Assembly (NCBI RefSeq): GCF_024508295.1
Contig: NZ_CP101990.1
Coordinates: 1,302,001-1,366,000 of the forward strand
Direction of reading: 5' to 3'
Source of the DNA: Aeromicrobium duanguangcaii
GTDB lineage: Bacteria > Actinomycetota > Actinomycetes > Propionibacteriales > Nocardioidaceae
Length of the DNA stretch: 64,000 nucleotides
In this document: piece by piece, positions 1 through 64,000 of the stretch
Layout: each line of letters starts with the position of its first letter
Numbering within the stretch: the first letter of the stretch is position 1
Made by a program: the position numbers and the translations under genes
Notes under the pieces: model-generated
What the model was told of the DNA's origin: nothing
Database searches by the model: none
The model's input: only the letters and a program-made list of their open reading frames with translations

Positions 1-714
1 CGTGGCGTCCGCGATTCGCTTGTTGCGGGCGCGGATGAAGTCGCTGGTGTGTCGTCGGTAGGCGAGGTAGGCGTCAACGTCGTTCGGGACGGGTGGGGTG
101 GTGAAGTTGTCGAAGTGATGCCAGTAGGCGATCTTGCCGTCGTCGCCGATCACGTCGTGGAGCAGGAAGAAATCGACGTAGCCGTCGAAGTCGACGAACA
201 ACTCGAAGAAGCTGGAGTAGCGCGTCAGGACAGCCCTCAACGGGTTGTCTTCCTCTTGGTAGTGCCGACGGATGCACTCCAGTGTCAGGTCGAATCGGTC
301 ACGGATCCGAGGGTGGGTGCCCCGAGCTTGGTTGATGGTCTGTTTTCCATCTACCCGGGTTCCTGGGAACACGAGGGCGCTGGCAATGGTGTAGCCGATG
401 TCGGTGGGGAGCGCCGCGGCCGGGATCTGCTTTGCCACCGCGGTGCGAAGGTAGCGGTGAGTGATGGTGTCGCTGGTGAGCCTGAAGGTTCCGAGTGCTG
501 AATCGTGGCGGAGGAAGTAGCCGCCCGGCTTGCCCTCCTCGGTGAGGTCGAACGTGCGTCCGTCTGGCAGCGGCTTGCTCCACAGCAACCGGTGGTAGGA
601 ACGCAGCGTCGGGCTCCAGGAGTCAGGATCGCGGCCCGCCGGGACCTCCGAGCGGAAATCGAACGTTGGATCGATGGGGAGATTGATCTCGGCCGGCTGC
701 ATGTATTGCAGCAT
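1..714 (-). CDS. DUF6994-like hypothetical protein (partial, C-terminus off the left edge)
   Basis: This minus-strand frame stays open for all 238 codons from 714 to the window edge and has no stop inside the window. The start is ATG at 714 (MLQYMQPAEINL) or ATG at 702. The protein looks genuinely coding: recognisable runs include PTFDFRSEVPAGRDPDS, LLWSKPLPDGRTFDL, DIGYTIASALVFPG, RFDLTLECIRRHYQEED and YVDFFLLHDVIGDDG. From memory it resembles the DUF6994 family, whose function is unknown. It has no signal peptide or membrane segment. It lies downstream of an IS481-like remnant. Shorter overlapping frames at 49-840 are shadows. I am confident that it is a gene, less so of the family name. 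Confidence 0.75.
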   Translation of the reverse strand, partial: MLQYMQPAEINLPIDPTFDFRSEVPAGRDPDSWSPTLRSYHRLLWSKPLPDGRTFDLTEEGKPGGYFLRHDSALGTFRLTSDTITHRYLRTAVAKQIPAAALPTDIGYTIASALVFPGTRVDGKQTINQARGTHPRIRDRFDLTLECIRRHYQEEDNPLRAVLTRYSSFFELFVDFDGYVDFFLLHDVIGDDGKIAYWHHFDNFTTPPVPNDVDAYLAYRRHTSDFIRARNKRIADAT

Positions 715-801
715 AGGAGCGAGCACCGACAAGGGGCAGCGAAATGGCTCGGTTCGCGAACCTCGGGCGGAATGCTCGTCCGGCGGAAGTACCCGAATGC
801 C

Positions 802-980
802 GTTCTATGGGACATGGACGAGCAGCGGGTCTATCGGTGACGCATCCAGGTGCTTCCTGATCCACGTTAGCGCAGGTCAGAGCCGCTGCGGTCGGCCTCC
901 GTGACCTCAAAGGCGCATACAGGACCACCCCGGTTCGTCGCGATGCGCTGCGGATAGTCGCATCGATAGTCGCATGGACG
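802..980 (-). repeat. Dispersed repeat R2 copy 1: probable 5' remnant of an IS481-like element
   Basis: This stretch is clearly similar to 18174-18350 over about 175 bases in the same orientation. Shared blocks include TATGGGACATGGACGAGCAG, GGTCAG-rich spacers and CGGATAGTCGCATCGATA. Read on the minus strand, both copies enter a short peptide beginning MSHRTA and then diverge. MSHRxA starts are typical of IS481-family transposases, so I infer that the copies are 5' ends of decayed IS481-like elements whose coding bodies are gone. The similarity is visible in the sequence; the IS assignment is inference. Confidence 0.5.
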
Positions 981-1969
981 CATGGCTTTCTCTGCTCGGA
1001 TCTACTTGACCACCACATCTGGCAATCCGGGTCTCGCCAGGTGCCGGGGGACGCTGCTACCCGTTCGGACGCAAGAGCTTTGTGTGGCGCGATCGGGTTT
1101 GAACCAGAAACCGGCATCTCTGGCCCGTTTTGCGTTAGGAATGAAGTTGAGTTTAAACGGCACGGCAGGGATAAGCCGCATTTGCAGTAGTGCCCACGAG
1201 GGCCCAATAGAACCTGTCGATGGGTTACGTATGGGCCACGAAATCGGGGGAGTGTCGAGCGTCGCGTGGGGTGGCGTGGAAAAACTAGCCTTCGGTCAGA
1301 TCTCGAGATTGGCCAGCGGTCGGTTCTAAGCTCGCTACACGGTCCGGACGATCGGACGTCGTCCACCGGTGCGGGTCTACGGCACACTGCCCCGTACGCC
1401 TTCGAATGTCGCGCGGACGCCCGAGGCGTGGCTCGTCGATGGGCGCAGGCTGCTCTCGAGCCGGGATTGGACACCGCCGTCAGTACGTGTTGCGGTGCGC
1501 CGCGCGGCCGATCTAGTACTAGGGGAGTACCCGCCACGATGGCTGGCCAACCGACGGGTCAAAAGACAGCCGCTCGCATATCGAACGGCGACCACTAACG
1601 AGACCTGCTCGACCGATTCATACTCCCGACCCCCTAGGGAACATCGCACTCGCGACATCACACCGGAGTTACGTGTGCGACCCACAACTGCGGAAGCGCA
1701 GTGGAGTACATCGGGGGCGTCGCGGTCAGAGCGGACAACCATATGGATGTGGATCGAGGCTATCGGGCCTGCTGGGGGACCGGTACCAGGTTCGGTTGGG
1801 TAGCGTCTAGGGATCGTGCACCTGGGCGGTGGTTGGGTGCATGATCGTTCGTACATCGATCCAGCTTCCATGTGCCACGGGGAGTCTCGCAAGCCGCAGC
1901 GTTGGTAGATCCTATCGAGTTATCGCGCGAGCGCGATCCGCAGTTCCTCGCTAGATCGGTTCGCAAGGA
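981..1969. other. Gene-poor stretch, about 1 kb
   Basis: Several reading frames are open here only because of base composition. None has a plausible protein sequence, conserved motif or good ribosome-binding site. The stretch probably holds decayed mobile DNA between the IS481-like remnant and the LysR genes. I see nothing else in it. Confidence 0.5.
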
Positions 1970-2881
1970 CTACAAACGTCGGTCCCCGGAGCGGCATACT
2001 TCGACGAATGCGGCCGCTGGAGGCGTCAGATAGGCACTTGGGTAGACGAGACCGGTGCGTCGCTTCAGCGGTGGCCGAAATCCCAGGGTGCGGCATCCGA
2101 GTCGCCGCGCCGTGGCAGACCCCTCTCGGGACATTAGTGTCGCCCCGAGCCCCTCCGCGACGAGGTGTTGAAACGATTCTCGGTGATCCGTTCGAATCTT
2201 TATGGCGGAATCGATGTTGGGATGCTGCTTCTTTAGCAACGCATAGGCCACGGAAGTCTCAAAGTACGGACCAATTACGATTCCGTAGGACGCAAACGTT
2301 TCCGCATCAATCGTGTCCTCTCGGTGGTCAGCGTGCGGCGGCAGCACTGCGACGAACTCCTCAGATTCGAACTCCACCGACCGCAAACCGTGCTGGGCGG
2401 TGGGAAACTCGGTGATACCGACGTCAGCGAGTCCACCGCGGACCGCGGCTGGGACATCGGCGATGGACCTTGAGGGCGGCTGGATTATGTCGACGCGCAC
2501 TCGTGGATGGGCAGCTCTGAACGCGCCGACGAGTCCCGCCACCGGATGAGCCGACTGGGTGGGAATGGTGCATATCGTCAGGCGCCCTACTGCAAGACCC
2601 GTGTCGGGGCTGGCGGCGGTCATGAACGCGTCGAGATCCTGCAGGGATCGTCGTGCGTGCGGTTCGGCAGCGCGACCGGCCGCCGTGAGGTTGAACGGCC
2701 GCGCGGTACGTACGAACAGTTCCGAGCCCACGATCGCCTCCAGCTGGCGCAGCGACTGGGAAATCGCCGACTGAGAGATTCCGAGCTCGCGCCCGGCGGC
2801 AGCGAAACTGCCTCGGTCGATCACCGCGAGGAAGGCCTCGAGGTGTCGGCGGTCCGCCGAGCGGGTCGGGGTGCGCTTCAT
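1970..2881 (-). CDS. LysR-family transcriptional regulator (second gene of a LysR pair)
   Basis: This 303-residue protein has normal LysR length. The N-terminal winged helix-turn-helix (about residues 12-72, RHLEAFLAVIDRGSFAAAG, then LGISQSAISQSLRQLE) binds DNA. The remainder (about 95-300) is the periplasmic-binding-like co-inducer domain. The ATG at 2881 overlaps the stop of the upstream LysR gene by four bases (ATGA), so the two are co-transcribed and translationally coupled. Together they lie divergent from the catabolic operon starting at 3884, the usual arrangement for LysR activators of a neighbouring pathway. The ligand is not known. Confidence 0.9.
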   Translation of the reverse strand: MKRTPTRSADRRHLEAFLAVIDRGSFAAAGRELGISQSAISQSLRQLEAIVGSELFVRTARPFNLTAAGRAAEPHARRSLQDLDAFMTAASPDTGLAVGRLTICTIPTQSAHPVAGLVGAFRAAHPRVRVDIIQPPSRSIADVPAAVRGGLADVGITEFPTAQHGLRSVEFESEEFVAVLPPHADHREDTIDAETFASYGIVIGPYFETSVAYALLKKQHPNIDSAIKIRTDHRESFQHLVAEGLGATLMSREGSATARRLGCRTLGFRPPLKRRTGLVYPSAYLTPPAAAFVEVCRSGDRRL

Positions 2882-3768
2882 GCGGCGTTCGCTACTTCGC
2901 GACAGACGCGCAGGAACCGGTGTGCCGCTACCGATCCAGAATCCCGCGGGATCGCTGCGGCGACTTCCAGAAGGGCAGGCGGGTCGAGATCACACTCCAC
3001 CAAGCCTGGCATCGCTGACGCGACCCGAGCGTGTCCTGCAGGCAGGATGGTGGCTCCCGCGCCGGCAAGCACCAGGGGCAAAACCCCCTCTGCGTGGACC
3101 ACTTCGACTGCGATGGATCGCTCCAGCGCATCTTGGCCTAACCGCGAAACCACCAGCCGGTACGCGGCCGTGTCGGATGGTGGCGTGACCAAGCCATGAG
3201 TGAGCACCGTTTGAAGGGGCACGGCCTGTCGGGGGTTGCTAGACGTCGAGGAATCAGGCAGCACGGCGAGCAACTCCATGGGGGCCAGACGCTCGGTGTG
3301 CATGTCTTGTCCTATGAATTCGGCCAACGTGACGAGCACATCGGCGCCTAGATCGAAGAGTTGGCGCGCCTCAATCGGCTGCTCAGGCACGTTGTGCACT
3401 CGGATTGAAACGCCCGGGCATTCGTTGCTGAAGGCGGCGAGCAGTCGAGGCATGGGGTCGATGCCGAGTGAGGCCGGACACGCGACGTCCAGGCGGCCAC
3501 CTTCAACGCGATTCACTCGGGTCACTGCATCGCGAGCGCGGTCGAGCGCGACGAGTGCGTCAGCAGCGTGAATGGCGAACTCACGGCCTGCGGCGGTCAA
3601 ACGCACGCCCATCGTTGAGCGCTCAAACAGCATCGCACCGAGTTCAGACTCCAAGGCTGCGATCGCTTGCGAAAGGGCTGATTGAGTAACGCCCGTCTCG
3701 GTCGACGCGCCCGAAAACGTGCCGCGCCGCACGACTGCAGCAAAGAACTCCAAGTGGCGGTCGTTCAT
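2878..3768 (-). CDS. LysR-family transcriptional regulator (promoter-proximal)
   Basis: This is a 296-residue LysR regulator. The N-terminal helix-turn-helix is clear (NDRHLEFFAAVVRRGTFSGA, then TGVTQSALSQAIAALESELG), followed by a co-inducer-binding domain containing VEGGRLDVACPASLGIDPMP. It is the first gene of the two-LysR unit and reads away from the catabolic operon. Only 115 bases separate its ATG from the start of the nitronate-monooxygenase-like gene. An inverted repeat in that gap could be its operator. Two different LysR proteins in one transcript suggest sensing of two effectors or a heteromeric control; that is inference. Confidence 0.9.
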   Translation of the reverse strand: MNDRHLEFFAAVVRRGTFSGASTETGVTQSALSQAIAALESELGAMLFERSTMGVRLTAAGREFAIHAADALVALDRARDAVTRVNRVEGGRLDVACPASLGIDPMPRLLAAFSNECPGVSIRVHNVPEQPIEARQLFDLGADVLVTLAEFIGQDMHTERLAPMELLAVLPDSSTSSNPRQAVPLQTVLTHGLVTPPSDTAAYRLVVSRLGQDALERSIAVEVVHAEGVLPLVLAGAGATILPAGHARVASAMPGLVECDLDPPALLEVAAAIPRDSGSVAAHRFLRVCREVANAA

Positions 3769-3806
3769 TAAGTACTCCGTTCTCCATAAGAGTTACTGAA
3801 GTCCAT

Positions 3807-3834
3807 TGCAAGCATTTGAAGATTGAGTCTTGCA
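3807..3834. promoter_or_regulatory. Candidate LysR operator (inverted repeat TGCAAG-N16-CTTGCA)
   Basis: A perfect 6-base inverted repeat, TGCAAG at 3807-3812 and CTTGCA at 3829-3834, lies between the divergent lysR and nitronate-monooxygenase-like genes. Its AT-rich centre and location suit a LysR box controlling both directions. It was found by eye only. Confidence 0.45.
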
Positions 3835-3883
3835 GAAATGTGATGCAGAGTACAGGAATCCGCCCACCGTCCAAGGAGTTCTA

Positions 3884-4969
3884 ATGCACCAAGCACTCAA
3901 CACGTCGGTGGTTCGCCGCCTCGGCGCTCGTTTGCCGATCTTCGGTTTCTCACACTCTCTCGAGGTCGTCGCGGCGGTGAGTCGGGCTGGCGGCATCGGT
4001 ATTTGGGGAGCGACGCGTAGCACACCGGAGGAGATCCGCGAGGGACTCGAATGGCTGGTCGAGGCGGTAGGGGACCAACCCTTCGGTATCGACCTTGTCC
4101 TTCCGAAAGGTATGCCGTCGACGGACGATCGCGCGGTCATGGAATCTCAAATCCCGCAGGCCCACCGCGAGTTCGTTTCGGACCTACGCGGCAAGTACGG
4201 TGTTCTCGACGATGGTCTTCCCGGTGTGCGTTCCCGCTTCGTGCGGTCCGAGGAGATGGCTGCACGTCAGTTCGCGGAGATCATGGCGTCGTCGGTACCA
4301 ATCTTCGCCGCGGGTGTTGGTTCACCGCCCGAGAAGGTTGCGGAGGCGAAAGCCGCCGGTAAAACCGTCATAAGCCTCGTCGGCGCACCCAAGCATGCCC
4401 GGTACGCCCTTGATGCTGGTGCCGACATCCTTGTTGCTCAGGGTTACGAGGCGGGTGCCCACACCGGCGACATCGGCACGTACGCGCTCGTTCCTCAAAT
4501 TGTAGAAATGGCGGGCGATGTTCCCGTAGTCGTAGCTGGCGGAGTCGCCCGTGGCGCCCATATCGCAGCAGCGCTCGCATTGGGCGGTGCCGGCGTGTGG
4601 CTCGGGACGGCGTGGCTATTTACCCGTGAGCACGATATGGACCCGGTGATCTTCGACAAGCTCGCGGCTGCGGGATCGGCCGACACAATTCGTTCGCGTG
4701 CGGACAGCGGCAAGACTCTGCGCCAGATCAAGACCGCATGGACCGACGAGTGGGAGGGTGTCGACGCGCCAGTGCCGCTTCAGATGCCGAACCAAGACAT
4801 TCTTGTGGGCGACTTTCTCGGATCGGTGGACCGACATCGTGTGGAGCCCCTAATGAAATCCGAAGCTGGGCAAAGCGTCGCCTATTTCGATGAACGGACT
4901 GACGTCGAGACGGTGATGAAGCGCCTGGAGAGGGAGGCAACCGACTCGCTCGAACGAATCGCCCCTTGA
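3884..4969 (+). CDS. Nitronate monooxygenase / 2-nitropropane dioxygenase-like FMN enzyme
   Basis: This 361-residue TIM-barrel flavoenzyme starts at ATG 3884, chosen because AAGGAG lies 6 bases upstream (3872-3877); the frame extends 18 codons further up without such a site. The family motifs are present: an N-terminal RLGARLPIFGF strand, KTVISLVGAPKHARYALDAG, AQGYEAGAHTGD with the proposed active-site His, and VVVAGGVARGAHIAAALALG for FMN phosphate binding. Class members oxidise nitronates, or act as enoyl reductase-like FMN enzymes in CoA pathways. In this cluster the second possibility is as likely as true nitronate oxidation. It is the first gene of the plus-strand catabolic unit. Confidence 0.85.
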   Translation: MHQALNTSVVRRLGARLPIFGFSHSLEVVAAVSRAGGIGIWGATRSTPEEIREGLEWLVEAVGDQPFGIDLVLPKGMPSTDDRAVMESQIPQAHREFVSDLRGKYGVLDDGLPGVRSRFVRSEEMAARQFAEIMASSVPIFAAGVGSPPEKVAEAKAAGKTVISLVGAPKHARYALDAGADILVAQGYEAGAHTGDIGTYALVPQIVEMAGDVPVVVAGGVARGAHIAAALALGGAGVWLGTAWLFTREHDMDPVIFDKLAAAGSADTIRSRADSGKTLRQIKTAWTDEWEGVDAPVPLQMPNQDILVGDFLGSVDRHRVEPLMKSEAGQSVAYFDERTDVETVMKRLEREATDSLERIAP

Positions 4970-5020
4970 TTCTTGTGCACTAAAACTCGCCCACAACCCT
5001 CATCCACAGGAGAAACCTGA

Positions 5021-6037
5021 ATGAACACCACCCCCCAACGCCGCCTGCGGTCCCGGCTGCCCTTCGCGGGCTGCATGGTCGCGGTCGCCAGCTTGAGTCT
5101 GTCTGGGTGCGTCTCGTCGGATAGCGACGGCGCCTCCGATCCAGACTTTCCGACCAAGTCGATCACACTGACCATTCCTTATGCACCCGGCGGCGGAACC
5201 GACACAGCTGGGCGCCTGGTGGCGAAGGCCTTGGAAGCCGAACTGGGTCAGTCAATCGTCGTTGTCAACAAGGACGGCGGTGGCGGCTCGATCGGTGTTA
5301 GCGCAGTCGCTTCAGCTAAGGCCGACGGTTACAACCTCGGCATGGCGACCGACTCGAATGTCGTACTGCAGCCAATCCTGAACAAGGACCTGCAGTACGA
5401 CAAGGCGGACTTTAAGTCTTGGAACCTTGCGCCCTCGACATTCGTCCTCGTCGCCTCCTCTGGCAGCGACTACACGACGCTGGCCGACGTAATTGCTCAG
5501 GCGAAGAAGAACCCCGGAAAGGTCCGTATTGCCCATCCCGGAACCGGCGGCTCCAATGATCTGACGGCTCGTGCCTTCGCGCTGGCCGCCGATATCGACA
5601 TCGTCCCAGTGCCGATTACCGGCGGGGGCGCCGAAATCAACAAGGCAGTCGCATCGGGTCAGGTTGAGCTGGCGATGACGACTGTCCCCGTCGCCAAAGG
5701 TTTTGTCGACTCCGGTGACCTCGTGGTCGCAGGCACGATGGGTGACGAGCCGGCGGCAGGCGCAGAGGAGTCCGAGACGCTCGGTTCAATCGGTGTGGAC
5801 ACTGACTTGATCCCGCAGGCAGCACTCGTGATGCTCGCTCCTGCCGGCGTCTCCGACGAAGTCGCCGATTCAATCACCGAGGCGCTGCAAGTGCAGGCCG
5901 ACGGCGACCTGGGCGATCAGATGACCCGCATCGGGTTCCCAATGGCCTTCGGCGACCCCGAGTCCAGCGGTGAGGCGATGAACTTGGTTCAGAAGCAGTA
6001 CGAGGAAATCCTCGACAAGTTCGACGCGGGACAGTAG
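5021..6037 (+). CDS. tctC: TctC/Bug-family solute-binding lipoprotein of a tripartite tricarboxylate transporter
   Basis: This 338-residue extracytoplasmic binding protein starts at ATG 5021 after a CAGGAGAAA ribosome site. It has a twin-positive N-terminus, a hydrophobic stretch and a lipobox LSGC (Cys30), so it is probably a membrane-tethered lipoprotein. The mature part opens with the Bug signature PTKSITLTIPYAPGGGTDTAGR and contains VVVNKDGGGGSIGV, the loops that hold a carboxylate ligand through ordered water. tctB and tctA follow directly. Bug proteins bind citrate, nicotinate, phthalate and other organic acids; the substrate cannot be read here. Confidence 0.92.
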   Translation: MNTTPQRRLRSRLPFAGCMVAVASLSLSGCVSSDSDGASDPDFPTKSITLTIPYAPGGGTDTAGRLVAKALEAELGQSIVVVNKDGGGGSIGVSAVASAKADGYNLGMATDSNVVLQPILNKDLQYDKADFKSWNLAPSTFVLVASSGSDYTTLADVIAQAKKNPGKVRIAHPGTGGSNDLTARAFALAADIDIVPVPITGGGAEINKAVASGQVELAMTTVPVAKGFVDSGDLVVAGTMGDEPAAGAEESETLGSIGVDTDLIPQAALVMLAPAGVSDEVADSITEALQVQADGDLGDQMTRIGFPMAFGDPESSGEAMNLVQKQYEEILDKFDAGQ

Positions 6038-6047
6038 GAGGACTGCA

Positions 6048-6560
6048 ATGAGCAACCCGGTGGTTGATCTCAACGACGGCGATGCGGGCCCAGCGGCTCT
6101 CGGCGCGGTGACGCGGGGGAGGCGATTGATTTCTCTGACGATGATCGCCGCCGGGTTGCTCTATACCGTGGCCAGCCTCCAACTGGACCGTGGTGAACTC
6201 GCCCAGCCTGGGCCGGGACTGTTTCCGCTCCTGGTCGGTGTTCTGGCAATCCTCGCTGGCGGTGGCGGATTCTGGGAGTTGAGGCGTGGCCACGTCGGTT
6301 CCGACGGGGAGGCCATGTCTTCAGGCCGCAAACCGTGGATCTTCTTGGTAGCTATGACCCTCGGTGTCCTCTCGCTCCCGACGCTGGGCTACTTCGTGAG
6401 CGCCTTGGTTTGCGGCATGGCGGTCAGCTGGTCGGCCGGCCAGACCAAGGTGTGGAAGGCGCTCCTGACTGGACTCGGGATCGCCGTGGTCTCGACATTC
6501 GTGTTCGTGAGGGTCCTCGACGTGTACTTGCCCTCCTCTTTCGTGGATTCGTGGTTCTAA
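6048..6560 (+). CDS. tctB: TctB-type small membrane subunit of a tripartite tricarboxylate transporter
   Basis: This 170-residue protein has about four hydrophobic segments: LISLTMIAAGLLYTVASL, an LFPLLVGVLAILAGG segment, IFLVAMTLGVLSL and a C-terminal pair. The motif GPGLFPLLVG is typical of TctB. AGGAGG at 6037-6042 overlaps the tctC stop and sits just upstream of the ATG. It forms the small membrane subunit of the secondary transporter together with TctA. Confidence 0.88.
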   Translation: MSNPVVDLNDGDAGPAALGAVTRGRRLISLTMIAAGLLYTVASLQLDRGELAQPGPGLFPLLVGVLAILAGGGGFWELRRGHVGSDGEAMSSGRKPWIFLVAMTLGVLSLPTLGYFVSALVCGMAVSWSAGQTKVWKALLTGLGIAVVSTFVFVRVLDVYLPSSFVDSWF

Positions 6561-8077
6561 TGGACGTACTGCAACAGTTGCTTTACGGGTTCGAGGTCGT
6601 CCTGACGCCGGAAAACCTGATGGCCGCCTTGATTGGCTGCCTTGCCGGCACCATGGTCGGTGTTCTTCCCGGACTCGGTCCGACGGCTGGCGCTGCTGTA
6701 CTCCTGCCGCTGACGTTCACAATGGGTCCGGTTGCCGGATTGATCATGATCGCCTCGATCTACTACGGGGTGCAGTACGGCGGTTCGCTCACGTCCGTGC
6801 TGCTCAACATCCCAGGCGAGACCAGTTCGATCATGACCACGATCGACGGTTATCAGCTCACCCGGCAGGGCCGTGCGGGTGCCGCCCTGTTCATTGTGAC
6901 AATCGGGTCCTTCATCGCAGCCACGATTTCCGTGATCTTGGTGAGCTTCATCGGGCCGCCAGTCGCCTCTTTCGCGATGGGGTTCGGTCCTCCCGAGTTC
7001 CTCGCGTTGGCCGTCGTCGGTCTGCTCTTCTTAGTTCGGATCATGGGAGGGAGTTTGGCCAGCGGCCTCATCCCCATGGTGATCGGGTTGGCGCTCGGCA
7101 CCATCGGCATGGACGCCGTGTCGGGCACGAGCCGACTCCAGTTCGGCATTCCTGCACTCGCTGCAGGAATGGATGTCGTCGCCGTAGCTGTGGGCGTATT
7201 CGGTATCGCCGAAGTCATGCGCCTGGTGGCCGATGAGGGCCGCCTACCACGTGCACAGAAGGTCCGAATGCGCGATCTGCGTCCGAGCCGCGAGGAACTT
7301 CGTCGATCATGGGCACCTTGGGGGCGAGGCACGATTACCGGATTCATTTTCGGGTTGTTACCCGGGCCGGGGCCGACCATCTCGACGTTCATCTCCTACA
7401 AACTCGAGAAGGTCTTTTCCAAGAACCGCCATCTGTTGGGCAAGGGCGCCATCGAAGGTGTCGCCTCTCCCGAAGCGGCCAACAATGCTGCCGCCACATC
7501 CGGCATGATCCCGCTCCTAGCGCTCGGGATGCCTTTCACCCCCGTGCTCGCGTTGATGGTCGCGGCGATGATGGTGCAAGGAGTCACTCCCGGGCCGTTG
7601 CTCGCGACCCAGCGCCCCGACATCTTCTGGGGCGTCATCGCTTCGATGTACATCGGCAATGTGGTGCTAGTCGTGCTCAACCTACCCCTCATCGGGGTCT
7701 GGGTGCGTCTTCTCCAGGTGCCCCGCAGTCTCCTCGTCCCCGTGATCACAGTCGTCTCGATCGTGGGAACTTATGCTCTCAATAGCAGCATGCTCGACGT
7801 CATGGTGCTTCTCGTCGCTGGGGTACTGGGTTACGTCCTGACCAACTACGGCTACCACTTGGCCCCGCTTGCGCTTGGCCTGATCCTTGGCCCCTTCGCA
7901 GAGCGATACCTCCGCGAGGGGTTGTTCATCAGCCAAGGAGATCTGACCTACTTCTTCACCAGCCCGATCGCGATGGGGCTGTGGATCCTTCTGGTGGGCG
8001 GGCTCGTCCTACAGACAACAATGGGCGCTCGTGCTCGCCGGCAAGGGCGCGAACTCGTAGAGGTCGTCGCCGAGTGA
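6560..8077 (+). CDS. tctA: TctA-type large membrane subunit of a tripartite tricarboxylate transporter
   Basis: The start is ATG 6560, in a TAATG overlap with the tctB stop. The frame is open further upstream but only as an overlap with tctB. The 505-residue length matches TctA. It shows the duplicated signatures GTMVGVLPGLGPTAGAAVLL (N-terminal half) and FGLLPGPGPTISTFISY (C-terminal half), a YYGVQYGGSLTSVLLNIPGE motif and about a dozen membrane helices. It is the ion-coupled channel subunit that takes the acid from TctC. Confidence 0.93.
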   Translation: MDVLQQLLYGFEVVLTPENLMAALIGCLAGTMVGVLPGLGPTAGAAVLLPLTFTMGPVAGLIMIASIYYGVQYGGSLTSVLLNIPGETSSIMTTIDGYQLTRQGRAGAALFIVTIGSFIAATISVILVSFIGPPVASFAMGFGPPEFLALAVVGLLFLVRIMGGSLASGLIPMVIGLALGTIGMDAVSGTSRLQFGIPALAAGMDVVAVAVGVFGIAEVMRLVADEGRLPRAQKVRMRDLRPSREELRRSWAPWGRGTITGFIFGLLPGPGPTISTFISYKLEKVFSKNRHLLGKGAIEGVASPEAANNAAATSGMIPLLALGMPFTPVLALMVAAMMVQGVTPGPLLATQRPDIFWGVIASMYIGNVVLVVLNLPLIGVWVRLLQVPRSLLVPVITVVSIVGTYALNSSMLDVMVLLVAGVLGYVLTNYGYHLAPLALGLILGPFAERYLREGLFISQGDLTYFFTSPIAMGLWILLVGGLVLQTTMGARARRQGRELVEVVAE

Positions 8078-8135
8078 TTCAGCCTGGGTACGACAGTCAA
8101 AACCCCTATCACCATCACCCGACGGGAACCACACG

Positions 8136-9128
8136 ATGATCACCGCATGGCAAGTCGTCAGCGAAGGCGACCTTGGTGACGCAGTCCAACTGCGCACGCT
8201 GCCCGAGCCGCCTCTTGGCGATCGCGACGTGCGTGTCACCGTTGGGGCAGCAGCGTTGGGGTTCCCTGACATGTTGCTCGCCAAGGGCCTTTACCATGAC
8301 CGACCGGCCTTTCCGTTCTCGTTAGGGGCTGAGGCTGCCGGGCACGTTAGTGCAGCGGGCCCGCGGGCGGGGCTCCCGATTGGTGCTCCAGTGATCGTGG
8401 TGCCCGGACAAGTGGCCTCTGGTCTGCTCCAAGACACATTGGTCGTCCCCGCTGAGCGGACCCTGCCGGTGCCCGACGGCATGCCAATTATCGAGGCCGC
8501 GGCATTCGCGATGACCTATCAAACGTCCTACATAGGCCTGGTCCGCCGCTGCCGTCTGTCCGAGGGGGAGACACTTCTTGTGCTCGGTGCCAGCGGCGGT
8601 ATTGGCACGGCCGCGATTGAGATTGGACACGCCTTGGGTGCGCGAGTCATCGCTGTGACCCGTGGAAAGGAGAAGGCTGCCTATTGTGCGAGTCTCGGCG
8701 CGGACGCCGTGGTCGACCTGGCGGATGAGGAGCTGGTCCCGCGAATCAAGGAGTTGACCGGCGGGACCGGGGCTGACGTCATCTTTGACCCCGTTGGCGG
8801 TGCCATCACCGACGCGGCACGCCGCTGCATAGCGCTCGAGGGGCGATTGCTAATTATCGGATTCGCCAGCGGTGACGTGCCCGTCGTTCCGGTGAACCAT
8901 GCCCTACTGAAGAACTACTCGATCGTGGGGTACCGCACTTGGCCGTTCCGCGGCGACCCCGAGTATCGCGCACTGGTCCACGGCACGTTGTCGGAGATGT
9001 ACCGGCGCGGTGAGTTGCGCCCTCGCGTCGAGCAGATTGGATTCGATCAGGTCCCTGCCGGGCTCCAACGACTGGCGGACCGTCAGATCAGCGGTCGGTT
9101 AGTCGTGACGTTCGAGAACGCGCCATGA
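8136..9128 (+). CDS. Zinc-less MDR alcohol dehydrogenase / NADPH:quinone oxidoreductase-like
   Basis: This 330-residue medium-chain reductase has a GroES-like N-terminal domain (about 25-115) and a Rossmann NADPH domain with LVLGASGGIGTAAIEIGHAL around residues 148-167. The zinc-binding residues of classic alcohol dehydrogenases are absent, placing it with QOR/enoyl reductase-like members, which reduce quinones or alpha,beta-unsaturated carbonyls. Its stop overlaps the CaiB start (ATGA). In this pathway it may reduce an unsaturated CoA intermediate; that is inference. Confidence 0.85.
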   Translation: MITAWQVVSEGDLGDAVQLRTLPEPPLGDRDVRVTVGAAALGFPDMLLAKGLYHDRPAFPFSLGAEAAGHVSAAGPRAGLPIGAPVIVVPGQVASGLLQDTLVVPAERTLPVPDGMPIIEAAAFAMTYQTSYIGLVRRCRLSEGETLLVLGASGGIGTAAIEIGHALGARVIAVTRGKEKAAYCASLGADAVVDLADEELVPRIKELTGGTGADVIFDPVGGAITDAARRCIALEGRLLIIGFASGDVPVVPVNHALLKNYSIVGYRTWPFRGDPEYRALVHGTLSEMYRRGELRPRVEQIGFDQVPAGLQRLADRQISGRLVVTFENAP

Positions 9129-10378
9129 GTGCACCACTGACAGGCATCCGCGTTCTAGACCTAACCCAGTACATTGCTGGGCCCGGCGCAACCTCGGTGC
9201 TGGCAGATCTTGGCGCTGACGTCATCAAGGTCGAGCCAGTCCGAGGTGAGGCCACACGCCACCTCGGTTCGTTCGGGCAGGGCATGTTCCATGCGTACAA
9301 CCGAGGCAAGCGCTCGATCGCGGTCAACTTGGCGACAACCCAAGGGCGTGATATCGCTTCCTCCCTGATGGCCGGGGCCGATGTCGTTGTCCAGAATTTG
9401 CGCCCTGGCGCCATGGAACGGATGGGACTGGGACCTAATCAGGTGCGTCAGGGCGGATCGGGGCGGCCGGGGAACCCCGGGCTGATTCACGTCTCGATCA
9501 GCGGCTTCGGCTCTTCCGGAGTCGCGGCCAAACGTGCCGGACTCGATATTGCGGCGCAGGCTGAAAGTGGGCTCATGTCCATCACTGGTGAGACCGACCG
9601 AGAACCTCAGCGGGTTGGATTCGCCGTCGTCGATGTCGCGACTGCAAACGCGGCCGCTCAAGCCATCCTCGCCGCACTGTTGCACCGGGAGCGTGGCGGA
9701 CCGGGCGCCGACATTGACCTATCGTTGATTGAAACAGCGATCAATATCCAGTCGGCCAACCTGATCGAGTACTTCTCGACGGGGCGCGTGCCCTTTCGGT
9801 CGGGCAACGGACAGCCCTCGGCCGCTCCTGCAGCAGATCTCATCCGTACCCGTGACGGCCACATAGTGCTGTCCTCGTACACGCCACCGCACTGGGCCAA
9901 ACTTTGCGCTCTGATCGGGCGGCCCGAGCTAGTGAATGACCCACGGCTCGGCACCCTCGATGCCCGGGTCGCCAACCGGGATTTCCTCCATGAGGTGCTG
10001 GATTCCGCATTTGAATCCATGGATGCCGACGCGTGCGTCGAGTGGCTCGCCGAGAACGGACTGGTCGCAGGTGCCGTGCGCACGTATGAGCAGATGGCCG
10101 AGTCGGACAACGTCAAAGAACTGGGCATCATCGGCAAAATCGAAAACCCGAGCCACGACACACCGGACAGGTACGTGAGGTTGCCGTACCGGATCTCGAC
10201 GGTAGATGACCAGAGCGGCGCGTCGCGGGCACCCCATCTCGGAGAGCACACCGTCGCGATTCTCGCGGAGTTGGGACACAGCCAGGATCGGATCGACGAA
10301 CTCGTCGAGAACGAGGTGGTCGTCGCCAACGCTGACATTCCCCCAACCAGTGAAGATGTAAGGAGCAGAGTCTTGTGA
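9125..10378 (+). CDS. CaiB/BaiF-family CoA transferase
   Basis: This 417-residue class III CoA transferase begins with the family motif GIRVLDLTQYIAGPGATSVL and continues with LGADVIKVEPVRGEATR, NRGKRSIAVNL and ADVVVQNLRPGAMERMGL. The Asp in FAVVDVATANAAAQAILAAL (about residue 168) matches the catalytic nucleophile position. It moves CoA between carboxylic acids, so it probably activates the acid imported by the Tct system. It overlaps both neighbours by four bases. Confidence 0.92.
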   Translation: MSAPLTGIRVLDLTQYIAGPGATSVLADLGADVIKVEPVRGEATRHLGSFGQGMFHAYNRGKRSIAVNLATTQGRDIASSLMAGADVVVQNLRPGAMERMGLGPNQVRQGGSGRPGNPGLIHVSISGFGSSGVAAKRAGLDIAAQAESGLMSITGETDREPQRVGFAVVDVATANAAAQAILAALLHRERGGPGADIDLSLIETAINIQSANLIEYFSTGRVPFRSGNGQPSAAPAADLIRTRDGHIVLSSYTPPHWAKLCALIGRPELVNDPRLGTLDARVANRDFLHEVLDSAFESMDADACVEWLAENGLVAGAVRTYEQMAESDNVKELGIIGKIENPSHDTPDRYVRLPYRISTVDDQSGASRAPHLGEHTVAILAELGHSQDRIDELVENEVVVANADIPPTSEDVRSRVL

Positions 10379-11118
10379 CAGCCACCCCAGAACTCAACGG
10401 ACAATGCATCGTAGTCACCGGTGCGAGTCGGGGGATCGGTCGAGCGATTTCTCTCACATTGGCAGCCGCGGGCGCGCACGTGGTGCTTGGCGCCCGTTCC
10501 GAGCCCGCAGCCCAAACCGTCGCAAACGAAATCGAATCACATGGCGGCCGAGCCGTTGCCGTGCGAGCCGACATAACCTCTCAGGTCGACACCGAGCAGC
10601 TCGCCGCCGCCGCCGTGGAGGCGTTCGGTCGAATCGACGTGCTGGTCGCGAACGCAGGCATGGAGTCCTCGGCGACGCTCATGAAGTCTGATCCATCCGA
10701 GTGGATCGCTACGGTCACGACAAATCTCGTCGGTAGTTACTTGTCTGCTCGCGCCGTTCTGCCTCAGATGAAGGAACAGGGCTCGGGACAGGTGCTGTTC
10801 GTTGGGTCAGGCATGGGACACTCCAAAGCCTTCGGCCGCTCGGCCTACGGTGCGTCGAAGGCCGGATTGAGCCACTTGGCAGGCGTGCTCTCTCAAGAGA
10901 TGTGGCGGTACGGGATCAATGTCAACGAACTCGTGCCGGGACCCGTTGCGACAGACATGACCCGCGGTCGGTGGACGCTTGGCGAGGTCCCCGCCGAATT
11001 GCCCAGCGAACGCGTCAAGCCGGCGGTCGAAGTAGCCGAGTTCGTTCGTAGCATTCTCTGCTTGGGCGCGGGTGGCCCTACCGGACAGGTCTTCAGCCTC
11101 GCACGCAGGCCGCTGTGA
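10375..11118 (+). CDS. Short-chain dehydrogenase/reductase (SDR)
   Basis: This 247-residue classical SDR has a GTG start at 10375 overlapping the CaiB stop. The cofactor motif VVTGASRGIGRAISL is near the N-terminus, VLVANAG follows at about residue 90, and the catalytic Ser and YGASK lie near residues 142-162. It probably oxidises or reduces a 3-hydroxyacyl or hydroxy-acid intermediate in the same pathway. It overlaps the next gene by four bases. Confidence 0.92.
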   Translation: MTATPELNGQCIVVTGASRGIGRAISLTLAAAGAHVVLGARSEPAAQTVANEIESHGGRAVAVRADITSQVDTEQLAAAAVEAFGRIDVLVANAGMESSATLMKSDPSEWIATVTTNLVGSYLSARAVLPQMKEQGSGQVLFVGSGMGHSKAFGRSAYGASKAGLSHLAGVLSQEMWRYGINVNELVPGPVATDMTRGRWTLGEVPAELPSERVKPAVEVAEFVRSILCLGAGGPTGQVFSLARRPL

Positions 11119-11840
11119 GTTCCTCGATACACGCCGAAACCTTCGACGGCGTTCTCGTGATTTCGATCGACCGTCCCGCGGCGCGCAATGCGATGACCGA
11201 CGAGATGGCGCGGTCGATCGCCACTCAGCTCGACCATTTCGATGCCGCAGACGATCTGCGGGTGGCTGTCTTGCACGGTCGTCATGGTGTGTTCTGCTCG
11301 GGAATGGACCTGAAACGGTTCCAGGCGACGGGTACTCGGCCCCTAGATCCGCGTCGTGGGGGCGGTGGGTTGACGTGGATGCCCCCAACGAAGCCCATCA
11401 TCGCGGCCGTGGAGGGCTTCGCACTAGGCCTCGGATTTGAGATGACGCTCGCGTGCGACCTCGTTGTGGCAGCGTCTGACGCGCAATTCGGACTTCCTGA
11501 GGTCCGTCACGGGCTGGTTGCAGCCGGCGGCGGCGCCAGCCGACTGCCGTCACGGATCCCGCGTGCGGCCGCTATGGAGATCCTACTGACTGGCCGGCCC
11601 TGCTCGGCATCGCGGCTCCAAGAATTGGGCTTGGTGAATCGCGTGACCGAGCCGGACGAGTCTCTCGAGACGGCACAAGAACTGGCTCGCGAGATCGCCT
11701 CGCTACCCAGTGAGGCGGTCACGTTCACCAAGGAACTCGTCGCGCTATCGCGCGATTGGCCCGAGGCTGACTTGTTTGCCCGTCAGGAGCCACTCGTCAC
11801 TGGGTTCTTGGAGCGACGACGCCGAAGGCAAGGTAATTGA
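11115..11840 (+). CDS. Enoyl-CoA hydratase/isomerase (crotonase) family protein
   Basis: This 241-residue crotonase starts at GTG 11115. The oxyanion-hole segments are visible: RPAARNAMTDEM, GVFCSGMDLKRF and KPIIAAVEGFALGLGFEM. ACDLVVAASDAQFGLPEVRHGLVAAGGG follows, where enoyl hydratases usually place a catalytic Glu (here PEVRHG). It lacks the C-terminal extension of bifunctional enzymes. It probably hydrates or cleaves a CoA thioester made by the upstream enzymes. Confidence 0.9.
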   Translation: MSSSIHAETFDGVLVISIDRPAARNAMTDEMARSIATQLDHFDAADDLRVAVLHGRHGVFCSGMDLKRFQATGTRPLDPRRGGGGLTWMPPTKPIIAAVEGFALGLGFEMTLACDLVVAASDAQFGLPEVRHGLVAAGGGASRLPSRIPRAAAMEILLTGRPCSASRLQELGLVNRVTEPDESLETAQELAREIASLPSEAVTFTKELVALSRDWPEADLFARQEPLVTGFLERRRRRQGN

Positions 11841-12298
11841 TGCGTCAGTTCACGGGAGTGACGGCCTTCGCCGAAGCGGTGGGGGAAGAACTCGGCCACA
11901 CGTCGTGGCTGACACTCAGCGAAGACCGCATCGCGGCATTTCACATGGCCACGGGATCTGCCAAATCTCTCCGCCCGGACGGCCACGAGCCCGGCTTCGT
12001 ACCGGAGTACTTGGTCATCGCCGCGGTCTCGCCTTTGCTGAAGGGATTGTATGACGTCGCGAACGTGGCAGTACGAATTAACTACGGGGTAAACCTGGTC
12101 AAGTTCCACTCACGAGTGCGAGTAGGATCCCGCATTCGCGCCCGTGCCCAGTTGGCTAGCGCGGAGCAGGCAACCGCCGGATACCGCGTCGCTGTCCGTC
12201 TCGACATCGAGTGCGACGGTCATCTCGAGGATGTCGGCTCCGCCGAGGTCGTGATGATGTTCGTCGCGCAGAATAGAATGTCGGGCGAATCCGGCTAA
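11840..12298 (+). CDS. MaoC-like hot-dog dehydratase
   Basis: This 152-residue single hot-dog protein starts at ATG 11840, inside TGATG with the stop of the crotonase gene; TTG 11837 is a less likely start. The MaoC pattern is present: LTLSEDRIAAFHMATG, an FVPEYLVIAA stretch, INYGVNLVKFHSRVRVGSRI and a C-terminal VGSAEVVMMF strand. Family members hydrate or dehydrate enoyl-CoAs. It is the last gene of the catabolic operon. Confidence 0.88.
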   Translation: MRQFTGVTAFAEAVGEELGHTSWLTLSEDRIAAFHMATGSAKSLRPDGHEPGFVPEYLVIAAVSPLLKGLYDVANVAVRINYGVNLVKFHSRVRVGSRIRARAQLASAEQATAGYRVAVRLDIECDGHLEDVGSAEVVMMFVAQNRMSGESG

Positions 12299-12489
12299 CC
12301 ACTGCAGAGCCGCCGATTCCACAGCGCCTGTTCCTCGCTTGGGGGCCACCACGACTGCCGGAGCCAGAAGAATTGGGACGTCCAGACCAAGGAGTCTGCG
12401 TAGACAGAAGCACGAGACGTCCGCATTGCGATCCGGCGACCTGTCCTAGACGTGCTATCTAGAGAGTTGCGGGGAACCAGCGGTGGTCC

Positions 12490-12834
12490 TCACCCGGTCC
12501 AGCGCACCAACAGCATTGTGAGCTCGGTCGTTGCTAGGAGAGCCGTCGAGAGTGCTAGAGCAAAGGGGGCGCGGCCGCCGCGTGACCTCGCGCGACGGCG
12601 GGCACCTGCATCGTGGGCGTAGCGGCCTCGACTTTCAACGAAGATCCAGGTGCCGAGAACCATTGCGATTGCTAGGGCCACCAGCGCCAAGACCCCGAGA
12701 TCGCTCCAAGTTAGTCTCAGAATAATCGCAGAACCTGCCACGAGCGAGAGCCCTGTCCGCTGCCATGCCAAGGCGGTCCGTTCATTGGAGACGCCGAAGT
12801 CACCAACCGCTTGGCCCAACTCTTCGTCCGTCAC
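12490..12834 (-). CDS. DUF202 family membrane protein
   Basis: This 114-residue protein begins at GTG 12834 (VTDEELGQAVGDFGVSNERT). The DUF202 hallmark NERTALAWQRTGLSLVAGSA is followed by two or three hydrophobic helices. The role is unknown; family members are small inner-membrane proteins usually found in pairs, as here, 13 bases downstream of a second DUF202 gene. The 191 bases between this gene and the MaoC gene hold nothing I recognise. Confidence 0.85.
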   Translation of the reverse strand: MTDEELGQAVGDFGVSNERTALAWQRTGLSLVAGSAIILRLTWSDLGVLALVALAIAMVLGTWIFVESRGRYAHDAGARRRARSRGGRAPFALALSTALLATTELTMLLVRWTG

Positions 12835-12847
12835 GGCGGCGGGCGGT

Positions 12848-13213
12848 CTAGAGACTGACGGCGAGGAGAAGTGCCGTGACTACCAAGACGAGTGTGACCA
12901 GTGCGCTGAAGCCATGCGACGGAAGCGGTTCGGCCCTCCGCATGGCGCGTTCCGACTTGGCCCATCGCAGCCATGCCGCAACCGCTGAGAAAAGACTCAG
13001 ACCAACGAACACGAGGGTGAGTGCATGTTGCACCGAGGGCTTGACGGAAAGTTCAACGACATCGAGCGCCACGCCCGCGGCAAGCAGCGCGAGCGAAGTA
13101 CGGATCCAAGCTAGGTAGGTTCGTTCATTGGCGAAAGTGAACCTGTAGTCGGGCTCCTCGCCTTGCCCGTAGACCCATCGGGGCCACCTCTTCGAGTCGT
13201 CCGGTCTAGTCAC
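12848..13213 (-). CDS. YidH-type DUF202 membrane protein
   Basis: This DUF202 protein carries FTFANERTYLAWIRTSLALL, the YidH-type signature, and three predicted membrane helices. I start it at GTG 13213 (VTRPDDSKRWPRWVYG, 121 residues, normal for the family). The frame is open to a TTG at 13264, but the added residues look non-coding. It pairs with the DUF202 gene just downstream; the function is unknown. Confidence 0.83.
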   Translation of the reverse strand: MTRPDDSKRWPRWVYGQGEEPDYRFTFANERTYLAWIRTSLALLAAGVALDVVELSVKPSVQHALTLVFVGLSLFSAVAAWLRWAKSERAMRRAEPLPSHGFSALVTLVLVVTALLLAVSL

Positions 13214-13356
13214 GACGAACTTGCCTGTGGGCGGCGCAACAGATGTGCCTCGTGCATGCAGCAATGCTACAGCCCTGGTTCCGTGGATTGGTCACCAGGA
13301 GCTGCCTCCGCTAGTGCTGAACTAGCCGATCAGAACGATTGCTCAGTTGGCTCTGC

Positions 13357-13505
13357 TGCGCGAATAGGTGACCCCTGATCTGTTGTGCCGAGAGGTGCTG
13401 CTTGAAGGTGTGCGTCGTCCTTAAGTCGTATCCGATGGTGGTCCGCGAAGACGTGGCGCGAGTCAACAGACGCTGATCGTCGAACGATGAACGCATCGCC
13501 ATTTC
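13357..13505 (+). repeat. Dispersed repeat R1 copy A: IS3-like transposase 5' remnant
   Basis: This is one of three diverged copies of a roughly 150-base element (others at 15513-15660 and 20278-20437). Shared blocks include GATCTGTTGTGCCGAGAGGT-type sequence and GACGTGGCGCGAGTC. The plus-strand frame reads KSYPMVVREDVARVNRR, the start of an IS3-family OrfA-type peptide (PYPxEVRxDVxxV). Nothing of the element body remains. The similarity among copies is direct; the IS3 identity is inference. Confidence 0.55.
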
Positions 13506-13570
13506 GCAATTCCGGTCGGCCTTCGCTGCTGACGTTAGGCACGAGTCAGGGTTCGTAGAGCATGCAAAAG

Positions 13571-13783
13571 TTAAGCGCTGTCGGACTCGCCGTAGAACGA
13601 ATCGTCCCAAACGCGTTCGAATGGCGCTGGCCAGTCTGCGGTGTTGTGCACCTTGCGATGTTTCATCACGGCGAACTTGAACGCCTCCTTGTCGTGAGCG
13701 CTTAGGAGTTCGCGGCAGTACGGGGCATCGCAACGCCACCGGTAGCGCGGCGAGGATCGTCGCAGAAATGGAGGCAGGTTCAT
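13571..13783 (-). CDS. Small hypothetical protein of the GTPase operon (70 aa)
   Basis: This 70-residue protein has ATG at 13783 overlapping the upstream gene's stop by four bases. It is rich in aromatic and basic residues (PRYRWRCDAPYCRELL, ending DDSFYGESD). Two Cys and several His could make a small metal site (CDAPYC, MKHRKVH). I do not recognise the family. The tight coupling to the GTPase-associated 144-residue gene argues that it is real and part of that module. Confidence 0.6.
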   Translation of the reverse strand: MNLPPFLRRSSPRYRWRCDAPYCRELLSAHDKEAFKFAVMKHRKVHNTADWPAPFERVWDDSFYGESDSA

Positions 13784-14214
13784 TCCGTTCCTCGGGCGGC
13801 AGTCTCGTCGTCACGTCTGGCCGCGGTCGCCTCATGTGCTGCCGAAAGATCAATCGGATCCGGGGGATGCTCGGCATCCCAGCTCAGAGAGTAGATCTCG
13901 GCGACGAGAGGCCAAATCACACGGATGCCTGCATCGAAGGAGTCGACGGATTTTGCAAGGTCGTCGAAGAGGACGAACTCATGAGGGATGACGCGTCCGG
14001 CCGAGTCCCGTCGGCCTGAGGGATCAGAGAACCGTAAGGCCACTCGGTCTCGGCTACCTCGCCAAACGGACGGCTCGTCCTGGAGATCACCGAAGGCGCG
14101 CTCGTACTCGGCGAGTGGGTCGGTGATCCCTGCGTCGAGGAGGAATCGAAAGCCCCAAACTCGTCCGCGCGTGGCCCAGATGAGCTGGCGGCTTAGCGCA
14201 TCACGCGAACTCAC
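13780..14214 (-). CDS. Hypothetical protein of the GTPase operon (144 aa)
   Basis: This 144-residue acidic protein contains LIWATRGRVWGFRFLLDAG, RVALRFSDPSGRRDSAGR and RVIPHEFVLFDDLAKSVDSF. It overlaps the GTPase stop upstream and the 70-residue gene downstream by four bases each, so it should be made together with the GTPase. The family is not recognised. By its position it is likely a partner or regulator of the GTPase. Confidence 0.7.
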   Translation of the reverse strand: MSSRDALSRQLIWATRGRVWGFRFLLDAGITDPLAEYERAFGDLQDEPSVWRGSRDRVALRFSDPSGRRDSAGRVIPHEFVLFDDLAKSVDSFDAGIRVIWPLVAEIYSLSWDAEHPPDPIDLSAAHEATAARRDDETAARGTE

Positions 14215-15449
14215 TTCTGGGTCCTGATCACCTTGTCCGAGAGGCCCTGCTCAAGGTCGAGTTTGAACTGAGTGAGCATCGCGCGAAGGTGGTTCTGCTG
14301 GGTTCGTGCATCCTCGTTCATCTTCTTGAGTTTGGGTCCTGCCGCCCTGACTGCGGCGGCCAATACCGGCAGCGCGTTGACAAGGAACTCGGCCCGTTTG
14401 TCGGACTTGGCGACCTTCTTAAGGAGCTTCTCGATCCCGGAGAACTTCGCGCCAGTGAGCGCTGCCGCGATCACGTCGGCACCGTCCGCCAGCGAGTCCA
14501 CGACCTTGCGTGGGATCGTCATCTTCTCTTCCCAAAGAACGCGACGCTCCAATGGCAGGAGTGAGGCGATGGGAAGGATGAGATCTAGGCCCACGCGCTT
14601 GGTCAGATCAATCTCCACGGGCTCTGCGGTATCTGGCTTGAGTTCGAACTTCGCCGAGGAGAGCCGCATGAAGTCCTCGCCGATGGCGAGGGCCTCAGGG
14701 GTGTCGATGAGTTCGGCGACTGTCGAGCGTAAACGCTCGAGGTCGTCCGCTGCCTTGAGGATGACGAGGTCCTTGAAGGTGTCGACGTCCCAGTCCGGGA
14801 GCAGGTCCGCTTTGGACAGGGCAAGGATCCAGACCCGCGGGAACTCGACGAGCGGTCCCTCGTCGGCAAGTAGGTCGTCCTTGAATCGAACAAGATTCTG
14901 ACGGAAGTTGCCGAGAAGTGCCTTGAGGTAGCGCTCTTCTTCGCCGCGGTAGTCAAGCAACTTCTGGCCGTCGACAAGGAGCAAGGCGATGTCTGATTTG
15001 AGAAGGGTGATGAAGGTTTCAGTGCGTCGTGCCCGCTCGTCGTCGCTGCTTGGATCGTCTTCGAACCACTCGCCGGGGTAGTCGTGCCACGCAAGTCGCA
15101 ACTCATCGAAGGGGCGCTTCTTCTCGGCCTCCGAATCGCCGGGCCTCAACTTGACGGAAAACTCATAAGTTGTGTTGGCGAACCTTGTCGGCATTGGCGC
15201 AGTGCACTGGTCCCTCATCCCCAAGTAGTTCTGATAAAGGCGGTGTCCCTGACCGGTCTGCCGTGCCACGAGGTCCCAGAGGTCGTTCTTGTAGGTCCCC
15301 TCCTGTGTCGGTCCGTAGAACGAGGAAACCAACACGGTCTTGCCCGATCCGGATTCGCCGAAGACTGCGATGTGCTGCTCGCGGACCCTGGGGTAGTTAG
15401 CCATTGCGCGAACGTACAACAGCCCTCCGACGTTTGGACCTAAACTCAT
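14211..15449 (-). CDS. TRAFAC-like GTPase domain protein (412 aa)
   Basis: This is a large P-loop NTPase. Walker A is GESGSGKT (31-38), a switch-II-like HDYPGEW lies at 122-128, LLLVDGQKLL is the Walker-B-side strand, and ALSKADLL (SKAD 212-215) takes the place of the NKxD guanine motif. These point to a TRAFAC-class GTPase related to YcjX or the DO-GTPase groups described in bacterial conflict systems. The C-terminal third is helical (LLKKVAKSDKRAEF and following). The start is ATG 15449, with ATG 15404 as an alternative. It heads a three-gene operon and diverges from the coiled-coil membrane gene at 15683. Function is inferred only: probably a regulatory GTPase of a defence-type module. Confidence 0.75.
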   Translation of the reverse strand: MSLGPNVGGLLYVRAMANYPRVREQHIAVFGESGSGKTVLVSSFYGPTQEGTYKNDLWDLVARQTGQGHRLYQNYLGMRDQCTAPMPTRFANTTYEFSVKLRPGDSEAEKKRPFDELRLAWHDYPGEWFEDDPSSDDERARRTETFITLLKSDIALLLVDGQKLLDYRGEEERYLKALLGNFRQNLVRFKDDLLADEGPLVEFPRVWILALSKADLLPDWDVDTFKDLVILKAADDLERLRSTVAELIDTPEALAIGEDFMRLSSAKFELKPDTAEPVEIDLTKRVGLDLILPIASLLPLERRVLWEEKMTIPRKVVDSLADGADVIAAALTGAKFSGIEKLLKKVAKSDKRAEFLVNALPVLAAAVRAAGPKLKKMNEDARTQQNHLRAMLTQFKLDLEQGLSDKVIRTQK

Positions 15450-15512
15450 CTGGAGCCGCGGCTCTCGCTAGTTCCGCGGGGTCCGACGTGTCGCATCGGC
15501 ATCGATCAAGGG

Positions 15513-15660
15513 TTTGCTGCACGAGAGCTAGCCTCCGATCTGTGGTGCCGGAGATGCTGCTGGGGTGATGTGCACGTGGCTAGGCCGAATTCCAGTGAGT
15601 CCCGCCGAAGCGTGGCGCGAGCCGCACATGCCGATTGGCCGAATCGCGAACACGTCGCAA
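15513..15660 (+). repeat. Dispersed repeat R1 copy B: IS3-like remnant upstream of the coiled-coil gene
   Basis: This is the second R1 copy. It shares CTCCGATCTGTGGTGCCG and GTGGCGCGAG with copy C, and similarity to copy C continues without a break into the coding region (to about 15922, matching 20693). The OrfA-like peptide is degraded here (RPNSSESRRSVARA). It may now act as the leader and promoter region of the gene at 15683. Confidence 0.55.
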
Positions 15661-15682
15661 GTGCGGCACTAGCATCGCGTAA

Positions 15683-16945
15683 GTGCGTCTAGCCTCTGCC
15701 GCTCTCGGCTTTCTTCTGGGGAAGCTAGGCGTGTTCGTCGCGGTGCTGCTGTCCTTGTTTGTCGCCTATCTACTCGTCGAAACCGTGCTCCCATCTTTCC
15801 GCGACGCGGTGGCCGAGCGGGAGCGACTGGAAGCGGTGATCGAGGAACAGGAAAGTCTCAATGCGACGCTCGTGGACCTGAGCAAGACCGAGATCAAGCG
15901 TCGAGACCACCTGTGCGGCTTCCGGGCGAAGGTCATCGCGAAGCCGGCGCCGGGGAACGTCTGCAAGGACGCCCAGCGGGCGCTCGATGCGGTCGAAGAG
16001 GAGCAGGACAGGGTTAAACAGAAGATTGCGAGGGCGAAGGCCGAAAAGGAGAAGCTGAAGTCAGCCCAGAAATCCGGCGTGGGCTGGGTCGTGGACCGAT
16101 GGGCCAATTCCTGGAGGTGGCTGTGCGGGATCGCGCTGCTTGTCATCTTCCTTCCCCCTGTGCTGCGCACCGTCGGCTACTTCCTGCTGATGCCAGTGGT
16201 CACTCGGGCGCACAAGCCGATTCATCTTGCGGCTGGATCAGAGCGTGACAATGCCAGCCTTCGCGCCCGCCCGGCGGAACGCACCCTGCCGATCTCTTTG
16301 CCGCCGGGTGAGGTGCTGTCCGCACGATCGGAGCACGTGCGTCCAGTGCGGGGCAATGTACGCAGCCGACTTCTCTACGACTGGACGTCGCCATTCGTCA
16401 GCTTTGCGGCCGGACTCTATGGACTGAGCCGGATCACGGGCGACGAGGACGGCACCGAAGCGACGCTGTCAACGCCTGATGACCCGAACGCGTACCTGAT
16501 GCGTATCGACTTCAGGGACCACCCGGGTCTGGTCATGCGTCCCAGGCATGTCGTCGGGGTCATTGGCGCTCCGGAGCTGTCGACGCGTTGGCGGTGGGGA
16601 ATCCAAGCCTTTGCGACGTGGCAGGTGCGCTACATCATGTTCGCCGGCACTGGCAGTCTGATCGTTCAGGGCAGTGGCGATGTCGTACCGACCAGCCCCG
16701 GGGACAGGTCGACGCGGATGGAGCAGCACCTGGTGATGGGCTTCGACTCTCGCCTCACCGTCGGCGTCAATCGGACCGAGGTGTTCTGGCCATACCTTTG
16801 GGGGCGGACGCCACTTGTCGACGACGAGTTCATCGGACCCCACCCAATCTTCTGGCAGAAGTCCAGTGTTGACGGGCCCAGCAATCCGATCGCCAAGGCG
16901 TTCGACGCCTTCTTCTCATCGATCGGCAAACTGCTGGGCTTCTGA
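15683..16945 (+). CDS. Membrane-anchored coiled-coil protein of unknown function (420 aa)
   Basis: The GTG start at 15683 is the first good start after the R1 repeat. There is an N-terminal membrane helix (about 10-32), a charged coiled coil (about 40-130, VAERERLEAVIEEQESLN), a second membrane segment (about 146-175, CGIALLVIFLPPVLRTVGYF) and then a beta-rich soluble domain of about 240 residues (RPRHVVGVIGAPELSTRWRW, VGVNRTEVFWPYLWG). The family is not recognised. It is divergent from the GTPase operon with 233 bases between, so the two may form one membrane-GTPase module. A decayed second copy of its 5' part lies at 20450. Confidence 0.75.
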   Translation: MRLASAALGFLLGKLGVFVAVLLSLFVAYLLVETVLPSFRDAVAERERLEAVIEEQESLNATLVDLSKTEIKRRDHLCGFRAKVIAKPAPGNVCKDAQRALDAVEEEQDRVKQKIARAKAEKEKLKSAQKSGVGWVVDRWANSWRWLCGIALLVIFLPPVLRTVGYFLLMPVVTRAHKPIHLAAGSERDNASLRARPAERTLPISLPPGEVLSARSEHVRPVRGNVRSRLLYDWTSPFVSFAAGLYGLSRITGDEDGTEATLSTPDDPNAYLMRIDFRDHPGLVMRPRHVVGVIGAPELSTRWRWGIQAFATWQVRYIMFAGTGSLIVQGSGDVVPTSPGDRSTRMEQHLVMGFDSRLTVGVNRTEVFWPYLWGRTPLVDDEFIGPHPIFWQKSSVDGPSNPIAKAFDAFFSSIGKLLGF

Positions 16946-17172
16946 CCTTCGAGGGCGGCGTCAATCCGCGTGCCGCGGAAGTAAGGAGCCAGGACTCTGG
17001 ACCCGCCGGTGGGGTCGGCTTCGACGAAGAGCGGCGGTACATGGACGAGCTAGACGTTTCCGACGGCTGGTTGACGCCCACGGCCTCCTTTCGTGTCCAA
17101 CGGCGGGCAGGCGCCGCGTCTCAAACTGTGGCGTTCAGCAGTCCATGTAGATCCGTTGATGGAGGCAGGTCC

Positions 17173-18022
17173 TCAGTTGCGATTGAGGCCAAACTCCCGG
17201 GTGAGCATCGCTCGCTTGAAGTGCGCCTCTGCGGCATCGCTGTCGGCGGTCGGCACGCTGGGATCGAAGACACGCAGGATGCTGAACTGAAGGTGCTGGC
17301 GGTGGTCGGGATCCACCGCCAGTTCCTTGAGTGCGACGTTGCCCCCGTGGGCGTCTTTGGCGTATTGGCTCCACCGTCCGAGGATCCGCTCGCTGCCGTC
17401 GGCCTTGCCTACGTAGAGCTTCCCGTCGAGGGCGTCAGTGATGAGGTAGATACCCTGCACGGAGCCGAGCGCTGTGTGCCAAGCCGCGTAGCGAGAGTCC
17501 TCGGTCATGGTCTGCAACTCGCTGTAGGTGAGGAGCACGTTGTCGAAGCCCGGGAAGGCGACCGCCTGGGGGTCGGCGATCTCGACGATGGGGAACGCGG
17601 CAGCGCTTTCCCCAGTTTTGGCCCAGTTCACCGCGTCCTTCGACCACTCGACAACCAGCCTCCGGCTCAGCGAACTGAGTGCCGCGGAGGGTCGGAGGTC
17701 GAAGAAGCGCAGATCGCGGGTGCGTTCATTCAGGACTTCGCCGTGGTTCTCGTAGGCCACCAAGTAGCGCGACCACCGCTTGCCGTCTGCCATGAAGCAC
17801 AACCACAGGGGCCGTGGCACCTTGCCGAGCTTGTGGTTCGGTCCCGCCCCCCTGCGCTCGTGTGTAGGCGAGGAGTTACTCGGGCGTGAGGTCTGCTTCG
17901 CTGCGGAGCCCGTCCGTTGTATATGTGTGGCGGATGACCAGGATGTCTTTTGGCTCGAGGCCCGCGTTGGCAAGCACATGGCCGAAGGTGAGGTCACCCG
18001 TAAGCGAAGTCGAGGAGGTCAC
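17173..18022 (-). pseudogene. GIY-YIG nuclease family gene, broken by a stop and a frameshift
   Basis: Two frames together spell a GIY-YIG protein with an N-terminal adaptor region. The first (start near GTG 18022) reads LTFGHVLANAGLEPKDILVI and DGLRSEADLTPE, then a TAA at 17876-17878, after which the same frame continues LLAYTRAQ. A shift near 17845-17860 moves to the frame carrying NHKLGKVPRPLWLCFMADGK, LVVEWSKDAVNWAKTG, the catalytic-domain core VQGIYLITDALDGKLYVGKA and a C-terminal AEAHFKRAMLTREFGLN. The GIY-YIG core itself is intact. Either the gene is dead or a short protein is made from an internal start. Confidence 0.75.
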
Positions 18023-18173
18023 GCCCAGCACGTTAGTCGTCTTCGGCCCTCTGGCAGAAAGATGGTTACATGGGCAGTCGTACCAGGATGCTCGGGAGGA
18101 CATCGTGAATAGCAGTGCGCCGACAACACCGGCACGTCCCATCGAGAGCCGGGGCGCGGGGCTGCCCGCGGCA

Positions 18174-18350
18174 GTTCTATGGGACATGGACGAGCAGCGG
18201 GTCTTTTCGTAACGCATCCGAGCGCTTCCTGACCCATGTTAGTGCAGGTCAGCGCCGACGCGATCGCCCATCGTGACAACAAAGTGGCATACGGCAACGC
18301 CCTGGTTCTTGGTGGTACGTCGCGGATAGTCGCATCGATACCCGCATAGG
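18174..18350 (-). repeat. Dispersed repeat R2 copy 2: IS481-like 5' remnant
   Basis: This is the partner of the repeat at 802-980, in the same orientation. On the minus strand the shared reading includes QEAxGCVTxRPAARPCPIE in one frame and an MSHRTA start in another; similarity is lost beyond that start. I infer the left end and transposase start of an IS481-like element. It lies just upstream of the broken GIY-YIG gene. Confidence 0.5.
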
Positions 18351-19036
18351 ATCCGCGTGGAAAGCGCGGCATTTGGCGGACGAGACAACGGCTTCACGTC
18401 GTCCGTTGTCGGGCCCGATCTGGTCGTTGTGCCCAAGGGGACCTCGGGACCCGGCCGAGGGCCTACTTGCCGTTGGTGGGACGCATGCGGAAGGTGCCAG
18501 ATTTACTCTGGACTTTGCGTATCCGCCGAAAGCGTTTTGGGCGCCCGACTTCTGCTGAAGTCGCGCTGGACTGACGCTTTGAGTGGAGCTGGACCACCGG
18601 GAGTGATGGTTCCTGGCTCCATGCCACCAACAGGCGTGTCGGGCAACAAGGAGAGCGACGCCTGACGCTCCTAATGTCCCGCCCGTCCGATGAACAGTTG
18701 CTACTCAGCGGAGCCCTCCCTCGTGCACGTCAGCGCCAGCGAACACCACGGTTTCGAACGCGCCAAGCGGATGGTTCACGACGTGCTCGGCGCCCTGGCG
18801 CCCGGCACGCCACGACGGTTGATGAAGCGCTCGCTCGAACGGCGGCGCGCCGCCCGCCTGGGTGCATGCGAACCGGGTGCTGAGCCCCCGCGAAAGAATG
18901 TCCTCCAAGACAAAGCGTCATCACAGCGATGACGGCGAAGGTATGGCGAGAAGGCGTTCACGCGGCCTGAGGGCGGGTCGGGTCCAGTTGGGTCAAGTGC
19001 CGCCCTTTGTCGGATTCTGTTGCTAGCGTCAGCGCG
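18351..19036. other. Gene-poor stretch, about 690 bases
   Basis: No convincing gene was found. The short frames here (for example 18690-18932 on the plus strand) have no conserved motif. They lack good ribosome sites and may be remnants. The stretch separates the broken GIY-YIG gene from the PD-(D/E)XK-like gene. Confidence 0.45.
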
Positions 19037-20113
19037 ATGACGGAACTTTCGGAGTCCGATGGCGATCGTGCCGTACGTTCGTCTGTCGAGAGGGCCAACG
19101 GATTTGGCCGGCGCGTTTTCGGTGAAGGTGGCATCGCAAGGCAGATCATCGACGGCGAATGGGCGGGCGAGTTCAAGGGTTCGGCTGCACGCGACGCCGC
19201 AGCGCTCTGGAATGCGCTCGGTGAGCACATTCGATTCGTCAGGGCTGAGTCAGGTTCGCGATCCGCCGGGACGGACGTCGCGCCGAGCAGGAACTGGCTT
19301 CAGGGGCTTCCGCTCAACCGCAAGGAGCGGTACTACACGGGGACCGTTCTACCGGGTTTAGTCGCTTCAGACGGTTTCGCACACCTCGACAGGTTTCTTC
19401 GAATGTCCGGTCTCGATGTCTCGATCGAGGGGCGTCTCGACGAACCGCATCAGCTCCTGTTCTGCACGGAGTACGGCTTCGCCGAGTCAGTATTCACGCC
19501 TGAGGACCGCGAGCGCTGGGGGACTGGACTCGAGGCGGACACCCCCGACGTCGTCATCGCCGGACCGGACTGGCTCGTCGCTGTCGAGGCGAAGATGTTC
19601 CACAACCCAAGCCGAGCGGATTTGAACGCCCAGATGTGGCGCCAAGCCAAGGTAATCTCACGTTGGGTCGAGGTGCTCGGCCTATCCGAAGAGAGAGTAA
19701 GGCACGTCCTGCTTCTGCCCGAGAAACTAGCGGCTGCCTCCGCCGGGCATGGCTGGCCCGTGATGACCTGGGAACAGGTCCTCGACCAGTACCGCGTCGT
19801 CGGACCCCGGTATTGGTCCAATGTCCTCACCACGGCGCTGGCCGACTATGACTCTCTCGTGTCGACGGGACCAGCCTTCGGAAAGAACAAGGACGCTCTC
19901 CTGACCGGCGCCGAAATCGTCGATCTTCATGCCTCGGGCACCTTGCCGTACGACTCGGTCGGCCGCAATGGCGGGCTCACCGGGTCGGTCCTACAGAATG
20001 ACGTCAGTAGTGGAGCATGGCGCACCACGACATATGAGGTGAAGCACGGCGGCCCGCCGAACGCCAATTGGTTCAGCGTCGCCGATTTTCTCGCCAAGAC
20101 AGCTAGGGGCTGA
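19037..20113 (+). CDS. PD-(D/E)XK-like nuclease family protein (358 aa)
   Basis: I start it at ATG 19037 (MTELSESDGDRAVRSSVER); a TTG at 19007 is in frame. The middle of the protein has a PD-(D/E)XK-like core, TPDVVIAGPDWLVAVEAKMF (about 170-190), with Asp, then Glu-x-Lys after a hydrophobic strand, followed by NAQMWRQAKVISRWVEV. Such domains cleave DNA or RNA in restriction and anti-phage proteins. I see no membrane segment or second enzymatic domain. The exact family is not recognised. It is isolated, with pseudogenes on both sides. Confidence 0.7.
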   Translation: MTELSESDGDRAVRSSVERANGFGRRVFGEGGIARQIIDGEWAGEFKGSAARDAAALWNALGEHIRFVRAESGSRSAGTDVAPSRNWLQGLPLNRKERYYTGTVLPGLVASDGFAHLDRFLRMSGLDVSIEGRLDEPHQLLFCTEYGFAESVFTPEDRERWGTGLEADTPDVVIAGPDWLVAVEAKMFHNPSRADLNAQMWRQAKVISRWVEVLGLSEERVRHVLLLPEKLAAASAGHGWPVMTWEQVLDQYRVVGPRYWSNVLTTALADYDSLVSTGPAFGKNKDALLTGAEIVDLHASGTLPYDSVGRNGGLTGSVLQNDVSSGAWRTTTYEVKHGGPPNANWFSVADFLAKTARG

Positions 20114-20277
20114 ACAGGCAGCGCGACACCTTCGGCATAGGCCCGCTGGTTCTGTCACCTCATTTATCGTGCCGATGAGCCGTCGGCTCATGTCGGGATT
20201 CGTACATCAAACACACAGGGTGCGGCGTTGCCGCCGTGAGAATTTCTCCAGAATTTGTCAAGCACCGCGCGATCGGG

Positions 20278-20437
20278 GCTGCTGCACGATTCGGTGACCT
20301 CCGATCTGTGGTGCCGAGTGGTGCTGCTGGGAGATGTGCATCGTGCCTGGGCCGTATCCCAGAGAGTTCCGCGACGACGTGGCGCGAGTCGAACATGCTG
20401 ATCAGCCGAACCACGAACACATCGCCATCGCGGCACT
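20278..20437 (+). repeat. Dispersed repeat R1 copy C: IS3-like OrfA start
   Basis: This is the best-preserved R1 copy. After a leader shared with copies A and B, the plus strand reads VPGPYPREFRDDVARV, the start of an IS3-family OrfA. The peptide then loses its family character after about 16 residues, and the sequence runs into a decayed copy of the coiled-coil membrane gene. This copy gives the main reason for calling R1 an IS3-like remnant. Confidence 0.6.
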
Positions 20438-20449
20438 AGCATCGCCTGA

Positions 20450-20693
20450 GTGCGTCGAGCCTCGGCAGTTCTCGGCTTTCTGCTGCGGAACTGGGTGTTT
20501 TCGCCGCGGCGCTGTTGTGTCCTTGTTCATCACCTACCTGCTCTTTCAATCCGTGGTCCCGACTTTCCGTGACGCCGTGACAGACCGCGAACGGCTGGAA
20601 ACGGTGATTGAGGAACAAGAGAGTTTCAACTCGGAGCTCGCTGAGCTGAGAAGGACCGAGATCAAGCGCAGAGACAAAGTCTGCGGCTTCTGG
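20450..20693 (+). pseudogene. Decayed 5' copy of the coiled-coil membrane gene
   Basis: This is a diverged duplicate of the first 80 or so codons of the gene at 15683. It begins at the equivalent GTG (VRRASAVLGFLL), then frameshifts (one base lost near AACTGG, two gained near TTGTGT), after which the matching frame reads SLFITYLLFQSVVPTFRDAV, ERLETVIEEQESFN and RRTEIKRRDKVCGF. Homology stops at about 20693, where helicase-like sequence begins. The remaining 340 codons are missing, so it cannot make the full protein. Confidence 0.8.
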
Positions 20694-20739
20694 ATAGACC
20701 TAATCGAGAGGCCACTGCCTGATCTCAAGCGTCAGGTCG

Positions 20740-21467
20740 CCAACTGGCCCCGCAAACACCGTCCCGCGTTCGTCGGCACGTTTCATGAATATGGCACGCA
20801 ATGGGCGCGGGCGATGGAGATCGACAGGACAGTCTCTTCTGGGGGGAGACGCTGCCCGAACAGATGGGGGAATTCGCGGAGGGGCTCGCTGACAATTTGA
20901 AGTGCGACGCGGTGATCGTCGACGAGGCCCAGGATTTTGCAGACTCCTGGTGGCAGCCGGTGCTGAAGTCATTGCGTGACGAGGGGATGAGTGGCCTCTA
21001 CATCTATTCGGATGAGAACCAGCGCATCTTCGCGCGGTTCGGCTGCCACCGGTGCAACTCATTCCGTTGGTTCTCCCTCGACTGGCGAGGATGCGCTGGG
21101 AGTGGCCGATGACGAGGGCGATGCTTTGATCGAGGCGGGATGGAGACCCGAGAACATCCGTCTCCTCACTACTGGACGCCGACACCCGGAGCAAGAAGCC
21201 CAGTCGGATCGACTGGGACAAGTCGGGTATTGGCGAAGTTTCTGGGACGGCGAAGACGTCTTCTATGGTCACGTTCTTGGCAGCAAGGGTCTCGAGCGCC
21301 GTGCGGTTGTGCTTTGCCTCAACGAGACCGGGGAGCGCGAACGAGCTCGGGAGCGCTTGTAAGTCGGGATGTCGCGCGTGACCGACATGTTGGTTGTCGT
21401 ACGCGAACCTGACGTCGTACGCCGCGTTGGCGGCGACGACGTTGCGAAGAGACTCGGGATCGCTTGA
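20740..21467 (+). pseudogene. Broken superfamily 1 DNA helicase (UvrD-like) fragment
   Basis: Pieces of an SF1 helicase appear in order but in different frames: HRPAFVGTFHEYGTQ, then LFWGETLPEQMGEFAEGL and the Walker B AVIVDEAQDFADSWWQPVL, then after a gap DEGDALIEAGWRPENIRLL, FWDGEDVFYGHVLGSKGLE and RRAVVLCLNE. The Walker A half is missing. At 21360-21362 a TAA replaces the Tyr codon of motif VI (the frame continues VGMSRVTDMLVVV) and the frame ends at 21467. The gene therefore has a lost N-terminus, at least one internal deletion or frameshift and a nonsense codon. Confidence 0.82.
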
Positions 21468-21867
21468 GGGCGCCACAACGTCAGGCTCCGAGCAACCGCC
21501 AAAACGCTGAACGACAGATCAACGATTGTCGACTAATAAGTGAGGGCCCTTTCGTCAGATCTCTTGTGAGCAGCGAAACGGATCCGGGGCTCGACGACTC
21601 CGACCCACCGCGGTGCCGTTGCGTCTGGCTGCCTGAAGGACTCGAAGCCGTTTCATGGGAGGATCGCCTCGGGTTTCGCGGAGGCTCTCGCTTGCCTCGG
21701 CTGTGGGCGTGGTTTGGTTGGCCAACTCTCGACGTCACGGCGTCCTCGGGGACTTTTGCCAAGATCACACGCGTGAGTCCCCGAAATCACAGTGGCCCCG
21801 TCTTTCGCTCGGTAGAGTGTCCCCGGTCGGGTTCTGAAAACCGCTGTCGGCGAAAGAGGTTGAACCC
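21468..21867. other. Leader region of the large tubulin/GTPase system, no gene seen
   Basis: These 400 bases hold no supportable gene. They must contain the promoter of the ten-gene unit starting at 21868. A TAGAGT at 21813-21818 could be a -10 element, but I see no good -35 at the right distance. No operator-like palindrome stands out. Confidence 0.4.
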
Positions 21868-22233
21868 ATGTCGTGGGGGTCTGAGGAATACTCCCTCCTA
21901 CGGGATGGATACCGCGGCGATCGTCCAGTGGAGTCTGCATCGAAGCCGCCGCTCGCGTTGCTCGTGGTCGCTGCCGCGTGCGGACTGGCCGGCTTGGTGG
22001 TCGGGTTAGCGCTACGCACGTCCGCGCTAAACCTTCTCGGGTGGTTCGTGGGCGGCGTGGTGGCCCTCGTCTTCTTTGGGATGTTCCTGGTGAAGGACGC
22101 CCGAAGGTACACGGAGGGACTGGTGTTCTCGTCGACGTGGACGTTCCCGCTCAAGTGCGTCGTCCTCGTGCTGGCGCTCTCCGCAATCGTTCTGAACGCG
22201 TGGCGTGTCGCCGACGTGGTGTCCCGGTGGTGA
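21868..22233 (+). CDS. Small membrane protein opening the tubulin/GTPase system (121 aa)
   Basis: This 121-residue protein has an acidic soluble N-terminus (MSWGSEEYSLLRDGY) and three hydrophobic helices (about 29-50, 54-75 and 95-114). Its TGA overlaps the GTG of the vWA gene (GTGA), so the two are coupled. The family is not recognised. As the first product of the operon it may form part of the membrane platform of the system. Confidence 0.75.
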   Translation: MSWGSEEYSLLRDGYRGDRPVESASKPPLALLVVAAACGLAGLVVGLALRTSALNLLGWFVGGVVALVFFGMFLVKDARRYTEGLVFSSTWTFPLKCVVLVLALSAIVLNAWRVADVVSRW

Positions 22234-24797
22234 GGCTGGCCCTCGCCGGACGCCTGGTTGTGGCGTTCGGGTTCCTGATCCTCACCCTCGCAACGCCTGT
22301 GACCCGAGCTGAGGCTGCTTCCGCGAAGCAACCGCTGCAAGATTTCGGTGCCTGCATCGCCGGTGGCGGTAAGGCCCGCGTTCTCCTGCTGCTGGACACC
22401 TCGGCCTCTCTGAAGACCAGTGACCCGGTGGCCACCCGCGTGGATGCGGCGCGCCACCTCACCGATCGACTCGGCACCTTCACCAAGGCATCCGGAGCTG
22501 CTCTCGAGGTGGCGGTGGCGGGCTTCGCTGGCGACTTCAAGGTCTCCCTGCCATGGACGGCCCTCGACGGCGCGGGGAAGCGAGACGTGGCCACGTCGGT
22601 CGACAAGTTCCGTGGCCGGAACACTGGTTGGGAGACGGATTACTGGCAGGCTCTTCAGGGCGCTCGAACTTACCTCGCTGACGGTGACGCCGACTGCAAG
22701 GCGCTGGTCTGGCTCACCGACGGGATGTACGACCTCGATCAACGAAGTACCCAGCAGGAGAAGGACGATTACGGCACGACCAAGCCGTACGCCCCAGATA
22801 TCCGGCTGACGAGTGCCGGATCCGTCGAGCGGGTGGAGCGGGTCGGTTCGCGGGACCTGTGCCGGGCCGGTGGCGTCGCGGATGCGATCCGCGCCGACGG
22901 CGTCACCACGGTCGCGATCGCGTTGCAGGGCCAGGACCAGGGCGACTCGAACGACTTCGGACTCATGTCCGGCGTCGCCACCCGGAGCAAGGTCGACGGA
23001 GGCAAGTGCGGAGACCGTGACGCGCGCGGGAAGGGTTCCTTCGTGCTCGCGGAGGACGTGGGCGACCTCTTCTTCGCTTTCGACGCCCTGTCGGACCCCG
23101 AGAACCTGCCGAAGGAGCGGACGACGCCGCTGTGCCAAGGCGAGGTCTGCCCGGCCGGCCGCCATAGTTTCGTCACGGACCGTTCCATCTCGTCCGTTTC
23201 CGTGCTCGGAAGTGCCGACGTCAAGGGTTTCGAGGCGGTTTTCGTCACTCCGGCAGGGGAGCGCCTGACCTTGGCGCCGGGGGGCTCGCTGAAAGAGGAA
23301 CGCCCAGGTTTTGAGCTCCGAGCATCGTGGAGTACTGACGCGGTCTTCTCCGCCACGCTCGAGCGCGGTGAGGCTGCCTCGTGGGAGGGAACCTGGTCCG
23401 TCGTGTTCGTAGACCCGGCGAAGACCGGTCGCGGCAAAGCCCGTACCAACATCCGGCTCGTCAGCGATCTCGCGCCGGTGTGGGGACAGGACGACGAACT
23501 GGTCGTCGGTGATGAGTCTTCGCTCGATGTCGGGCTCGCTCTGGGGGACGGGTCGCGCGTGGAGCCGAAGGAACTCCAGAGCAATGTCAGCGTGGGCGTT
23601 CTCCTCGACCGGGGAGCAGACGGACGATCCGTTCTCGCGGAGGATCTCAGCGCGGCGGACCTCCAGAAGCCGGTGACGGTGGACCTCAGCAAGGAAGGCC
23701 CAGGAGCCGGACGGCTTGTTCTGGAGATGTCCTTGACCACTGCGGATCCTGGAGGAAAGGGCACAGAGCTGGGCCCGAGGACGGTCAGCTATCCGGTGAC
23801 CGTGCAAGCACCCGGCGAGTACCCGCGAGTGCCGGGGTCGATCGACTTCGGTCGCGGGGATTCGGTCGACGCGGTCGACCTGCCCGTCCGCTGGAAGGGT
23901 GGAGGCTGCGTCTGGCTCGCCAGTTCCCAGACGGACGTGTTGCCGAGCGGCGTCCCCGGTGCCGCGCTTGCGTCCACCGCGAGCGACGCAGACACCTGCG
24001 CGGAGGACGAGATCGTTCTTTCGCTCACTCCCGAGGAGGCCGGAGCCGGACTCCTGGGCGGAACGGTGCTCCTGCGCGCGCTCCCGGCCGACGGCCCCGG
24101 CGACGCCATCGAGATCCCGGTCAGGTTCCGCTACGAGATGGAGCCCGCGCCGAACGAGACCGTGCGGTGGGGAGTCTTCGCACTTGTCATGGCGCTCGGG
24201 TTGGCGATCCCCGTGGCGTTGCTCGCCGCGGTCAAGAAGCACGGTGCCGTTCTCGCCGGCGACGGCGTGGCCGTCGCGGTACTGCGCGGACAAGTGAACG
24301 AGTCGCAGTCGTTCCTCGTGGGAGCAGCGGTACCTCGTCACGAGCATCACGTGCACGTCTTCGCTGATCGCCAGACGAGCCTGATCATCAGCGACCGATT
24401 GACGCTTCGCGTGAAGTTTCACCCGTTTGCGCTGGTCACAGCGCCGGAGGTCAGGGCTGATGACGCGGCGTATGTCACTTCCCAGGGCCACGCGCTGCCG
24501 TTGGCCGTGCGGGGCAACTGGGTGGCGACGCTCGATCCTCACGCGCCCGGCACGGGTGACGTGGAGGTCGTGCTCCTGATGCCGATCTCTGGCCAAGGCA
24601 TCGACGCCGTTCTGGCTGACGCCCGTATGAAGGTGCCCTCTGCGGTGGCGAAGCTGCGAGGGAAGCATGGGCACGACGCGGCTCCCGCGGCCGCCAACAG
24701 TCGAGCGAACTTCGACGACGAATGGGGCACGCCGAGTTCAGGCGCGACCCCCAACCCCACCACCGCGAGCGACGTCGTCGACGACGACGTCTGGTGA
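22230..24797 (+). CDS. Secreted, membrane-anchored vWA-domain protein (855 aa)
   Basis: The GTG start at 22230 gives an N-terminal signal peptide (hydrophobic 9-22, likely cleavage after AEA near 29). A vWA domain of about 250 residues follows, with an intact MIDAS DTSAS (56-60) and LVWLTDGMYD as the later strand. A beta-rich stalk of roughly 350 residues comes next, then one membrane helix (about 645-668) and a cytoplasmic C-terminal domain of about 190 residues ending in an acidic tail. So the vWA part faces outward and the tail faces the cytoplasm. vWA domains bind protein partners through a metal ion. Its gene precedes the tubulin-like gene by 22 bases, suggesting that the tail recruits cytoplasmic partners. 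Confidence 0.85.
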   Translation: MRLALAGRLVVAFGFLILTLATPVTRAEAASAKQPLQDFGACIAGGGKARVLLLLDTSASLKTSDPVATRVDAARHLTDRLGTFTKASGAALEVAVAGFAGDFKVSLPWTALDGAGKRDVATSVDKFRGRNTGWETDYWQALQGARTYLADGDADCKALVWLTDGMYDLDQRSTQQEKDDYGTTKPYAPDIRLTSAGSVERVERVGSRDLCRAGGVADAIRADGVTTVAIALQGQDQGDSNDFGLMSGVATRSKVDGGKCGDRDARGKGSFVLAEDVGDLFFAFDALSDPENLPKERTTPLCQGEVCPAGRHSFVTDRSISSVSVLGSADVKGFEAVFVTPAGERLTLAPGGSLKEERPGFELRASWSTDAVFSATLERGEAASWEGTWSVVFVDPAKTGRGKARTNIRLVSDLAPVWGQDDELVVGDESSLDVGLALGDGSRVEPKELQSNVSVGVLLDRGADGRSVLAEDLSAADLQKPVTVDLSKEGPGAGRLVLEMSLTTADPGGKGTELGPRTVSYPVTVQAPGEYPRVPGSIDFGRGDSVDAVDLPVRWKGGGCVWLASSQTDVLPSGVPGAALASTASDADTCAEDEIVLSLTPEEAGAGLLGGTVLLRALPADGPGDAIEIPVRFRYEMEPAPNETVRWGVFALVMALGLAIPVALLAAVKKHGAVLAGDGVAVAVLRGQVNESQSFLVGAAVPRHEHHVHVFADRQTSLIISDRLTLRVKFHPFALVTAPEVRADDAAYVTSQGHALPLAVRGNWVATLDPHAPGTGDVEVVLLMPISGQGIDAVLADARMKVPSAVAKLRGKHGHDAAPAAANSRANFDDEWGTPSSGATPNPTTASDVVDDDVW

Positions 24798-24819
24798 GTA
24801 AACCAAGGAGAGATGGCCA

Positions 24820-27800
24820 GTGAGGAAGTACATCGTCGTCGGCGTCGGAGGATCGGGCGGCGCGACCGTCCGGTACATCATGGATCAGCTCAAGGCCGAT
24901 CTGCGCAGTCGCGGCGTCGAGGAACTGCCTGCTGCGTGGCAGTTCCTCCAGATCGACGTCAACCCGCGCCCGGACTCTTCGCCTGAGCTCGGTTCGATCC
25001 GAGACCTCGGTGGCCGGTACGTTTCGGTCAGTTCCGCATCCAACACCTTCTCGGTGGTGCGTCAGCAGGTTGAGGGCCGTCTGCAGGGCGCAGGTCACCT
25101 GGAGGGTCTCCTCGGGTGGGCGCCCGAGCCGCGCGCCGCCGCCGACGGCGTCAACATCTCCGAAGGCGCGGGGCAGTATCGCGCGATCGGGCGAATGCTG
25201 ACGCTGACACGGCTTGCCCTCATTCAAGAGGCCTTGAATTCCGCTTGGCAGGACCTCCAGCAGCCCGGCGCGTGGGGGAACCTGCCCCACCAGCTGGCCG
25301 ACCAGGGGCCGTATGACAGTGCTTCGGTCGTACCCATCGTGGTGGGGTCAATGGCCGGCGGCTCCGGCGCGTCGATGTTCCTTGACGTGTGTCGACTTCT
25401 TGGCCGTGTGAAGGGCGTCGTCCCGAAGGCGACCAGCGCATTTCTCTTCACTCCTGACGTGTTCCACGCGCTGGACAAGTCCAACCGAGTGGGTATCGAT
25501 GGCAACGCGATGGCCACGCTGGCCGAGGTCATCGCGGCCCAAGCGCGATCCAGCGACGCGATCGACAGCGCCTTGATGACGGCACTCGGGGTGGCCTCAG
25601 CGAACGGAGAACCGGCCGCTTTTGGCCGCGTTCTTCCCATCGGCGCGTCGATCGGCGGCGATGGTGCCAAGTTCGGTGAGACCCCGGAGGACGTTTTCCG
25701 CGGGCTGGGCCGAGCGATCGCGGCGACGATGATCTCCGAGCGGGCGTCCAAGACGTTCCTTCAGGTCGTCATCGAGAACCCGACCCCGCCGCCTGTGGTC
25801 GAGAAAGTCGTCGGTTGGGGAGCCGACACCTCGTCGGTGTCATGGGGCTCCTTCGGATACTCGAGCCTGAGCCTGGGGCGTGACCGCTACGGGGAGTACG
25901 TCGCCCAGCGCCTGGCTCGTGTGGCTGTCGACCGGCTGGTGGACGGGTACAAGGAGCTCGCGAGCGCCCTCTCGCCGCAGGACCAGCTGGAGCGAGCGGT
26001 CGGCGCACAACGAGAGACGTTGTACGAGCGCGTCGGTCTACCCGTCCAGAACGCGAAGTTCTCGGTCTGGATCCAGCAGTTGCTCGGAGCGCGACAGAGT
26101 CAGATCGCGGACGACTCGCTGGGCAATGTGCTGGACGTCCTCGATCAGCTGAATGCCGGGCCGAAGGGCGCGGACTTCTTCGGGGTGGCTCGTCAACGAT
26201 TGGCCGGGGACGAGGCGGCGGTGGCGCACGGCCTTGACGTGGGGGCGTATGCCTGGGTCGAGGAGTTCGCGGTGGGTCTCGAGGCACGCCTTCGCGCGGA
26301 GACTGTTCGGATCCTGGCTGAGCCGACGCAGGGACTGCCGTTCGCGCGCAAGATCCTCGAGGACATGGCGAGCCGATACCGCGTGCTTTCCGAGAAGCTC
26401 GTCGCGGCGGTTCCCCCGGCAGGCACGGTGCTGCAGTTCAGTGATCGCGTCTTGGACATGGGGGCCATGGACAACACGCCGAAGCTGCGCCAAGAGGCCC
26501 GCGCGGACATCGAAGACCGGGTCAACAACGCGGTCCTTCACCGCGTGGCAATCCCGCTGAGCGGCGTTCTCCGTTCGGTAGCGGAGGACGTTCTGCCGGC
26601 GATCAGCCGGGCGTTGAGCGCAGCGCAGCAGGACCTCGAGAACGCCATGAAGCTTGCGGAGCGACAGGCTGGCCTGGCTCAGTTGCACACGAGGCTCTAC
26701 GGCGAGTGGCCCTCCGGCGATGTGGTGCCGCCGCGATTCAAACACGCCCACAACGAAGTGCTGCTGACGACGGCGGACGACTTCCCGGCCACCTTTCGAT
26801 CCCACGTGGAGGCAGCCGCCCCTGGAGTGCCCGTCGAGAATGCCGTGAACGACATGGTGCAGCACATCGTGCGAGGCGAGTGGGAGGACCAGGGGGCCGC
26901 GCCGAGCAGGTTCGACGTCCTGACGAACGTCGTCGCTTGGCGTGCGGCCGCTCTGCCGCGAGACGCTGCAACCGGGGACCCCCGTCCGGCCAAGACCCCC
27001 GTGTACGAACTCGCTCTGAAACCGGCTGATCTGTTGATGCGTGCCGGTGCGTTCGCAGCGCGCAGGGACCACCATTTCGCGATCTTCACCAATCAGACCT
27101 TTGAGGCCTACCTGAACGAACCGGGGGTGCCTGATTCGGAACGCACCGGGCGCCTTCTGAAGTTTCGGTCGGCGTTCAAGCAAGCCGTGCACCAGGCCGC
27201 ACCGCTGGTGGGCGTCGACGCGCACCTCGTCGAGAAGATCCATGCGCAGAAGGTCAGGCCTCAGCTGACCTTCAGCGAGATCCCGGTCGCGCCTGGGTCC
27301 GCGGCCGCCAAGGCGCTTGAATCAGAGATCCAGCCGGCGGATGGTCAGCCGGATCCTTCCGTCGACAGGCTCCGTGAGGCTCTCACTGCTCAGAGCAACG
27401 CCAACCGCATCGCCATCTATGGGGCGTACCCGAAGTACCTGCCGGTGGTCTTCAGCAGTTTCCTCGACCAGTTGAAGGACCGCTGGTCGAATGCCACAGG
27501 ACTGGAGCGTGGGGACCTGTGGCGGTGGAAGCGTACGCGTCCACTGCCCGCGGCGCTGGCGATGGGCGCGGCAGAACAGACCGCCATCGTGAAGGGGTGG
27601 TATCTCGGTCGCGCATTGGGTTTGGTCACGCATCCGGTCCACCCCGGAGACTTGGGACCCGTCCAAGTCTTCGACGCGCTGCGGTCAGCCAGAATGCTGC
27701 CCTTCTCCGATGAATTCCTCACGCCGCGTGCGTCGTGGGGAGAAGCCGGTAGCTCTTGGCTGCCGGGTGTTCTCGAAGGGCACACGCTCGCACTGGTTCG

Positions 27801-28266
27801 GTGCTCCGGCGACGTGGAGTTCACCGCGCTGCAGCCGTATCGCGCGTTGCGCGAGCTGTACGACAGGGGACTGGAGCCGACGAGGGAGGGCTCGAGGACT
27901 CACGGTGAGGATCTGGTCAGCGGGTGGCTCTCCACGGGCGAGTGGCCGGCGGGACACCCGTCTCAGATCGAGAAGCTAAGAGAGGCGGAGGACACTCCCG
28001 AGGGCCGGGCTGCAGCGCTCGCCGCGTGGTTGGAAAGCGTGCAGACGCACTACGAGGAGCGCTTCATGGCGCCACTGTCGGGTCCGGGAGTGCTGTCACT
28101 TCCGCGTTTCGACATTGGCTCACTCGAGGAGGTGCGCGCGGGCCATCTCGATGGAGAACTCGCTCTGGTCATCCGCAATGCGTTGGTCGAACTGCAGGTG
28201 ACCGTCCGGCGCGCCTTGGAGCGCAGCCGTCCGGCGGCCGGTGGTGGCAATGTCATCCAGTTCTGA
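24820..28266 (+). CDS. Large tubulin/FtsZ-like GTPase (1148 aa)
   Basis: The GTG start lies 13 bases after AAGGAGAG. The N-terminus is a nucleotide-binding Rossmann start, KYIVVGVGGSGGATVRYIMD (3-22). The tubulin signature equivalent VVGSMAGGSGASMFLDVCRL lies near 173-192, in place of GGTGTG. At 1148 residues it is far longer than FtsZ or tubulin (about 350-450), with a very long mostly helical C-terminal part. It resembles the Pfam Tubulin_2 group of large bacterial tubulin-like proteins. It is probably cytoplasmic and possibly polymer-forming, but polymerisation cannot be read from sequence. Its 3' end overlaps the next gene. Confidence 0.85.
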   Translation: MRKYIVVGVGGSGGATVRYIMDQLKADLRSRGVEELPAAWQFLQIDVNPRPDSSPELGSIRDLGGRYVSVSSASNTFSVVRQQVEGRLQGAGHLEGLLGWAPEPRAAADGVNISEGAGQYRAIGRMLTLTRLALIQEALNSAWQDLQQPGAWGNLPHQLADQGPYDSASVVPIVVGSMAGGSGASMFLDVCRLLGRVKGVVPKATSAFLFTPDVFHALDKSNRVGIDGNAMATLAEVIAAQARSSDAIDSALMTALGVASANGEPAAFGRVLPIGASIGGDGAKFGETPEDVFRGLGRAIAATMISERASKTFLQVVIENPTPPPVVEKVVGWGADTSSVSWGSFGYSSLSLGRDRYGEYVAQRLARVAVDRLVDGYKELASALSPQDQLERAVGAQRETLYERVGLPVQNAKFSVWIQQLLGARQSQIADDSLGNVLDVLDQLNAGPKGADFFGVARQRLAGDEAAVAHGLDVGAYAWVEEFAVGLEARLRAETVRILAEPTQGLPFARKILEDMASRYRVLSEKLVAAVPPAGTVLQFSDRVLDMGAMDNTPKLRQEARADIEDRVNNAVLHRVAIPLSGVLRSVAEDVLPAISRALSAAQQDLENAMKLAERQAGLAQLHTRLYGEWPSGDVVPPRFKHAHNEVLLTTADDFPATFRSHVEAAAPGVPVENAVNDMVQHIVRGEWEDQGAAPSRFDVLTNVVAWRAAALPRDAATGDPRPAKTPVYELALKPADLLMRAGAFAARRDHHFAIFTNQTFEAYLNEPGVPDSERTGRLLKFRSAFKQAVHQAAPLVGVDAHLVEKIHAQKVRPQLTFSEIPVAPGSAAAKALESEIQPADGQPDPSVDRLREALTAQSNANRIAIYGAYPKYLPVVFSSFLDQLKDRWSNATGLERGDLWRWKRTRPLPAALAMGAAEQTAIVKGWYLGRALGLVTHPVHPGDLGPVQVFDALRSARMLPFSDEFLTPRASWGEAGSSWLPGVLEGHTLALVRCSGDVEFTALQPYRALRELYDRGLEPTREGSRTHGEDLVSGWLSTGEWPAGHPSQIEKLREAEDTPEGRAAALAAWLESVQTHYEERFMAPLSGPGVLSLPRFDIGSLEEVRAGHLDGELALVIRNALVELQVTVRRALERSRPAAGGGNVIQF

Positions 28267-30883
28267 TCTCGTCATCCTGGCCGCCGATTGCGACGAGCTG
28301 CCGGCGTGGACAGGGACACTCCAGGACTGGTCAGCGCTCGGGATCGTTCGCGACTTCGTGGCGATCACCCTGCAGGATGTCGCAGCGTCGACCTGGCGGG
28401 CATTGCTGATCGCTGACGGGGCGGCGACGCCGGTCATCCTTCAGGACGAGATCGCTGCACGTCCCTTGGTGACGTCGGTCTCGGTCCTGGCGCTGGGCAC
28501 AGTCGGTGTCAAGGCTGTGCTTCCCGACAACGACATTTCGGCAGCCCTCAGGGATGCCGTGCACTTCGCGCTGCCCGGGATTCCCCTCACCTGGGGTCAA
28601 GTGGTGAACGTCGGAACGACTCAGGGTTGGCCACAGGTCGACCCCGCGACGTTCGCTTGGACGGGCGGTCACACGGTGCTGTTGGCGCCAGAGAACTCGC
28701 ACTCGCCGGGCGGTGGCAAGGCGCCGGTGCCGGCCGAGGAGCTGCGGCGGCCGTTAGGTCTGACACACGGTGCTGCGGGCCTGGCCTCGGCAGCGGGACT
28801 GTGGACCGGAGCCAGCCGTGGCACGGTGCACGGTGCACCGGCCTCCGGTGGGGGGCGCGTCACCCTGCTGCGGACGTACACGCGGCACGTGTCGACGGCA
28901 GAGTCTGCCAACGATCTTTTGGCCCGGGTGATCGACGTGAGCGCCCGGTATCCGGTCCCGGTCGACCGAGTCGGACGCCAGCTTCAGCGGATCTCCGACG
29001 AGAACGCCGCCGCGGCTCGTATGGCGAGGCATCTGTTGAAAGCACATGCTTCGACGCTGGATCCCTCGCCGCGTGTCGGTCGAGACGTCAGGGCCGAACG
29101 GACGCCGGCCAAGGAGATGCTCAGGCGCTTCTTCGCATTCCTTGGTTCGGCTCTCCGCCTCGCGCCCCAGACGTTCGCGCATGCTCTGGAAGCCGAGGCT
29201 GCGCGTGCGACGGCGCCGGCCCTGCAACGACTCCTGCTCGGGTCGAACTCGGCCTACCAGATCACGGTGCGCGACATCACGGGCATCGCCGAGGATGGCG
29301 AAGTCGTCTCGGCGGTGGCTCTTGAAGCAGACCTTGACGCACGGGTGGCTGCTCTGGCGGGGGATGAGCACACGTCGGTCAGCCCGCGTCATGATCATCC
29401 CGACCTGTGGAAGGACTTCGTCAATGGAGCCCTGACCCTGCTGGACGGGCAGGAGCGCAGCGAGAAGCTTCCGGAGCCCACAGAAGCCGGAGCGACGGCG
29501 GTGGTGACGGATCCGCGGGTCGTCGTTCCGGATCTGTCCTCGATCTTCGAGCTGCCGGCTGAGGCCAAGCGCCTCGTCGCTGTGGCGACTCTGCCGGCCA
29601 ACGACTTCGAGCGGATGGGTGTCGTCGAGCAGATGATCGCCGAGCAGATCCGCCGGGAGCCCGACAGCGCTGCCGAGTTCGCACACCTGCAACGACGGGT
29701 GGATGAGTGGCGTGACCGTTCCGCTCGCTCGTACAGCGGGCAGGTGGGCAGGCATATCGCAGAGCGGATCTCTGGGCTCAGGACAGAGGCGCTGCTGCAC
29801 CAGGAAGTCCTCCGGCGACACGGGGCCGACACCGGTCTCGGCGATGCCGTTCTCAAGGACCAGACGAGCCTCGGCCGGTGGACCTGGGCGGTCCTTCTGA
29901 TGGCCCTTGCCACCTCGAGCGTGTTGACCTTCTTCGGCGCGGACGGGGCGATCGCGTGGACGGAGGTCGCTGGGTGGATCGCGGCGACGTGGATCGTGGC
30001 CTTGGCCCTGCTGCTGGGCGTCTTCGTCGCTCGCCAACGGGCGCTCTTCCAGCTGATTCACCGGCGGCAGCGGGAACGACGACTCGCGGAGATCGCCTAC
30101 GAGGATCTCACCGCGACGTTGAAGGACCTGAGACGGTTGCTGGCCGTTCACCGTCAGTACGTGGACTGGAGCAGGGCCCTCACGGCTTTCGTCGGGGCGC
30201 CTTGGGGGGAGGTCGCGCCGGGGCGCGAGCGAACGACGGAGTTGGGAGCCGGCTTCGGCCACAACCATCGCTTCGGGCGCGTGGTCATAGAGGACGCGGC
30301 CGCCGACGAGCTGGCCCGTCGAGCGCAATCGGAAGTGAGCGAGCCGGGTTGGCTGTCCGACGCCTGGCAGGCGTTCCTCGCCGATCTGCCGGCCTTCGAA
30401 GACCGCCATCGAGTGGAGCGCGAGCCGGAGTTGCTGTTCTCGGACGCGCGCATGGGGGAGCGTCCGGTCCTGACCGTCTGGAGTGAGCAGATCGCCCCGC
30501 ACCGACGCTTTGACGCTGCACGGCCGGTGCTGGACCGCCTGCGGACGTTCGTCGACGAAGTCGCGAGCGAGGGCGATCGACGAGTGCTGTGGACGGACGG
30601 CGCCAGCCGGAAGCACGACGAGTCGTATCAGGAATTCGTCGCCGGAGTCTTGCCGAGTCGGACTCGTGGTGAGTTCTCTCGGCACGTCTTCGCGACCGTT
30701 CCCGAAACCGTCGACCCGTGGATGGTGTCGCACACCGAAACCGGGGACTTCACCCCAGAGGGCGGTCCACTCGTCCTGACGCAGCTGACCGAACCGTTCC
30801 CCGCCCGTGATCTGGCGTTCTGCCGGAGTGGGCCTGTCCTCGAACCCGTCGCGAAGAGCTTCGGCGACGCTCCACAGATGTGA
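28250..30883 (+). CDS. Large two-TM protein of the tubulin/GTPase system (877 aa)
   Basis: I start it at ATG 28250, overlapping the tubulin gene's last 17 bases; GTG 28241 is also in frame. The protein has a soluble N-terminal region of about 540 residues, a membrane hairpin (about 543-563 and 573-595, TWAVLLMALATSSVLTFFGA and IVALALLLGVFVA), then a charged coiled segment (RRQRERRLAEIAYEDLTATL) and a C-terminal soluble domain of about 200 residues. Both large domains should lie on the same side of the membrane. I do not recognise the family. Overlap with the tubulin gene implies coordinated synthesis. Confidence 0.75.
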   Translation: MSSSSDLVILAADCDELPAWTGTLQDWSALGIVRDFVAITLQDVAASTWRALLIADGAATPVILQDEIAARPLVTSVSVLALGTVGVKAVLPDNDISAALRDAVHFALPGIPLTWGQVVNVGTTQGWPQVDPATFAWTGGHTVLLAPENSHSPGGGKAPVPAEELRRPLGLTHGAAGLASAAGLWTGASRGTVHGAPASGGGRVTLLRTYTRHVSTAESANDLLARVIDVSARYPVPVDRVGRQLQRISDENAAAARMARHLLKAHASTLDPSPRVGRDVRAERTPAKEMLRRFFAFLGSALRLAPQTFAHALEAEAARATAPALQRLLLGSNSAYQITVRDITGIAEDGEVVSAVALEADLDARVAALAGDEHTSVSPRHDHPDLWKDFVNGALTLLDGQERSEKLPEPTEAGATAVVTDPRVVVPDLSSIFELPAEAKRLVAVATLPANDFERMGVVEQMIAEQIRREPDSAAEFAHLQRRVDEWRDRSARSYSGQVGRHIAERISGLRTEALLHQEVLRRHGADTGLGDAVLKDQTSLGRWTWAVLLMALATSSVLTFFGADGAIAWTEVAGWIAATWIVALALLLGVFVARQRALFQLIHRRQRERRLAEIAYEDLTATLKDLRRLLAVHRQYVDWSRALTAFVGAPWGEVAPGRERTTELGAGFGHNHRFGRVVIEDAAADELARRAQSEVSEPGWLSDAWQAFLADLPAFEDRHRVEREPELLFSDARMGERPVLTVWSEQIAPHRRFDAARPVLDRLRTFVDEVASEGDRRVLWTDGASRKHDESYQEFVAGVLPSRTRGEFSRHVFATVPETVDPWMVSHTETGDFTPEGGPLVLTQLTEPFPARDLAFCRSGPVLEPVAKSFGDAPQM

Positions 30884-30884
30884 G

Positions 30885-31304
30885 GTGAGATCGATCAATC
30901 AGGTGTACCTGTGCGTGGCGTCCGCGACCGGCGCGGTGCTCACCGCTGTCGTCGTCCTCGTGTCCTCGGCGCACGTCTCGAACTCGCTCTCCGTGGCACT
31001 GGCGGCAGGTCTGACGGCCGTGGCTGCGGTCCTCGCCCCTCGGGCAGCCCGAGGTATCGACCGATGGTTGCTGCCCCTCATGGGCGTCGCGTGGGCGGTT
31101 TCGGCGGGCGTCGTCTGGAGCGACGCGCGCTGGGTTACCGGTGGCCTTGCGCTGCTCACAGCGGTGGCGCTCATCGCTCAGGCGGTCGCCGACCGGGGTC
31201 ACATCGCCATGATGGATGGGACGCCGCAGCACCGAAACGTTGTGGCCGGATCGGGAGTCGACCGGGTCGCCTCCTCGAGCGAAACGACGGGGGACCGCTG
31301 GTGA
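30885..31304 (+). CDS. Small four-helix membrane protein (139 aa)
   Basis: The GTG start at 30885, one base after the previous stop, gives a 139-residue protein. Four hydrophobic helices (about 5-25, 30-48, 58-76 and 80-97) are followed by a polar tail. Its stop overlaps the next gene's GTG (GTGA). The family is unknown. It is a candidate membrane subunit of the system. Confidence 0.7.
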   Translation: MRSINQVYLCVASATGAVLTAVVVLVSSAHVSNSLSVALAAGLTAVAAVLAPRAARGIDRWLLPLMGVAWAVSAGVVWSDARWVTGGLALLTAVALIAQAVADRGHIAMMDGTPQHRNVVAGSGVDRVASSSETTGDRW

Positions 31305-33490
31305 GCGATGCACGGGAGCGGATCGCACGAGCCGACCGGTGGTGGCAGCAGCTCCCCGGGGGTTCACGACCGGACTATGACGATGTCGAGACGTGCGCAC
31401 GCCTGGGTGTGGAAGACCAGAGCGCTCTCTCCAAGCTCGTCCTGGGGGACACGGGCTCACTCGTCACGACCTTTCCGACTTTGCGGCGGATCCTGGACGC
31501 GACGGAATCAGACATGTCCATGGGGGACTCGGATCCGGCGGGGGTGGACACCTCGCAGGTCGCATCGACGGAGCATGCGCTGGAGGAAGCGCAGCAAACG
31601 GTGGAGCCATCCGGCGGTGGGGGCATCCGAGAACGACGCGTTCGTGAGTACGTATCCAATGCTCGGTCGGAGGGCTCGTGGCACGACCACTTGGACGACG
31701 ACTGGGTGGCGCGCGCGCTCGAGGATCCGGAGGCATTGGCGAAGATGCCCGTGTCCGTCGCTCGCAAGCATCGTCGCCAGTTGCAGGGGCTTCTCGATGT
31801 CGGCGTCGGCGGCCGGCGGACAGAGGAGGGCACGGCTGAGGACTTCACGACCGAACCGGACCTCACGGGTCATCTCCCGGCCAGCCATGCCGTCGTGTTC
31901 GAACCTGCGGCCGACGACGGGGTCATACTTTCTTGGCCGGAAGCCGACTCCACGGATTTTGCCTGGTTCAAGGTGTTCGCCGGTGATGGAACTCGACGGC
32001 CGTTGGGATATGAGGGCAGATTGGTCGGTCAGGGCCATGACTCCTCGGTGCAGGACATGGTCCCGGTGGCGCAATGGGGACGTAAGTATGCGGTGTGGGT
32101 GCACGCGGGTGCCAACAAGAGTGCTGCGAAGGCGGCGCAGCCATGCCTGTGGGCGAGGGGCGTGCTGGTTGCCCCGGTCCGCAAGGTTCACCTGAGCAGT
32201 GGTGACCGGAGGGTCGCGGCGACGTGGACGGCTGAGACCGGAGTGGATCGCGTCGAGGTTCATCGGTTCGATGTCGGCAGTGTGCCGGAAGGTCGTTCCG
32301 TCTCTGCCGCATCCGTGGTCAGCGGGGATCTGTCTGGGAGCAACCTGACCGGCTTCGAGGAGAACGACGTCCCGGCGGGTACCTATCTCTACCGGTTCTA
32401 CGCCGTCGCGCTGGTCGACGACGTCGAGTATCGAAGTGTCCCGGTGGAGGAGCAGGTGACGGTCCAGGTGCAGGTGCCTGAGGTCCACGAAATCGACGTC
32501 ACGGTCGACGACGTGACGGGCCGGTTGACCGCGTCCTGGCAGGAAATCCAGGGAGTCCACGTCGAACTGCATTGGACCGATCAAGAACTCGTTCACGGAG
32601 TGCGCGATCACCAGTTGGACAAGGAAGGTCTGGAGCGTCTCGGCCTGGGGGTCGGGACGCGGATCAATACTCCGCCCACGCGGGAGGACGGACGAGCGAC
32701 GGTCAGTTGGGATTGGCCCGGGGGCGCCTCCCGTATCCAGGTCGTCGCGGTCTCGACGGAGGGAACCGCCTATCGAGTGGGTGCCGCAGAGGTTCGCGTG
32801 CGGCTGGGTCGCGTGACGCATCTGGCGCTGCACGAGAGAGTGGACGAGCAGTATCTGACGTTCGCCTGGCCGGAAGGGGCCAGCGCGGTCGTCGTGCGCA
32901 TGCAGGGAAATGAGGCTGAAACCGATCCGTGGAACTGGCGCGAGATACGCGAAATCGATCGCGCCTCACACCGGCGGTACGGCGGCATCAGGCTCGGTGA
33001 GCTTCCGGCGGAAGGCTGCCGACTCGCTCTCATGGGATACGCGGTCGAGGGTGGCCGGCAGGTCCAGGGCGATTCGGAGGAGATCGAGTACCCCGGCTTG
33101 TACAGGATCAGGTATCGCTTCGAGTCGGGGCTCACGCCCCAGCCCGCCGCATCGCGATTCTGGAAACGCCGAGAGAAGAATGAGGTCGCTGCAGCCGAGG
33201 ACTGGATCCATGTCGAGTGCGAACCCCCTAAGGAAGTAGACGTCGTTCTCGTGACCATGCCCGACCGGCTGCCACTGCACGGCTCGGCTTTGGCCGGGGA
33301 ACCGCGGTCGCAGCGACTGCCCCTCAGTCGGCTCCAGCTGGACGGCGCGAAGTCGACGCTCAGGTGGAAAGTGCCGGCGGGTGCAGGAGAGGGGTGGCGA
33401 CGGCTGTTCGTCGACCTCCCGGACGAGGAGCAAGCCCGGTACGCGGTCATCGACCCGGAAGTAGCCCAGCTGAGGGGCAGAGTCCCGTGA
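31301..33490 (+). CDS. Beta-rich FN3-like repeat protein with helical N-terminus (729 aa)
   Basis: The GTG start at 31301 overlaps the previous stop. Residues 1-190 are helical and charged (ARERIARADRWWQQLPGGSR). From about 190 onward, several beta-sandwich repeats of about 90-100 residues carry fibronectin-III-like features, for example ILSWPEADSTDFAWFKVF, VAATWTAETGVDRVEVHRF, GTYLYRFYAVALVDDVEYRS and RLTASWQEIQGVHVELHW. There is no signal peptide or TM, so these modules appear cytoplasmic, which is unusual for FN3. The likely role is a scaffold or binding protein for the system. Confidence 0.75.
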   Translation: MSDARERIARADRWWQQLPGGSRPDYDDVETCARLGVEDQSALSKLVLGDTGSLVTTFPTLRRILDATESDMSMGDSDPAGVDTSQVASTEHALEEAQQTVEPSGGGGIRERRVREYVSNARSEGSWHDHLDDDWVARALEDPEALAKMPVSVARKHRRQLQGLLDVGVGGRRTEEGTAEDFTTEPDLTGHLPASHAVVFEPAADDGVILSWPEADSTDFAWFKVFAGDGTRRPLGYEGRLVGQGHDSSVQDMVPVAQWGRKYAVWVHAGANKSAAKAAQPCLWARGVLVAPVRKVHLSSGDRRVAATWTAETGVDRVEVHRFDVGSVPEGRSVSAASVVSGDLSGSNLTGFEENDVPAGTYLYRFYAVALVDDVEYRSVPVEEQVTVQVQVPEVHEIDVTVDDVTGRLTASWQEIQGVHVELHWTDQELVHGVRDHQLDKEGLERLGLGVGTRINTPPTREDGRATVSWDWPGGASRIQVVAVSTEGTAYRVGAAEVRVRLGRVTHLALHERVDEQYLTFAWPEGASAVVVRMQGNEAETDPWNWREIREIDRASHRRYGGIRLGELPAEGCRLALMGYAVEGGRQVQGDSEEIEYPGLYRIRYRFESGLTPQPAASRFWKRREKNEVAAAEDWIHVECEPPKEVDVVLVTMPDRLPLHGSALAGEPRSQRLPLSRLQLDGAKSTLRWKVPAGAGEGWRRLFVDLPDEEQARYAVIDPEVAQLRGRVP

Positions 33491-34854
33491 CGTGGTTTCA
33501 ACTGACGTATGCGTCATCGGCCGGCCAAGGCGGACGGCCGGGCGGTTGGGGCGTTCTCGAGCGCGACGCCGGGATCCCGTCTGAACTGGCGGACTTCATG
33601 GAGCAGGGAGTGGTCTCGCACCTCGACACTGGGGAACACCTGCCGGATTTCGCTCCTCGCGAGGTGCTGTTCCATCGGCAGCGGTCGTTGAGTTTCGCGT
33701 TCGATCCGAGCCGCGGAGCCGCGTGGTGGCACGCGTGCCCGGCCGGCAGCGACGTCACCGGTCGGCCCGGGAACGTGTTCACCCATGTCGTGGGCCGCCT
33801 GCAGCCCGATCACCACAGCAGGCCGATCAGCCTGGTCCGGTCTTCAAGTTGGATGAACCCTTTCGGTCACCGTGAGGTGGCTGCCTCGCGACTCAACGAT
33901 TTCCAGGCGCCGGAGAACGAGCAGAATGCGGGCACCGTTCTTGAGCGCGCGTTTGCCGATCCGGTTCGAACCGAGGCACTGCTCGCAGCCGTCACGTTCT
34001 GCTTTCAGGAGGATCGACCGCTCGTCCTGGTGGGTGACACCCCTGCGGTGATCGATGCCCTCGAGCGGCTGTCGTGGACAACGTCTGGTGTCGTCAGTTC
34101 GACCATCCCCTTCCGGACGTTCGACCGTGCCCGCAGCATGCCGAGTCCGGGAACTCCGTTCTGCGTGGTCGGGATCCCGCCGGAGGACCGTGTAGCGGCG
34201 CTGACCCATGTCGCTGAAGGCCGCACGAACGCACTCGTCCTCGACCTCGGGTGGTGCCCCGACGAGGAGGCCGAGACCTACTGGCAGGTGGATGGTCAGA
34301 CGTGGCCCGTCGACCGCCGCTGGCAGGATGCGTTCTTCAGACTCTCCACACTCGGCACAGGTGTCGCCCTCCAGATCACGGAGCTGATGGACGAGATCTG
34401 CGCGCAGCTGTCACCGACGGAATTGCTCAACCCTTCGTGGCCACTCGCGCTCGCGCTGTTGCGGCACTTCGACGAGGGTCACCCGGACCGTGACGACCTA
34501 TGTGCAGAGTGGGCTCAGACTCGGCCGTGGGACGACCTTCGCGACCCGCGTTTGCGTGAGCTGCTTCGTATGGATGAAACCCTTCCGGCGGTGAGCGTCC
34601 TATCACCGCCTGTTGACGATCAGCAAGCCGCAACCGGTCCGCAGTCGATCGTCGGGCTGCTCGTGTCGCAGTGTCCGACCGCGCCCCCGCCCACGGTCGT
34701 CGAGGCTCTGGAGGCCCTGTGGGCGGCCTCGATGGAGTCGAGCGGGGATGAGGTCCAGCGCATACAGAGCGCCGTGCAGGTGGCCTTGGGGCTCGCCATC
34801 GTGGCAACCCCGGTGGCGAATGAGTACGAGTGGTCAAGAAAGGACGAGGTATGA
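33487..34854 (+). CDS. GAP1-like (GTPase-associated protein 1) protein (455 aa)
   Basis: The GTG start at 33487 overlaps the previous stop by four bases. The N-terminal 150 residues (TWFQLTYASSAGQGGRPGGW, FHRQRSLSFAFDPSRGAAWW, RPGNVFTHVVGRL) resemble, from memory, the N-terminal domain of GTPase-associated protein 1 found beside DO-GTPases in predicted conflict systems. The middle part (ALLAAVTFCFQEDRPLVLVG, RTFDRARSMPSPGTPFCVVG) fits a second GAP1 region. It sits two genes before a zinc-ribbon GTPase, exactly the expected partnership. The family assignment rests on recall. Confidence 0.7.
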   Translation: MTWFQLTYASSAGQGGRPGGWGVLERDAGIPSELADFMEQGVVSHLDTGEHLPDFAPREVLFHRQRSLSFAFDPSRGAAWWHACPAGSDVTGRPGNVFTHVVGRLQPDHHSRPISLVRSSSWMNPFGHREVAASRLNDFQAPENEQNAGTVLERAFADPVRTEALLAAVTFCFQEDRPLVLVGDTPAVIDALERLSWTTSGVVSSTIPFRTFDRARSMPSPGTPFCVVGIPPEDRVAALTHVAEGRTNALVLDLGWCPDEEAETYWQVDGQTWPVDRRWQDAFFRLSTLGTGVALQITELMDEICAQLSPTELLNPSWPLALALLRHFDEGHPDRDDLCAEWAQTRPWDDLRDPRLRELLRMDETLPAVSVLSPPVDDQQAATGPQSIVGLLVSQCPTAPPPTVVEALEALWAASMESSGDEVQRIQSAVQVALGLAIVATPVANEYEWSRKDEV

Positions 34855-35891
34855 GTGCCAGGCTTCAGGCGCCTCGCGGAGGAACGGCGGAGCTTCGTCC
34901 CGGCTACCTGCGCGTTCGCCTCACCGGGGATGTCGACGGCGTGCGCCTCCTGGCGACAGGTCTCGGCGGCGAAGACAGGGTGGACGAGCGCGAATCACCC
35001 CACGCCGTGGACGTCTCGCCCACGGAGGGCGAGGTGTCGCTGTCGGTCGTACCCGAAGCGGGTGTCGAGTTCTCTCCCGGCACGCGACTCGGCCTCGACG
35101 TCGAGGTGTTCGCTGGCGCCGGTGCTCGTGATCTCCCTGCTGCCCTCGACGTCCTCAGGATCGACGTGGGCGCACTGCGCTCCTTCGAACTGGCCGCCTG
35201 TCGCGGGGACCGGACGTCCTGGCACGTCGGGCTGGGCGTTCCCGCGCCCTTAGCCTTCGACTTCAGCGACGATGACATCGTGGCGCGGCTCGACGAGCGT
35301 GAGGCGTTGTGGGTTGCGCCCGGGCGGTACATTCTGCGGGTTTCACGCGGGGGAGAGGACCTTCCCGCGACAGGGCGCAGGTGGGCGCTGATCCTCGATT
35401 CCTCAGCTTCCTTCAGCCGTGCGTTGGACGCGAACGAAGTGAACGGGGCTGCCCGTGTTCTAGCGGGGCTCCTCGCGGAGGAGACCGGACTCGGTCCCGC
35501 ATGGACCGGGGCGACGGGATTGACTGAGCCGGTCCACGGATCGACCGACCCGGGATCAGTCGCACTGGCGTTGGACCCCGGACGCCCGGCGTCGTGGTGT
35601 CTCGCTGCTCCGGCGCTCGATCAGGCGTGGGCCGCAGGCGCACAGTCGGCAGTTCTGCTGCTTGATTCTGAACCTGCTGACCTGCCCGACGTGCGGAAGC
35701 TGTTGGCCGATTCGGCAGATCGCGATGTGCTCCTCGTCCTGGTGGGCGCGACCGCCGGACACGATATTCCCCTTCGGGGTGAGGTATCCGGCCGACTGAA
35801 CGTGGCATACCTGAAGGCGCGTGAGGGTGTCCCCGCTCAGGAGTGGGACTGGAGTTCCGTGTGCTCGCTGTTGAGCGGAGGCCGACGATGA
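34851..35891 (+). CDS. Second vWA-like protein of the system (346 aa)
   Basis: ATG 34851 overlaps the previous stop (ATGA). The N-terminal half is beta-rich. The second half begins WALILDSSASFSRAL, with the DSSAS arrangement of a MIDAS-type vWA domain, followed by AVLLLDSEPADLP and VLLVLVGATAGHDIPLRGEV strands. It has no signal peptide or TM, so unlike the 855-residue vWA protein it should be cytoplasmic. vWA-GTPase pairs are common in regulated assembly systems. It overlaps the GTPase gene by four bases. Confidence 0.7.
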   Translation: MSARLQAPRGGTAELRPGYLRVRLTGDVDGVRLLATGLGGEDRVDERESPHAVDVSPTEGEVSLSVVPEAGVEFSPGTRLGLDVEVFAGAGARDLPAALDVLRIDVGALRSFELAACRGDRTSWHVGLGVPAPLAFDFSDDDIVARLDEREALWVAPGRYILRVSRGGEDLPATGRRWALILDSSASFSRALDANEVNGAARVLAGLLAEETGLGPAWTGATGLTEPVHGSTDPGSVALALDPGRPASWCLAAPALDQAWAAGAQSAVLLLDSEPADLPDVRKLLADSADRDVLLVLVGATAGHDIPLRGEVSGRLNVAYLKAREGVPAQEWDWSSVCSLLSGGRR

Positions 35892-37000
35892 CGAAGTGCC
35901 CCACGTGCTTTCGGGATCTTCCCCCGGAGGTCGAGTACCTGGCCTGCTCGACCTGCGAGGGGGAGCCATCTGCGCGTCTCACCCAGGAGTACGGACGGGA
36001 TGTCCCGCTGCCCTACGTCTTCGAGGTTGACCAGGTCTCATGCCCGAGGTGCAAGTTGGACGCGGTCGTGGAGGCGTGCGCGTCCTGCCACTCGGTGGTT
36101 CCCGACGAGTGGCGCCGTCCCGACACCACCGTCACCTGCGTCGCCATGGCTGGCGCACGGAGTTCGGGGAAGAGCATCTACCTCGGGGTTCTGCGCCAGC
36201 AGCTCGCGCTGTGGGTGGAAGAGACTCATGGGACGCATCTGGAACTCCTGGGCGATAGCGAGCGCCACTATTGGCAGCGCTACGGGGCCCCGTTGTTCGA
36301 CGAGGGGGTGATTCTCGGCGCCACAGCCGAGATCGCAGCCGATCCCGACGGATACCGGCCACTGATCTTCCGGTTCGTCGACGCTGCCGGTCGGAGCCAA
36401 ATCCTGGTGGTCCGCGACGTCGCCGGTGAGGACCTCGAGGACTTGGTGCGGCGTCGGTCGGCCCTTGAGTTCGTCAAGCGCGCGGATGCGGTGGTTGCGC
36501 TGATCGATCCGTTGAAGATGGACAGGCTGCGGGAGTCGCTGCACGGGATCATTCAGCCCGGCGACCTCGGGGGGGACGGTGTCGAGGTCGTCCTCCAGGT
36601 TTTGAACCTCCTCACCGACGACGGCCGCCTGCCCGTCCCCGAGGGCAAGCGGGTGGCTGTCGCTGTATCCAAGCTCGACATTTTGCAGCAGATCAGGGAC
36701 GTCGAGGGTGCGCCCTTGCGACGCGTGATGGTGCGCGCAGGCTCGCCCTTGCAGCGCGATCCGTCGATGCGCACGGCCGGCTTCGACCGGCGTGACGCGG
36801 ACTTGGTCGACGCCGAGGTTGACTCGCTCTTGGTCGAGCTCGTCGGTCCGAAACTCAGGAATCTGCTTCGTCAGAAGGACGTGGACCATCGTTACTTTGC
36901 GGTCTCCGCACTCGGTGCCCACCCTGAGGGCCAGAGTCTTAATTCAGCGGGAATCGCACCGTTCCGAGTGCTCGACCCGGTGAAGTGGATCCTTTCGTGA
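35888..37000 (+). CDS. Zinc-ribbon GTPase, DO-GTPase-like (370 aa)
   Basis: ATG 35888 overlaps the previous stop by four bases. Two zinc ribbons open the protein (C4-C7/C20-C23 and C52-C55/C64-C67). A GTPase domain follows with P-loop GARSSGKS (89-96), a switch-II-like RDVAGED (about 175-181) and VAVSKLDIL (SKLD near 259-262) as the guanine-specificity motif. The SKxD variant and DxAGE switch match those of the operon GTPase at 14211. It is likely the central switch of the system, controlled by the GAP1-like and vWA-like partners encoded just upstream. Confidence 0.82.
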   Translation: MTKCPTCFRDLPPEVEYLACSTCEGEPSARLTQEYGRDVPLPYVFEVDQVSCPRCKLDAVVEACASCHSVVPDEWRRPDTTVTCVAMAGARSSGKSIYLGVLRQQLALWVEETHGTHLELLGDSERHYWQRYGAPLFDEGVILGATAEIAADPDGYRPLIFRFVDAAGRSQILVVRDVAGEDLEDLVRRRSALEFVKRADAVVALIDPLKMDRLRESLHGIIQPGDLGGDGVEVVLQVLNLLTDDGRLPVPEGKRVAVAVSKLDILQQIRDVEGAPLRRVMVRAGSPLQRDPSMRTAGFDRRDADLVDAEVDSLLVELVGPKLRNLLRQKDVDHRYFAVSALGAHPEGQSLNSAGIAPFRVLDPVKWILS

Positions 37001-37530
37001 GCGGCGTACGAGAGTCAGGCTGCAGCATCGACGTGGCCGAGGAACAGGACGCGCTCGTCGCAGACGTCGAGTGGAGCCTGCCCGGCGGCGTGGCCGCGCT
37101 GTATGTCATGTGCACGGACGCCGGCGGGGCGGTTTCGAGCGCATCAGATGTGGTCTTCAGGAAGACGCCTCGGCTGACCGGGGACGGCGTGGTGCTCCGT
37201 CACGAAAGTACCCCCGAAGGAAGGACCAAGGCGCAGGTTCAGGTCTGCTTCGAACTGCTGGACCCAAACGTGGGTCGGTTGGAGTTCGTGCTTTCTGCCG
37301 GTAGGAGCTCGGTGCTCACGGGACTGCAGGACCTCACCGTGGCGATGTGGAATCCCCGCGACGGCGCGTCCGTGGAGACCTGGACCCTGCCGAGCCCCAA
37401 GCTGGCGAAGCGGGTGGAACTCGGTCGCCTCGAACGTCGAGAGAGCGGCTGGACCGTCACGATGAATCCGGTACCGAACGAGTTCGACTTCAACCAGCTC
37501 TTCCAAGAGCGGTATGAGGCGCCTTCCTGA
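36997..37530 (+). CDS. Small beta-rich protein closing unit 1 (177 aa)
   Basis: The GTG start at 36997 overlaps the GTPase stop (GTGA). The 177 residues are mostly beta strands (DALVADVEWSLPGGVAALYV, TKAQVQVCFELLDPNVGRLE), ending in NEFDFNQLFQERYEAPS. The pattern DVEWSLPGG...DV..SVLT recalls TerD/stress-type or FN3-like sandwiches, but I cannot assign it. It is the last gene of the ten-gene unit and is tail-to-tail with the HNH gene, 3 bases apart. Confidence 0.7.
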   Translation: MSGVRESGCSIDVAEEQDALVADVEWSLPGGVAALYVMCTDAGGAVSSASDVVFRKTPRLTGDGVVLRHESTPEGRTKAQVQVCFELLDPNVGRLEFVLSAGRSSVLTGLQDLTVAMWNPRDGASVETWTLPSPKLAKRVELGRLERRESGWTVTMNPVPNEFDFNQLFQERYEAPS

Positions 37531-37533
37531 CGC

Positions 37534-38424
37534 TCAACGAGTGCAATGCTTCTCGGCCACGCGGCCGAGGGCCCCGTGGTCGGCGGAGGTTATCGGGAGT
37601 CCCCAGCGCAGGGACGTCCGGACGTAGCGAATCCCGTATTCGCATCTGAAGGCGCGGTTCGGGGGGAGCCAGTCGCCAGGTGTGGAGTCACGCTTGTCCT
37701 GATTGGCATCGCCATCGACGGCCAGCAGTTCATCCTTCACGTCGTTCGCGAAAGCCTCGCGGCGCTCGCGCGGCCACGAGGCTGCGCCGAGATCCCAGGC
37801 CGCTGCCAAGGGGATCAGATGGTCGATCTGGACAGCCAGGCTCGATCCCCAGCCACGTTCGAACGCGATGCTACGGCCGGTGTAGGGGTCGTGAAGCGTG
37901 CCGCGGCGAACGACGCAGTCGTTCGTCCCGGGATCGATGACGACCTCGGTGAGGTCGCGGCGCAGCACGTCGTTGCGCGTGTCGCATCCGTTGTGTCCCA
38001 TGGTCGCGTCGGTCGCGTCGTTCCATTCGGTTCCGAAGACGCAGCCGTCTCCCGGAGAGCAGCTGCGGTCGTAGCCGGGAGGGTTGGGACGCGATGCGAC
38101 CACCTTGACCTTCTTGAGGAGCTGAAGCAGCCTGTCGCGTTCGCTCCTCGGCGTTGTGGACGGCGTGATTGGCGAGGGAGTGGCCGCCGGAGTCGGTGAC
38201 GTGGTCGGCGACTCGCTCGGTACGACGGAGGTCGTCGGTTGCGTGGTTTCCGGATCTCCGGCGGATTCGGTGGGGCCCGTCGCTTGAGCCGCTTGTAAGG
38301 TCGTTGCGTCGTCCTCTGCCGCGTCGAGGCCAGCAGCGAGAGTGTGTCCCGAGAGCAGGATCAGCGCGACGATGCTCGCCGCGCGAAAGGCGATCCCGTG
38401 TGGTGCCGAACGTATGACTCTCAC
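37534..38424 (-). CDS. Secreted HNH endonuclease family protein (DUF1524-like, 296 aa)
   Basis: The protein has an N-terminal signal or anchor segment (AASIVALILLSGHTLAAG), then a Thr/Pro/Ser-rich linker of about 70 residues, then a GmrSD C-terminal/DUF1524-like HNH nuclease domain. That domain shows LQIDH-type core residues in SLAVQIDHLIPLAAAWDLGA, DGDANQDKRDSTPGDWLPPN and a Cys pair (CEYG...KHC). It should act outside the membrane on DNA. It lies on the minus strand between the two plus-strand units of the tubulin/GTPase system, and whether it belongs to the system is not clear. Secreted HNH proteins of this type are common in actinobacteria. Confidence 0.82.
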   Translation of the reverse strand: MRVIRSAPHGIAFRAASIVALILLSGHTLAAGLDAAEDDATTLQAAQATGPTESAGDPETTQPTTSVVPSESPTTSPTPAATPSPITPSTTPRSERDRLLQLLKKVKVVASRPNPPGYDRSCSPGDGCVFGTEWNDATDATMGHNGCDTRNDVLRRDLTEVVIDPGTNDCVVRRGTLHDPYTGRSIAFERGWGSSLAVQIDHLIPLAAAWDLGAASWPRERREAFANDVKDELLAVDGDANQDKRDSTPGDWLPPNRAFRCEYGIRYVRTSLRWGLPITSADHGALGRVAEKHCTR

Positions 38425-38458
38425 CTCAATTGTGAAGAACGGGCCCGCTGGGGTGCGT

Positions 38459-38477
38459 GTGCCGAATAACGTGGCAC
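38459..38477. promoter_or_regulatory. Short inverted repeat GTGCC-N9-GGCAC in a divergent promoter region
   Basis: GTGCC at 38459-38463 and GGCAC at 38473-38477 form a small palindrome in the 138 bases between the HNH gene and unit 2. It could be an operator controlling either direction. The evidence is weak. Confidence 0.25.
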
Positions 38478-38562
38478 GGATACTCGCGAGCGTTGTCCCA
38501 TGTTACGGATGCGGCGACTGGCCCGAGGCATGCCCGAGAAATACGACCGCAGGAGGATATCG

Positions 38563-39756
38563 GTGTCTGACGAGCGCACCACGTGTGCCGAGAGTCTCGA
38601 GCGATTGGCGGCGGACCCGCGTTTCGACACTCGAGCCGACGACCTCCGCTCGCTGGCCGCAGCGGTCCGTGACCAAGGGGACGGAACGTGGACGGGCATC
38701 GATTTGGTCGGCGCCTTCCCGCCCGAGGCCTCGATCAACGTCACCAAAATGCACTGGTGGGAGCGGATCGTCGGCATCGCGGCCGGCGCCTCGGTCTTCC
38801 TGCCCGTGGCATGGACGTGGTGGAGCATCTATCGCGCTTCGGAGGCCTACCGCGAACTCCTCGATGCAGGCGACGAGAAGGGCCGCACGTTTCTTGGGAT
38901 GTGGACGACCGGCTTCGACGGACGAGTGGGCGCTTGGCACGAATTCGGCGCGACCGCGATGGTCTCCTTCGGGCTGGTTACGCTCGCTGTGTTGTTGGTC
39001 GTGCTCAACCGTTGGGTCTCCGACCACTACATGTTCAAGGAGGAGAGCTCAGGCGGCGCGGCGCGGCGAGAGCTCGTGGCGGTACTCGGTCGGGCCCAGC
39101 GATTCCTGAACGAGCGTCGGACGGACGATCCGCGCTTCCTCGAGGCAGCGCTGAAGCGTTCAGTGGCAGAGTTGAACGAGGCGCACGGTGCCACCCGTGA
39201 GGGAGTGGAGGAGCTCCGCCAGGCGACGACCGAAGCAGTCACGCGGTTCGAAGGCGCGGCCAACAAGATCCTCGAGGATCTGCGTCCCCTGCTCCAGTCT
39301 GCGGACTCGGCCAGTCGCACCTTCGCGGAGTCGGCAGAATCCGCCGCCGGACTTCAGGAGAAGGTCCTCACTAGCGCCCAGAACTTCGACGAGACGCTGC
39401 GTGGTGCGCTGACCTCGTTCCAGGACACCGTGTCGTCCAGCACTACGGCCTTGTCTGACAGCAGCCGAACAGCGGCGACGACTCTCACTTCGGGCGTGTC
39501 GGCAGCCGTGGATGGGCTCACTGACGGGGTCAAGCGGATCGAAGCAGCACAGCGAAGCACCGAGTCGTGGCTCGTGGAGGGCGTCGGGACGCAGGCCCGG
39601 GCCACGGAGGCTGCGCAGCGCGCCGCTGCGGACCTGAGCCGGATTCTCGAGGCGCACCAGTCCGCACTCCAGGGTCAGAGTTCGGACCTCAGCCGCGCCG
39701 CCGACCTCGCTGGACAACTGCTCGACGAACTCCGTTCCGCGGGCGTTGTTCGGTGA
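38563..39756 (+). CDS. MotA/ZorA-like membrane protein with long coiled-coil tail (397 aa)
   Basis: GTG 38563 follows AGGAGG at 38551-38556. Two membrane helices (about 68-89 and 129-148) are followed by a helical, Ala/Ser/Thr-rich coiled coil to the C-terminus (residues 150-397, VEELRQATTEAVTRFEGAAN, then Ser/Thr-rich repeats). A membrane channel subunit with a long cytoplasmic rod, next to a gene for a one-TM protein with a TM Asp, is the layout of ZorA-ZorB in Zorya anti-phage systems. ZorA and MotA have more TM helices, so the resemblance is architectural and may not reflect descent. It overlaps the next gene by four bases. Confidence 0.7.
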   Translation: MSDERTTCAESLERLAADPRFDTRADDLRSLAAAVRDQGDGTWTGIDLVGAFPPEASINVTKMHWWERIVGIAAGASVFLPVAWTWWSIYRASEAYRELLDAGDEKGRTFLGMWTTGFDGRVGAWHEFGATAMVSFGLVTLAVLLVVLNRWVSDHYMFKEESSGGAARRELVAVLGRAQRFLNERRTDDPRFLEAALKRSVAELNEAHGATREGVEELRQATTEAVTRFEGAANKILEDLRPLLQSADSASRTFAESAESAAGLQEKVLTSAQNFDETLRGALTSFQDTVSSSTTALSDSSRTAATTLTSGVSAAVDGLTDGVKRIEAAQRSTESWLVEGVGTQARATEAAQRAAADLSRILEAHQSALQGQSSDLSRAADLAGQLLDELRSAGVVR

Positions 39757-40277
39757 GGGTCAGCGCATCGCTGAGCAACGGTCGCCGCGGCCGGCTGCGT
39801 TCGACCGAGTCGCTGGCTGGTTGGGTGTTCGCCGACATGCTCCTGGTGCTCTTCCTGATCGGATTGGGGACCGCCGTCGCCGTCGATCCGCCGGAGCCCG
39901 AGCCCGAGCCTGAACCGGTGATGATCGTCGGCATGAAGACCGATCCGATCAGCATCTCAATCGCTGTGCCGGCGGATGGTCTGGTCGCGGGCGCGGCGGA
40001 TGCCAAGGCGAAGGCGCAGAAGGCCGTGGCCAAGGCGATCCGGCGTTACGACAAGAACGGTAACGAAGCCGCGTTGGTGTTGATCTTCGGTGGTGCCGAG
40101 ACGGCAGGACCGGGCCAGGAGGTCGCCAAGGCCCTACGCCCTCGACTCACGAAGGCATCGCCCGATCTGTTTCCACGCAAGGCACCGAGTCGCTTCTTCT
40201 GGGATGGGAGTCTCCCGTACGGAAAGGTCCGGCTCGAGGTGTTCCTGTTCGCCAAGGAGGAGACGAAGCAACCGTGA
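39753..40277 (+). CDS. MotB/ZorB-like single-TM protein (174 aa)
   Basis: The GTG start at 39753 overlaps the previous stop. One membrane helix (about 21-43, GWVFADMLLVLFLIGLGTAV) carries Asp28 at the position of the proton-carrying Asp of MotB, ExbD and ZorB. A Pro/Glu linker and an outer alpha/beta domain follow (KAQKAVAKAIRRYDKNGNEA, ALVLIFGGAETAGPGQEVAK), which looks like a minimal OmpA-type fold. With the gene upstream it probably forms an ion-driven membrane unit. The TM Asp is seen directly; the function is inferred. Confidence 0.75.
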   Translation: MRVSASLSNGRRGRLRSTESLAGWVFADMLLVLFLIGLGTAVAVDPPEPEPEPEPVMIVGMKTDPISISIAVPADGLVAGAADAKAKAQKAVAKAIRRYDKNGNEAALVLIFGGAETAGPGQEVAKALRPRLTKASPDLFPRKAPSRFFWDGSLPYGKVRLEVFLFAKEETKQP

Positions 40278-41341
40278 TGACGTGGTGGAACTCCGTGACC
40301 TGCTGGCTCGCGGCGCCGTGGTTGGCCGTCGCGCGCGGGTGGTGGCTGCTGGGCGGATTCGTGGTGCTCCTCGCGCTTCTCGGGACGTATCTGTGGAGCA
40401 GACGACGGAAGCTGCGTCGTTTGAGGGACCAAGCCGCCGTCAGGGCGGTGCGCGCCGCAGCCGAGGCCGAGCGGGAGCACTTTCGCAGCCTGCCGCGGTC
40501 AAGCGTAGATTTCGGCTTCGCCGTCGACGAGTCGCCCGTTGATGACGGAAGAACGGTTGCTCTGACACCGGAACAGGAGGCGTTCGTTCGTCAGCAACTC
40601 GCGATCGGGAACGAGCGCGTCGACGCTCGCTCGTGCGAAGGCGGCACCGTGCTTCGTGCCGAGGGAGGGCGAGAAGCCCTCGTCCTCGACGTGCCGGTCA
40701 GGCGTCGCGCCGCGCGGGCGGGGTCCGTGGTCGACCGCCGCCCTCCGGTGCGAGGCTCGGGGGACGTACGTATCGACCTTCGGTGGCCCGACGAGGTGTT
40801 GATCGACGAGTACGGTGACGTCAAGGGGTACTTCGCTCCGGCGCTCGAAGACACCTTCCTCGCGCGCAGTGGAGTGAGCGAAGACCCGACTCCTCGCACG
40901 CTGGAGGAGTTGATCTCCGGTGAGGACCCTGTGCTCACGCCGTTCCGGCGGGTCGAGATCGCCCGTTCAGTGTGCGGGTGGCTGCTCGCCCAGCACCGCG
41001 TCGGCCTCATCAACGCGCAGGTGGACCCGAGGTATCTGCTCGTGGACGAGTCCGTGACTCGTGTGACTCCGGTGCACTACCGCGGACTTCGCCTGTTCGG
41101 TTCCGGCGGTTGGTCTCAAGCTGGCGGAGGAAGTCACGCTGATGACCGAGCGGGCTTCGCTCGGTTGGCGTGGCGACTGCTGTGGCCCCGGGGGACGGAC
41201 CCCCGAGCATGGCTTGACGCGGACAGCGCGATCGAAGGGCTCGACGACGTCCGCAGCGACCGCGTTCGTTTCCTCCTGCGACGGGGCCTTGGTCCCGCTG
41301 CTGCTGCGCCAACGATGGAGGAGTGGGCCGCGGCGCTGTGA
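40277..41341 (+). CDS. TM protein with degenerate protein-kinase-like domain (354 aa)
   Basis: I start it at ATG 40277 (TGATG with the previous stop); GTG 40274 is in frame. An N-terminal hydrophobic hairpin (about 10-45) precedes a cytoplasmic region. The C-terminal part looks like a reduced kinase lobe: ARSVCGWLLAQHRVGLINAQ resembles the helix before a catalytic loop, with NAQVDPRYLLVDES where HxDxxxxN would lie and RVTPVHYRGLRLFG where DFG would lie. The catalytic residues are not conserved, so it is probably a pseudokinase or binding module. It ends 38 bases from the convergent hsdR gene. Confidence 0.6.
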   Translation: MTWWNSVTCWLAAPWLAVARGWWLLGGFVVLLALLGTYLWSRRRKLRRLRDQAAVRAVRAAAEAEREHFRSLPRSSVDFGFAVDESPVDDGRTVALTPEQEAFVRQQLAIGNERVDARSCEGGTVLRAEGGREALVLDVPVRRRAARAGSVVDRRPPVRGSGDVRIDLRWPDEVLIDEYGDVKGYFAPALEDTFLARSGVSEDPTPRTLEELISGEDPVLTPFRRVEIARSVCGWLLAQHRVGLINAQVDPRYLLVDESVTRVTPVHYRGLRLFGSGGWSQAGGGSHADDRAGFARLAWRLLWPRGTDPRAWLDADSAIEGLDDVRSDRVRFLLRRGLGPAAAAPTMEEWAAAL

Positions 41342-41379
41342 GCCGTGCCAGATCGCGACCGACCCGTTGTCGCGACAGG

Positions 41380-44300
41380 TCATCGAGCCAGCCGGTTGAT
41401 GTCGTCGTAGACGAGCTCGCCGAGCAGCGTCACGAGCTTGGCCTTGAAGACATCGTCGCTGAAAAACATGTCGGTCATCTTCGAGTGCGCGTCGCTGGCG
41501 TCGAGGACTGCGCCGTGGACGGCGTCGGACAGATCCGGGGACTCCACAAACTGCTTCGACGTGTTGGCTACGGCCTGGGACCGGACGGTGTCGCTCTCTC
41601 CGAGCACGGTGACGAGTCCTTCGACCCAGGAGCGTTGCTGGCCGGGAGTGAAGTCTTCCCCGTCGAAGAGCGCGTTGACCTTGGCCAGCACCTCTTCCAG
41701 AAGCACCATGTGCGGGTCGCGGGACTGGCCCGAGCCGGTGGCCTTCATCGGCTTGAGGGGGACGACGTCGCCGGAGCCGAGGTCGAGGGTCTGGTCCTTG
41801 GCGCGGGCCTGCTTGATGTGGGTGAGCTCGACCGACGAGAGGTCGATGATGTCGGAGGCCTCGGGCCGGATGAGTCGCCCCTTGAGCAGGCGAAGGAAGC
41901 GGGCGAGCTTCTCCAGGGAGGGGTCCTCGTAGTTCACGATCTGCGACAAGAAGTCGTAGAGGCGTACATAGGAGCCGACGTCCTTGCGGAACAGTTCGAG
42001 CTCGTCCAGGCGGGCCTTATCGGCTGCGGCCTGGGCCGCGCGCCAGGCGTCCGCGAAGCGTGCGGCCGCCGAACCCAGAGGTGCAGAGACCGCGCCGTGG
42101 TTGCCGTTGAGGTATGCGGTGGCGAACGCGTCGACCTCGCCGGGGGTGTATATGCCGGCGTGGTCGAGTTTGGCGCGCAGGTCGTGGACCTGGTCGGGGT
42201 CGGTGGTGCCGTCGATCTCGGCGTCCTTGTAGTAGGGCAGGAACGCTTCGAGGATCTCTGCGGGTTCGTTGACGAAGTCGACGACGTACGTGGTGTCCTT
42301 GCCCGCCGAGGGATAGGTCCGGTTGAGCCGCGAGAGGGTTTGTACGGCGGAGACGCCGTCGAGGCGTTTGTCGACGTACATGGTGCAGAGCAGTGGCTGG
42401 TCGAAGCCGGTCTGGTACTTGTTGGCCACGATCAGGACCTGAAAGTCGTTGCTGCCGAGTGCGGTGGGGATGGTGCGACCGCGCAGGCCCTTGTTGAGGT
42501 TGGTCTCTGAGTACGGGGGCTCGACTCCAGCGAACAATACCCCTGGCACCTGCTCGGCGGTCATCGTGCCGGAGAAGGCCACCAGCGTCGCGACGTCGGT
42601 GTAGCCCGACTTCTTGATGTAGGCATCGATCGCGTCCTTGTAGCGGATCGCGTGCTCACGCGAAGACGTCACGACCATGGCCTTGGCGTGCCCGTCGAGC
42701 AGGTGCCGCACGTTGGTGCGGTAGTGCTCGACGATGATCTGCACCTTCTGCGCGATGTTGGTCGGGTGCAGCGACACCCAGCGCATCAGGTGCGTGGTCG
42801 CCTCGGACTCGTCGACCAGCTTCACGGCTTTCAGGTGCCGCTCGCCGGCTGACTTCTTGACCTGTTGGGCGATCTGGAAAGCGGTGTCGTAGCTGGTGTA
42901 GTTGCGCAGCACGTCGAGGATGTACCCCTCCTCGATGGCCTGCTGCATCGTGTAGACGTGGAACGGCCGAGGGCTTCCGCCGCCGTCGGAGCGACCGAAG
43001 AGTTCCAGCGTCTTGGACTTCGGGGTCGCGGTGAATGCGAAGAAGGACAGGTCCTTCGACTCCGCCCGTTCGGCCATTTCGGCGGCGAGGACGGCTTCGA
43101 CGTCGATCTCTCCGCCGTCGTCGAGTTCGGCGGCTTCTTCGGCGGTGAGCACGGCCCGCAGTTTCTGGGACGTACGCCCGGTCTGCGAGGAGTGCGCCTC
43201 GTCGGCGATGATCGCGAACTTCCTACCTGACAGGCCGGCGTCCTCCCGGATCGCCTTGAGCGCGTGCGGGAAGGTCTGCATCGTCACGATCACGATCAAC
43301 TTGCCCGACAACAACTCATCAGCCAACAGCGCGGACTTCGACTTCGCGCCAGCTTTGCGGGCTTCATCGATGTTGATCTGCGAGACCGTGCCGCTGGTGC
43401 CCTCGATCTGCTTGATCGCCTTCTGCAGCTGGTCATCGAGTACGGTGCGGTCGGTGACCACGATGACCGAGTCGAAGACCTTCTCGTTGTTCTCGTCGTG
43501 CAGGGTCGCGAGTCCGTGCGCGGTCCAGGCGATGGAGTTGGTCTTGCCGGAGCCGGCGGAGTGCTGGACCAGGTAGTTGTGTCCGGGCCCTTCGTCGGCG
43601 ACGGTCTGCAACGTCTTGGAGACCAGGTCCCACTGATGGAAGCGGGGGAAGAGCAGGATGCTCTTCTTCTCCTGGGCACCGGTGATCGGGTCGGTCTCGA
43701 CGCGCTCTTCGAGGTGCATCATCTTGCCGAGGATGTGCAGCCACGCCTCAGGTTGGAGGACGCGCTCCCACAGGTACGCCGACGCGGCCTTGCCGGGGAT
43801 CTGCGGGTTGCCTGCCCCAGCGTCACGACCCACGTTGAACGGCAGGAAGAATGTCTTTGCACCCGCCAACCGGGTGGTCATCGCGACCTCTTCGTTGGAG
43901 ACCGCGAAGTGCACCAGGCACCGGTTCCCGAACCCGAGTAACGGCTCACCCGCGGGCTGCCGGTTGTCGCGGTACTGCTTCTTGGCGTGCTCGATCGACT
44001 GGGTGTTGTCGGTCTTGAGCTCCAACGTCGCCACCGGCAGACCATTGACGAAGAGCACCAGGTCGATGCTGTTGGTGTTCTTCGTGGAGTAGTAGACCTG
44101 CCGCATCACCCGAAGGCGCATCGCGCCATGGCGCGCGGTTACGGCGGGGTTGAGCGTGGTGACGGGTTTGAACTCGGCCATCTTGAATTTCGCCGGGGTC
44201 TTGTCGAACCCCTTGCGCAGCACGTTGAGAGTGCCGCCGCCGGACCCGAGCGGCAGGTCGAGGACCTTCACCAACCGATCGAGCAGCGAGTCGACAGCCT

Positions 44301-44511
44301 TCGCCTGTTCCGTCGCCGACATCTCCGGCTTCACAACCTTGCCGTACGCCTCGGGCTGGGTCTCCTGCAACCAGGCGAGCACGTCGGGGACGAAGAGGGC
44401 ACGCGTCTTGTCGTAACCCGGGCGCTCCATCTCGGAGGTGTAGATCCAGCCGGACGCGTGCAGCGCTTCGCAGATCTCGTCCTCGTACGCCTTCTCGAGT
44501 TCAACGGTCAC
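41380..44511 (-). CDS. hsdR: Type I restriction enzyme R subunit (HsdR)
   Basis: I start it at GTG 44511 (VTVELEKAYEDEICEALHAS), overlapping the DUF4268 stop (GTGA), giving 1043 residues; the open frame runs on to 44616. The N-terminal nuclease core contains LVLFVNGLPVATLELKTDN (PD-(D/E)XK, ELK). The helicase motor has Walker A QHSAGSGKTNSI, DEAH motif AIIADEAHSSQTGR, ALSAFTATPK-type motif FFAFTATPKSKTLELFG and YQTGFDQPLL. It is the ATP-driven translocase and cutting subunit that works with HsdM and HsdS, encoded upstream in the same operon. It is full length and looks intact. Confidence 0.95.
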   Translation of the reverse strand: MTVELEKAYEDEICEALHASGWIYTSEMERPGYDKTRALFVPDVLAWLQETQPEAYGKVVKPEMSATEQAKAVDSLLDRLVKVLDLPLGSGGGTLNVLRKGFDKTPAKFKMAEFKPVTTLNPAVTARHGAMRLRVMRQVYYSTKNTNSIDLVLFVNGLPVATLELKTDNTQSIEHAKKQYRDNRQPAGEPLLGFGNRCLVHFAVSNEEVAMTTRLAGAKTFFLPFNVGRDAGAGNPQIPGKAASAYLWERVLQPEAWLHILGKMMHLEERVETDPITGAQEKKSILLFPRFHQWDLVSKTLQTVADEGPGHNYLVQHSAGSGKTNSIAWTAHGLATLHDENNEKVFDSVIVVTDRTVLDDQLQKAIKQIEGTSGTVSQINIDEARKAGAKSKSALLADELLSGKLIVIVTMQTFPHALKAIREDAGLSGRKFAIIADEAHSSQTGRTSQKLRAVLTAEEAAELDDGGEIDVEAVLAAEMAERAESKDLSFFAFTATPKSKTLELFGRSDGGGSPRPFHVYTMQQAIEEGYILDVLRNYTSYDTAFQIAQQVKKSAGERHLKAVKLVDESEATTHLMRWVSLHPTNIAQKVQIIVEHYRTNVRHLLDGHAKAMVVTSSREHAIRYKDAIDAYIKKSGYTDVATLVAFSGTMTAEQVPGVLFAGVEPPYSETNLNKGLRGRTIPTALGSNDFQVLIVANKYQTGFDQPLLCTMYVDKRLDGVSAVQTLSRLNRTYPSAGKDTTYVVDFVNEPAEILEAFLPYYKDAEIDGTTDPDQVHDLRAKLDHAGIYTPGEVDAFATAYLNGNHGAVSAPLGSAAARFADAWRAAQAAADKARLDELELFRKDVGSYVRLYDFLSQIVNYEDPSLEKLARFLRLLKGRLIRPEASDIIDLSSVELTHIKQARAKDQTLDLGSGDVVPLKPMKATGSGQSRDPHMVLLEEVLAKVNALFDGEDFTPGQQRSWVEGLVTVLGESDTVRSQAVANTSKQFVESPDLSDAVHGAVLDASDAHSKMTDMFFSDDVFKAKLVTLLGELVYDDINRLAR

Positions 44512-45482
44512 GGAGTGTCCCCTACCTCTTGCATGAGCGCGTCGAAGTCGATGGCATCGAGTGCGGTACGCACCTGGTCCTGCTGAGCGATCAGCCATTC
44601 GTTGACCGCCGGCCACTGGGACTCGTCAGGCATGTCTGGGAAAGGCGACCACACGGTGAGGCGCGTCGCCTTGCGACCGCGCATCGGGTCCCACTCGACG
44701 TCACTGCCGAGCAGGTCGACAACCTCGCTGGCACGCGACTCCAGTGCCCGGTACCGCGCCATGTTCAATTCGCCGTCCGACGACCCGAAATAGACCTGGA
44801 GGCTCAATCCACGCTTCTGGAAGTACATGGTGAGATTGGCGTTGCGCACGGAGGTGCGGGTGTCCATCCATCCCGAACGTGAGGTGATTCCGCGGGGCAC
44901 CCACGTAGCCCCGGTCGCACGAGCACTGATGAGGAACTGCTCCCAGTACGCCGTGTAGAAGGCTGCCTTCTCCGCCTCGGCAGGGCTGACTTTGGCGCTC
45001 TGACGGATGGCCTTCTCCCAGTCGTTGGGACGTGCCACCAGCTCGAAGTTAGGGGCAATCGCCGAGTCTCCGATGCGGACCACGTTGATCACGACACCGA
45101 AGATGCGGGTGTTCTCGTCGGTGCGTTCATTGAGCCAGTCGATGGCGGCCCGGTGTTCGGGGCGGAAGCCGGTGGTGATCCATACGATCGTCGTGGGATC
45201 GGTCCCGGCGGCATACGTGATGATCTGGCCAAGGTGGGTGTGATCGGAGAGCTCCAACTGGTTCTCGACGATCACCCGCTCCCCGGTGGACTCGTCCCGA
45301 CCGATCAGGTCGAGGCTGAAGTTGCCGACGGGATGCTCAGCAGCCTCCAGGACGAGATCCATGCCGAGCAGGTCGCTGAGTACGTCGACGTTGGCCAGCA
45401 GCCACGGCGTGAAGTCGAGCGCTTCATGGGGCCACACGTCACGAGCCTTCACAGGCTCCAACCGACCAAGGGATACGGTCAT
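44508..45482 (-). CDS. DUF4268 nuclease-fold protein inside the hsd operon (324 aa)
   Basis: This 324-residue protein has a PD-(D/E)XK-like core, FSLDLIGRDESTGERVIVEN followed by QLELSDHTHLGQIITYAAG. A DUF4268 domain follows (TIVWITTGFRPEHRAAIDWL; C-terminal RGLSLQVYFGSSDGELNMAR). It overlaps hsdS (ATGA at 45479-45482) and hsdR (GTGA at 44508-44511), so it is fully embedded in the type I operon. Its role is unknown. It might modulate restriction or serve as a second nuclease. Confidence 0.88.
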   Translation of the reverse strand: MTVSLGRLEPVKARDVWPHEALDFTPWLLANVDVLSDLLGMDLVLEAAEHPVGNFSLDLIGRDESTGERVIVENQLELSDHTHLGQIITYAAGTDPTTIVWITTGFRPEHRAAIDWLNERTDENTRIFGVVINVVRIGDSAIAPNFELVARPNDWEKAIRQSAKVSPAEAEKAAFYTAYWEQFLISARATGATWVPRGITSRSGWMDTRTSVRNANLTMYFQKRGLSLQVYFGSSDGELNMARYRALESRASEVVDLLGSDVEWDPMRGRKATRLTVWSPFPDMPDESQWPAVNEWLIAQQDQVRTALDAIDFDALMQEVGDTP

Positions 45483-46708
45483 GACGCCTCCGGGATCTCG
45501 ATCTGGCCAGTGACTGCTGCGGTGATGAGAGCAGAGCGGCGCTCGCGGGCGAGCCCGATTAAGAGTTCGGCCTCTGCGATCAGTTGGTCGATCTTCGCGG
45601 TCTGGTCGTCGAGCAGCTCCACGATGCGCCGTTGTTCCTCAAGCGAGGGGTACGCCACTTCCAGACCCCGGATATCGTCAAGCGCGAGCTGGACCTTCGT
45701 TCCTCCCGCTGCGCCAGCGTTTAGTTGGTGTTGGCCGTTGGTCGCCAACATCGACCATCCGACGAAGTGGGGTTCCAGACGTGCCGAGTCCATTCGGCAC
45801 AGAGCGACGTGCTGGCTGACGTAGCCACCCGCCCAAGCGGCATCGACGACCGCAACAGAGCCGAGGTAGGCAGTGATGGAGAAGAGCAGGTCGTGCAACT
45901 GCAGCTTGGTACGTTCCCCCTCGGTAACACCCTCGGGCAGCGAGATCCGCTGGACTTGCCCCCGCAGCGCCAAGGACCTGCGCGGCAGGTTGCCGATGCG
46001 GAGGAAACGGGCCCCGGCATCGGCGTAATAGTCACCCCATCCGCGAGAGCCGCTGGTCAGGAACGTGATGGCCCTTCGCAACTGACCCCGAGGCGCCTCA
46101 ACCGAATCGAAAACGGAGTCGATCACCGCCTGTCGGCGCTCGCGAAGCAGTTCGATGAGACGCTCCTGCTCGGCGATGAGGTTGTCGATCTGGGCGGTCT
46201 CGCGGTCGAGGTAGTCCGCGACCACAGCCTGAAGTGCAGAGGGGGGAGCAGGGATCCACAGGTCCCCAACCTGCCTGGCATTGAGATTGGCCTGAGTGTT
46301 CGTACGCACGTCCATCAGCAGGTCCGGTCTCATCGCCTCTAGGGCATACCGAAGAAAGCGTCGCTCAAAGTGCGCTGGGTCTGGCGTGAGGCCCAAGATC
46401 GCTTGGCTCCACGTCGCGTCAGAGTCGAGAAACGCTACCTCTCCCACGCTGGCGTACATCGCGAGGAGGAGCGTCCCCGGGTGCCCGACGGGCATTCGTC
46501 GCTCACGTACCACTCGGGTCGAGATTGCACGCTGGGTGGTCGTCACGGTGACCCGACGACTCATGTCGCTGATGGACACGAAAGGTACGACGTCGTCGGC
46601 GTCAGGCGCTGCCCAGAAGGACGCATCGGATGTGGGGGGCGTTGAACCTGCTGCGAGGGAGCAGCCCCACTTGAGCCGCCGGCGTTCCCAAACGTTCTCT
46701 CCGCTCAC
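45479..46708 (-). CDS. hsdS: Type I restriction specificity subunit (HsdS)
   Basis: GTG 46708 (VSGENVWERRRLKWGCSLAA) overlaps the hsdM stop by four bases; the long upstream open frame is a shadow of hsdM. The 409 residues contain two target-recognition domains, each followed by a conserved helical spacer: ETAQIDNLIAEQERLIELLR and QTAKIDQLIAEAELLIGLAR, ending in ALITAAVTGQIEIPEAS. It selects the bipartite DNA target for methylation and restriction. Confidence 0.94.
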   Translation of the reverse strand: MSGENVWERRRLKWGCSLAAGSTPPTSDASFWAAPDADDVVPFVSISDMSRRVTVTTTQRAISTRVVRERRMPVGHPGTLLLAMYASVGEVAFLDSDATWSQAILGLTPDPAHFERRFLRYALEAMRPDLLMDVRTNTQANLNARQVGDLWIPAPPSALQAVVADYLDRETAQIDNLIAEQERLIELLRERRQAVIDSVFDSVEAPRGQLRRAITFLTSGSRGWGDYYADAGARFLRIGNLPRRSLALRGQVQRISLPEGVTEGERTKLQLHDLLFSITAYLGSVAVVDAAWAGGYVSQHVALCRMDSARLEPHFVGWSMLATNGQHQLNAGAAGGTKVQLALDDIRGLEVAYPSLEEQRRIVELLDDQTAKIDQLIAEAELLIGLARERRSALITAAVTGQIEIPEAS

Positions 46709-48444
46709 GCCTCCACCTCGCGCAACAACTCCAGGATCTTCGCGACCTGCTTCTCGAGGTCCGCGTCGATCTCGGCCAGAGGGCGCGGGGGGACGTACGT
46801 GTAGAAATGTCGGGTGAAGGGGATCTCGTAGCCGACCTTGGTCTTCTTCACATCCACCCAGGAGTCCGGTACATGCGGCAGCACCTCGACCCCCATGTAG
46901 GCCTTGATGGTCACCTCGCGTCCGGCATCCCCGAGGGTGTTGCCGTCGTAGGTGAACGGCACGTTCTCGGTGTCGCGGAGTTTCGCGTCGGGCTTGGGGA
47001 TGCCCTTCCGGTCGGTGACCGGTTGGCCGTCCTCGTCGAGCAGAGGCCGCTCCACGGTGATGGTCCAGTAGCCGAACTCGTCGGTGCGGAAGATCTTCGA
47101 CTTCGCGCTCTGGCCGTGGGCGGCGTACAGCTTCACCAGTTCGTCGCGCTGTTCCTTGGTGATCTCGCGGCGCTTCGAGCCGAGGCTCTTGCGCATTTTC
47201 ACGAAGAAGTCGGTGCCGTCGATCAACTGCACCTGGCCGACTCGTTCGGCAGGCTTGTTGTTGTCGAGGATCCAGATGTAGGTGGCGATGCCGGTGTTGT
47301 AGAACATCTCGGTCGGCAGCGCCACGATCGCGTCGACCAGATCGGATTCGAGCAGCCAACGTCGGATGTTCGAAGGCCCCGACTCGGCGCCACCGTTGAA
47401 GAGCGGGGAGCCGTTGAGGACGATCCCGGCGCGGCCGCCACCGTCCTTGACGGGGCGCATCTTCGCGATCAGGTGCTGCAGGAAGAGCATCTGGCCGTCC
47501 GAGACCGCAGGGAGACCGGCATGAAAGCGAGACGCGTCACCGAGGTCCTGCACCTCCGCCTTGACCTTCGCCTGGGCGCCCTTCCAATCGACGCCGTACG
47601 GCGGATTTGAAAGGCAGTAGTCGAAGGACTGACCCGCGAAGAGGTCATCGGTAAGGGTGTCGCCGCGCTTGATGTTCTCCGCGTCCTGGCCCTTGGCGAT
47701 CATGTCCGACTTCGCGATCGCATAGGACTGCGGGTTGATCTCCTGGCCGTAGAGTCGCAGCCGCGCCTGGGAGTTGAGCGATTTCAGGTGTTCGTCAGCG
47801 ATCGACAACATGCCGCCCGTGCCGGCCGTGGGGTCGTACACCGTGCGTACGACACCGGCGCCAGCGAGCGCGTCGTCGTCACCGGCGAAGAGCAGGTCGA
47901 CCAGCAGCCGGATCGCGTCGCGCGGGGTGAAGTGCTCACCCGCGGTCTCGTTGGATGCATCAGCGAACTTGCGGATGAGCTCCTCGAAGAGGTCACCCAT
48001 CGCGGCGTTGTCAACGGTGGTTGGTGACAGGTCGACTTTGGCGAAGGCCTGGACCACGATCAGGAGACGGTCCTTGTCGGCCAGGTCGTGGATCGTCTGG
48101 TCGAACTTGAACTCGGCGAAGACGTCGATGTTCTTCGAGAAGCTCGAGATGTAGTCGATGAGGTTGTCGGCCAGATTGTCCGGGTCGCCGAGCAGCTTGA
48201 AGATTGTCCACTGCGAAGTGTTGTAGAACCCCAGCCCGAGCTGCTGCTTGATCCGCGCCGACGCCACGTCAGGGACCGGATTGGCCGCGACCAACTGCGC
48301 GACCTCATCGCGGGTCGGGACCAAGATCGCGTCGAGGCGCCGCAGGATAGTCATCGGCAGGATGACGTCGCCGTACTGGTGGGGCTTGTACGGACCCCGC
48401 AGGGCGTCAGCGATGCCCCAGACGAAGTTGCCCAAGGTGCTCAT
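46705..48444 (-). CDS. hsdM: Type I restriction-modification N6-adenine methyltransferase (HsdM)
   Basis: I start it at ATG 48444 (MSTLGNFVWGIADALRGPYK, 579 residues); ATG 48507 is in frame but adds an unlikely leader. An N-terminal helical domain is followed by the SAM-binding motif YDPTAGTGGMLS and the catalytic motif LSNPPYGVDWKG. It methylates the HsdS-specified adenine. It is first in the hsdM-hsdS-DUF4268-hsdR operon and all junctions overlap by four bases. Confidence 0.95.
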   Translation of the reverse strand: MSTLGNFVWGIADALRGPYKPHQYGDVILPMTILRRLDAILVPTRDEVAQLVAANPVPDVASARIKQQLGLGFYNTSQWTIFKLLGDPDNLADNLIDYISSFSKNIDVFAEFKFDQTIHDLADKDRLLIVVQAFAKVDLSPTTVDNAAMGDLFEELIRKFADASNETAGEHFTPRDAIRLLVDLLFAGDDDALAGAGVVRTVYDPTAGTGGMLSIADEHLKSLNSQARLRLYGQEINPQSYAIAKSDMIAKGQDAENIKRGDTLTDDLFAGQSFDYCLSNPPYGVDWKGAQAKVKAEVQDLGDASRFHAGLPAVSDGQMLFLQHLIAKMRPVKDGGGRAGIVLNGSPLFNGGAESGPSNIRRWLLESDLVDAIVALPTEMFYNTGIATYIWILDNNKPAERVGQVQLIDGTDFFVKMRKSLGSKRREITKEQRDELVKLYAAHGQSAKSKIFRTDEFGYWTITVERPLLDEDGQPVTDRKGIPKPDAKLRDTENVPFTYDGNTLGDAGREVTIKAYMGVEVLPHVPDSWVDVKKTKVGYEIPFTRHFYTYVPPRPLAEIDADLEKQVAKILELLREVEA

Positions 48445-48507
48445 GAGATTCAGATCCCCGTTTCCGTGAGGGTGTTCAGCTTCGCTGAGTCTGGCAGCAA
48501 TGGACAT

Positions 48508-48906
48508 CGAACTTTCGTCGAACCCCCGAGGTCACGGGGGCTCGGGTCCCCAGAGGATGTCTCGATCGTCGCCTCGCGGGTGATCAGCCGCGGTACCGCT
48601 GGTGATCGCGTTGCTGGTGGTCTCGTCGAGCGCACCGCATCTCCGAAGGCGGAGCTGGAGGAGCCCAGCAAGCGCTGATCTGACTGCGGGTGCAATCGCG
48701 GTGGAGTGACGCACTAATCGCGGCTGAGCGGCAGTCGGGCGTCGCGGCGCAGTGCGCAGTGCGTTCACTCATCGTCCCTGTCAGCACCGCGAACGATGCC
48801 GTCCTGGCCGAAGGCAGACGGGTACCATCAGGTCATTTGCCTGTGCTTCAGGGTTCGAAAGGCACGAAGCAACAAATTTCGTGGTTGGACTTGAGATAGT
48901 GCAAGC
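48508..48906. other. Intergenic divergent region between hsdM and the Mrr-like gene
   Basis: About 400 bases with no supportable gene. It should hold divergent promoters for hsdM and the nuclease gene. I see no clear operator or terminator. Confidence 0.4.
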
Positions 48907-49497
48907 GTGAGCGAATCGGTTGAGGAGATTTATCTCTGGGAGGATGCGGAGGAACTGGCGGCATTGCACATGAGACGAGTCCTTGGTTTCCGTGACGCGA
49001 AACGGATGCCCGACGGGGCTGACGGGGGTATCGACGTCCGGTCCGAGCGCGCCATCGCGCAGGTGAAGTTTCTCGCGACGCCAGTGGGACGTCCGGACAT
49101 CCAACGGCTCGCGGGTGTGTTCGCAGGCGGCGAGCGCCGAGTCTTCTATTCGTTTAGCGGTTACTCGAAGCAAGCCACCGAAGAAGCAGAGCACTTGAAG
49201 ATGGCGCTGTTCTCGTTCGACCGCAAGCGCAACGTCGAACCTGTGAACAAGACTGCGAATGACCTGGTGAAGGCGAACGCAGCACATGCGCTCCCGCTGG
49301 TGGAGAACACCCACTCCAAGGAGTGGGGGTGGGCGACCCTGTGGTTTGTGAGCGCGTTCGTCGTCGGCATCGGGTCAGGTTTCTCGGAGGGCTGGCTTGA
49401 GACGTCGACAGCGGTGGTCAACAACTTCGTGCTGATGCTGATAGGTCTTGTCGGGGCGCCGCTCTGTGCCCGGCGGTACTTCGACGCCATCGACTGA
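48907..49497 (+). CDS. Mrr-like restriction endonuclease with C-terminal membrane segments (196 aa)
   Basis: The GTG start at 48907 gives a 196-residue protein. The N-terminal part is an Mrr-type PD-(D/E)XK domain: LHMRRVLGFRDAKRMPDGAD, GGIDVRSERAIAQVKF (Asp then QxK) and RPDIQRLAGVFAGGERRVFY. The C-terminal third has two hydrophobic helices (about 140-158 and 168-186). A small membrane-tied nuclease in a defence region could attack incoming DNA at the membrane; that is inference. It lies divergent from the hsd operon. Confidence 0.82.
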   Translation: MSESVEEIYLWEDAEELAALHMRRVLGFRDAKRMPDGADGGIDVRSERAIAQVKFLATPVGRPDIQRLAGVFAGGERRVFYSFSGYSKQATEEAEHLKMALFSFDRKRNVEPVNKTANDLVKANAAHALPLVENTHSKEWGWATLWFVSAFVVGIGSGFSEGWLETSTAVVNNFVLMLIGLVGAPLCARRYFDAID

Positions 49498-49667
49498 TTG
49501 GGATATGGGGCCACCTCGCGGCGTATTTCGGCTGTCACGAGGACGGGGGAGAACCACGTTTTTCGTGTATGAATGGCGGGAACCGTCCTCCATCGCTACC
49601 GCCGCGGGTCCGCGGAGACCCGCTAGGGCATCGGTCGTAGCCGTAAGCATCCAAGCGCGCCGAGAAA

Positions 49668-50090
49668 CCCGGGGATTCCCCCCCCGGGATCACCGCCGAC
49701 CACACCATGCACCTGGTCGGCTTGAGCTTTCAGCAGGACCGCCGTGCAAACCCCCACCCTTGGACGTGGGAGATGCCCGCGCTCGTCGTGTGTCTGGCGG
49801 TGCTGGGCGGCGTCATCGTCGTCCACGTCGCCAGGTCCTTCGCCAACTTGGTGGCCGGGGGTGCATGGGAGTTCACTCCACGAGCTGAGTTGTTCAGTGC
49901 TCTGCCGGGCCTGCTCGGAGGGGACTCGGGAGCCGGGCTTGCTCTTCGCCCGGAGCGGGCTTCGGCCCGGACTCTGTACAGCGCGATCTTCGTCTTCGAG
50001 ACATTCGCGTTTCTCTGGTGGGTGTGGCTTCTTCGCCGGCGGACGCGTCGTTGGGGCGCGGGGCGCGTCCAAGGAAATGGCAGACGGGGG
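49668..50090 (+). pseudogene. 5' fragment of a conjugal-transfer-like membrane protein
   Basis: An open frame (ATG 49707, MHLVGLSFQQDRRANPHPWT) has two membrane segments (about 22-40 and 90-108). Its features, NLVAGGAWEFTPRAELFSAL and RRRTRRWGAGRVQG, are reminiscent of actinobacterial ICE transfer proteins. Family character stops at about 50085, where the sequence becomes an integrase fragment on the opposite strand. It is a truncated remnant; the family identity is from recall. Confidence 0.5.
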
Positions 50091-50091
50091 T

Positions 50092-50179
50092 CGACCATGT
50101 CGGGGGTGATGGCGGTGAGGTCCACGTCGGAGAAGGTAGGCAGGATGTGTGCATCCAGCAGCGCGCGGTAGCCGGTCAC
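50092..50179 (-). pseudogene. Integrase core-binding-domain fragment
   Basis: On the minus strand, 50179-50092 reads VTGYRALLDAHILPTFSDVD, then LTAITPDMV. This is the SAM-like core-binding segment of a tyrosine integrase, cut off at both ends and different from the neighbouring integrase. It abuts the transfer-gene fragment at about 50090, marking a deletion or recombination junction. Confidence 0.65.
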
Positions 50180-50439
50180 TGGAGACCGACGAGATCGCCA
50201 GACAGGTGCTGCGGGATGTCAGTCTGACGAAGCTAGTGCTGTTTCAGGCGCCCTTCGAGGTTGGCCCGGTCATCGACCACGTCGAGCACGCCGTGCCATT
50301 CAAGACCGACGGGAAGTTCGCGCGAATCACCGCGTCCTTCGGCGAAGAGAGAAAGCCCCTATGGCTCGACCAAGTTCGCGGACGGTGTGCGCCAGCCGGA
50401 AATAGCCGTAGAGCCAGGAAGCGCCCGTGCGCGATTCGG

Positions 50440-51576
50440 CTACTGATGCCTGCCGGCGAGGGTGGAGAGACGGCGGGCGATTTCTTGGTCGCGTTCTTCG
50501 GCGGTGTGTTGGTAGCGCAGGGCTGCGCTGGCGGTGGAGTGGCCGAGTCGGTTCATGAGTTCGGCGAGGGTTGCGCCGGATTGGGCGGCGAGGACGGCGC
50601 CGGTGTGGCGGAGGTCGTGCCAACGTAGGTCGGGGCGTCCGGCTTTGTCGCGGGCGCGGTAGTAGACCTTGTACAGACTCGAGGGAGTCATGTGTGAGAC
50701 ACCGTCAGCAGCAGGAAACAGCAGTCCTTCGCGCGGCCGTGGACGCGTTCGTTGATGTGTTCGGCGAGCAGCGGCACCAAATGGGGCGGGATCGCGACGT
50801 CGCGGACGCCGGCATCGGACTTGGGGGTGCCGATGATGGTCTCCCCGGCAATCCGAGTCACCCCGCGGCGGACGTGAATGACGCCGTTGGCCAGGTCGAT
50901 GTCCTTGCGACGCAACTCGGTGATCTCCCCGAACCGCAGCGCGCACCAGGACGCCAGCAGGACCATCGGCTGATACCGCGGCGGCAGGGCTCGCGGTGAT
51001 GACTTCGAGTTCGGTCAAGGTGGCGGGCCGGATCTTGCGGACACGTTTGGAGTTCCCGGCGCCGCGGATGTGACACGGGTTGATGTCGATCTTGCGGTCG
51101 TCGACCGCGGTGCCCAAGATCGTCCGCAGGAGCCCGTAGGCGTGGGCGCGTTGGGTGGGTCGGTCGGTGCCGAGGCTGGCGTGCCAGGCCCGGATCATGG
51201 CGGGGGAGATGTCGGTCAGTCGGACGGCACCGAACGTGGGGAGCAGTTGTTTGGACAGGAGGCTGGCGTAGTGGGCGCGGGTGCGGGGTTTGAGGTCCCG
51301 CTCGGTCAGCCAGGTCTGGGCGTAGGTGGCGAAGAGGGCTTCGTCGCGTTCGACGACTTCGATCTGGTCACGGACTGCCGGGGGAGTCCACATGTTCGTG
51401 TCGACGAGCCGGCGTTCGATCGCGAGCCACGCTTCGGCATCTAGGCTGGTCGGAAAGGTCGCCGGAGCGACATGACGGGCCATGTCCGGCCCGGTGTACG
51501 AGGCCTGGAACCGCTTGGACGGGAGGCGACGGATGGCACCGAACCCACGTCGACGCCGTCGAGTCGAAGTAGCCAT
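50440..51576 (-). pseudogene. Tyrosine integrase with two compensating frameshifts
   Basis: It starts at ATG 51576 (MATSTRRRRRGFGAIRRLPS). The N-terminal arm-binding and core-binding domains are intact (HYASLLSKQLLPTFGAVRLT). Near 50985 the true reading moves to another frame, which carries the first catalytic Arg region MVLLASWCALRFGEITELRR and IGTPKSDAGVRDVAIPPHL. Near 50725 it moves back to LLFPAADGVSHMTPSSLYKV, the HDLRHTGAVLAAQSGATLAE box, LGHSTASAALRYQH and the catalytic Tyr (RYQH). Read as is, the middle is scrambled, so the gene is probably inactive unless the shifts are sequencing errors. It lies beside the tRNA-derived att site. Confidence 0.85.
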
Positions 51577-51742
51577 GCGAACTGAACCCCCGGAACCCTG
51601 TGGTCGTGCAATAAACGTGCAATAAGAGAGTACGTTCCAGTCCACTTGTGTCCACGAAAGTCACGGAAGACGGTTCCATTATGAGCTGGGATAACAACAA
51701 AAAATGCCGTCGTTCCAGTCGGAGGCGCTAACGGCGGCGATC

Positions 51743-51767
51743 AGGTTCGAACCCAGTATCGCCCACC
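51743..51767 (+). other. 3' tRNA-Val fragment: right attachment site (att) of the island
   Basis: These 25 bases (GGTTCGAACCCAGTATCGCC then CACC) match the T-arm and acceptor 3' end of an actinobacterial tRNA-Val. The 5' two thirds of a tRNA are absent upstream. The fragment lies immediately outside the integrase and is followed by a terminator hairpin, as expected when an element inserts at the 3' end of a tRNA gene and leaves a duplicate of its end. The complete tRNA-Val should lie at the far left end of the island. Confidence 0.8.
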
Positions 51768-51773
51768 CGAGAC

Positions 51774-51804
51774 AAGCCTTGGAATCCCAACGATTCCGGG
51801 GCTT
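51774..51804 (+). terminator. Hairpin terminator following the tRNA-Val 3' fragment
   Basis: AAGCCTTGGAATC (51774-51786) pairs with GATTCCGGGGCTT (51792-51804) through a CCAAC loop, giving a 13-pair stem with two G-T wobbles, followed by TCG. It is probably the original tRNA terminator, kept on the chromosomal side of the att site. Confidence 0.75.
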
Positions 51805-51880
51805 TCGTCATGTCGCGCGCAGATCCGATGCAGCGGTGATGTCGGGGACCACCGCGAGACGGTTGACGGTGGCCGGAACC

Positions 51881-51886
51881 TATGAT
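51881..51886 (+). promoter_or_regulatory. -10 element of a likely leaderless promoter for the ABC-F gene
   Basis: TATGAT ends only 6 bases before the ATG at 51893, so transcription would begin at or next to the start codon. Leaderless mRNAs of this kind are common in actinobacteria. No well-spaced -35 is seen. Confidence 0.45.
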
Positions 51887-51892
51887 CACTGC

Positions 51893-53545
51893 ATGAGCGC
51901 GCATCTCGTGGCGAAGGACCTCGCGGGCGGGCACGCTCACCGCATCCTGTTCGAATCCCTCGACCTGACCGTCGCGCCCGGCGACGTGGTGGGCGTGGTC
52001 GGTGCCAACGGTGCCGGGAAGACCACGTTGCTGCGCATTCTGGCCGGCGACCTGGATCCGATCGAGGGCTCGGTGTCGACCGCACCCGCCGACGCCTTCG
52101 TCGGATGGCTCCCGCAGGAGCACGACCGGGTCGAGGGCGAGACCGTCGCCCAGTACGTGGCACGCCGCACGGGTGCCGCCGCAGCGAGTGCCGCGATGGA
52201 GCGGGCGGCCGAGGCGTTCGGCGAGGACGACCCCGAGGGGCTGGCCGGCGACGCCTATGCGCAGAGCCTCGACCACTGGCTGGCCAGCGGGGCCCCGGAC
52301 CTGGACGACCGGCTGCCGCCGATGATCGCCGATCTGGGTCTGGACGTGGGCCCTGACGCGCTGATGACGTCACTGTCCGGCGGACAGGCCGCCCGAGCCG
52401 CGTTGGCCGCGCTGCTGCTCAGCCGCTTCGACGTCGTGCTGCTGGACGAACCCACCAACGACCTCGACCTCGCGGGACTGGAGCGGCTCGAGGCCTTCGT
52501 GCGAGGGGCCCGCGCGGGGATCGTGCTGGTCTCGCACGACCGCGAGTTCCTCTCCCGGGTGGTGACGCGCGTCGTCGAGCTGGACCTGGCCCAGCAGCAG
52601 GTGTCGGTCTATGACGGCGGCTACGACGCCTTCCTGGAGGAGCGGGCCATCGCGCGTCGGCACGCCCGGGAGACGTACGAGGAGTTCGCCGACACCAAGG
52701 CCGACCTGGTCCGTCGCGCACGCACCCAGCGCGAGTGGAGCTCGCAAGGCGTCCGCAACGCCATCAGGAAGGCGCCCGACAACGACAAGATCCGCCGCAA
52801 GGCCAGCGCCGAGTCCTCGGAGAAGCAGGCGCAGAAGGTCCGGCAGATGGAGTCGCGGATCGCCCGTCTGGACGAGGTGGCCGAGCCCCGGAAGGAATGG
52901 GCGCTGCAGTTCACGATCGGCAGCGCCCCACGCCCCAGTTCGGTGCTCGCGACCCTCGACGAGGCCACCGCGAGACTCGGCGGGTTCACCTTCGGTCCCG
53001 CCTCACTCCAGGTCAATGCCGGGGACCGGATCGGTGTCACCGGTCCCAACGGCGCCGGCAAGACGACCCTGCTGCGGCTTCTCCTCGGTCGGCTCGCGCC
53101 GGACAGCGGACGGGCGAGCCTGGGCGCCACGGTCGCCATCGGCGAGATCGACCAGGCCCGCACCGGACTGGCCGAGGACCTCCCATTGGGCACCGCGTTC
53201 GAGGTGGTCGTTCCAGAGATGGCCCCGGCCGACGTCCGGATGCTGCTGGCGAAGTTCGGTCTGCGGGCCGAGCAGGTCACGAGCCTGGTGGGCCGGCTCT
53301 CGCCGGGTGAGCGGACGCGTGCCGCGATGGCGTTGCTCCAGGCGCGCGGTGTCAGCCTGCTGGTCCTCGACGAGCCCACCAACCACCTCGACCTGCCGGC
53401 GATCGAGCAGCTCGAGGAGGCCCTCGAGTCCTACGACGGCGCCCTGTTGCTCGTCTCGCACGACCGCCGGCTGCTGGACAACGTCCGGCTCGACCAGCGC
53501 TGGCACGTGGACCACGGCCAGGTCACCGTGGTCCACGCGGGCTGA
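51893..53545 (+). CDS. ABC-F family ATP-binding protein
   Basis: It starts at ATG 51893 (MSAHLVAKDLAGGHAH); the upstream open frame is non-coding. The 550 residues contain two ABC ATPase domains and no membrane segments: Walker A GANGAGKTTLL, signature LSGGQAARAALAALLL and VLLDEPTNDLD in the first; GPNGAGKTTLLRLLLG, LSPGERTRAAMALLQ and LVLDEPTNHLD in the second. A charged linker lies between. ABC-F proteins act on the ribosome, some giving antibiotic resistance by target protection; which applies here cannot be told. It is the first core-chromosome gene outside the island. Confidence 0.93.
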   Translation: MSAHLVAKDLAGGHAHRILFESLDLTVAPGDVVGVVGANGAGKTTLLRILAGDLDPIEGSVSTAPADAFVGWLPQEHDRVEGETVAQYVARRTGAAAASAAMERAAEAFGEDDPEGLAGDAYAQSLDHWLASGAPDLDDRLPPMIADLGLDVGPDALMTSLSGGQAARAALAALLLSRFDVVLLDEPTNDLDLAGLERLEAFVRGARAGIVLVSHDREFLSRVVTRVVELDLAQQQVSVYDGGYDAFLEERAIARRHARETYEEFADTKADLVRRARTQREWSSQGVRNAIRKAPDNDKIRRKASAESSEKQAQKVRQMESRIARLDEVAEPRKEWALQFTIGSAPRPSSVLATLDEATARLGGFTFGPASLQVNAGDRIGVTGPNGAGKTTLLRLLLGRLAPDSGRASLGATVAIGEIDQARTGLAEDLPLGTAFEVVVPEMAPADVRMLLAKFGLRAEQVTSLVGRLSPGERTRAAMALLQARGVSLLVLDEPTNHLDLPAIEQLEEALESYDGALLLVSHDRRLLDNVRLDQRWHVDHGQVTVVHAG

Positions 53546-53558
53546 GCCCTCGGGCCGC

Positions 53559-54929
53559 TCAGCCGAAGAGTGCCCGCTCGACGGTGCCGAGCCGCACTCG
53601 CTGAGGGTGGTCGCCGACCGGGAGGTAGGCGATCTCCTTCTTCGTCTTCACGTCCAGGACGGCGACGGAGTCGGAGTCCGACAGCGAGATCCAGCACGTG
53701 TCGCCCAGGCCCTCGGTCGTCCAGTAGGGCTTCAGGTAGCTGTGTCCCGTGGTGGTGCTGTCGAAGAACGTGGCGGCACCGGTGGCCCGGTCGACGAGCG
53801 CGGCATAGTCGTCCATCGTGCCGGCGGCGCACAGGGTCGTGCCGGACTCGTCGATGGACAGGCCGTGGTGCGCGGAGTCGTTGACGTAGTCGGTGATGGG
53901 CATCTTCGGCACGCGGTTGGGCAGGGGGATCAGCCGCGTCACGGCGCCGGTGCGGGGCTCGGCGATCTTGCCGGTGGAGTAGTCGACCTTGCCGTTGATG
54001 TCCGCGGCCTGCGTGTCGAACTCGACGATCCCGTGGTACCAGGAGACCTGGAAGTAGATGAAGCGCTCACCAGGGGCGATCGCCATGGGGCGCACGGCCG
54101 AGCTCATCTTGGGGTGACCCGCCTCCGCGAGCTCCTTGCCCATGTCCCAGCGCTTGTCGATCCCGAAGTCGTCGTTGCGCACGATCTCGAACCAGCGGTC
54201 GCCCTTGGTCCAGTCACCGCCGGGACCGTCGAAGGACGTGTAGGCCGAACCGATCGACGCGTGGTAGATGCGCTGGCCGTCGTCGGAATAGTTGTTCTCG
54301 TGCGGGGTGTCGCCCGACTCGAACGTGCGCAGGCGATCGCCCATCTTGACGGCCTTGCCGTCGGGCAGGGTCTGGTCGACCATGGCGAACTCGATGACCT
54401 GGCGCTCCACCGAGTCGCTGACCAGGAGGCGCTTGCCGTCGGGGGAGAGGCCCGCGTGATCGCTGCGGTACCCGTCCATCGGCTGCTCGGCGACGATGGA
54501 GTTCGGGTCGCCGGCGATGGCCTTGGCGATGTCGATCCACACGACGTCGGCGAAGCTCGGACGGGACACGGCCAGGAATCGGCCGTCCTGGGTGCTGAAC
54601 ATGTCGTCGACGAACTGGTCGTGGCCCTGGCCGGGCCCCAGCCGGACGGCCGTGAAGGTGATCAGGCGCAGCGGGTTGCGCGTGATGTCGCGCATCTCCT
54701 GGGCCTTGTCCGGGATCAGGTTGATGCCGGACTTGAGGACCTCGGGGTTGCGGGCGTCCACGATCGACGCGGTGCCGGCCCAGTTGTTGCCCACGAACAT
54801 GACGTCGCGCAGCGAGTCGGGGGTCGCGGGGGCGGCACCCGTGGCCGCCGCGGACGGAATCAGGGCAGCGGCGGTGACGGCGCCGGCGACGAGCGCGGCG
54901 CGGCGCAGGATGCGTGGATGCAAGGTCAT
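53559..54929 (-). CDS. Secreted beta-propeller-like (YncE-type) protein
   Basis: It starts at ATG 54929 (MTLHPRILRRAALVAGAVTA), chosen because a signal peptide follows at once (cleavage near AATGA, about residue 32); the frame is open 16 codons further. The 456 residues carry beta-propeller-type repeats such as DGRFLAVSRPSFADVVWIDI, GLSPDGKRLLVSDS and DSDSVAVLDVKTKKEIAYLP. Its target or substrate is unknown. It is convergent with the ABC-F gene, 13 bases apart. Confidence 0.82.
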   Translation of the reverse strand: MTLHPRILRRAALVAGAVTAAALIPSAAATGAAPATPDSLRDVMFVGNNWAGTASIVDARNPEVLKSGINLIPDKAQEMRDITRNPLRLITFTAVRLGPGQGHDQFVDDMFSTQDGRFLAVSRPSFADVVWIDIAKAIAGDPNSIVAEQPMDGYRSDHAGLSPDGKRLLVSDSVERQVIEFAMVDQTLPDGKAVKMGDRLRTFESGDTPHENNYSDDGQRIYHASIGSAYTSFDGPGGDWTKGDRWFEIVRNDDFGIDKRWDMGKELAEAGHPKMSSAVRPMAIAPGERFIYFQVSWYHGIVEFDTQAADINGKVDYSTGKIAEPRTGAVTRLIPLPNRVPKMPITDYVNDSAHHGLSIDESGTTLCAAGTMDDYAALVDRATGAATFFDSTTTGHSYLKPYWTTEGLGDTCWISLSDSDSVAVLDVKTKKEIAYLPVGDHPQRVRLGTVERALFG

Positions 54930-55011
54930 GGGGACACCATGCACCCGGGGTAACTCCGAGTGACACCCCCGTCTCACGCCTTGGTGATCTGGGTCACACT
55001 CCCGGCGGGGA

Positions 55012-55692
55012 TCAGTCGTGCGCGGCGAACCTGTAGCCGATGCCCGGCTCGGTGACGAAGAGCCGCGGATGGGCCGGATCGGCCTCGAGCTTGCGGCGGA
55101 TGCTGGCCAGGTGGACGCGCAGGTAGTTGGTCTGGCGCTCGTAGCCCGGCCCCCACACAGCGAGCAAGAGCTCGCCCTGGCGCACCAGGCGCCCCTGCTT
55201 GCGGGCGAGGGCCGCGACGATCTTCCACTCGATGGGAGTCAGGTGGATCTCCTCGCCACCTCGCACGGCCCGCCAGTCTCCGAGGTCCAGGTCGAGGTCA
55301 CCGATCCGGATCGGCAGCCCGGGCTCCTCGGCTCCGGCGCGGCGCGCCGCCACGCGGATGCGGGCGAACAGCTCCTCGAGCGAGAACGGCTTGGTGACGA
55401 AGTCGTCGGCGCCCAGGTCGAGCGCCTCGACCTTGTCGTCCGGCTCGCTGCGTGCCGACACCACGATGACGGGCACCTGCGAGAACGAGCGCAGCTGCTT
55501 GAGCACGCTGATCCCGTCGATATCGGGCAGGCCGAGGTCCAGGAGCACGACGTCGGGCATGCGCTCATCGATGATCTGCAGCGCGGACCGTCCGTCGCCG
55601 GCCGTCTCGACCTCGTGGTCTCGCGCCCGCAGGTTGATCGCCAGGGTGCGGCAGATGGCGGGGTCGTCGTCGACGACCAGCACGAAGGTCAT
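55012..55692 (-). CDS. kdpE: KdpE potassium-system response regulator
   Basis: This 226-residue OmpR-type regulator has a receiver domain (LVVDDDPAICRTLAINLRAR, phosphoacceptor Asp in VVLLDLGLPDIDGI, and the FVTKPFSLEEL Lys). A winged helix-turn-helix follows (HLTPIEWKIVAALARKQGRL, TNYLRVHLASIRRKLEADPA). It is phosphorylated by KdpD and activates kdpFABC. Its ATG overlaps the kdpD stop by four bases. Confidence 0.95.
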   Translation of the reverse strand: MTFVLVVDDDPAICRTLAINLRARDHEVETAGDGRSALQIIDERMPDVVLLDLGLPDIDGISVLKQLRSFSQVPVIVVSARSEPDDKVEALDLGADDFVTKPFSLEELFARIRVAARRAGAEEPGLPIRIGDLDLDLGDWRAVRGGEEIHLTPIEWKIVAALARKQGRLVRQGELLLAVWGPGYERQTNYLRVHLASIRRKLEADPAHPRLFVTEPGIGYRFAAHD

Positions 55693-58199
55693 GGCAGTTC
55701 CTGCGCTCGGGGGAGGTCGATGACGAAGGTGAGTCCGCCTCCCGGGGTGTCCTCGGTCCTGATGCTGCCACCCATCGCCTCGGTCAGTCCTCGCGCCACG
55801 GCGAGACCGAGTCCCACCCCGTCCTGGCCGGGGACGTCGCCGAGGCGTTGGAACGGGGCGAACAGTCGATCCTGGTCGTGGTCGGCGACGCCGGGTCCGT
55901 GGTCCGAGATCCGCACGAACACCCGGTCCTCCGCGGCGACGCCGTCGACCCGGACCGCGGCGTCGGCCGGGGTGTACTTCAGAGCGTTCTCGCAGATGTT
56001 CGCGAGGACCCGATCGAGCAGGCCCGGGTCGGCCAGGGCGTAGAGCTCGGGCTCGAGGTCCACGGCGATCCGCTCGCTCCCGGGGAGGTGGGTCAGCGCG
56101 TCGCCGACGGCGTGGTCGAGGTTCACCTCGGTGGGGTGGGCGGTCACGGCTCCGGTGTGGATGCGGCTCATGTCGAGCAGGTTCGTCACCAGGGCGGTGA
56201 GCCGGTCGGTGGAGTCCTCGATGTTGCCGAGGAGCTCGGTCCGGTCCTCGGTGGAGAGGGCGAGGTCCGGGTTCCGCAGGGTCGACACGGACGCCTTGGC
56301 CGCGGCCAGGGGCGAGCGCAGGTCGTGCGAGACGGCCGCCAGCAGGGCGGTGCGGGTCCGGTCGGCCTCACTCAGGCGCAACCGCTCGACCTCGGCGGCC
56401 CGGGCCCGCCGGCGCTCGGTCATGACCTTCGCGTACGCGGCGAAGGCGTTGAGCAGGCTGCGCTCGGAGGCTGTGTGGCGGCCGCCGCGCAGGACCAGCG
56501 TGGTCTCGTCGTCGATCACGGTCGACATGTCCGCGGCGTCGGCCGTCGCGGGGGCGTCGCCGATGCTCGCGATCGGCTCGGCTCGGCCGGCGTCGGTGCG
56601 CCGCACGATGGCCGCCCCGTCGGCGCCGAACAGCTCGCACGCCGATCCGAGCAATCCGGTCAGGTCGTCGCTGGAGTTGAGCAGGCTGTGGGCCAGCACG
56701 GTCAGGGCGTCGGCCTCCGCGCGTGCCTTGCGCGCCTCGCTCGCGCGGCGGGCCGAGTGGTCGACGACGGTCGCCACGGCGATGCCCACGGCGACGAAGA
56801 GCACGAGGGCGACGACGTTGCCCGACTCGGCGATGGTGAGCCGGAACAGCGGCGGAGTGAAGAGCAGGTTCAGCAGCAGCCCCGACGTCAGCGCCGCCAC
56901 GACGGCCGGGACGAGTCCGCCGATCAGGGCCGTCGCCACCACGACGGCCATCAGCGCCATCGACTCCGAGGGGAGGCCGTGCAGGTCCTCGGTGGACCTC
57001 ATCGCCAGGCTCAGCAAGGTCGGGCCGAGCAGGGCGAAGACGAATCCGGCGACGCGACGGCGCGTGCTCAGGGTCGGCCGGCGTGCGGCGGGTCCGGCAC
57101 CGCGCTGTCGTGCGTAGTCGTGGGTGACGATGTGGACGTCCACGTCGCCCGAAGTGGCGATGAGCCGCTCGCCGAGTCCGGGTCGCACCAGGGTCGCGAT
57201 GCGGCTGCGCCGGCTGGCGCCGATGAGGACCTGGTTGGCGTTCTCGGCCCGCGCGAACTCCAGGATCGCCTCGGCCGGGTCGTCGCCCACGAGGGTGTGG
57301 AAGGTGCCGTCCAGCTCCTCGGCCTTCGTGCGCAGCGCCTCGAGCCGGTCCGGGCCGACGCTGCTGAGTCCGTCGGGGCGGGTGACGTACAGCGCGAGCC
57401 ACTCGCCGCCGGCGCGGCGGGACGCGATGCGGGCGGCGCGCCGCATGACCGTCAGCGACTCCGGGCCGCCGGACACCGCCGCGACGATGCGCTCGCGCGT
57501 CGCCCACGTGCCGGTGATCTCGTGCTGGTCGCGGTAGCGCTCCATCCCCTCATCCACCTGGTCCGCCAGCCACAGCAGCGCCAGTTCCCTCAGTGCGGTG
57601 AGGTTCCCCTCGCGGAAGTAGTTCGACAGTGCCGCGTCGACCTTGTCCGCCGGGTAGACGTTGCCGTGCGCCATCCGCCGGCGCAGGGCCTGGGCGCTCA
57701 TGTCGACCAGCTCGATCTGGTCGGCCCCGCGGACCACCTCGTCGGGCACGGTCTCTCGCTGGCGGACCCCGGTGATCGAGGCGGCCACGTCGTTCAGGGA
57801 CTCCAGGTGCTGGACGTTGACCGTCGTGACGACCTCGATCCCGGCGTCCCGCAACGCCTCCACGTCCTGCCACCGCTTCTCGTGCCGGCTGCCCGGGACG
57901 TTCGTGTGGGCCAGCTCGTCGACCAGCACGACCTCGGGCCGGCGGGCCAGGATCGCGGCGAGATCCATCTCGGTCTGGTCGGTCCCGCGGTAGGTGACAC
58001 TCGCCCGGGGCACGACCTCCAGGTCCCCGAGGAGCTCGGCCGTCCGCGATCGCCCGTGCGTCTCGACGTAGCCGATGACGACGTCGGTGCCCCGCTGCCG
58101 GCGCCGGCTTCCCTCGTCGAGCATCGCGTAGGTCTTGCCCACTCCGGGGGCCGCGCCGAGGTACACCCGCAACCGGCCTCGGTCCGCTGAACCTGTCAC
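55689..58199 (-). CDS. kdpD: KdpD sensor histidine kinase
   Basis: I start it at GTG 58199 (VTGSADRGRLRVYLGAAPGV), giving 836 residues; the open frame upstream is a shadow of the kdpC end. The N-terminal KdpD domain has GAAPGVGKTYAMLDEG and VLVDELAHTNVPGSRHEKRW. A universal-stress-like domain, four TM helices (about 405-500), a GAF-like region and the HisKA box AAVSHDLRSPLAAAKASVST follow, then HATPase motifs ENALKYTP and RISDHGPGV. It senses potassium limitation and turgor. It lies 31 bases after kdpC. Confidence 0.95.
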   Translation of the reverse strand: MTGSADRGRLRVYLGAAPGVGKTYAMLDEGSRRRQRGTDVVIGYVETHGRSRTAELLGDLEVVPRASVTYRGTDQTEMDLAAILARRPEVVLVDELAHTNVPGSRHEKRWQDVEALRDAGIEVVTTVNVQHLESLNDVAASITGVRQRETVPDEVVRGADQIELVDMSAQALRRRMAHGNVYPADKVDAALSNYFREGNLTALRELALLWLADQVDEGMERYRDQHEITGTWATRERIVAAVSGGPESLTVMRRAARIASRRAGGEWLALYVTRPDGLSSVGPDRLEALRTKAEELDGTFHTLVGDDPAEAILEFARAENANQVLIGASRRSRIATLVRPGLGERLIATSGDVDVHIVTHDYARQRGAGPAARRPTLSTRRRVAGFVFALLGPTLLSLAMRSTEDLHGLPSESMALMAVVVATALIGGLVPAVVAALTSGLLLNLLFTPPLFRLTIAESGNVVALVLFVAVGIAVATVVDHSARRASEARKARAEADALTVLAHSLLNSSDDLTGLLGSACELFGADGAAIVRRTDAGRAEPIASIGDAPATADAADMSTVIDDETTLVLRGGRHTASERSLLNAFAAYAKVMTERRRARAAEVERLRLSEADRTRTALLAAVSHDLRSPLAAAKASVSTLRNPDLALSTEDRTELLGNIEDSTDRLTALVTNLLDMSRIHTGAVTAHPTEVNLDHAVGDALTHLPGSERIAVDLEPELYALADPGLLDRVLANICENALKYTPADAAVRVDGVAAEDRVFVRISDHGPGVADHDQDRLFAPFQRLGDVPGQDGVGLGLAVARGLTEAMGGSIRTEDTPGGGLTFVIDLPRAQELP

Positions 58200-58230
58200 G
58201 GCCCCCAGTCTCCACCCTGGTCGACCGACC

Positions 58231-58821
58231 TCACGGACGTTCCCGCGCGATGGCGAGGTTGAGCTGCAGCACGTTGACACCGGGCTCGCCCAGGAAGCCC
58301 CAGTGCCGCCCACTCGTGCTGGACTCGATCAGGCCCAGGACGTCCCGGGTCTCGAGGCCGTTCGCGCGGGCGACGCGCGGCGCCTGCAGCCGGGCGTAGC
58401 GCGGGCTGATGTGCGGGTCGAGTCCCGAGCCGGATGCGGTGAGCGCATCGGCGGGCACCTGCTCCGGATCGACGCCCTCCGCCGCCGCGACGGTCGCGCG
58501 CCGCTCGGCGATGGCGCTCATGAGGTCCTCGCTGGAAGGGCCGAGGTTGCTCGGCGCGGACGCCAGCGTGTCGTGGTCGTTGGGGGAGGGGCGCGAGTGG
58601 AACCACCGCTCGCCCTCGAACTGCTGTCCGAGCAGCGCCGATCCGACGACCTTCCCGTCCAGGCGGACCGGCTGGCCGGCCGCGCGGTCGCCCATCGGCT
58701 GGGCGACGGCCCAGACGGCGGCGGGGTAGCCGACGCCCAGCAGGACGGTGAGGACGAGGAGCAGGCGCAGTCCGGCGGCGCTCTGGCGGGCGAGGTCGGT
58801 CAGGAGTGAGTAGATGAGCAT
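58231..58821 (-). CDS. kdpC: KdpC subunit of the K+-transporting ATPase
   Basis: This 196-residue protein has one N-terminal TM helix and the KdpC motifs LVLTVLLGVGYPAAVWAVAQ, SALLGQQFEGERWFHSRPSP, ASGSGLDPHISPRYARLQ and GVNVLQLNLAIARERP. It stabilises the KdpA-KdpB complex and helps nucleotide binding. It starts 2 bases after the kdpB stop. Confidence 0.96.
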   Translation of the reverse strand: MLIYSLLTDLARQSAAGLRLLLVLTVLLGVGYPAAVWAVAQPMGDRAAGQPVRLDGKVVGSALLGQQFEGERWFHSRPSPNDHDTLASAPSNLGPSSEDLMSAIAERRATVAAAEGVDPEQVPADALTASGSGLDPHISPRYARLQAPRVARANGLETRDVLGLIESSTSGRHWGFLGEPGVNVLQLNLAIARERP

Positions 58822-58823
58822 GA

Positions 58824-60887
58824 TCAGCCGATTCCGGGGATGGTCGAGACGAGCAGGTCGATGAGCTTGATGCCGACGAACGGGGCGACCAGGCCGCCCA
58901 GTCCGAAGATGGTGAGGTTGCGGCGCAGGACCGAGGTCGCCGACGCGGCGCGGAAGCGGACTCCGCGCAGGGCCAGCGGGATCAGCGCCACGATGATCAG
59001 CGCGTTGAAGATGACCGCCGAGAGGATCGCGGACTCCGCCGTGGCCAGGCCCATGATGTTGAGCGCCTCCAGGGACGGGTACGCGGCCACGAACATCGCG
59101 GGGATGATCGCGAAGTACTTCGCGACGTCGTTCGCGATCGAGAAGGTGGTCAGCGCGCCGCGCGTGATCAGCAGCTGCTTGCCGATCTCGACGACGTCGA
59201 TCAGCTTCGTCGGGTCCGAGTCCAGGTCGACCATGTTGCCGGCCTCCTTGGCCGCGGCCGTCCCGCTGTTCATCGCCACGCCGACGTCGGCGGCCGCCAG
59301 GGCGGGGGCGTCGTTGGTGCCGTCACCGGTCATCGCGACCAGGTGACCTCCACGCTGCTCCTTGCGGATGTAGGCGAGCTTGTCCTCGGGGGTGGCCTCG
59401 GCGAGGAAGTCGTCGACGCCGGCCTCCTTCGAGATCGCCCGAGCGGTCAGCTCATTGTCGCCGGTGACCATGACGGTGCGGATGCCCATCGCGCGCAGCT
59501 CGGCGAATCGCTCGGCCATGCCGGGCTTCACGACGTCCTTGAGCTGGACGACACCGAGCACGCTCCCGTGGCCGTCGGCGTCCTGCTCGGCGATCACCAG
59601 GGGCGTGCCGCCGCCCCGCGCGATGGCGTTGATCGTGTCCGTCACGTCGTCCGAGGGGGTCTGCCCCAGCCAGGCTGACACCGCCGAGCCCGCGCCCTTG
59701 CGGATCCGGGTGCCGTCGGCGAGGTCGACACCGGACATGCGGGTCTGGGCCGTGAACTCGATGAACTCGGCGCCGGTCGGCAGATCGGCGTCCGCGGCGC
59801 CCTTCGCCAGGGCCAGCTCGACGATCGAGCGGCCTTCGGGCGTCTGGTCGGCGAGGCTCGAGATCCGGGCCGCGTCGCGCATCCGCTCGTCGTCCACGCC
59901 CGGCGCCGCGATGAACAGCGTCGCCTGCCGGTTGCCGTAGGTGATGGTGCCGGTCTTGTCGAGCAGCAGCGTGCTGACGTCCCCGGCCGCCTCCACGGCA
60001 CGGCCCGACATCGCCAGCACGTTGACGCGGACCAGCCGGTCCATTCCGGCGATGCCGATCGCGCTCAGCAGGGCGCCGATCGTGGTGGGGATCAGGCAGA
60101 CCAGCAGGGCGACGAGCACGACCAGGTCCTGCGGGGCGCCCGCGTACGTCGCCATCGGCGCCAGGGTGGCGACCGCGATGAGGAACACCAGCGTCAGGCT
60201 GACCAGCAGGATCGACAGGGCGATCTCGTTGGGGGTCTTGCGGCGGGACGTCCCCTCGACCAGCGCGATCATCTTGTCCAGGAAGGTCTCGCCCGCGGCG
60301 GCGGAGATCCGCACGACGATCCGGTCCGAGAGCACCTTCGTGCCACCCGTGACCGAGCTGCGGTCGCCCCCGGCCTCGCGGATCACGGGGGCGGACTCGC
60401 CGGTGATCGCCGACTCGTCGACCGAGGCGATGCCCTCGACGATGTCGCCGTCGCCGGGGATCACCTCTCCGGCCTCGACGACCACGAGGTCGCCCACGGC
60501 CAGCTGGGTGCCCGGCACCAGGGTCTCGGTCCCGTGCTCGTCCAGCAGCCGGGCCCGGGTGTCGGTGCGGGTCGCCCGCAGCGACGCTGCCTGGGCCTTG
60601 CCTCGTCCCTCCGCGACGGCCTCGGCGAGGTTGCCGAAGATCACCGTCAGCCACAGCCACACGCCCAGGCTGATCGTGAAGACATCCGGGGTCGCGAGGG
60701 CGGCGATCGTCGTGACGACCGAGCCCAGCCAGACCAGGAACATCACGGGGGAGCGCACGAGGTGACGCGGGTCGAGCTTGCGCAGGGCCTCCGGCAGCTG
60801 GCGCACCGCCTGGGTGAGCAGCGGGGTCGCCGCTGCGGCGGTGGGCTCGGGTTTCGTGGTGGTGTCGGTCAGGGTCGTGGTGCTCAT
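58824..60887 (-). CDS. kdpB: KdpB P-type ATPase subunit
   Basis: It starts at ATG 60887 ([20 protein letters not shown]) and has 687 residues; the open frame above is a kdpA shadow. The P-type ATPase motifs are intact: [20 protein letters not shown], phosphorylation site [21 protein letters not shown], and [20 protein letters not shown]. It hydrolyses ATP to drive high-affinity potassium uptake. Its ATG overlaps the kdpA stop (ATGA). Confidence 0.97.
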
Positions 60888-62542
60888 GCGAGTGCCTCCG
60901 CAATCGGTCCGAGAGCGAGCGCGGGGAAGTAGGTCAGGCCGGTCATGATGACCACGACGCCGACGAGCATCCCCACGAACAGGGGGGTGTGGGTGGGAAG
61001 GGTTCCGCTGGTCACCGGCACCTTGCCCTGACGGGCCAGGGAGCCGGCCAGCAGCAGGACCAGAACGATCGGGACGAGCCGTCCCAGGAGCATCGCGAGG
61101 GCCAGCGTGACCTGGAAGAAGTCCGAGGTCACGGTCAGCCCGCCGAACGCGCTGCCGTTGTTGTTGGCCGCCGAGGTGTAGGCGTAGAGCACTTCGCTGA
61201 ACCCGTGGCCGCCCGGATTGCCCATCGCGTCGGTGGTGCTGCCGCGGCTGATGGCGATGCCGGCGCCGACCAGCACGAGCGCGGGCGTGGCCAGCGTGTA
61301 GAGCGCCACGTACGTCATCTGGCGCGCGCCGATCTTCTTGCCCAGGAGCTCGGGCGTCCGGCCGACCATGAGGCCGGCGACGAACACCGCCAGGATCGCC
61401 ATCAAGAGGATTCCGTAGATTCCGGCGCCGACCCCGCCGGGGATGACCTCGCCGAGCATCATGTTGACCAGCACGGCGCCGCCGCCGGTGGGCGTGAGGG
61501 AGTCGTGGGCCGTGTTGACCGCGCCCGTCGACGTGCCGGTGGTGACCACGGCGAACAACGCCGAGGCCCACTCGCCGAACCGGGTCTCCTTGCCCTCCAT
61601 CGCCGCGCCGGCCGCCTGGCCGGCCGCCGACCGGGCGCCCGCCTCGGCCCAGGTCGTCACGGCGAGGGAGACCGACCACAGCGCGGCCATCGCGCCGAGG
61701 ACCGCCAGGCCCTGCCGGCGGTTACCGAGCATGGTGCCGAGCGTGCGGGTCAGCGCGACCGGCAGCAGCAGCATCAGGAAGATCTCGATGAGGTTGGTGA
61801 AGGCGGTGGGGTTCTCGAGCGGGTGGGCCGAGTTCGCGTTGAAGAACCCGCCGCCGTTGTTGCCCAGCTCCTTGATGGCCTCCTGGCTCGCGACGGGCCC
61901 GCCGGTCAGCACCTGGGGGTGGCCGGCCAGCGTGCTCATCGTGGAGTCGCTGAAGCTCTGGACCACGCCACCGGCGACGAGCACGACCGCGCCGACGAAC
62001 GCGATCGGCAGCAGGATGCGGAGCGTCCCGCGGGTCAGGTCGACCCAGAAGTTGCCGACCGAGCCGTCGCGGACGCGAGCGAAGCCACGGATCAGCGCGA
62101 CCGCCACGGCGATCCCGACCGCCGCCGACAGGAAGTTCTGGACGGCCAAACCGGCCATCTGGGCGGTGAAGCCCAGGGTCGACTCGCCCGCGTAGGACTG
62201 CCAGTTGGTGTTCGTGACGAAGGAGACGGCCGTGTTGAACGACATCCACAGCGGCATCCCCGGCAGGTCGCGGCTCATCGGCAGGGCGGACTGCCCCATC
62301 AGGATCGCCATCAGGACGGCGATGCTCACCAGGGAGAACGCGACCACGCTCACGGCGTACGACGCGGGGCTCTGCTCGGTCGCGGGATCGACCCCGGCGA
62401 TCCGGTAGAGCCGCCGCTCGACGCGCGAGTGGCGAGTGCCGGTGAAGACCCGTGCCATGTAGTCGCCCACCGGCACGTAGGCGACGGCCAGCAGGGCCAG
62501 GAGGAGGGCGATCGACAACAGACCGCCGACGGTGTCGGACAC
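60884..62542 (-). CDS. kdpA: KdpA potassium-binding channel subunit
   Basis: The GTG start at 62542 ([20 protein letters not shown]) overlaps the kdpF stop (TAGTG). The 552 residues include about ten membrane helices and the selectivity-filter-like loops [50 protein letters not shown] and [18 protein letters not shown]. It is full length and forms the potassium pore of the Kdp pump. Confidence 0.97.
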
Positions 62543-62631
62543 TAGAAACGCTCCGGGAGGATCAGGGCCACCAGCAGGTAGGCCGCGACGGCGACGACGA
62601 CGGCGATCAACAGACCGCTCTCAGGACTCAT
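62542..62631 (-). CDS. kdpF: KdpF small membrane subunit (29 aa)
   Basis: ATG 62631 opens MSPESGLLIAVVVAVAAYLL and the protein ends VALILPERF. A single membrane helix and this C-terminus are typical KdpF, which stabilises the pump. It is the first gene of kdpFABC-kdpDE; its TAG overlaps the kdpA GTG by one base. Confidence 0.9.
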   Translation of the reverse strand: MSPESGLLIAVVVAVAAYLLVALILPERF

Positions 62632-62669
62632 GGGCCCAGCCAAGACCCGCGCGCCGGTCGCGAGGGCGG

Positions 62670-62688
62670 TCTTGACGCGTTCTTGACG
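62670..62688. promoter_or_regulatory. Candidate KdpE box: TCTTGACG repeated with 11-base period
   Basis: TCTTGACG occurs at 62670-62677 and again at 62681-62688, exactly one helical turn apart, about 40 bases upstream of kdpF. OmpR-family regulators such as KdpE bind direct repeats of this spacing. It may also serve trpF on the other side. Confidence 0.5.
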
Positions 62689-62752
62689 CCGGTTCGCGCT
62701 GATTTGGCGCCGCACCCGGCAGCGCGCTGCGCGCCGCTGAGAGGATGGCCGC

Positions 62753-63358
62753 GTGTACGTCAAGATCTGCGGCCTGCGCACGGCCGAGCACGCCCGGGTC
62801 GCCGTCGACGCCGGCGCCGCCGCCGTCGGCGTGGTGATGAACCGGACGAGCTCGCGGCGGGCGACCGAGGACGAGGCCCGCGAGGTCGTCGCGGCGGCCC
62901 GTGGGCGCGCCGACACGGTCCTGGTCGTCAACGACATGCCTGCCGACCAGGCCGCGCGGACCGCCCGCGACCTCGGGTTCGACGTCCTGCAACTGCACGG
63001 CCGGGCCTACGCCGAGACCGACTTCGGCGCGGCCACGGCGATCGTGCCGCGGGTGTGGCGCGCCACGTCGCTCGACCTCGACCCGCCGCTGCAGGTCGGC
63101 GCGTGGGGTGAGGAGATGCTCCTGCTGGACGCGCCGAAGCCGGGCTCCGGCGAGCAGTGGGACCTGTCCGAGCTCGCCGACCGTGCTCCCGAGGGGCGCT
63201 GGCTGCTGGCCGGCGGCCTGTCGGCGGGGAACGTCGCCGGGGCGATCGCCGTGGTCCGTCCCTGGGGCGTGGACGTGTCCAGCGGGGTGGAGGTCGCGCC
63301 GGGCGAGAAGTCCGCCGACCTGATCCACCGGTTCGCGGCTGCCGCGCTCGGGGGTTGA
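62753..63358 (+). CDS. trpF: Phosphoribosylanthranilate isomerase family protein (TrpF-like)
   Basis: The GTG start at 62753 gives 201 residues with the TrpF opening VYVKICGLRTAEHARVAVDA (catalytic Cys in KICG), AAAVGVVMNRTSSRRAT, DVLQLHG, LLLDAPKPGSGEQWDLSELA, WLLAGGLSAGNVAGAI and GVDVSSGVEVAPGEKSADLI. It isomerises phosphoribosylanthranilate in tryptophan synthesis. It is not beside other trp genes here. Confidence 0.9.
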   Translation: MYVKICGLRTAEHARVAVDAGAAAVGVVMNRTSSRRATEDEAREVVAAARGRADTVLVVNDMPADQAARTARDLGFDVLQLHGRAYAETDFGAATAIVPRVWRATSLDLDPPLQVGAWGEEMLLLDAPKPGSGEQWDLSELADRAPEGRWLLAGGLSAGNVAGAIAVVRPWGVDVSSGVEVAPGEKSADLIHRFAAAALGG

Positions 63359-63376
63359 CTGATCGCCTAGGCTGTC

Positions 63377-63394
63377 CATCGATGAACATCGATG
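63377..63394. promoter_or_regulatory. ArsR-type operator: tandem palindrome CATCGATG-AA-CATCGATG
   Basis: Two identical 8-base palindromes separated by AA lie between a -10-like TAGGCT (63368-63373) and the exporter start. ATCGAT-type repeats placed just after the -10 are typical of ArsR/SmtB repressors. It would make the downstream ACR3 gene metalloid-inducible. Confidence 0.6.
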
Positions 63395-63395
63395 A

Positions 63396-64000
63396 ATGCG
63401 AACGCCCGTGAGCGCCGGGTCCGCTGCTGAGTCCGACGTCCTGCGCCGGCTCTCGCGGCTCGACCGCTTCCTGCCGGTCTGGATCCTGCTCGCGATGGCG
63501 GCCGGGCTCCTGCTCGGCCGCACGGTCGACGGACTGGCCGAGGCGCTCGACGCGGTGAAGATCGGCTCGGTGTCGTTGCCGATCGCCGTCGGACTGCTCG
63601 TGATGATGTATCCCGTGCTGGCGAAGGTCCGCTACGACGAGACGCGCCGGGTGACGGGGGACCGCCGGCTGATGGGCGCGTCCCTCGTCCTGAACTGGGT
63701 CGTCGGTCCGGCGCTGATGTTCGTGCTGGCATGGCTGTTCCTGCCCGATCTTCCCGAGCTGCGGACCGGCCTGATCATCGTCGGCCTCGCGCGGTGCATC
63801 GCCATGGTCCTGATCTGGAACGACCTGGCCTGCGGCGACCGCGAGGCGGCCGCGGTGCTCGTGGCGATCAACTCCGTCTTCCAGGTGATCGCGTTCGCCG
63901 GGCTGGGCTGGTTCTACCTGCAGGTCCTGCCCGACTGGCTGGGGCTGGAGACGACCAGTGCCGAGTTCTCGGTGTGGACGATCACCGCCAGCGTGCTGGT
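63396..64000 (+). CDS. ACR3-family arsenite efflux transporter (partial, runs off the right edge)
   Basis: The start is ATG 63396 (MRTPVSAGSAAESDVLRRLS) or GTG 63408. About 200 residues are present, with six or so membrane helices and the ACR3 features FLPVWILLAMAAGLLLGR, LPIAVGLLVMMYPVLAKVRY, VLNWVVGPALMFVLAW and GLIIVGLARCIAMVLIWNDL, whose Cys is the arsenite-binding residue of the family. It exports arsenite. The C-terminal half lies beyond the window. Confidence 0.92.
   Translation, partial: MRTPVSAGSAAESDVLRRLSRLDRFLPVWILLAMAAGLLLGRTVDGLAEALDAVKIGSVSLPIAVGLLVMMYPVLAKVRYDETRRVTGDRRLMGASLVLNWVVGPALMFVLAWLFLPDLPELRTGLIIVGLARCIAMVLIWNDLACGDREAAAVLVAINSVFQVIAFAGLGWFYLQVLPDWLGLETTSAEFSVWTITASVL

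Follow-up and report, generated by a model that had tools for sequence, protein, structure and literature searches.

Do the 13 plus-strand genes at positions 21868-41341 of this DNA form a single machine, or do they join separate systems? A first-pass annotation of the window (the whole 64-kb stretch analysed here) had proposed one possibly undescribed machine built from two units. That proposal was too strong: the content of unit 1 is already described in the published text consulted, and unit 2 stands as a cassette in its own right. The island combines a known predicted tubulin/GTPase system with a new add-on cassette.

Layout of the locus and its island

The 13 genes form two compact units, as first annotated: ten belong to unit 1 (21868-37530) and three to unit 2 (38530-41341) (Table 1). 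Within both units, the overlaps noted earlier were seen (1-49 nt), alongside gaps of 19-32 nt; gene starts were taken from our own simple ORF caller and are uncertain. The membrane setting was also correctly recognized. In the Pfam search proposed with the annotation, Tubulin_2, GAP1-N2 and VWA_2 scored over their cut-offs, and the parts list held for these proteins; however, it lacked the TerD-like and HNH genes.

Table 1. Features of the window, by position.
Feature	Position	Strand	Basis
m121, small membrane protein with four hydrophobic stretches, first core-operon gene	21868..22233	+	hydrophobic scan
membrane vWA protein: signal-like N terminus, one TM at ~residues 650-668, tail behind	22227..24797	+	VWA_2, hydrophobic scan
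tubulin/FtsZ-like GTPase, 1148 aa, long C-terminal region	24820..28266	+	Tubulin_2
TM880, conserved membrane protein with central TM hairpin	28241..30883	+	hydrophobic scan
s133, small membrane protein	30903..31304	+	hydrophobic scan
FN3-repeat-like protein, FN3 identity weak	31301..33490	+	PDB profile matches
GAP1 with GAP1-N2 domain	33487..34854	+	PF20013 E 1.2e-11, over cut-off
vWA2, vWA-like protein without TM, DxSxS motif	34851..35891	+	motif in family of 26
DO-GTPase2-like GTPase with zinc ribbons	35843..37000 (alternative start 35888)	+	PF19993, DZR, motifs
TerD-like protein	37033..37530 (alternative start 36985)	+	PF02342 E 1.8e-4, below cut-off
HNH nuclease, GmrSD_C type, signal-like N terminus, convergent with unit 1	37534..38424	-	GmrSD_C E 2.3e-12
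coiled-coil membrane protein, ZorA-like by anatomy only: predicted TM hairpin, long coiled-coil tail	38530..39756	+	
one-TM protein, ZorB/MotB-like by anatomy only: Asp28, Pro-rich linker, putative OmpA-like outer domain	39753..40277	+	
membrane-anchored pseudokinase	40277..41341	+	hhalign; catalytic motifs absent
type I restriction-modification operon (neighbour): HsdR, DUF4268/PDC-S11, HsdS, HsdM	41380..48507	-	
tyrosine-integrase-like gene, reading frame broken, family named from reading	50443..51576	-	separate frames
right att site, 43-bp repeat of the 3' end of tRNA-Val(CAC)	51744..51786	+	

Both units sit in a 51.9-kb island at tRNA-Val; an att repeat of 43 bp flanks the island, and one relative has the site empty. 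The tRNA island postulated earlier is thus present, although the tRNA-Val(CAC) gene itself lies outside the window, 169-242 bp to its left; ARAGORN found no tRNA inside the 64-kb window, and the downstream stretches of genome G255 that were examined gave no further copy of the tRNA 3' end. The type I restriction-modification operon begins 38 nt past unit 2, in agreement with the defence-island setting first described.

The tubulin core operon

The 1148-residue protein matched Tubulin_2 over residues 5-370 (E 4.8e-41, over the Pfam cut-off), as expected from its first description as a tubulin/FtsZ-like GTPase; the Gly of its GGxG box is present in 30/30 alignment rows, and it is the one Tubulin_2 match in its own genome. 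The m121 family profile matched 24 of 31 sources (window included), with the gene directly 5' of the vWA gene in 23/30 loci. Of the two vWA proteins annotated, the membrane one matched VWA_2 (E 2e-8, over the cut-off) and has the MIDAS Asp in 28 of 30 alignment rows, the other two rows being gaps; we infer that its vWA domain faces outward. The second, vWA2, is recognized by its DxSxS motif only (Asp in 26/26 rows, first Ser in 25, second Ser in 23), with no Pfam match and no match of its profile to PDB at E 0.1. TM880 was found in 29/31 sources; it matched nothing in Pfam, NCBIfam or PADLOC, and its profile found nothing in PDB below E 0.12. The place of s133 is occupied in other loci by an unmatched gene of 188-274 aa.

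The FN3-like family is present in 28/31 sources, and its first description as FN3-like is weakly supported. None of 25 members matched any Pfam family at E 0.01, HRDC included, but the profile gave four PDB matches, the only ones, at E 0.019-0.65. We take the four matched chains to be FN3-type.

The GAP1-like partner named earlier carries a GAP1-N2 domain. The zinc-ribbon GTPase matched DO-GTPase2 (PF19993, E 2e-4) and a double zinc ribbon (DZR, E 9e-4), both below the Pfam cut-off, yet its motifs are conserved among the 27 family rows: GKS of the P-loop is kept in all 27, as are D, G and E of D.AGE (A in 26) and K and D of SKxD (S in 26), which upholds its annotation as a GTPase. The zinc-ribbon Cys residues are present in the window copy and are gapped or absent in 9-21 of the 27 rows. 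A TerD family gene directly follows the GTPase gene in 13/30 loci. A further DO-GTPase2-like gene lies elsewhere in the window, at 14211-15449.

Joint organisation of unit 1 had been claimed, and a neighbourhood comparison confirmed that its genes travel together: the exact order vWA-tubulin-TM880-FN3-GAP1-vWA2-DO-GTPase was found in 24 of 30 relatives' loci, more than chance would give. Of 33 Tubulin_2 matches, the window's own and those of G370, G172 and G399 were set aside before this count. The 30 loci include L060, which has zero core genes by our profiles, and five loci (L033, L040, L050, L061 and L003) in which one or more core genes are absent, in some of them because the examined stretch ends.

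Our preferred reading is that unit 1 may be an actinobacterial tubulin-theme GAP1-N2 GTPase system, extended in the host's family by the HNH gene and the motor-like cassette and directed against invaders; we consider it about evenly balanced between right and wrong. Alternatively, the operon could be a second cytoskeleton for the cell wall, polarity or stress response that the island merely moves. Within the stretches examined, another family does have the core in several of its genera, with neither HNH nor cassette; in places it adjoins ordinary chromosomal genes, and in the core proteins that were scanned Pfam recognized neither a toxin nor a nuclease. We nevertheless regard a cytoskeletal role as unlikely, given the patchy spread of Tubulin_2 (32/391 genomes of the order and 6/147 of genus g7), the island with its att sites and other defence genes, and relatives on 2 of 72,556 plasmid records, both from Rhodococcus and >1 Mb.

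The HNH gene between the units is present in 6/7 tubulin loci of the host's family and in 0/24 other loci, within the stretches examined. Based on the hydrophobic scan, the N terminus of its product is hydrophobic, and the nuclease is predicted to be of a secreted type.

Unit 2 as a separate cassette

The first two genes of unit 2 had been described as a MotA/MotB-like pair, which fits their architecture; sequence kinship, however, was not detected. A PF01618 search gave 0 matches in the genome, and the coiled-coil protein aligned to 8 MotA sequences with an hhalign probability of 1.8, and MotA/ExbB membership was rejected (8/16 loci passed the motif filter for MotA and 8/16 for MotB in the comparison set). 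PADLOC matches to ZorA (best E 0.0011) fall within the tail of this protein, none of them beginning before residue 196. Foldseek of the one-TM protein gave no match at E <= 0.001; the best match was AIR synthetase and the second was OprF.

Rather than a motor, the pair could be a static sensor or tether, with the coiled coil serving as scaffold and the Asp in a structural role, as the absence of MotA/ExbB kinship would allow; in an alignment of 9, the large subunit has two predicted TM stretches, one alone of which passes the hydrophobicity scan. Against this, 9/9 sequences of the one-TM protein share the FAD motif, whose Asp lies where the TM enters the membrane; the Asp is kept in 6/7 distant loci with Glu in the seventh (L117), and gene order and shape are as in ZorA-ZorB. 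We judge a static role to be somewhat less likely than not.

The third gene was correctly called a degenerate kinase. Its product is related to a kinase-like family found beside the cassette elsewhere (hhalign probability 99.6, E 2.4e-24), and the window copy is missing catalytic and metal-binding motif residues expected of an active kinase.

Unit 2 is a separate, separately mobile cassette and not a fixed part of unit 1; its genes travel with the core only in part. Besides the window, 3 of the 30 relatives' loci (L038, L041 and L057) have it next to the tubulin core. In 5/5 other cassette-bearing genomes of the host's family there is no Tubulin_2 gene, and among 8 cassette-bearing genomes of the class checked for Tubulin_2, one was positive (G789), on another contig. 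Outside the family, neighbourhoods were compared in 7 of 9 class genomes with a MotB-like match (G641 and G799 were left out). In loci other than the window, the cassette neighbours vWA/PP2C/kinase, HSP70-like, DO-GTPase, HmaA-like helicase or BREX-ATPase genes. The vWA and PP2C genes were identified by Pfam in L072, whereas the vWA/PP2C/kinase-type genes of L073, L113, L114 and L112 were assigned by sequence likeness only. In L076, the cassette is followed by a helicase that matches HmaA; in L086 (the L075 locus), it is the second helicase that matches DrmD/DpdE, and the helicase neighbour in L074 was assigned by likeness only. A DO-GTPase-like gene shares a gene run with the membrane pair in both L115 and L116 (E 2e-8 and 7e-8, respectively, by family profile; PF19993 27.3 bits in L115, cut-off 27). 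The ~950-aa neighbours in these two loci were rejected as GAP1 (no Pfam match, hhalign probability 0.0). L117 has a MotB-like match, an adjoining gene without a cassette profile match and no Pfam DO-GTPase.

These neighbourhoods bear on the possibility that unit 2 is a different, unrelated system and lies next to unit 1 by chance in one clade. Its many other gene neighbours and the family genomes in which it occurs without Tubulin_2 agree with chance; however, adjacency to the core is retained in four loci spread over two genera, where tubulin identity falls as low as 45% and the rank order of identity is the same, and the shared gene run with a DO-GTPase-like gene in L115 and L116 also argues for a link. 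We find mere coincidence doubtful.

Because the cassette lies beside several defence-related gene sets, it suggests a power or sensing unit common to them. A bolder proposal, which we rate as rather improbable, is that it could be a previously unnamed Zorya-like energy-transducing unit, with no detectable MotAB kinship, that plugs into tubulin-GTPase, DO-GTPase without tubulin, HSP70, vWA-PP2C-kinase, HmaA/DrmD-like helicase and BREX ATPase sets and in the window links a tubulin polymer with a defensive role to ion flow or wall strain.

For the preferred reading of an extended anti-invader system, the analysis shows gene content, conserved order, motifs, locus mobility and the persistence of the cassette across large divergence. 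In such a system, the outward vWA domain, the FN3-like protein and wall-facing parts would monitor the envelope, the motor-like pair could convert ion flow or wall strain into motion of the long cytoplasmic tail, and the pseudokinase may couple this pair to the GTPase/GAP1 switch. GTP loading would then license tubulin to build a membrane-located polymer or scaffold, which might confine the invader or kill the cell, and the HNH enzyme might cleave DNA outside the membrane. Should this coupling hold, several dissimilar defence-related machines would draw on a single membrane unit for power or sensing, and the common neighbour of tubulin-GTPase and helicase sets would be explained. Predicted tubulin conflict systems, on which our literature search found no experiment, also gain a compact locus for assay and a concrete residue, Asp28.

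Comparison with known systems

The first-pass annotation had pointed to conflict systems containing DO-GTPases and GAP1, and unit 1 matches one of them. In the sections consulted, Kaur et al. 2020 (PMC7159879) predict GAP1-N2 GTPase-centric conflict systems with an actinobacterial tubulin theme, thought to counter invaders by regulated assembly near the membrane and including two FNIII proteins, one fused to HRDC and one membrane-bound with vWA. Like this theme as described there, unit 1 is actinobacterial and has a single tubulin with a C-terminal extension, a membrane vWA protein, GAP1-N2 and a DO-GTPase with zinc ribbons (Walker B Glu in 27/27 rows). For the FNIII protein of PMC7159879, the window counterpart is FN3-like by weak PDB matches, and HRDC was not found by Pfam. 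Since this content is published in the text consulted and its order is exact in 24/30 loci, the core is not new, and unit 1 was rejected as an undescribed combination. In contrast to the window, neither an HNH gene nor TerD nor a motor-like pair is mentioned in the tubulin theme section of PMC7159879; in its main text, as available, MotA, ExbD and TolQ are absent and TerD appears for another system only. Searching open-licence literature, we found neither the pairing of core and motor-like cassette nor an antiviral assay of such a tubulin locus.

The vWA/PP2C/kinase neighbours of the cassette elsewhere are presumably a TerY-type triad. The window differs in having a pseudokinase only, with no PP2C or active kinase, although this pseudokinase is related to the kinase-like family of the triad loci. 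In the portions consulted, theme 3 of Kaur et al. (PMC7159879) resembles this triad. The HmaA helicase of Hma, as presented in the available text of PMC8565338, is matched by the L076 helicase, whereas unit 2 of the window is not followed by a helicase of this kind.

No PADLOC match to the Zorya partners ZorC/D/E/F/G was obtained among the 20 window entries scanned at the cut-offs used. Compared with ZorAB, insofar as the text consulted in PMC11890865 and PMC8565338 describes it, the large subunit of unit 2 has at most two TM stretches, and there is no detectable MotA/ExbB or MotB kinship; the pair nonetheless shares with ZorAB a large membrane subunit with a long cytoplasmic coiled tail and a small one-TM subunit with a membrane Asp and, putatively, a wall-side domain.

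Gene content and conserved motifs of the interval

Based on gene calls across the window, the two tightly packed plus-strand units reported by the first-pass annotation are confirmed, and together they hold 13 genes, whose starts are uncertain as placed by our simple in-house gene caller. An HNH gene absent from that annotation's gene list lies between the units, and 38 nt beyond the end of unit 2 (the cassette) the type I restriction-modification (RM) genes begin.

Features of the tRNA-Val island in window coordinates
Feature	Position	Strand	Content or match
Metabolic run	1970-12298		two LysR regulators; nitronate monooxygenase-like, TctC/B/A transporter, dehydrogenases, CoA-transferase, enoyl-CoA hydratase
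Second P-loop protein	14211-15449	-	DO-GTPase2 above Pfam cut-off, 37.2 bits, E 3.3e-9
Membrane protein	15683-16945		adjoins second P-loop protein
UzuA-like GIY-YIG protein	17173-17793	-	PADLOC E 5e-81
Helicase-like stretch	20801-21112	+	short, part-like match to NERD-UvrD or Gabija helicases, PADLOC E 2.5e-6
Unit 1 (core)	21868-37530	+	m121, membrane vWA, tubulin, TM880, s133, FN3-like, GAP1, vWA2, DO-GTPase, TerD-like
HNH gene	between units, 3 nt from unit 1 end	-	GmrSD_C type, signal-like N terminus
Unit 2 (cassette)	38530-41341	+	coiled-coil membrane protein, one-TM protein, pseudokinase
DUF4268 protein	44508-45482	-	within type I RM operon; PDC-S11 candidate defence family, PADLOC E 1.6e-104
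43-bp repeat	51744-51786		tRNA-Val(CAC) 3' end

In unit 1, Pfam profile searches gave matches above cut-off for the tubulin (Tubulin_2, E 4.8e-41), GAP1 (GAP1-N2, E 1.2e-11) and the membrane vWA protein (VWA_2, E 2e-8); matches for the zinc-ribbon GTPase (DO-GTPase2, E 2e-4; zinc ribbon, E 9e-4) and the TerD-like protein (TerD, E 1.8e-4) fell under cut-off. Within family alignments, the GGxG box of the tubulin keeps its three Gly in 30/30 rows, and all 27 GTPase rows retain GKS, the D, G and E of D.AGE (A in 26/27) and the K and D of SKxD (S in 26/27). The MIDAS Asp is present in 28/30 rows of the membrane vWA protein, the other two being gaps, and in 26/26 rows of vWA2, the second vWA-like protein. 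Because these motifs are kept across family rows, the alignments support the predicted activity of the tubulin, GTPase and vWA proteins.

Distribution of the core and its additions

Tubulin_2 is present in 32/391 genomes of the order, the window's own included (profile search). We compared 30 loci: 29 of 33 listed Tubulin_2 matches (excluding the window's own, G370, G172 and G399) and one named Corynebacterium locus. The order vWA-tubulin-TM880-FN3-GAP1-vWA2-GTPase is exact in 24 of these; five lack one or more core genes, some of them owing to the end of the compared stretch, and L060 lacks them all. TerD lies directly 3' of the GTPase in 13/30. The locus L033 (genome G300) keeps m121, vWA, tubulin, TM880 and the HNH gene, and no FN3, GAP1, vWA2 or GTPase family match was found within its compared stretch.

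Within compared stretches, some of them ending early, the HNH gene occurs in six of the seven tubulin loci of the family (window counted) and in 0/24 outside it. The cassette lies 3' of the core in 4/7 family loci (the window, L038, L041 and L057). Across the latter three, identity to the window declines in parallel for the tubulin (61, 50, 45%), the coiled-coil protein (69, 50, 41%) and the one-TM protein (71, 58, 51%), which argues for core and cassette having been retained jointly rather than being chance neighbours.

The coiled-coil protein was found by profile search in 9/294 family genomes, comprising the four tubulin-linked loci and five without Tubulin_2. In L072 it accompanies a one-TM gene, vWA and PP2C genes (Pfam) and kinase-like genes, and L073 resembles L072 by likeness of neighbours. 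Downstream of it in L074, L075 and L076 lie a pseudokinase-like gene (profile match in L074 only, the other copies being recognised by alignment) and long helicase-like genes, including an HmaA match in L076 (E 6.8e-279) and, as the second such gene of L075, a DrmD/DpdE match (E 5e-141).

The one-TM profile matched 11/296 class genomes; of the nine that lie outside the family, we compared neighbourhoods for seven. The motor-like pair adjoins a BrxC/D ATPase in L111 (PF10923, E 1.3e-132) and, by likeness, in L114; by reading, HSP70- and GrpE-like genes lie beside it in L112 and vWA/PP2C/kinase genes in L113 and L114. A DO-GTPase accompanies it in L115 (27.3 bits against a cut-off of 27) and L116 (family profile, E 7e-8). 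L117 has a one-TM match, but the adjoining gene gave no cassette profile match and Pfam recognised no DO-GTPase there. Among these genomes, G789 carries a Tubulin_2 gene on a different contig.

The tRNA-Val island

The tRNA-Val(CAC) gene sits outside the window, 169-242 bp beyond its left edge; because the 3' end of the gene recurs as the 43-bp repeat, the island measures 51,935 bp. GC content is 0.643 in the island and 0.704 and 0.706 in the flanks, and a broken integrase-like gene lies just within the right end. In G018, of the same genus, tRNA-Val joins the right flank directly (90.8% over 1259 bp); the left-side match covers only 118 bp around the tRNA, but both genomes share the same Val-Cys-Gly tRNA cluster ~2 kb upstream. 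Since the right flank is present in G020 and G011 with no adjoining tRNA-Val, the empty site is counted in one of three relatives examined. In G255, of another genus, roughly 0.5 kb separates the same tRNA-Val from the start of the tubulin operon, and in G300 the operon lies ~0.6 kb from a tRNA-Arg; no tRNA was found in the upstream stretch of the other four family loci.

Among other island genes, the UzuA-like protein looks shortened at its N terminus, because its model matched only from position 102, and the helicase-like stretch is perhaps a remnant. The second P-loop protein lies ~6 kb upstream, on the opposite strand. The island also holds an Mrr-type gene.

Comparison with known systems

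The earlier reading of both units as one possibly undescribed defence machine is partly supported. What is new is that a secreted-type nuclease and a mobile, motor-like cassette accompany the core, a pairing that our searches of the texts in one open-licence library did not find. The core is an already known predicted system: Kaur et al. 2020 (PMC7159879) describe the gene content of actinobacterial tubulin-theme GAP1-N2 systems, and that content is the same as in unit 1. The paper assigns ~52% of GAP1-N2 neighbourhoods to tubulin-centred sets of firmicutes and actinobacteria, and for these systems its authors predict regulated assembly of cytoskeleton-like complexes against invaders.
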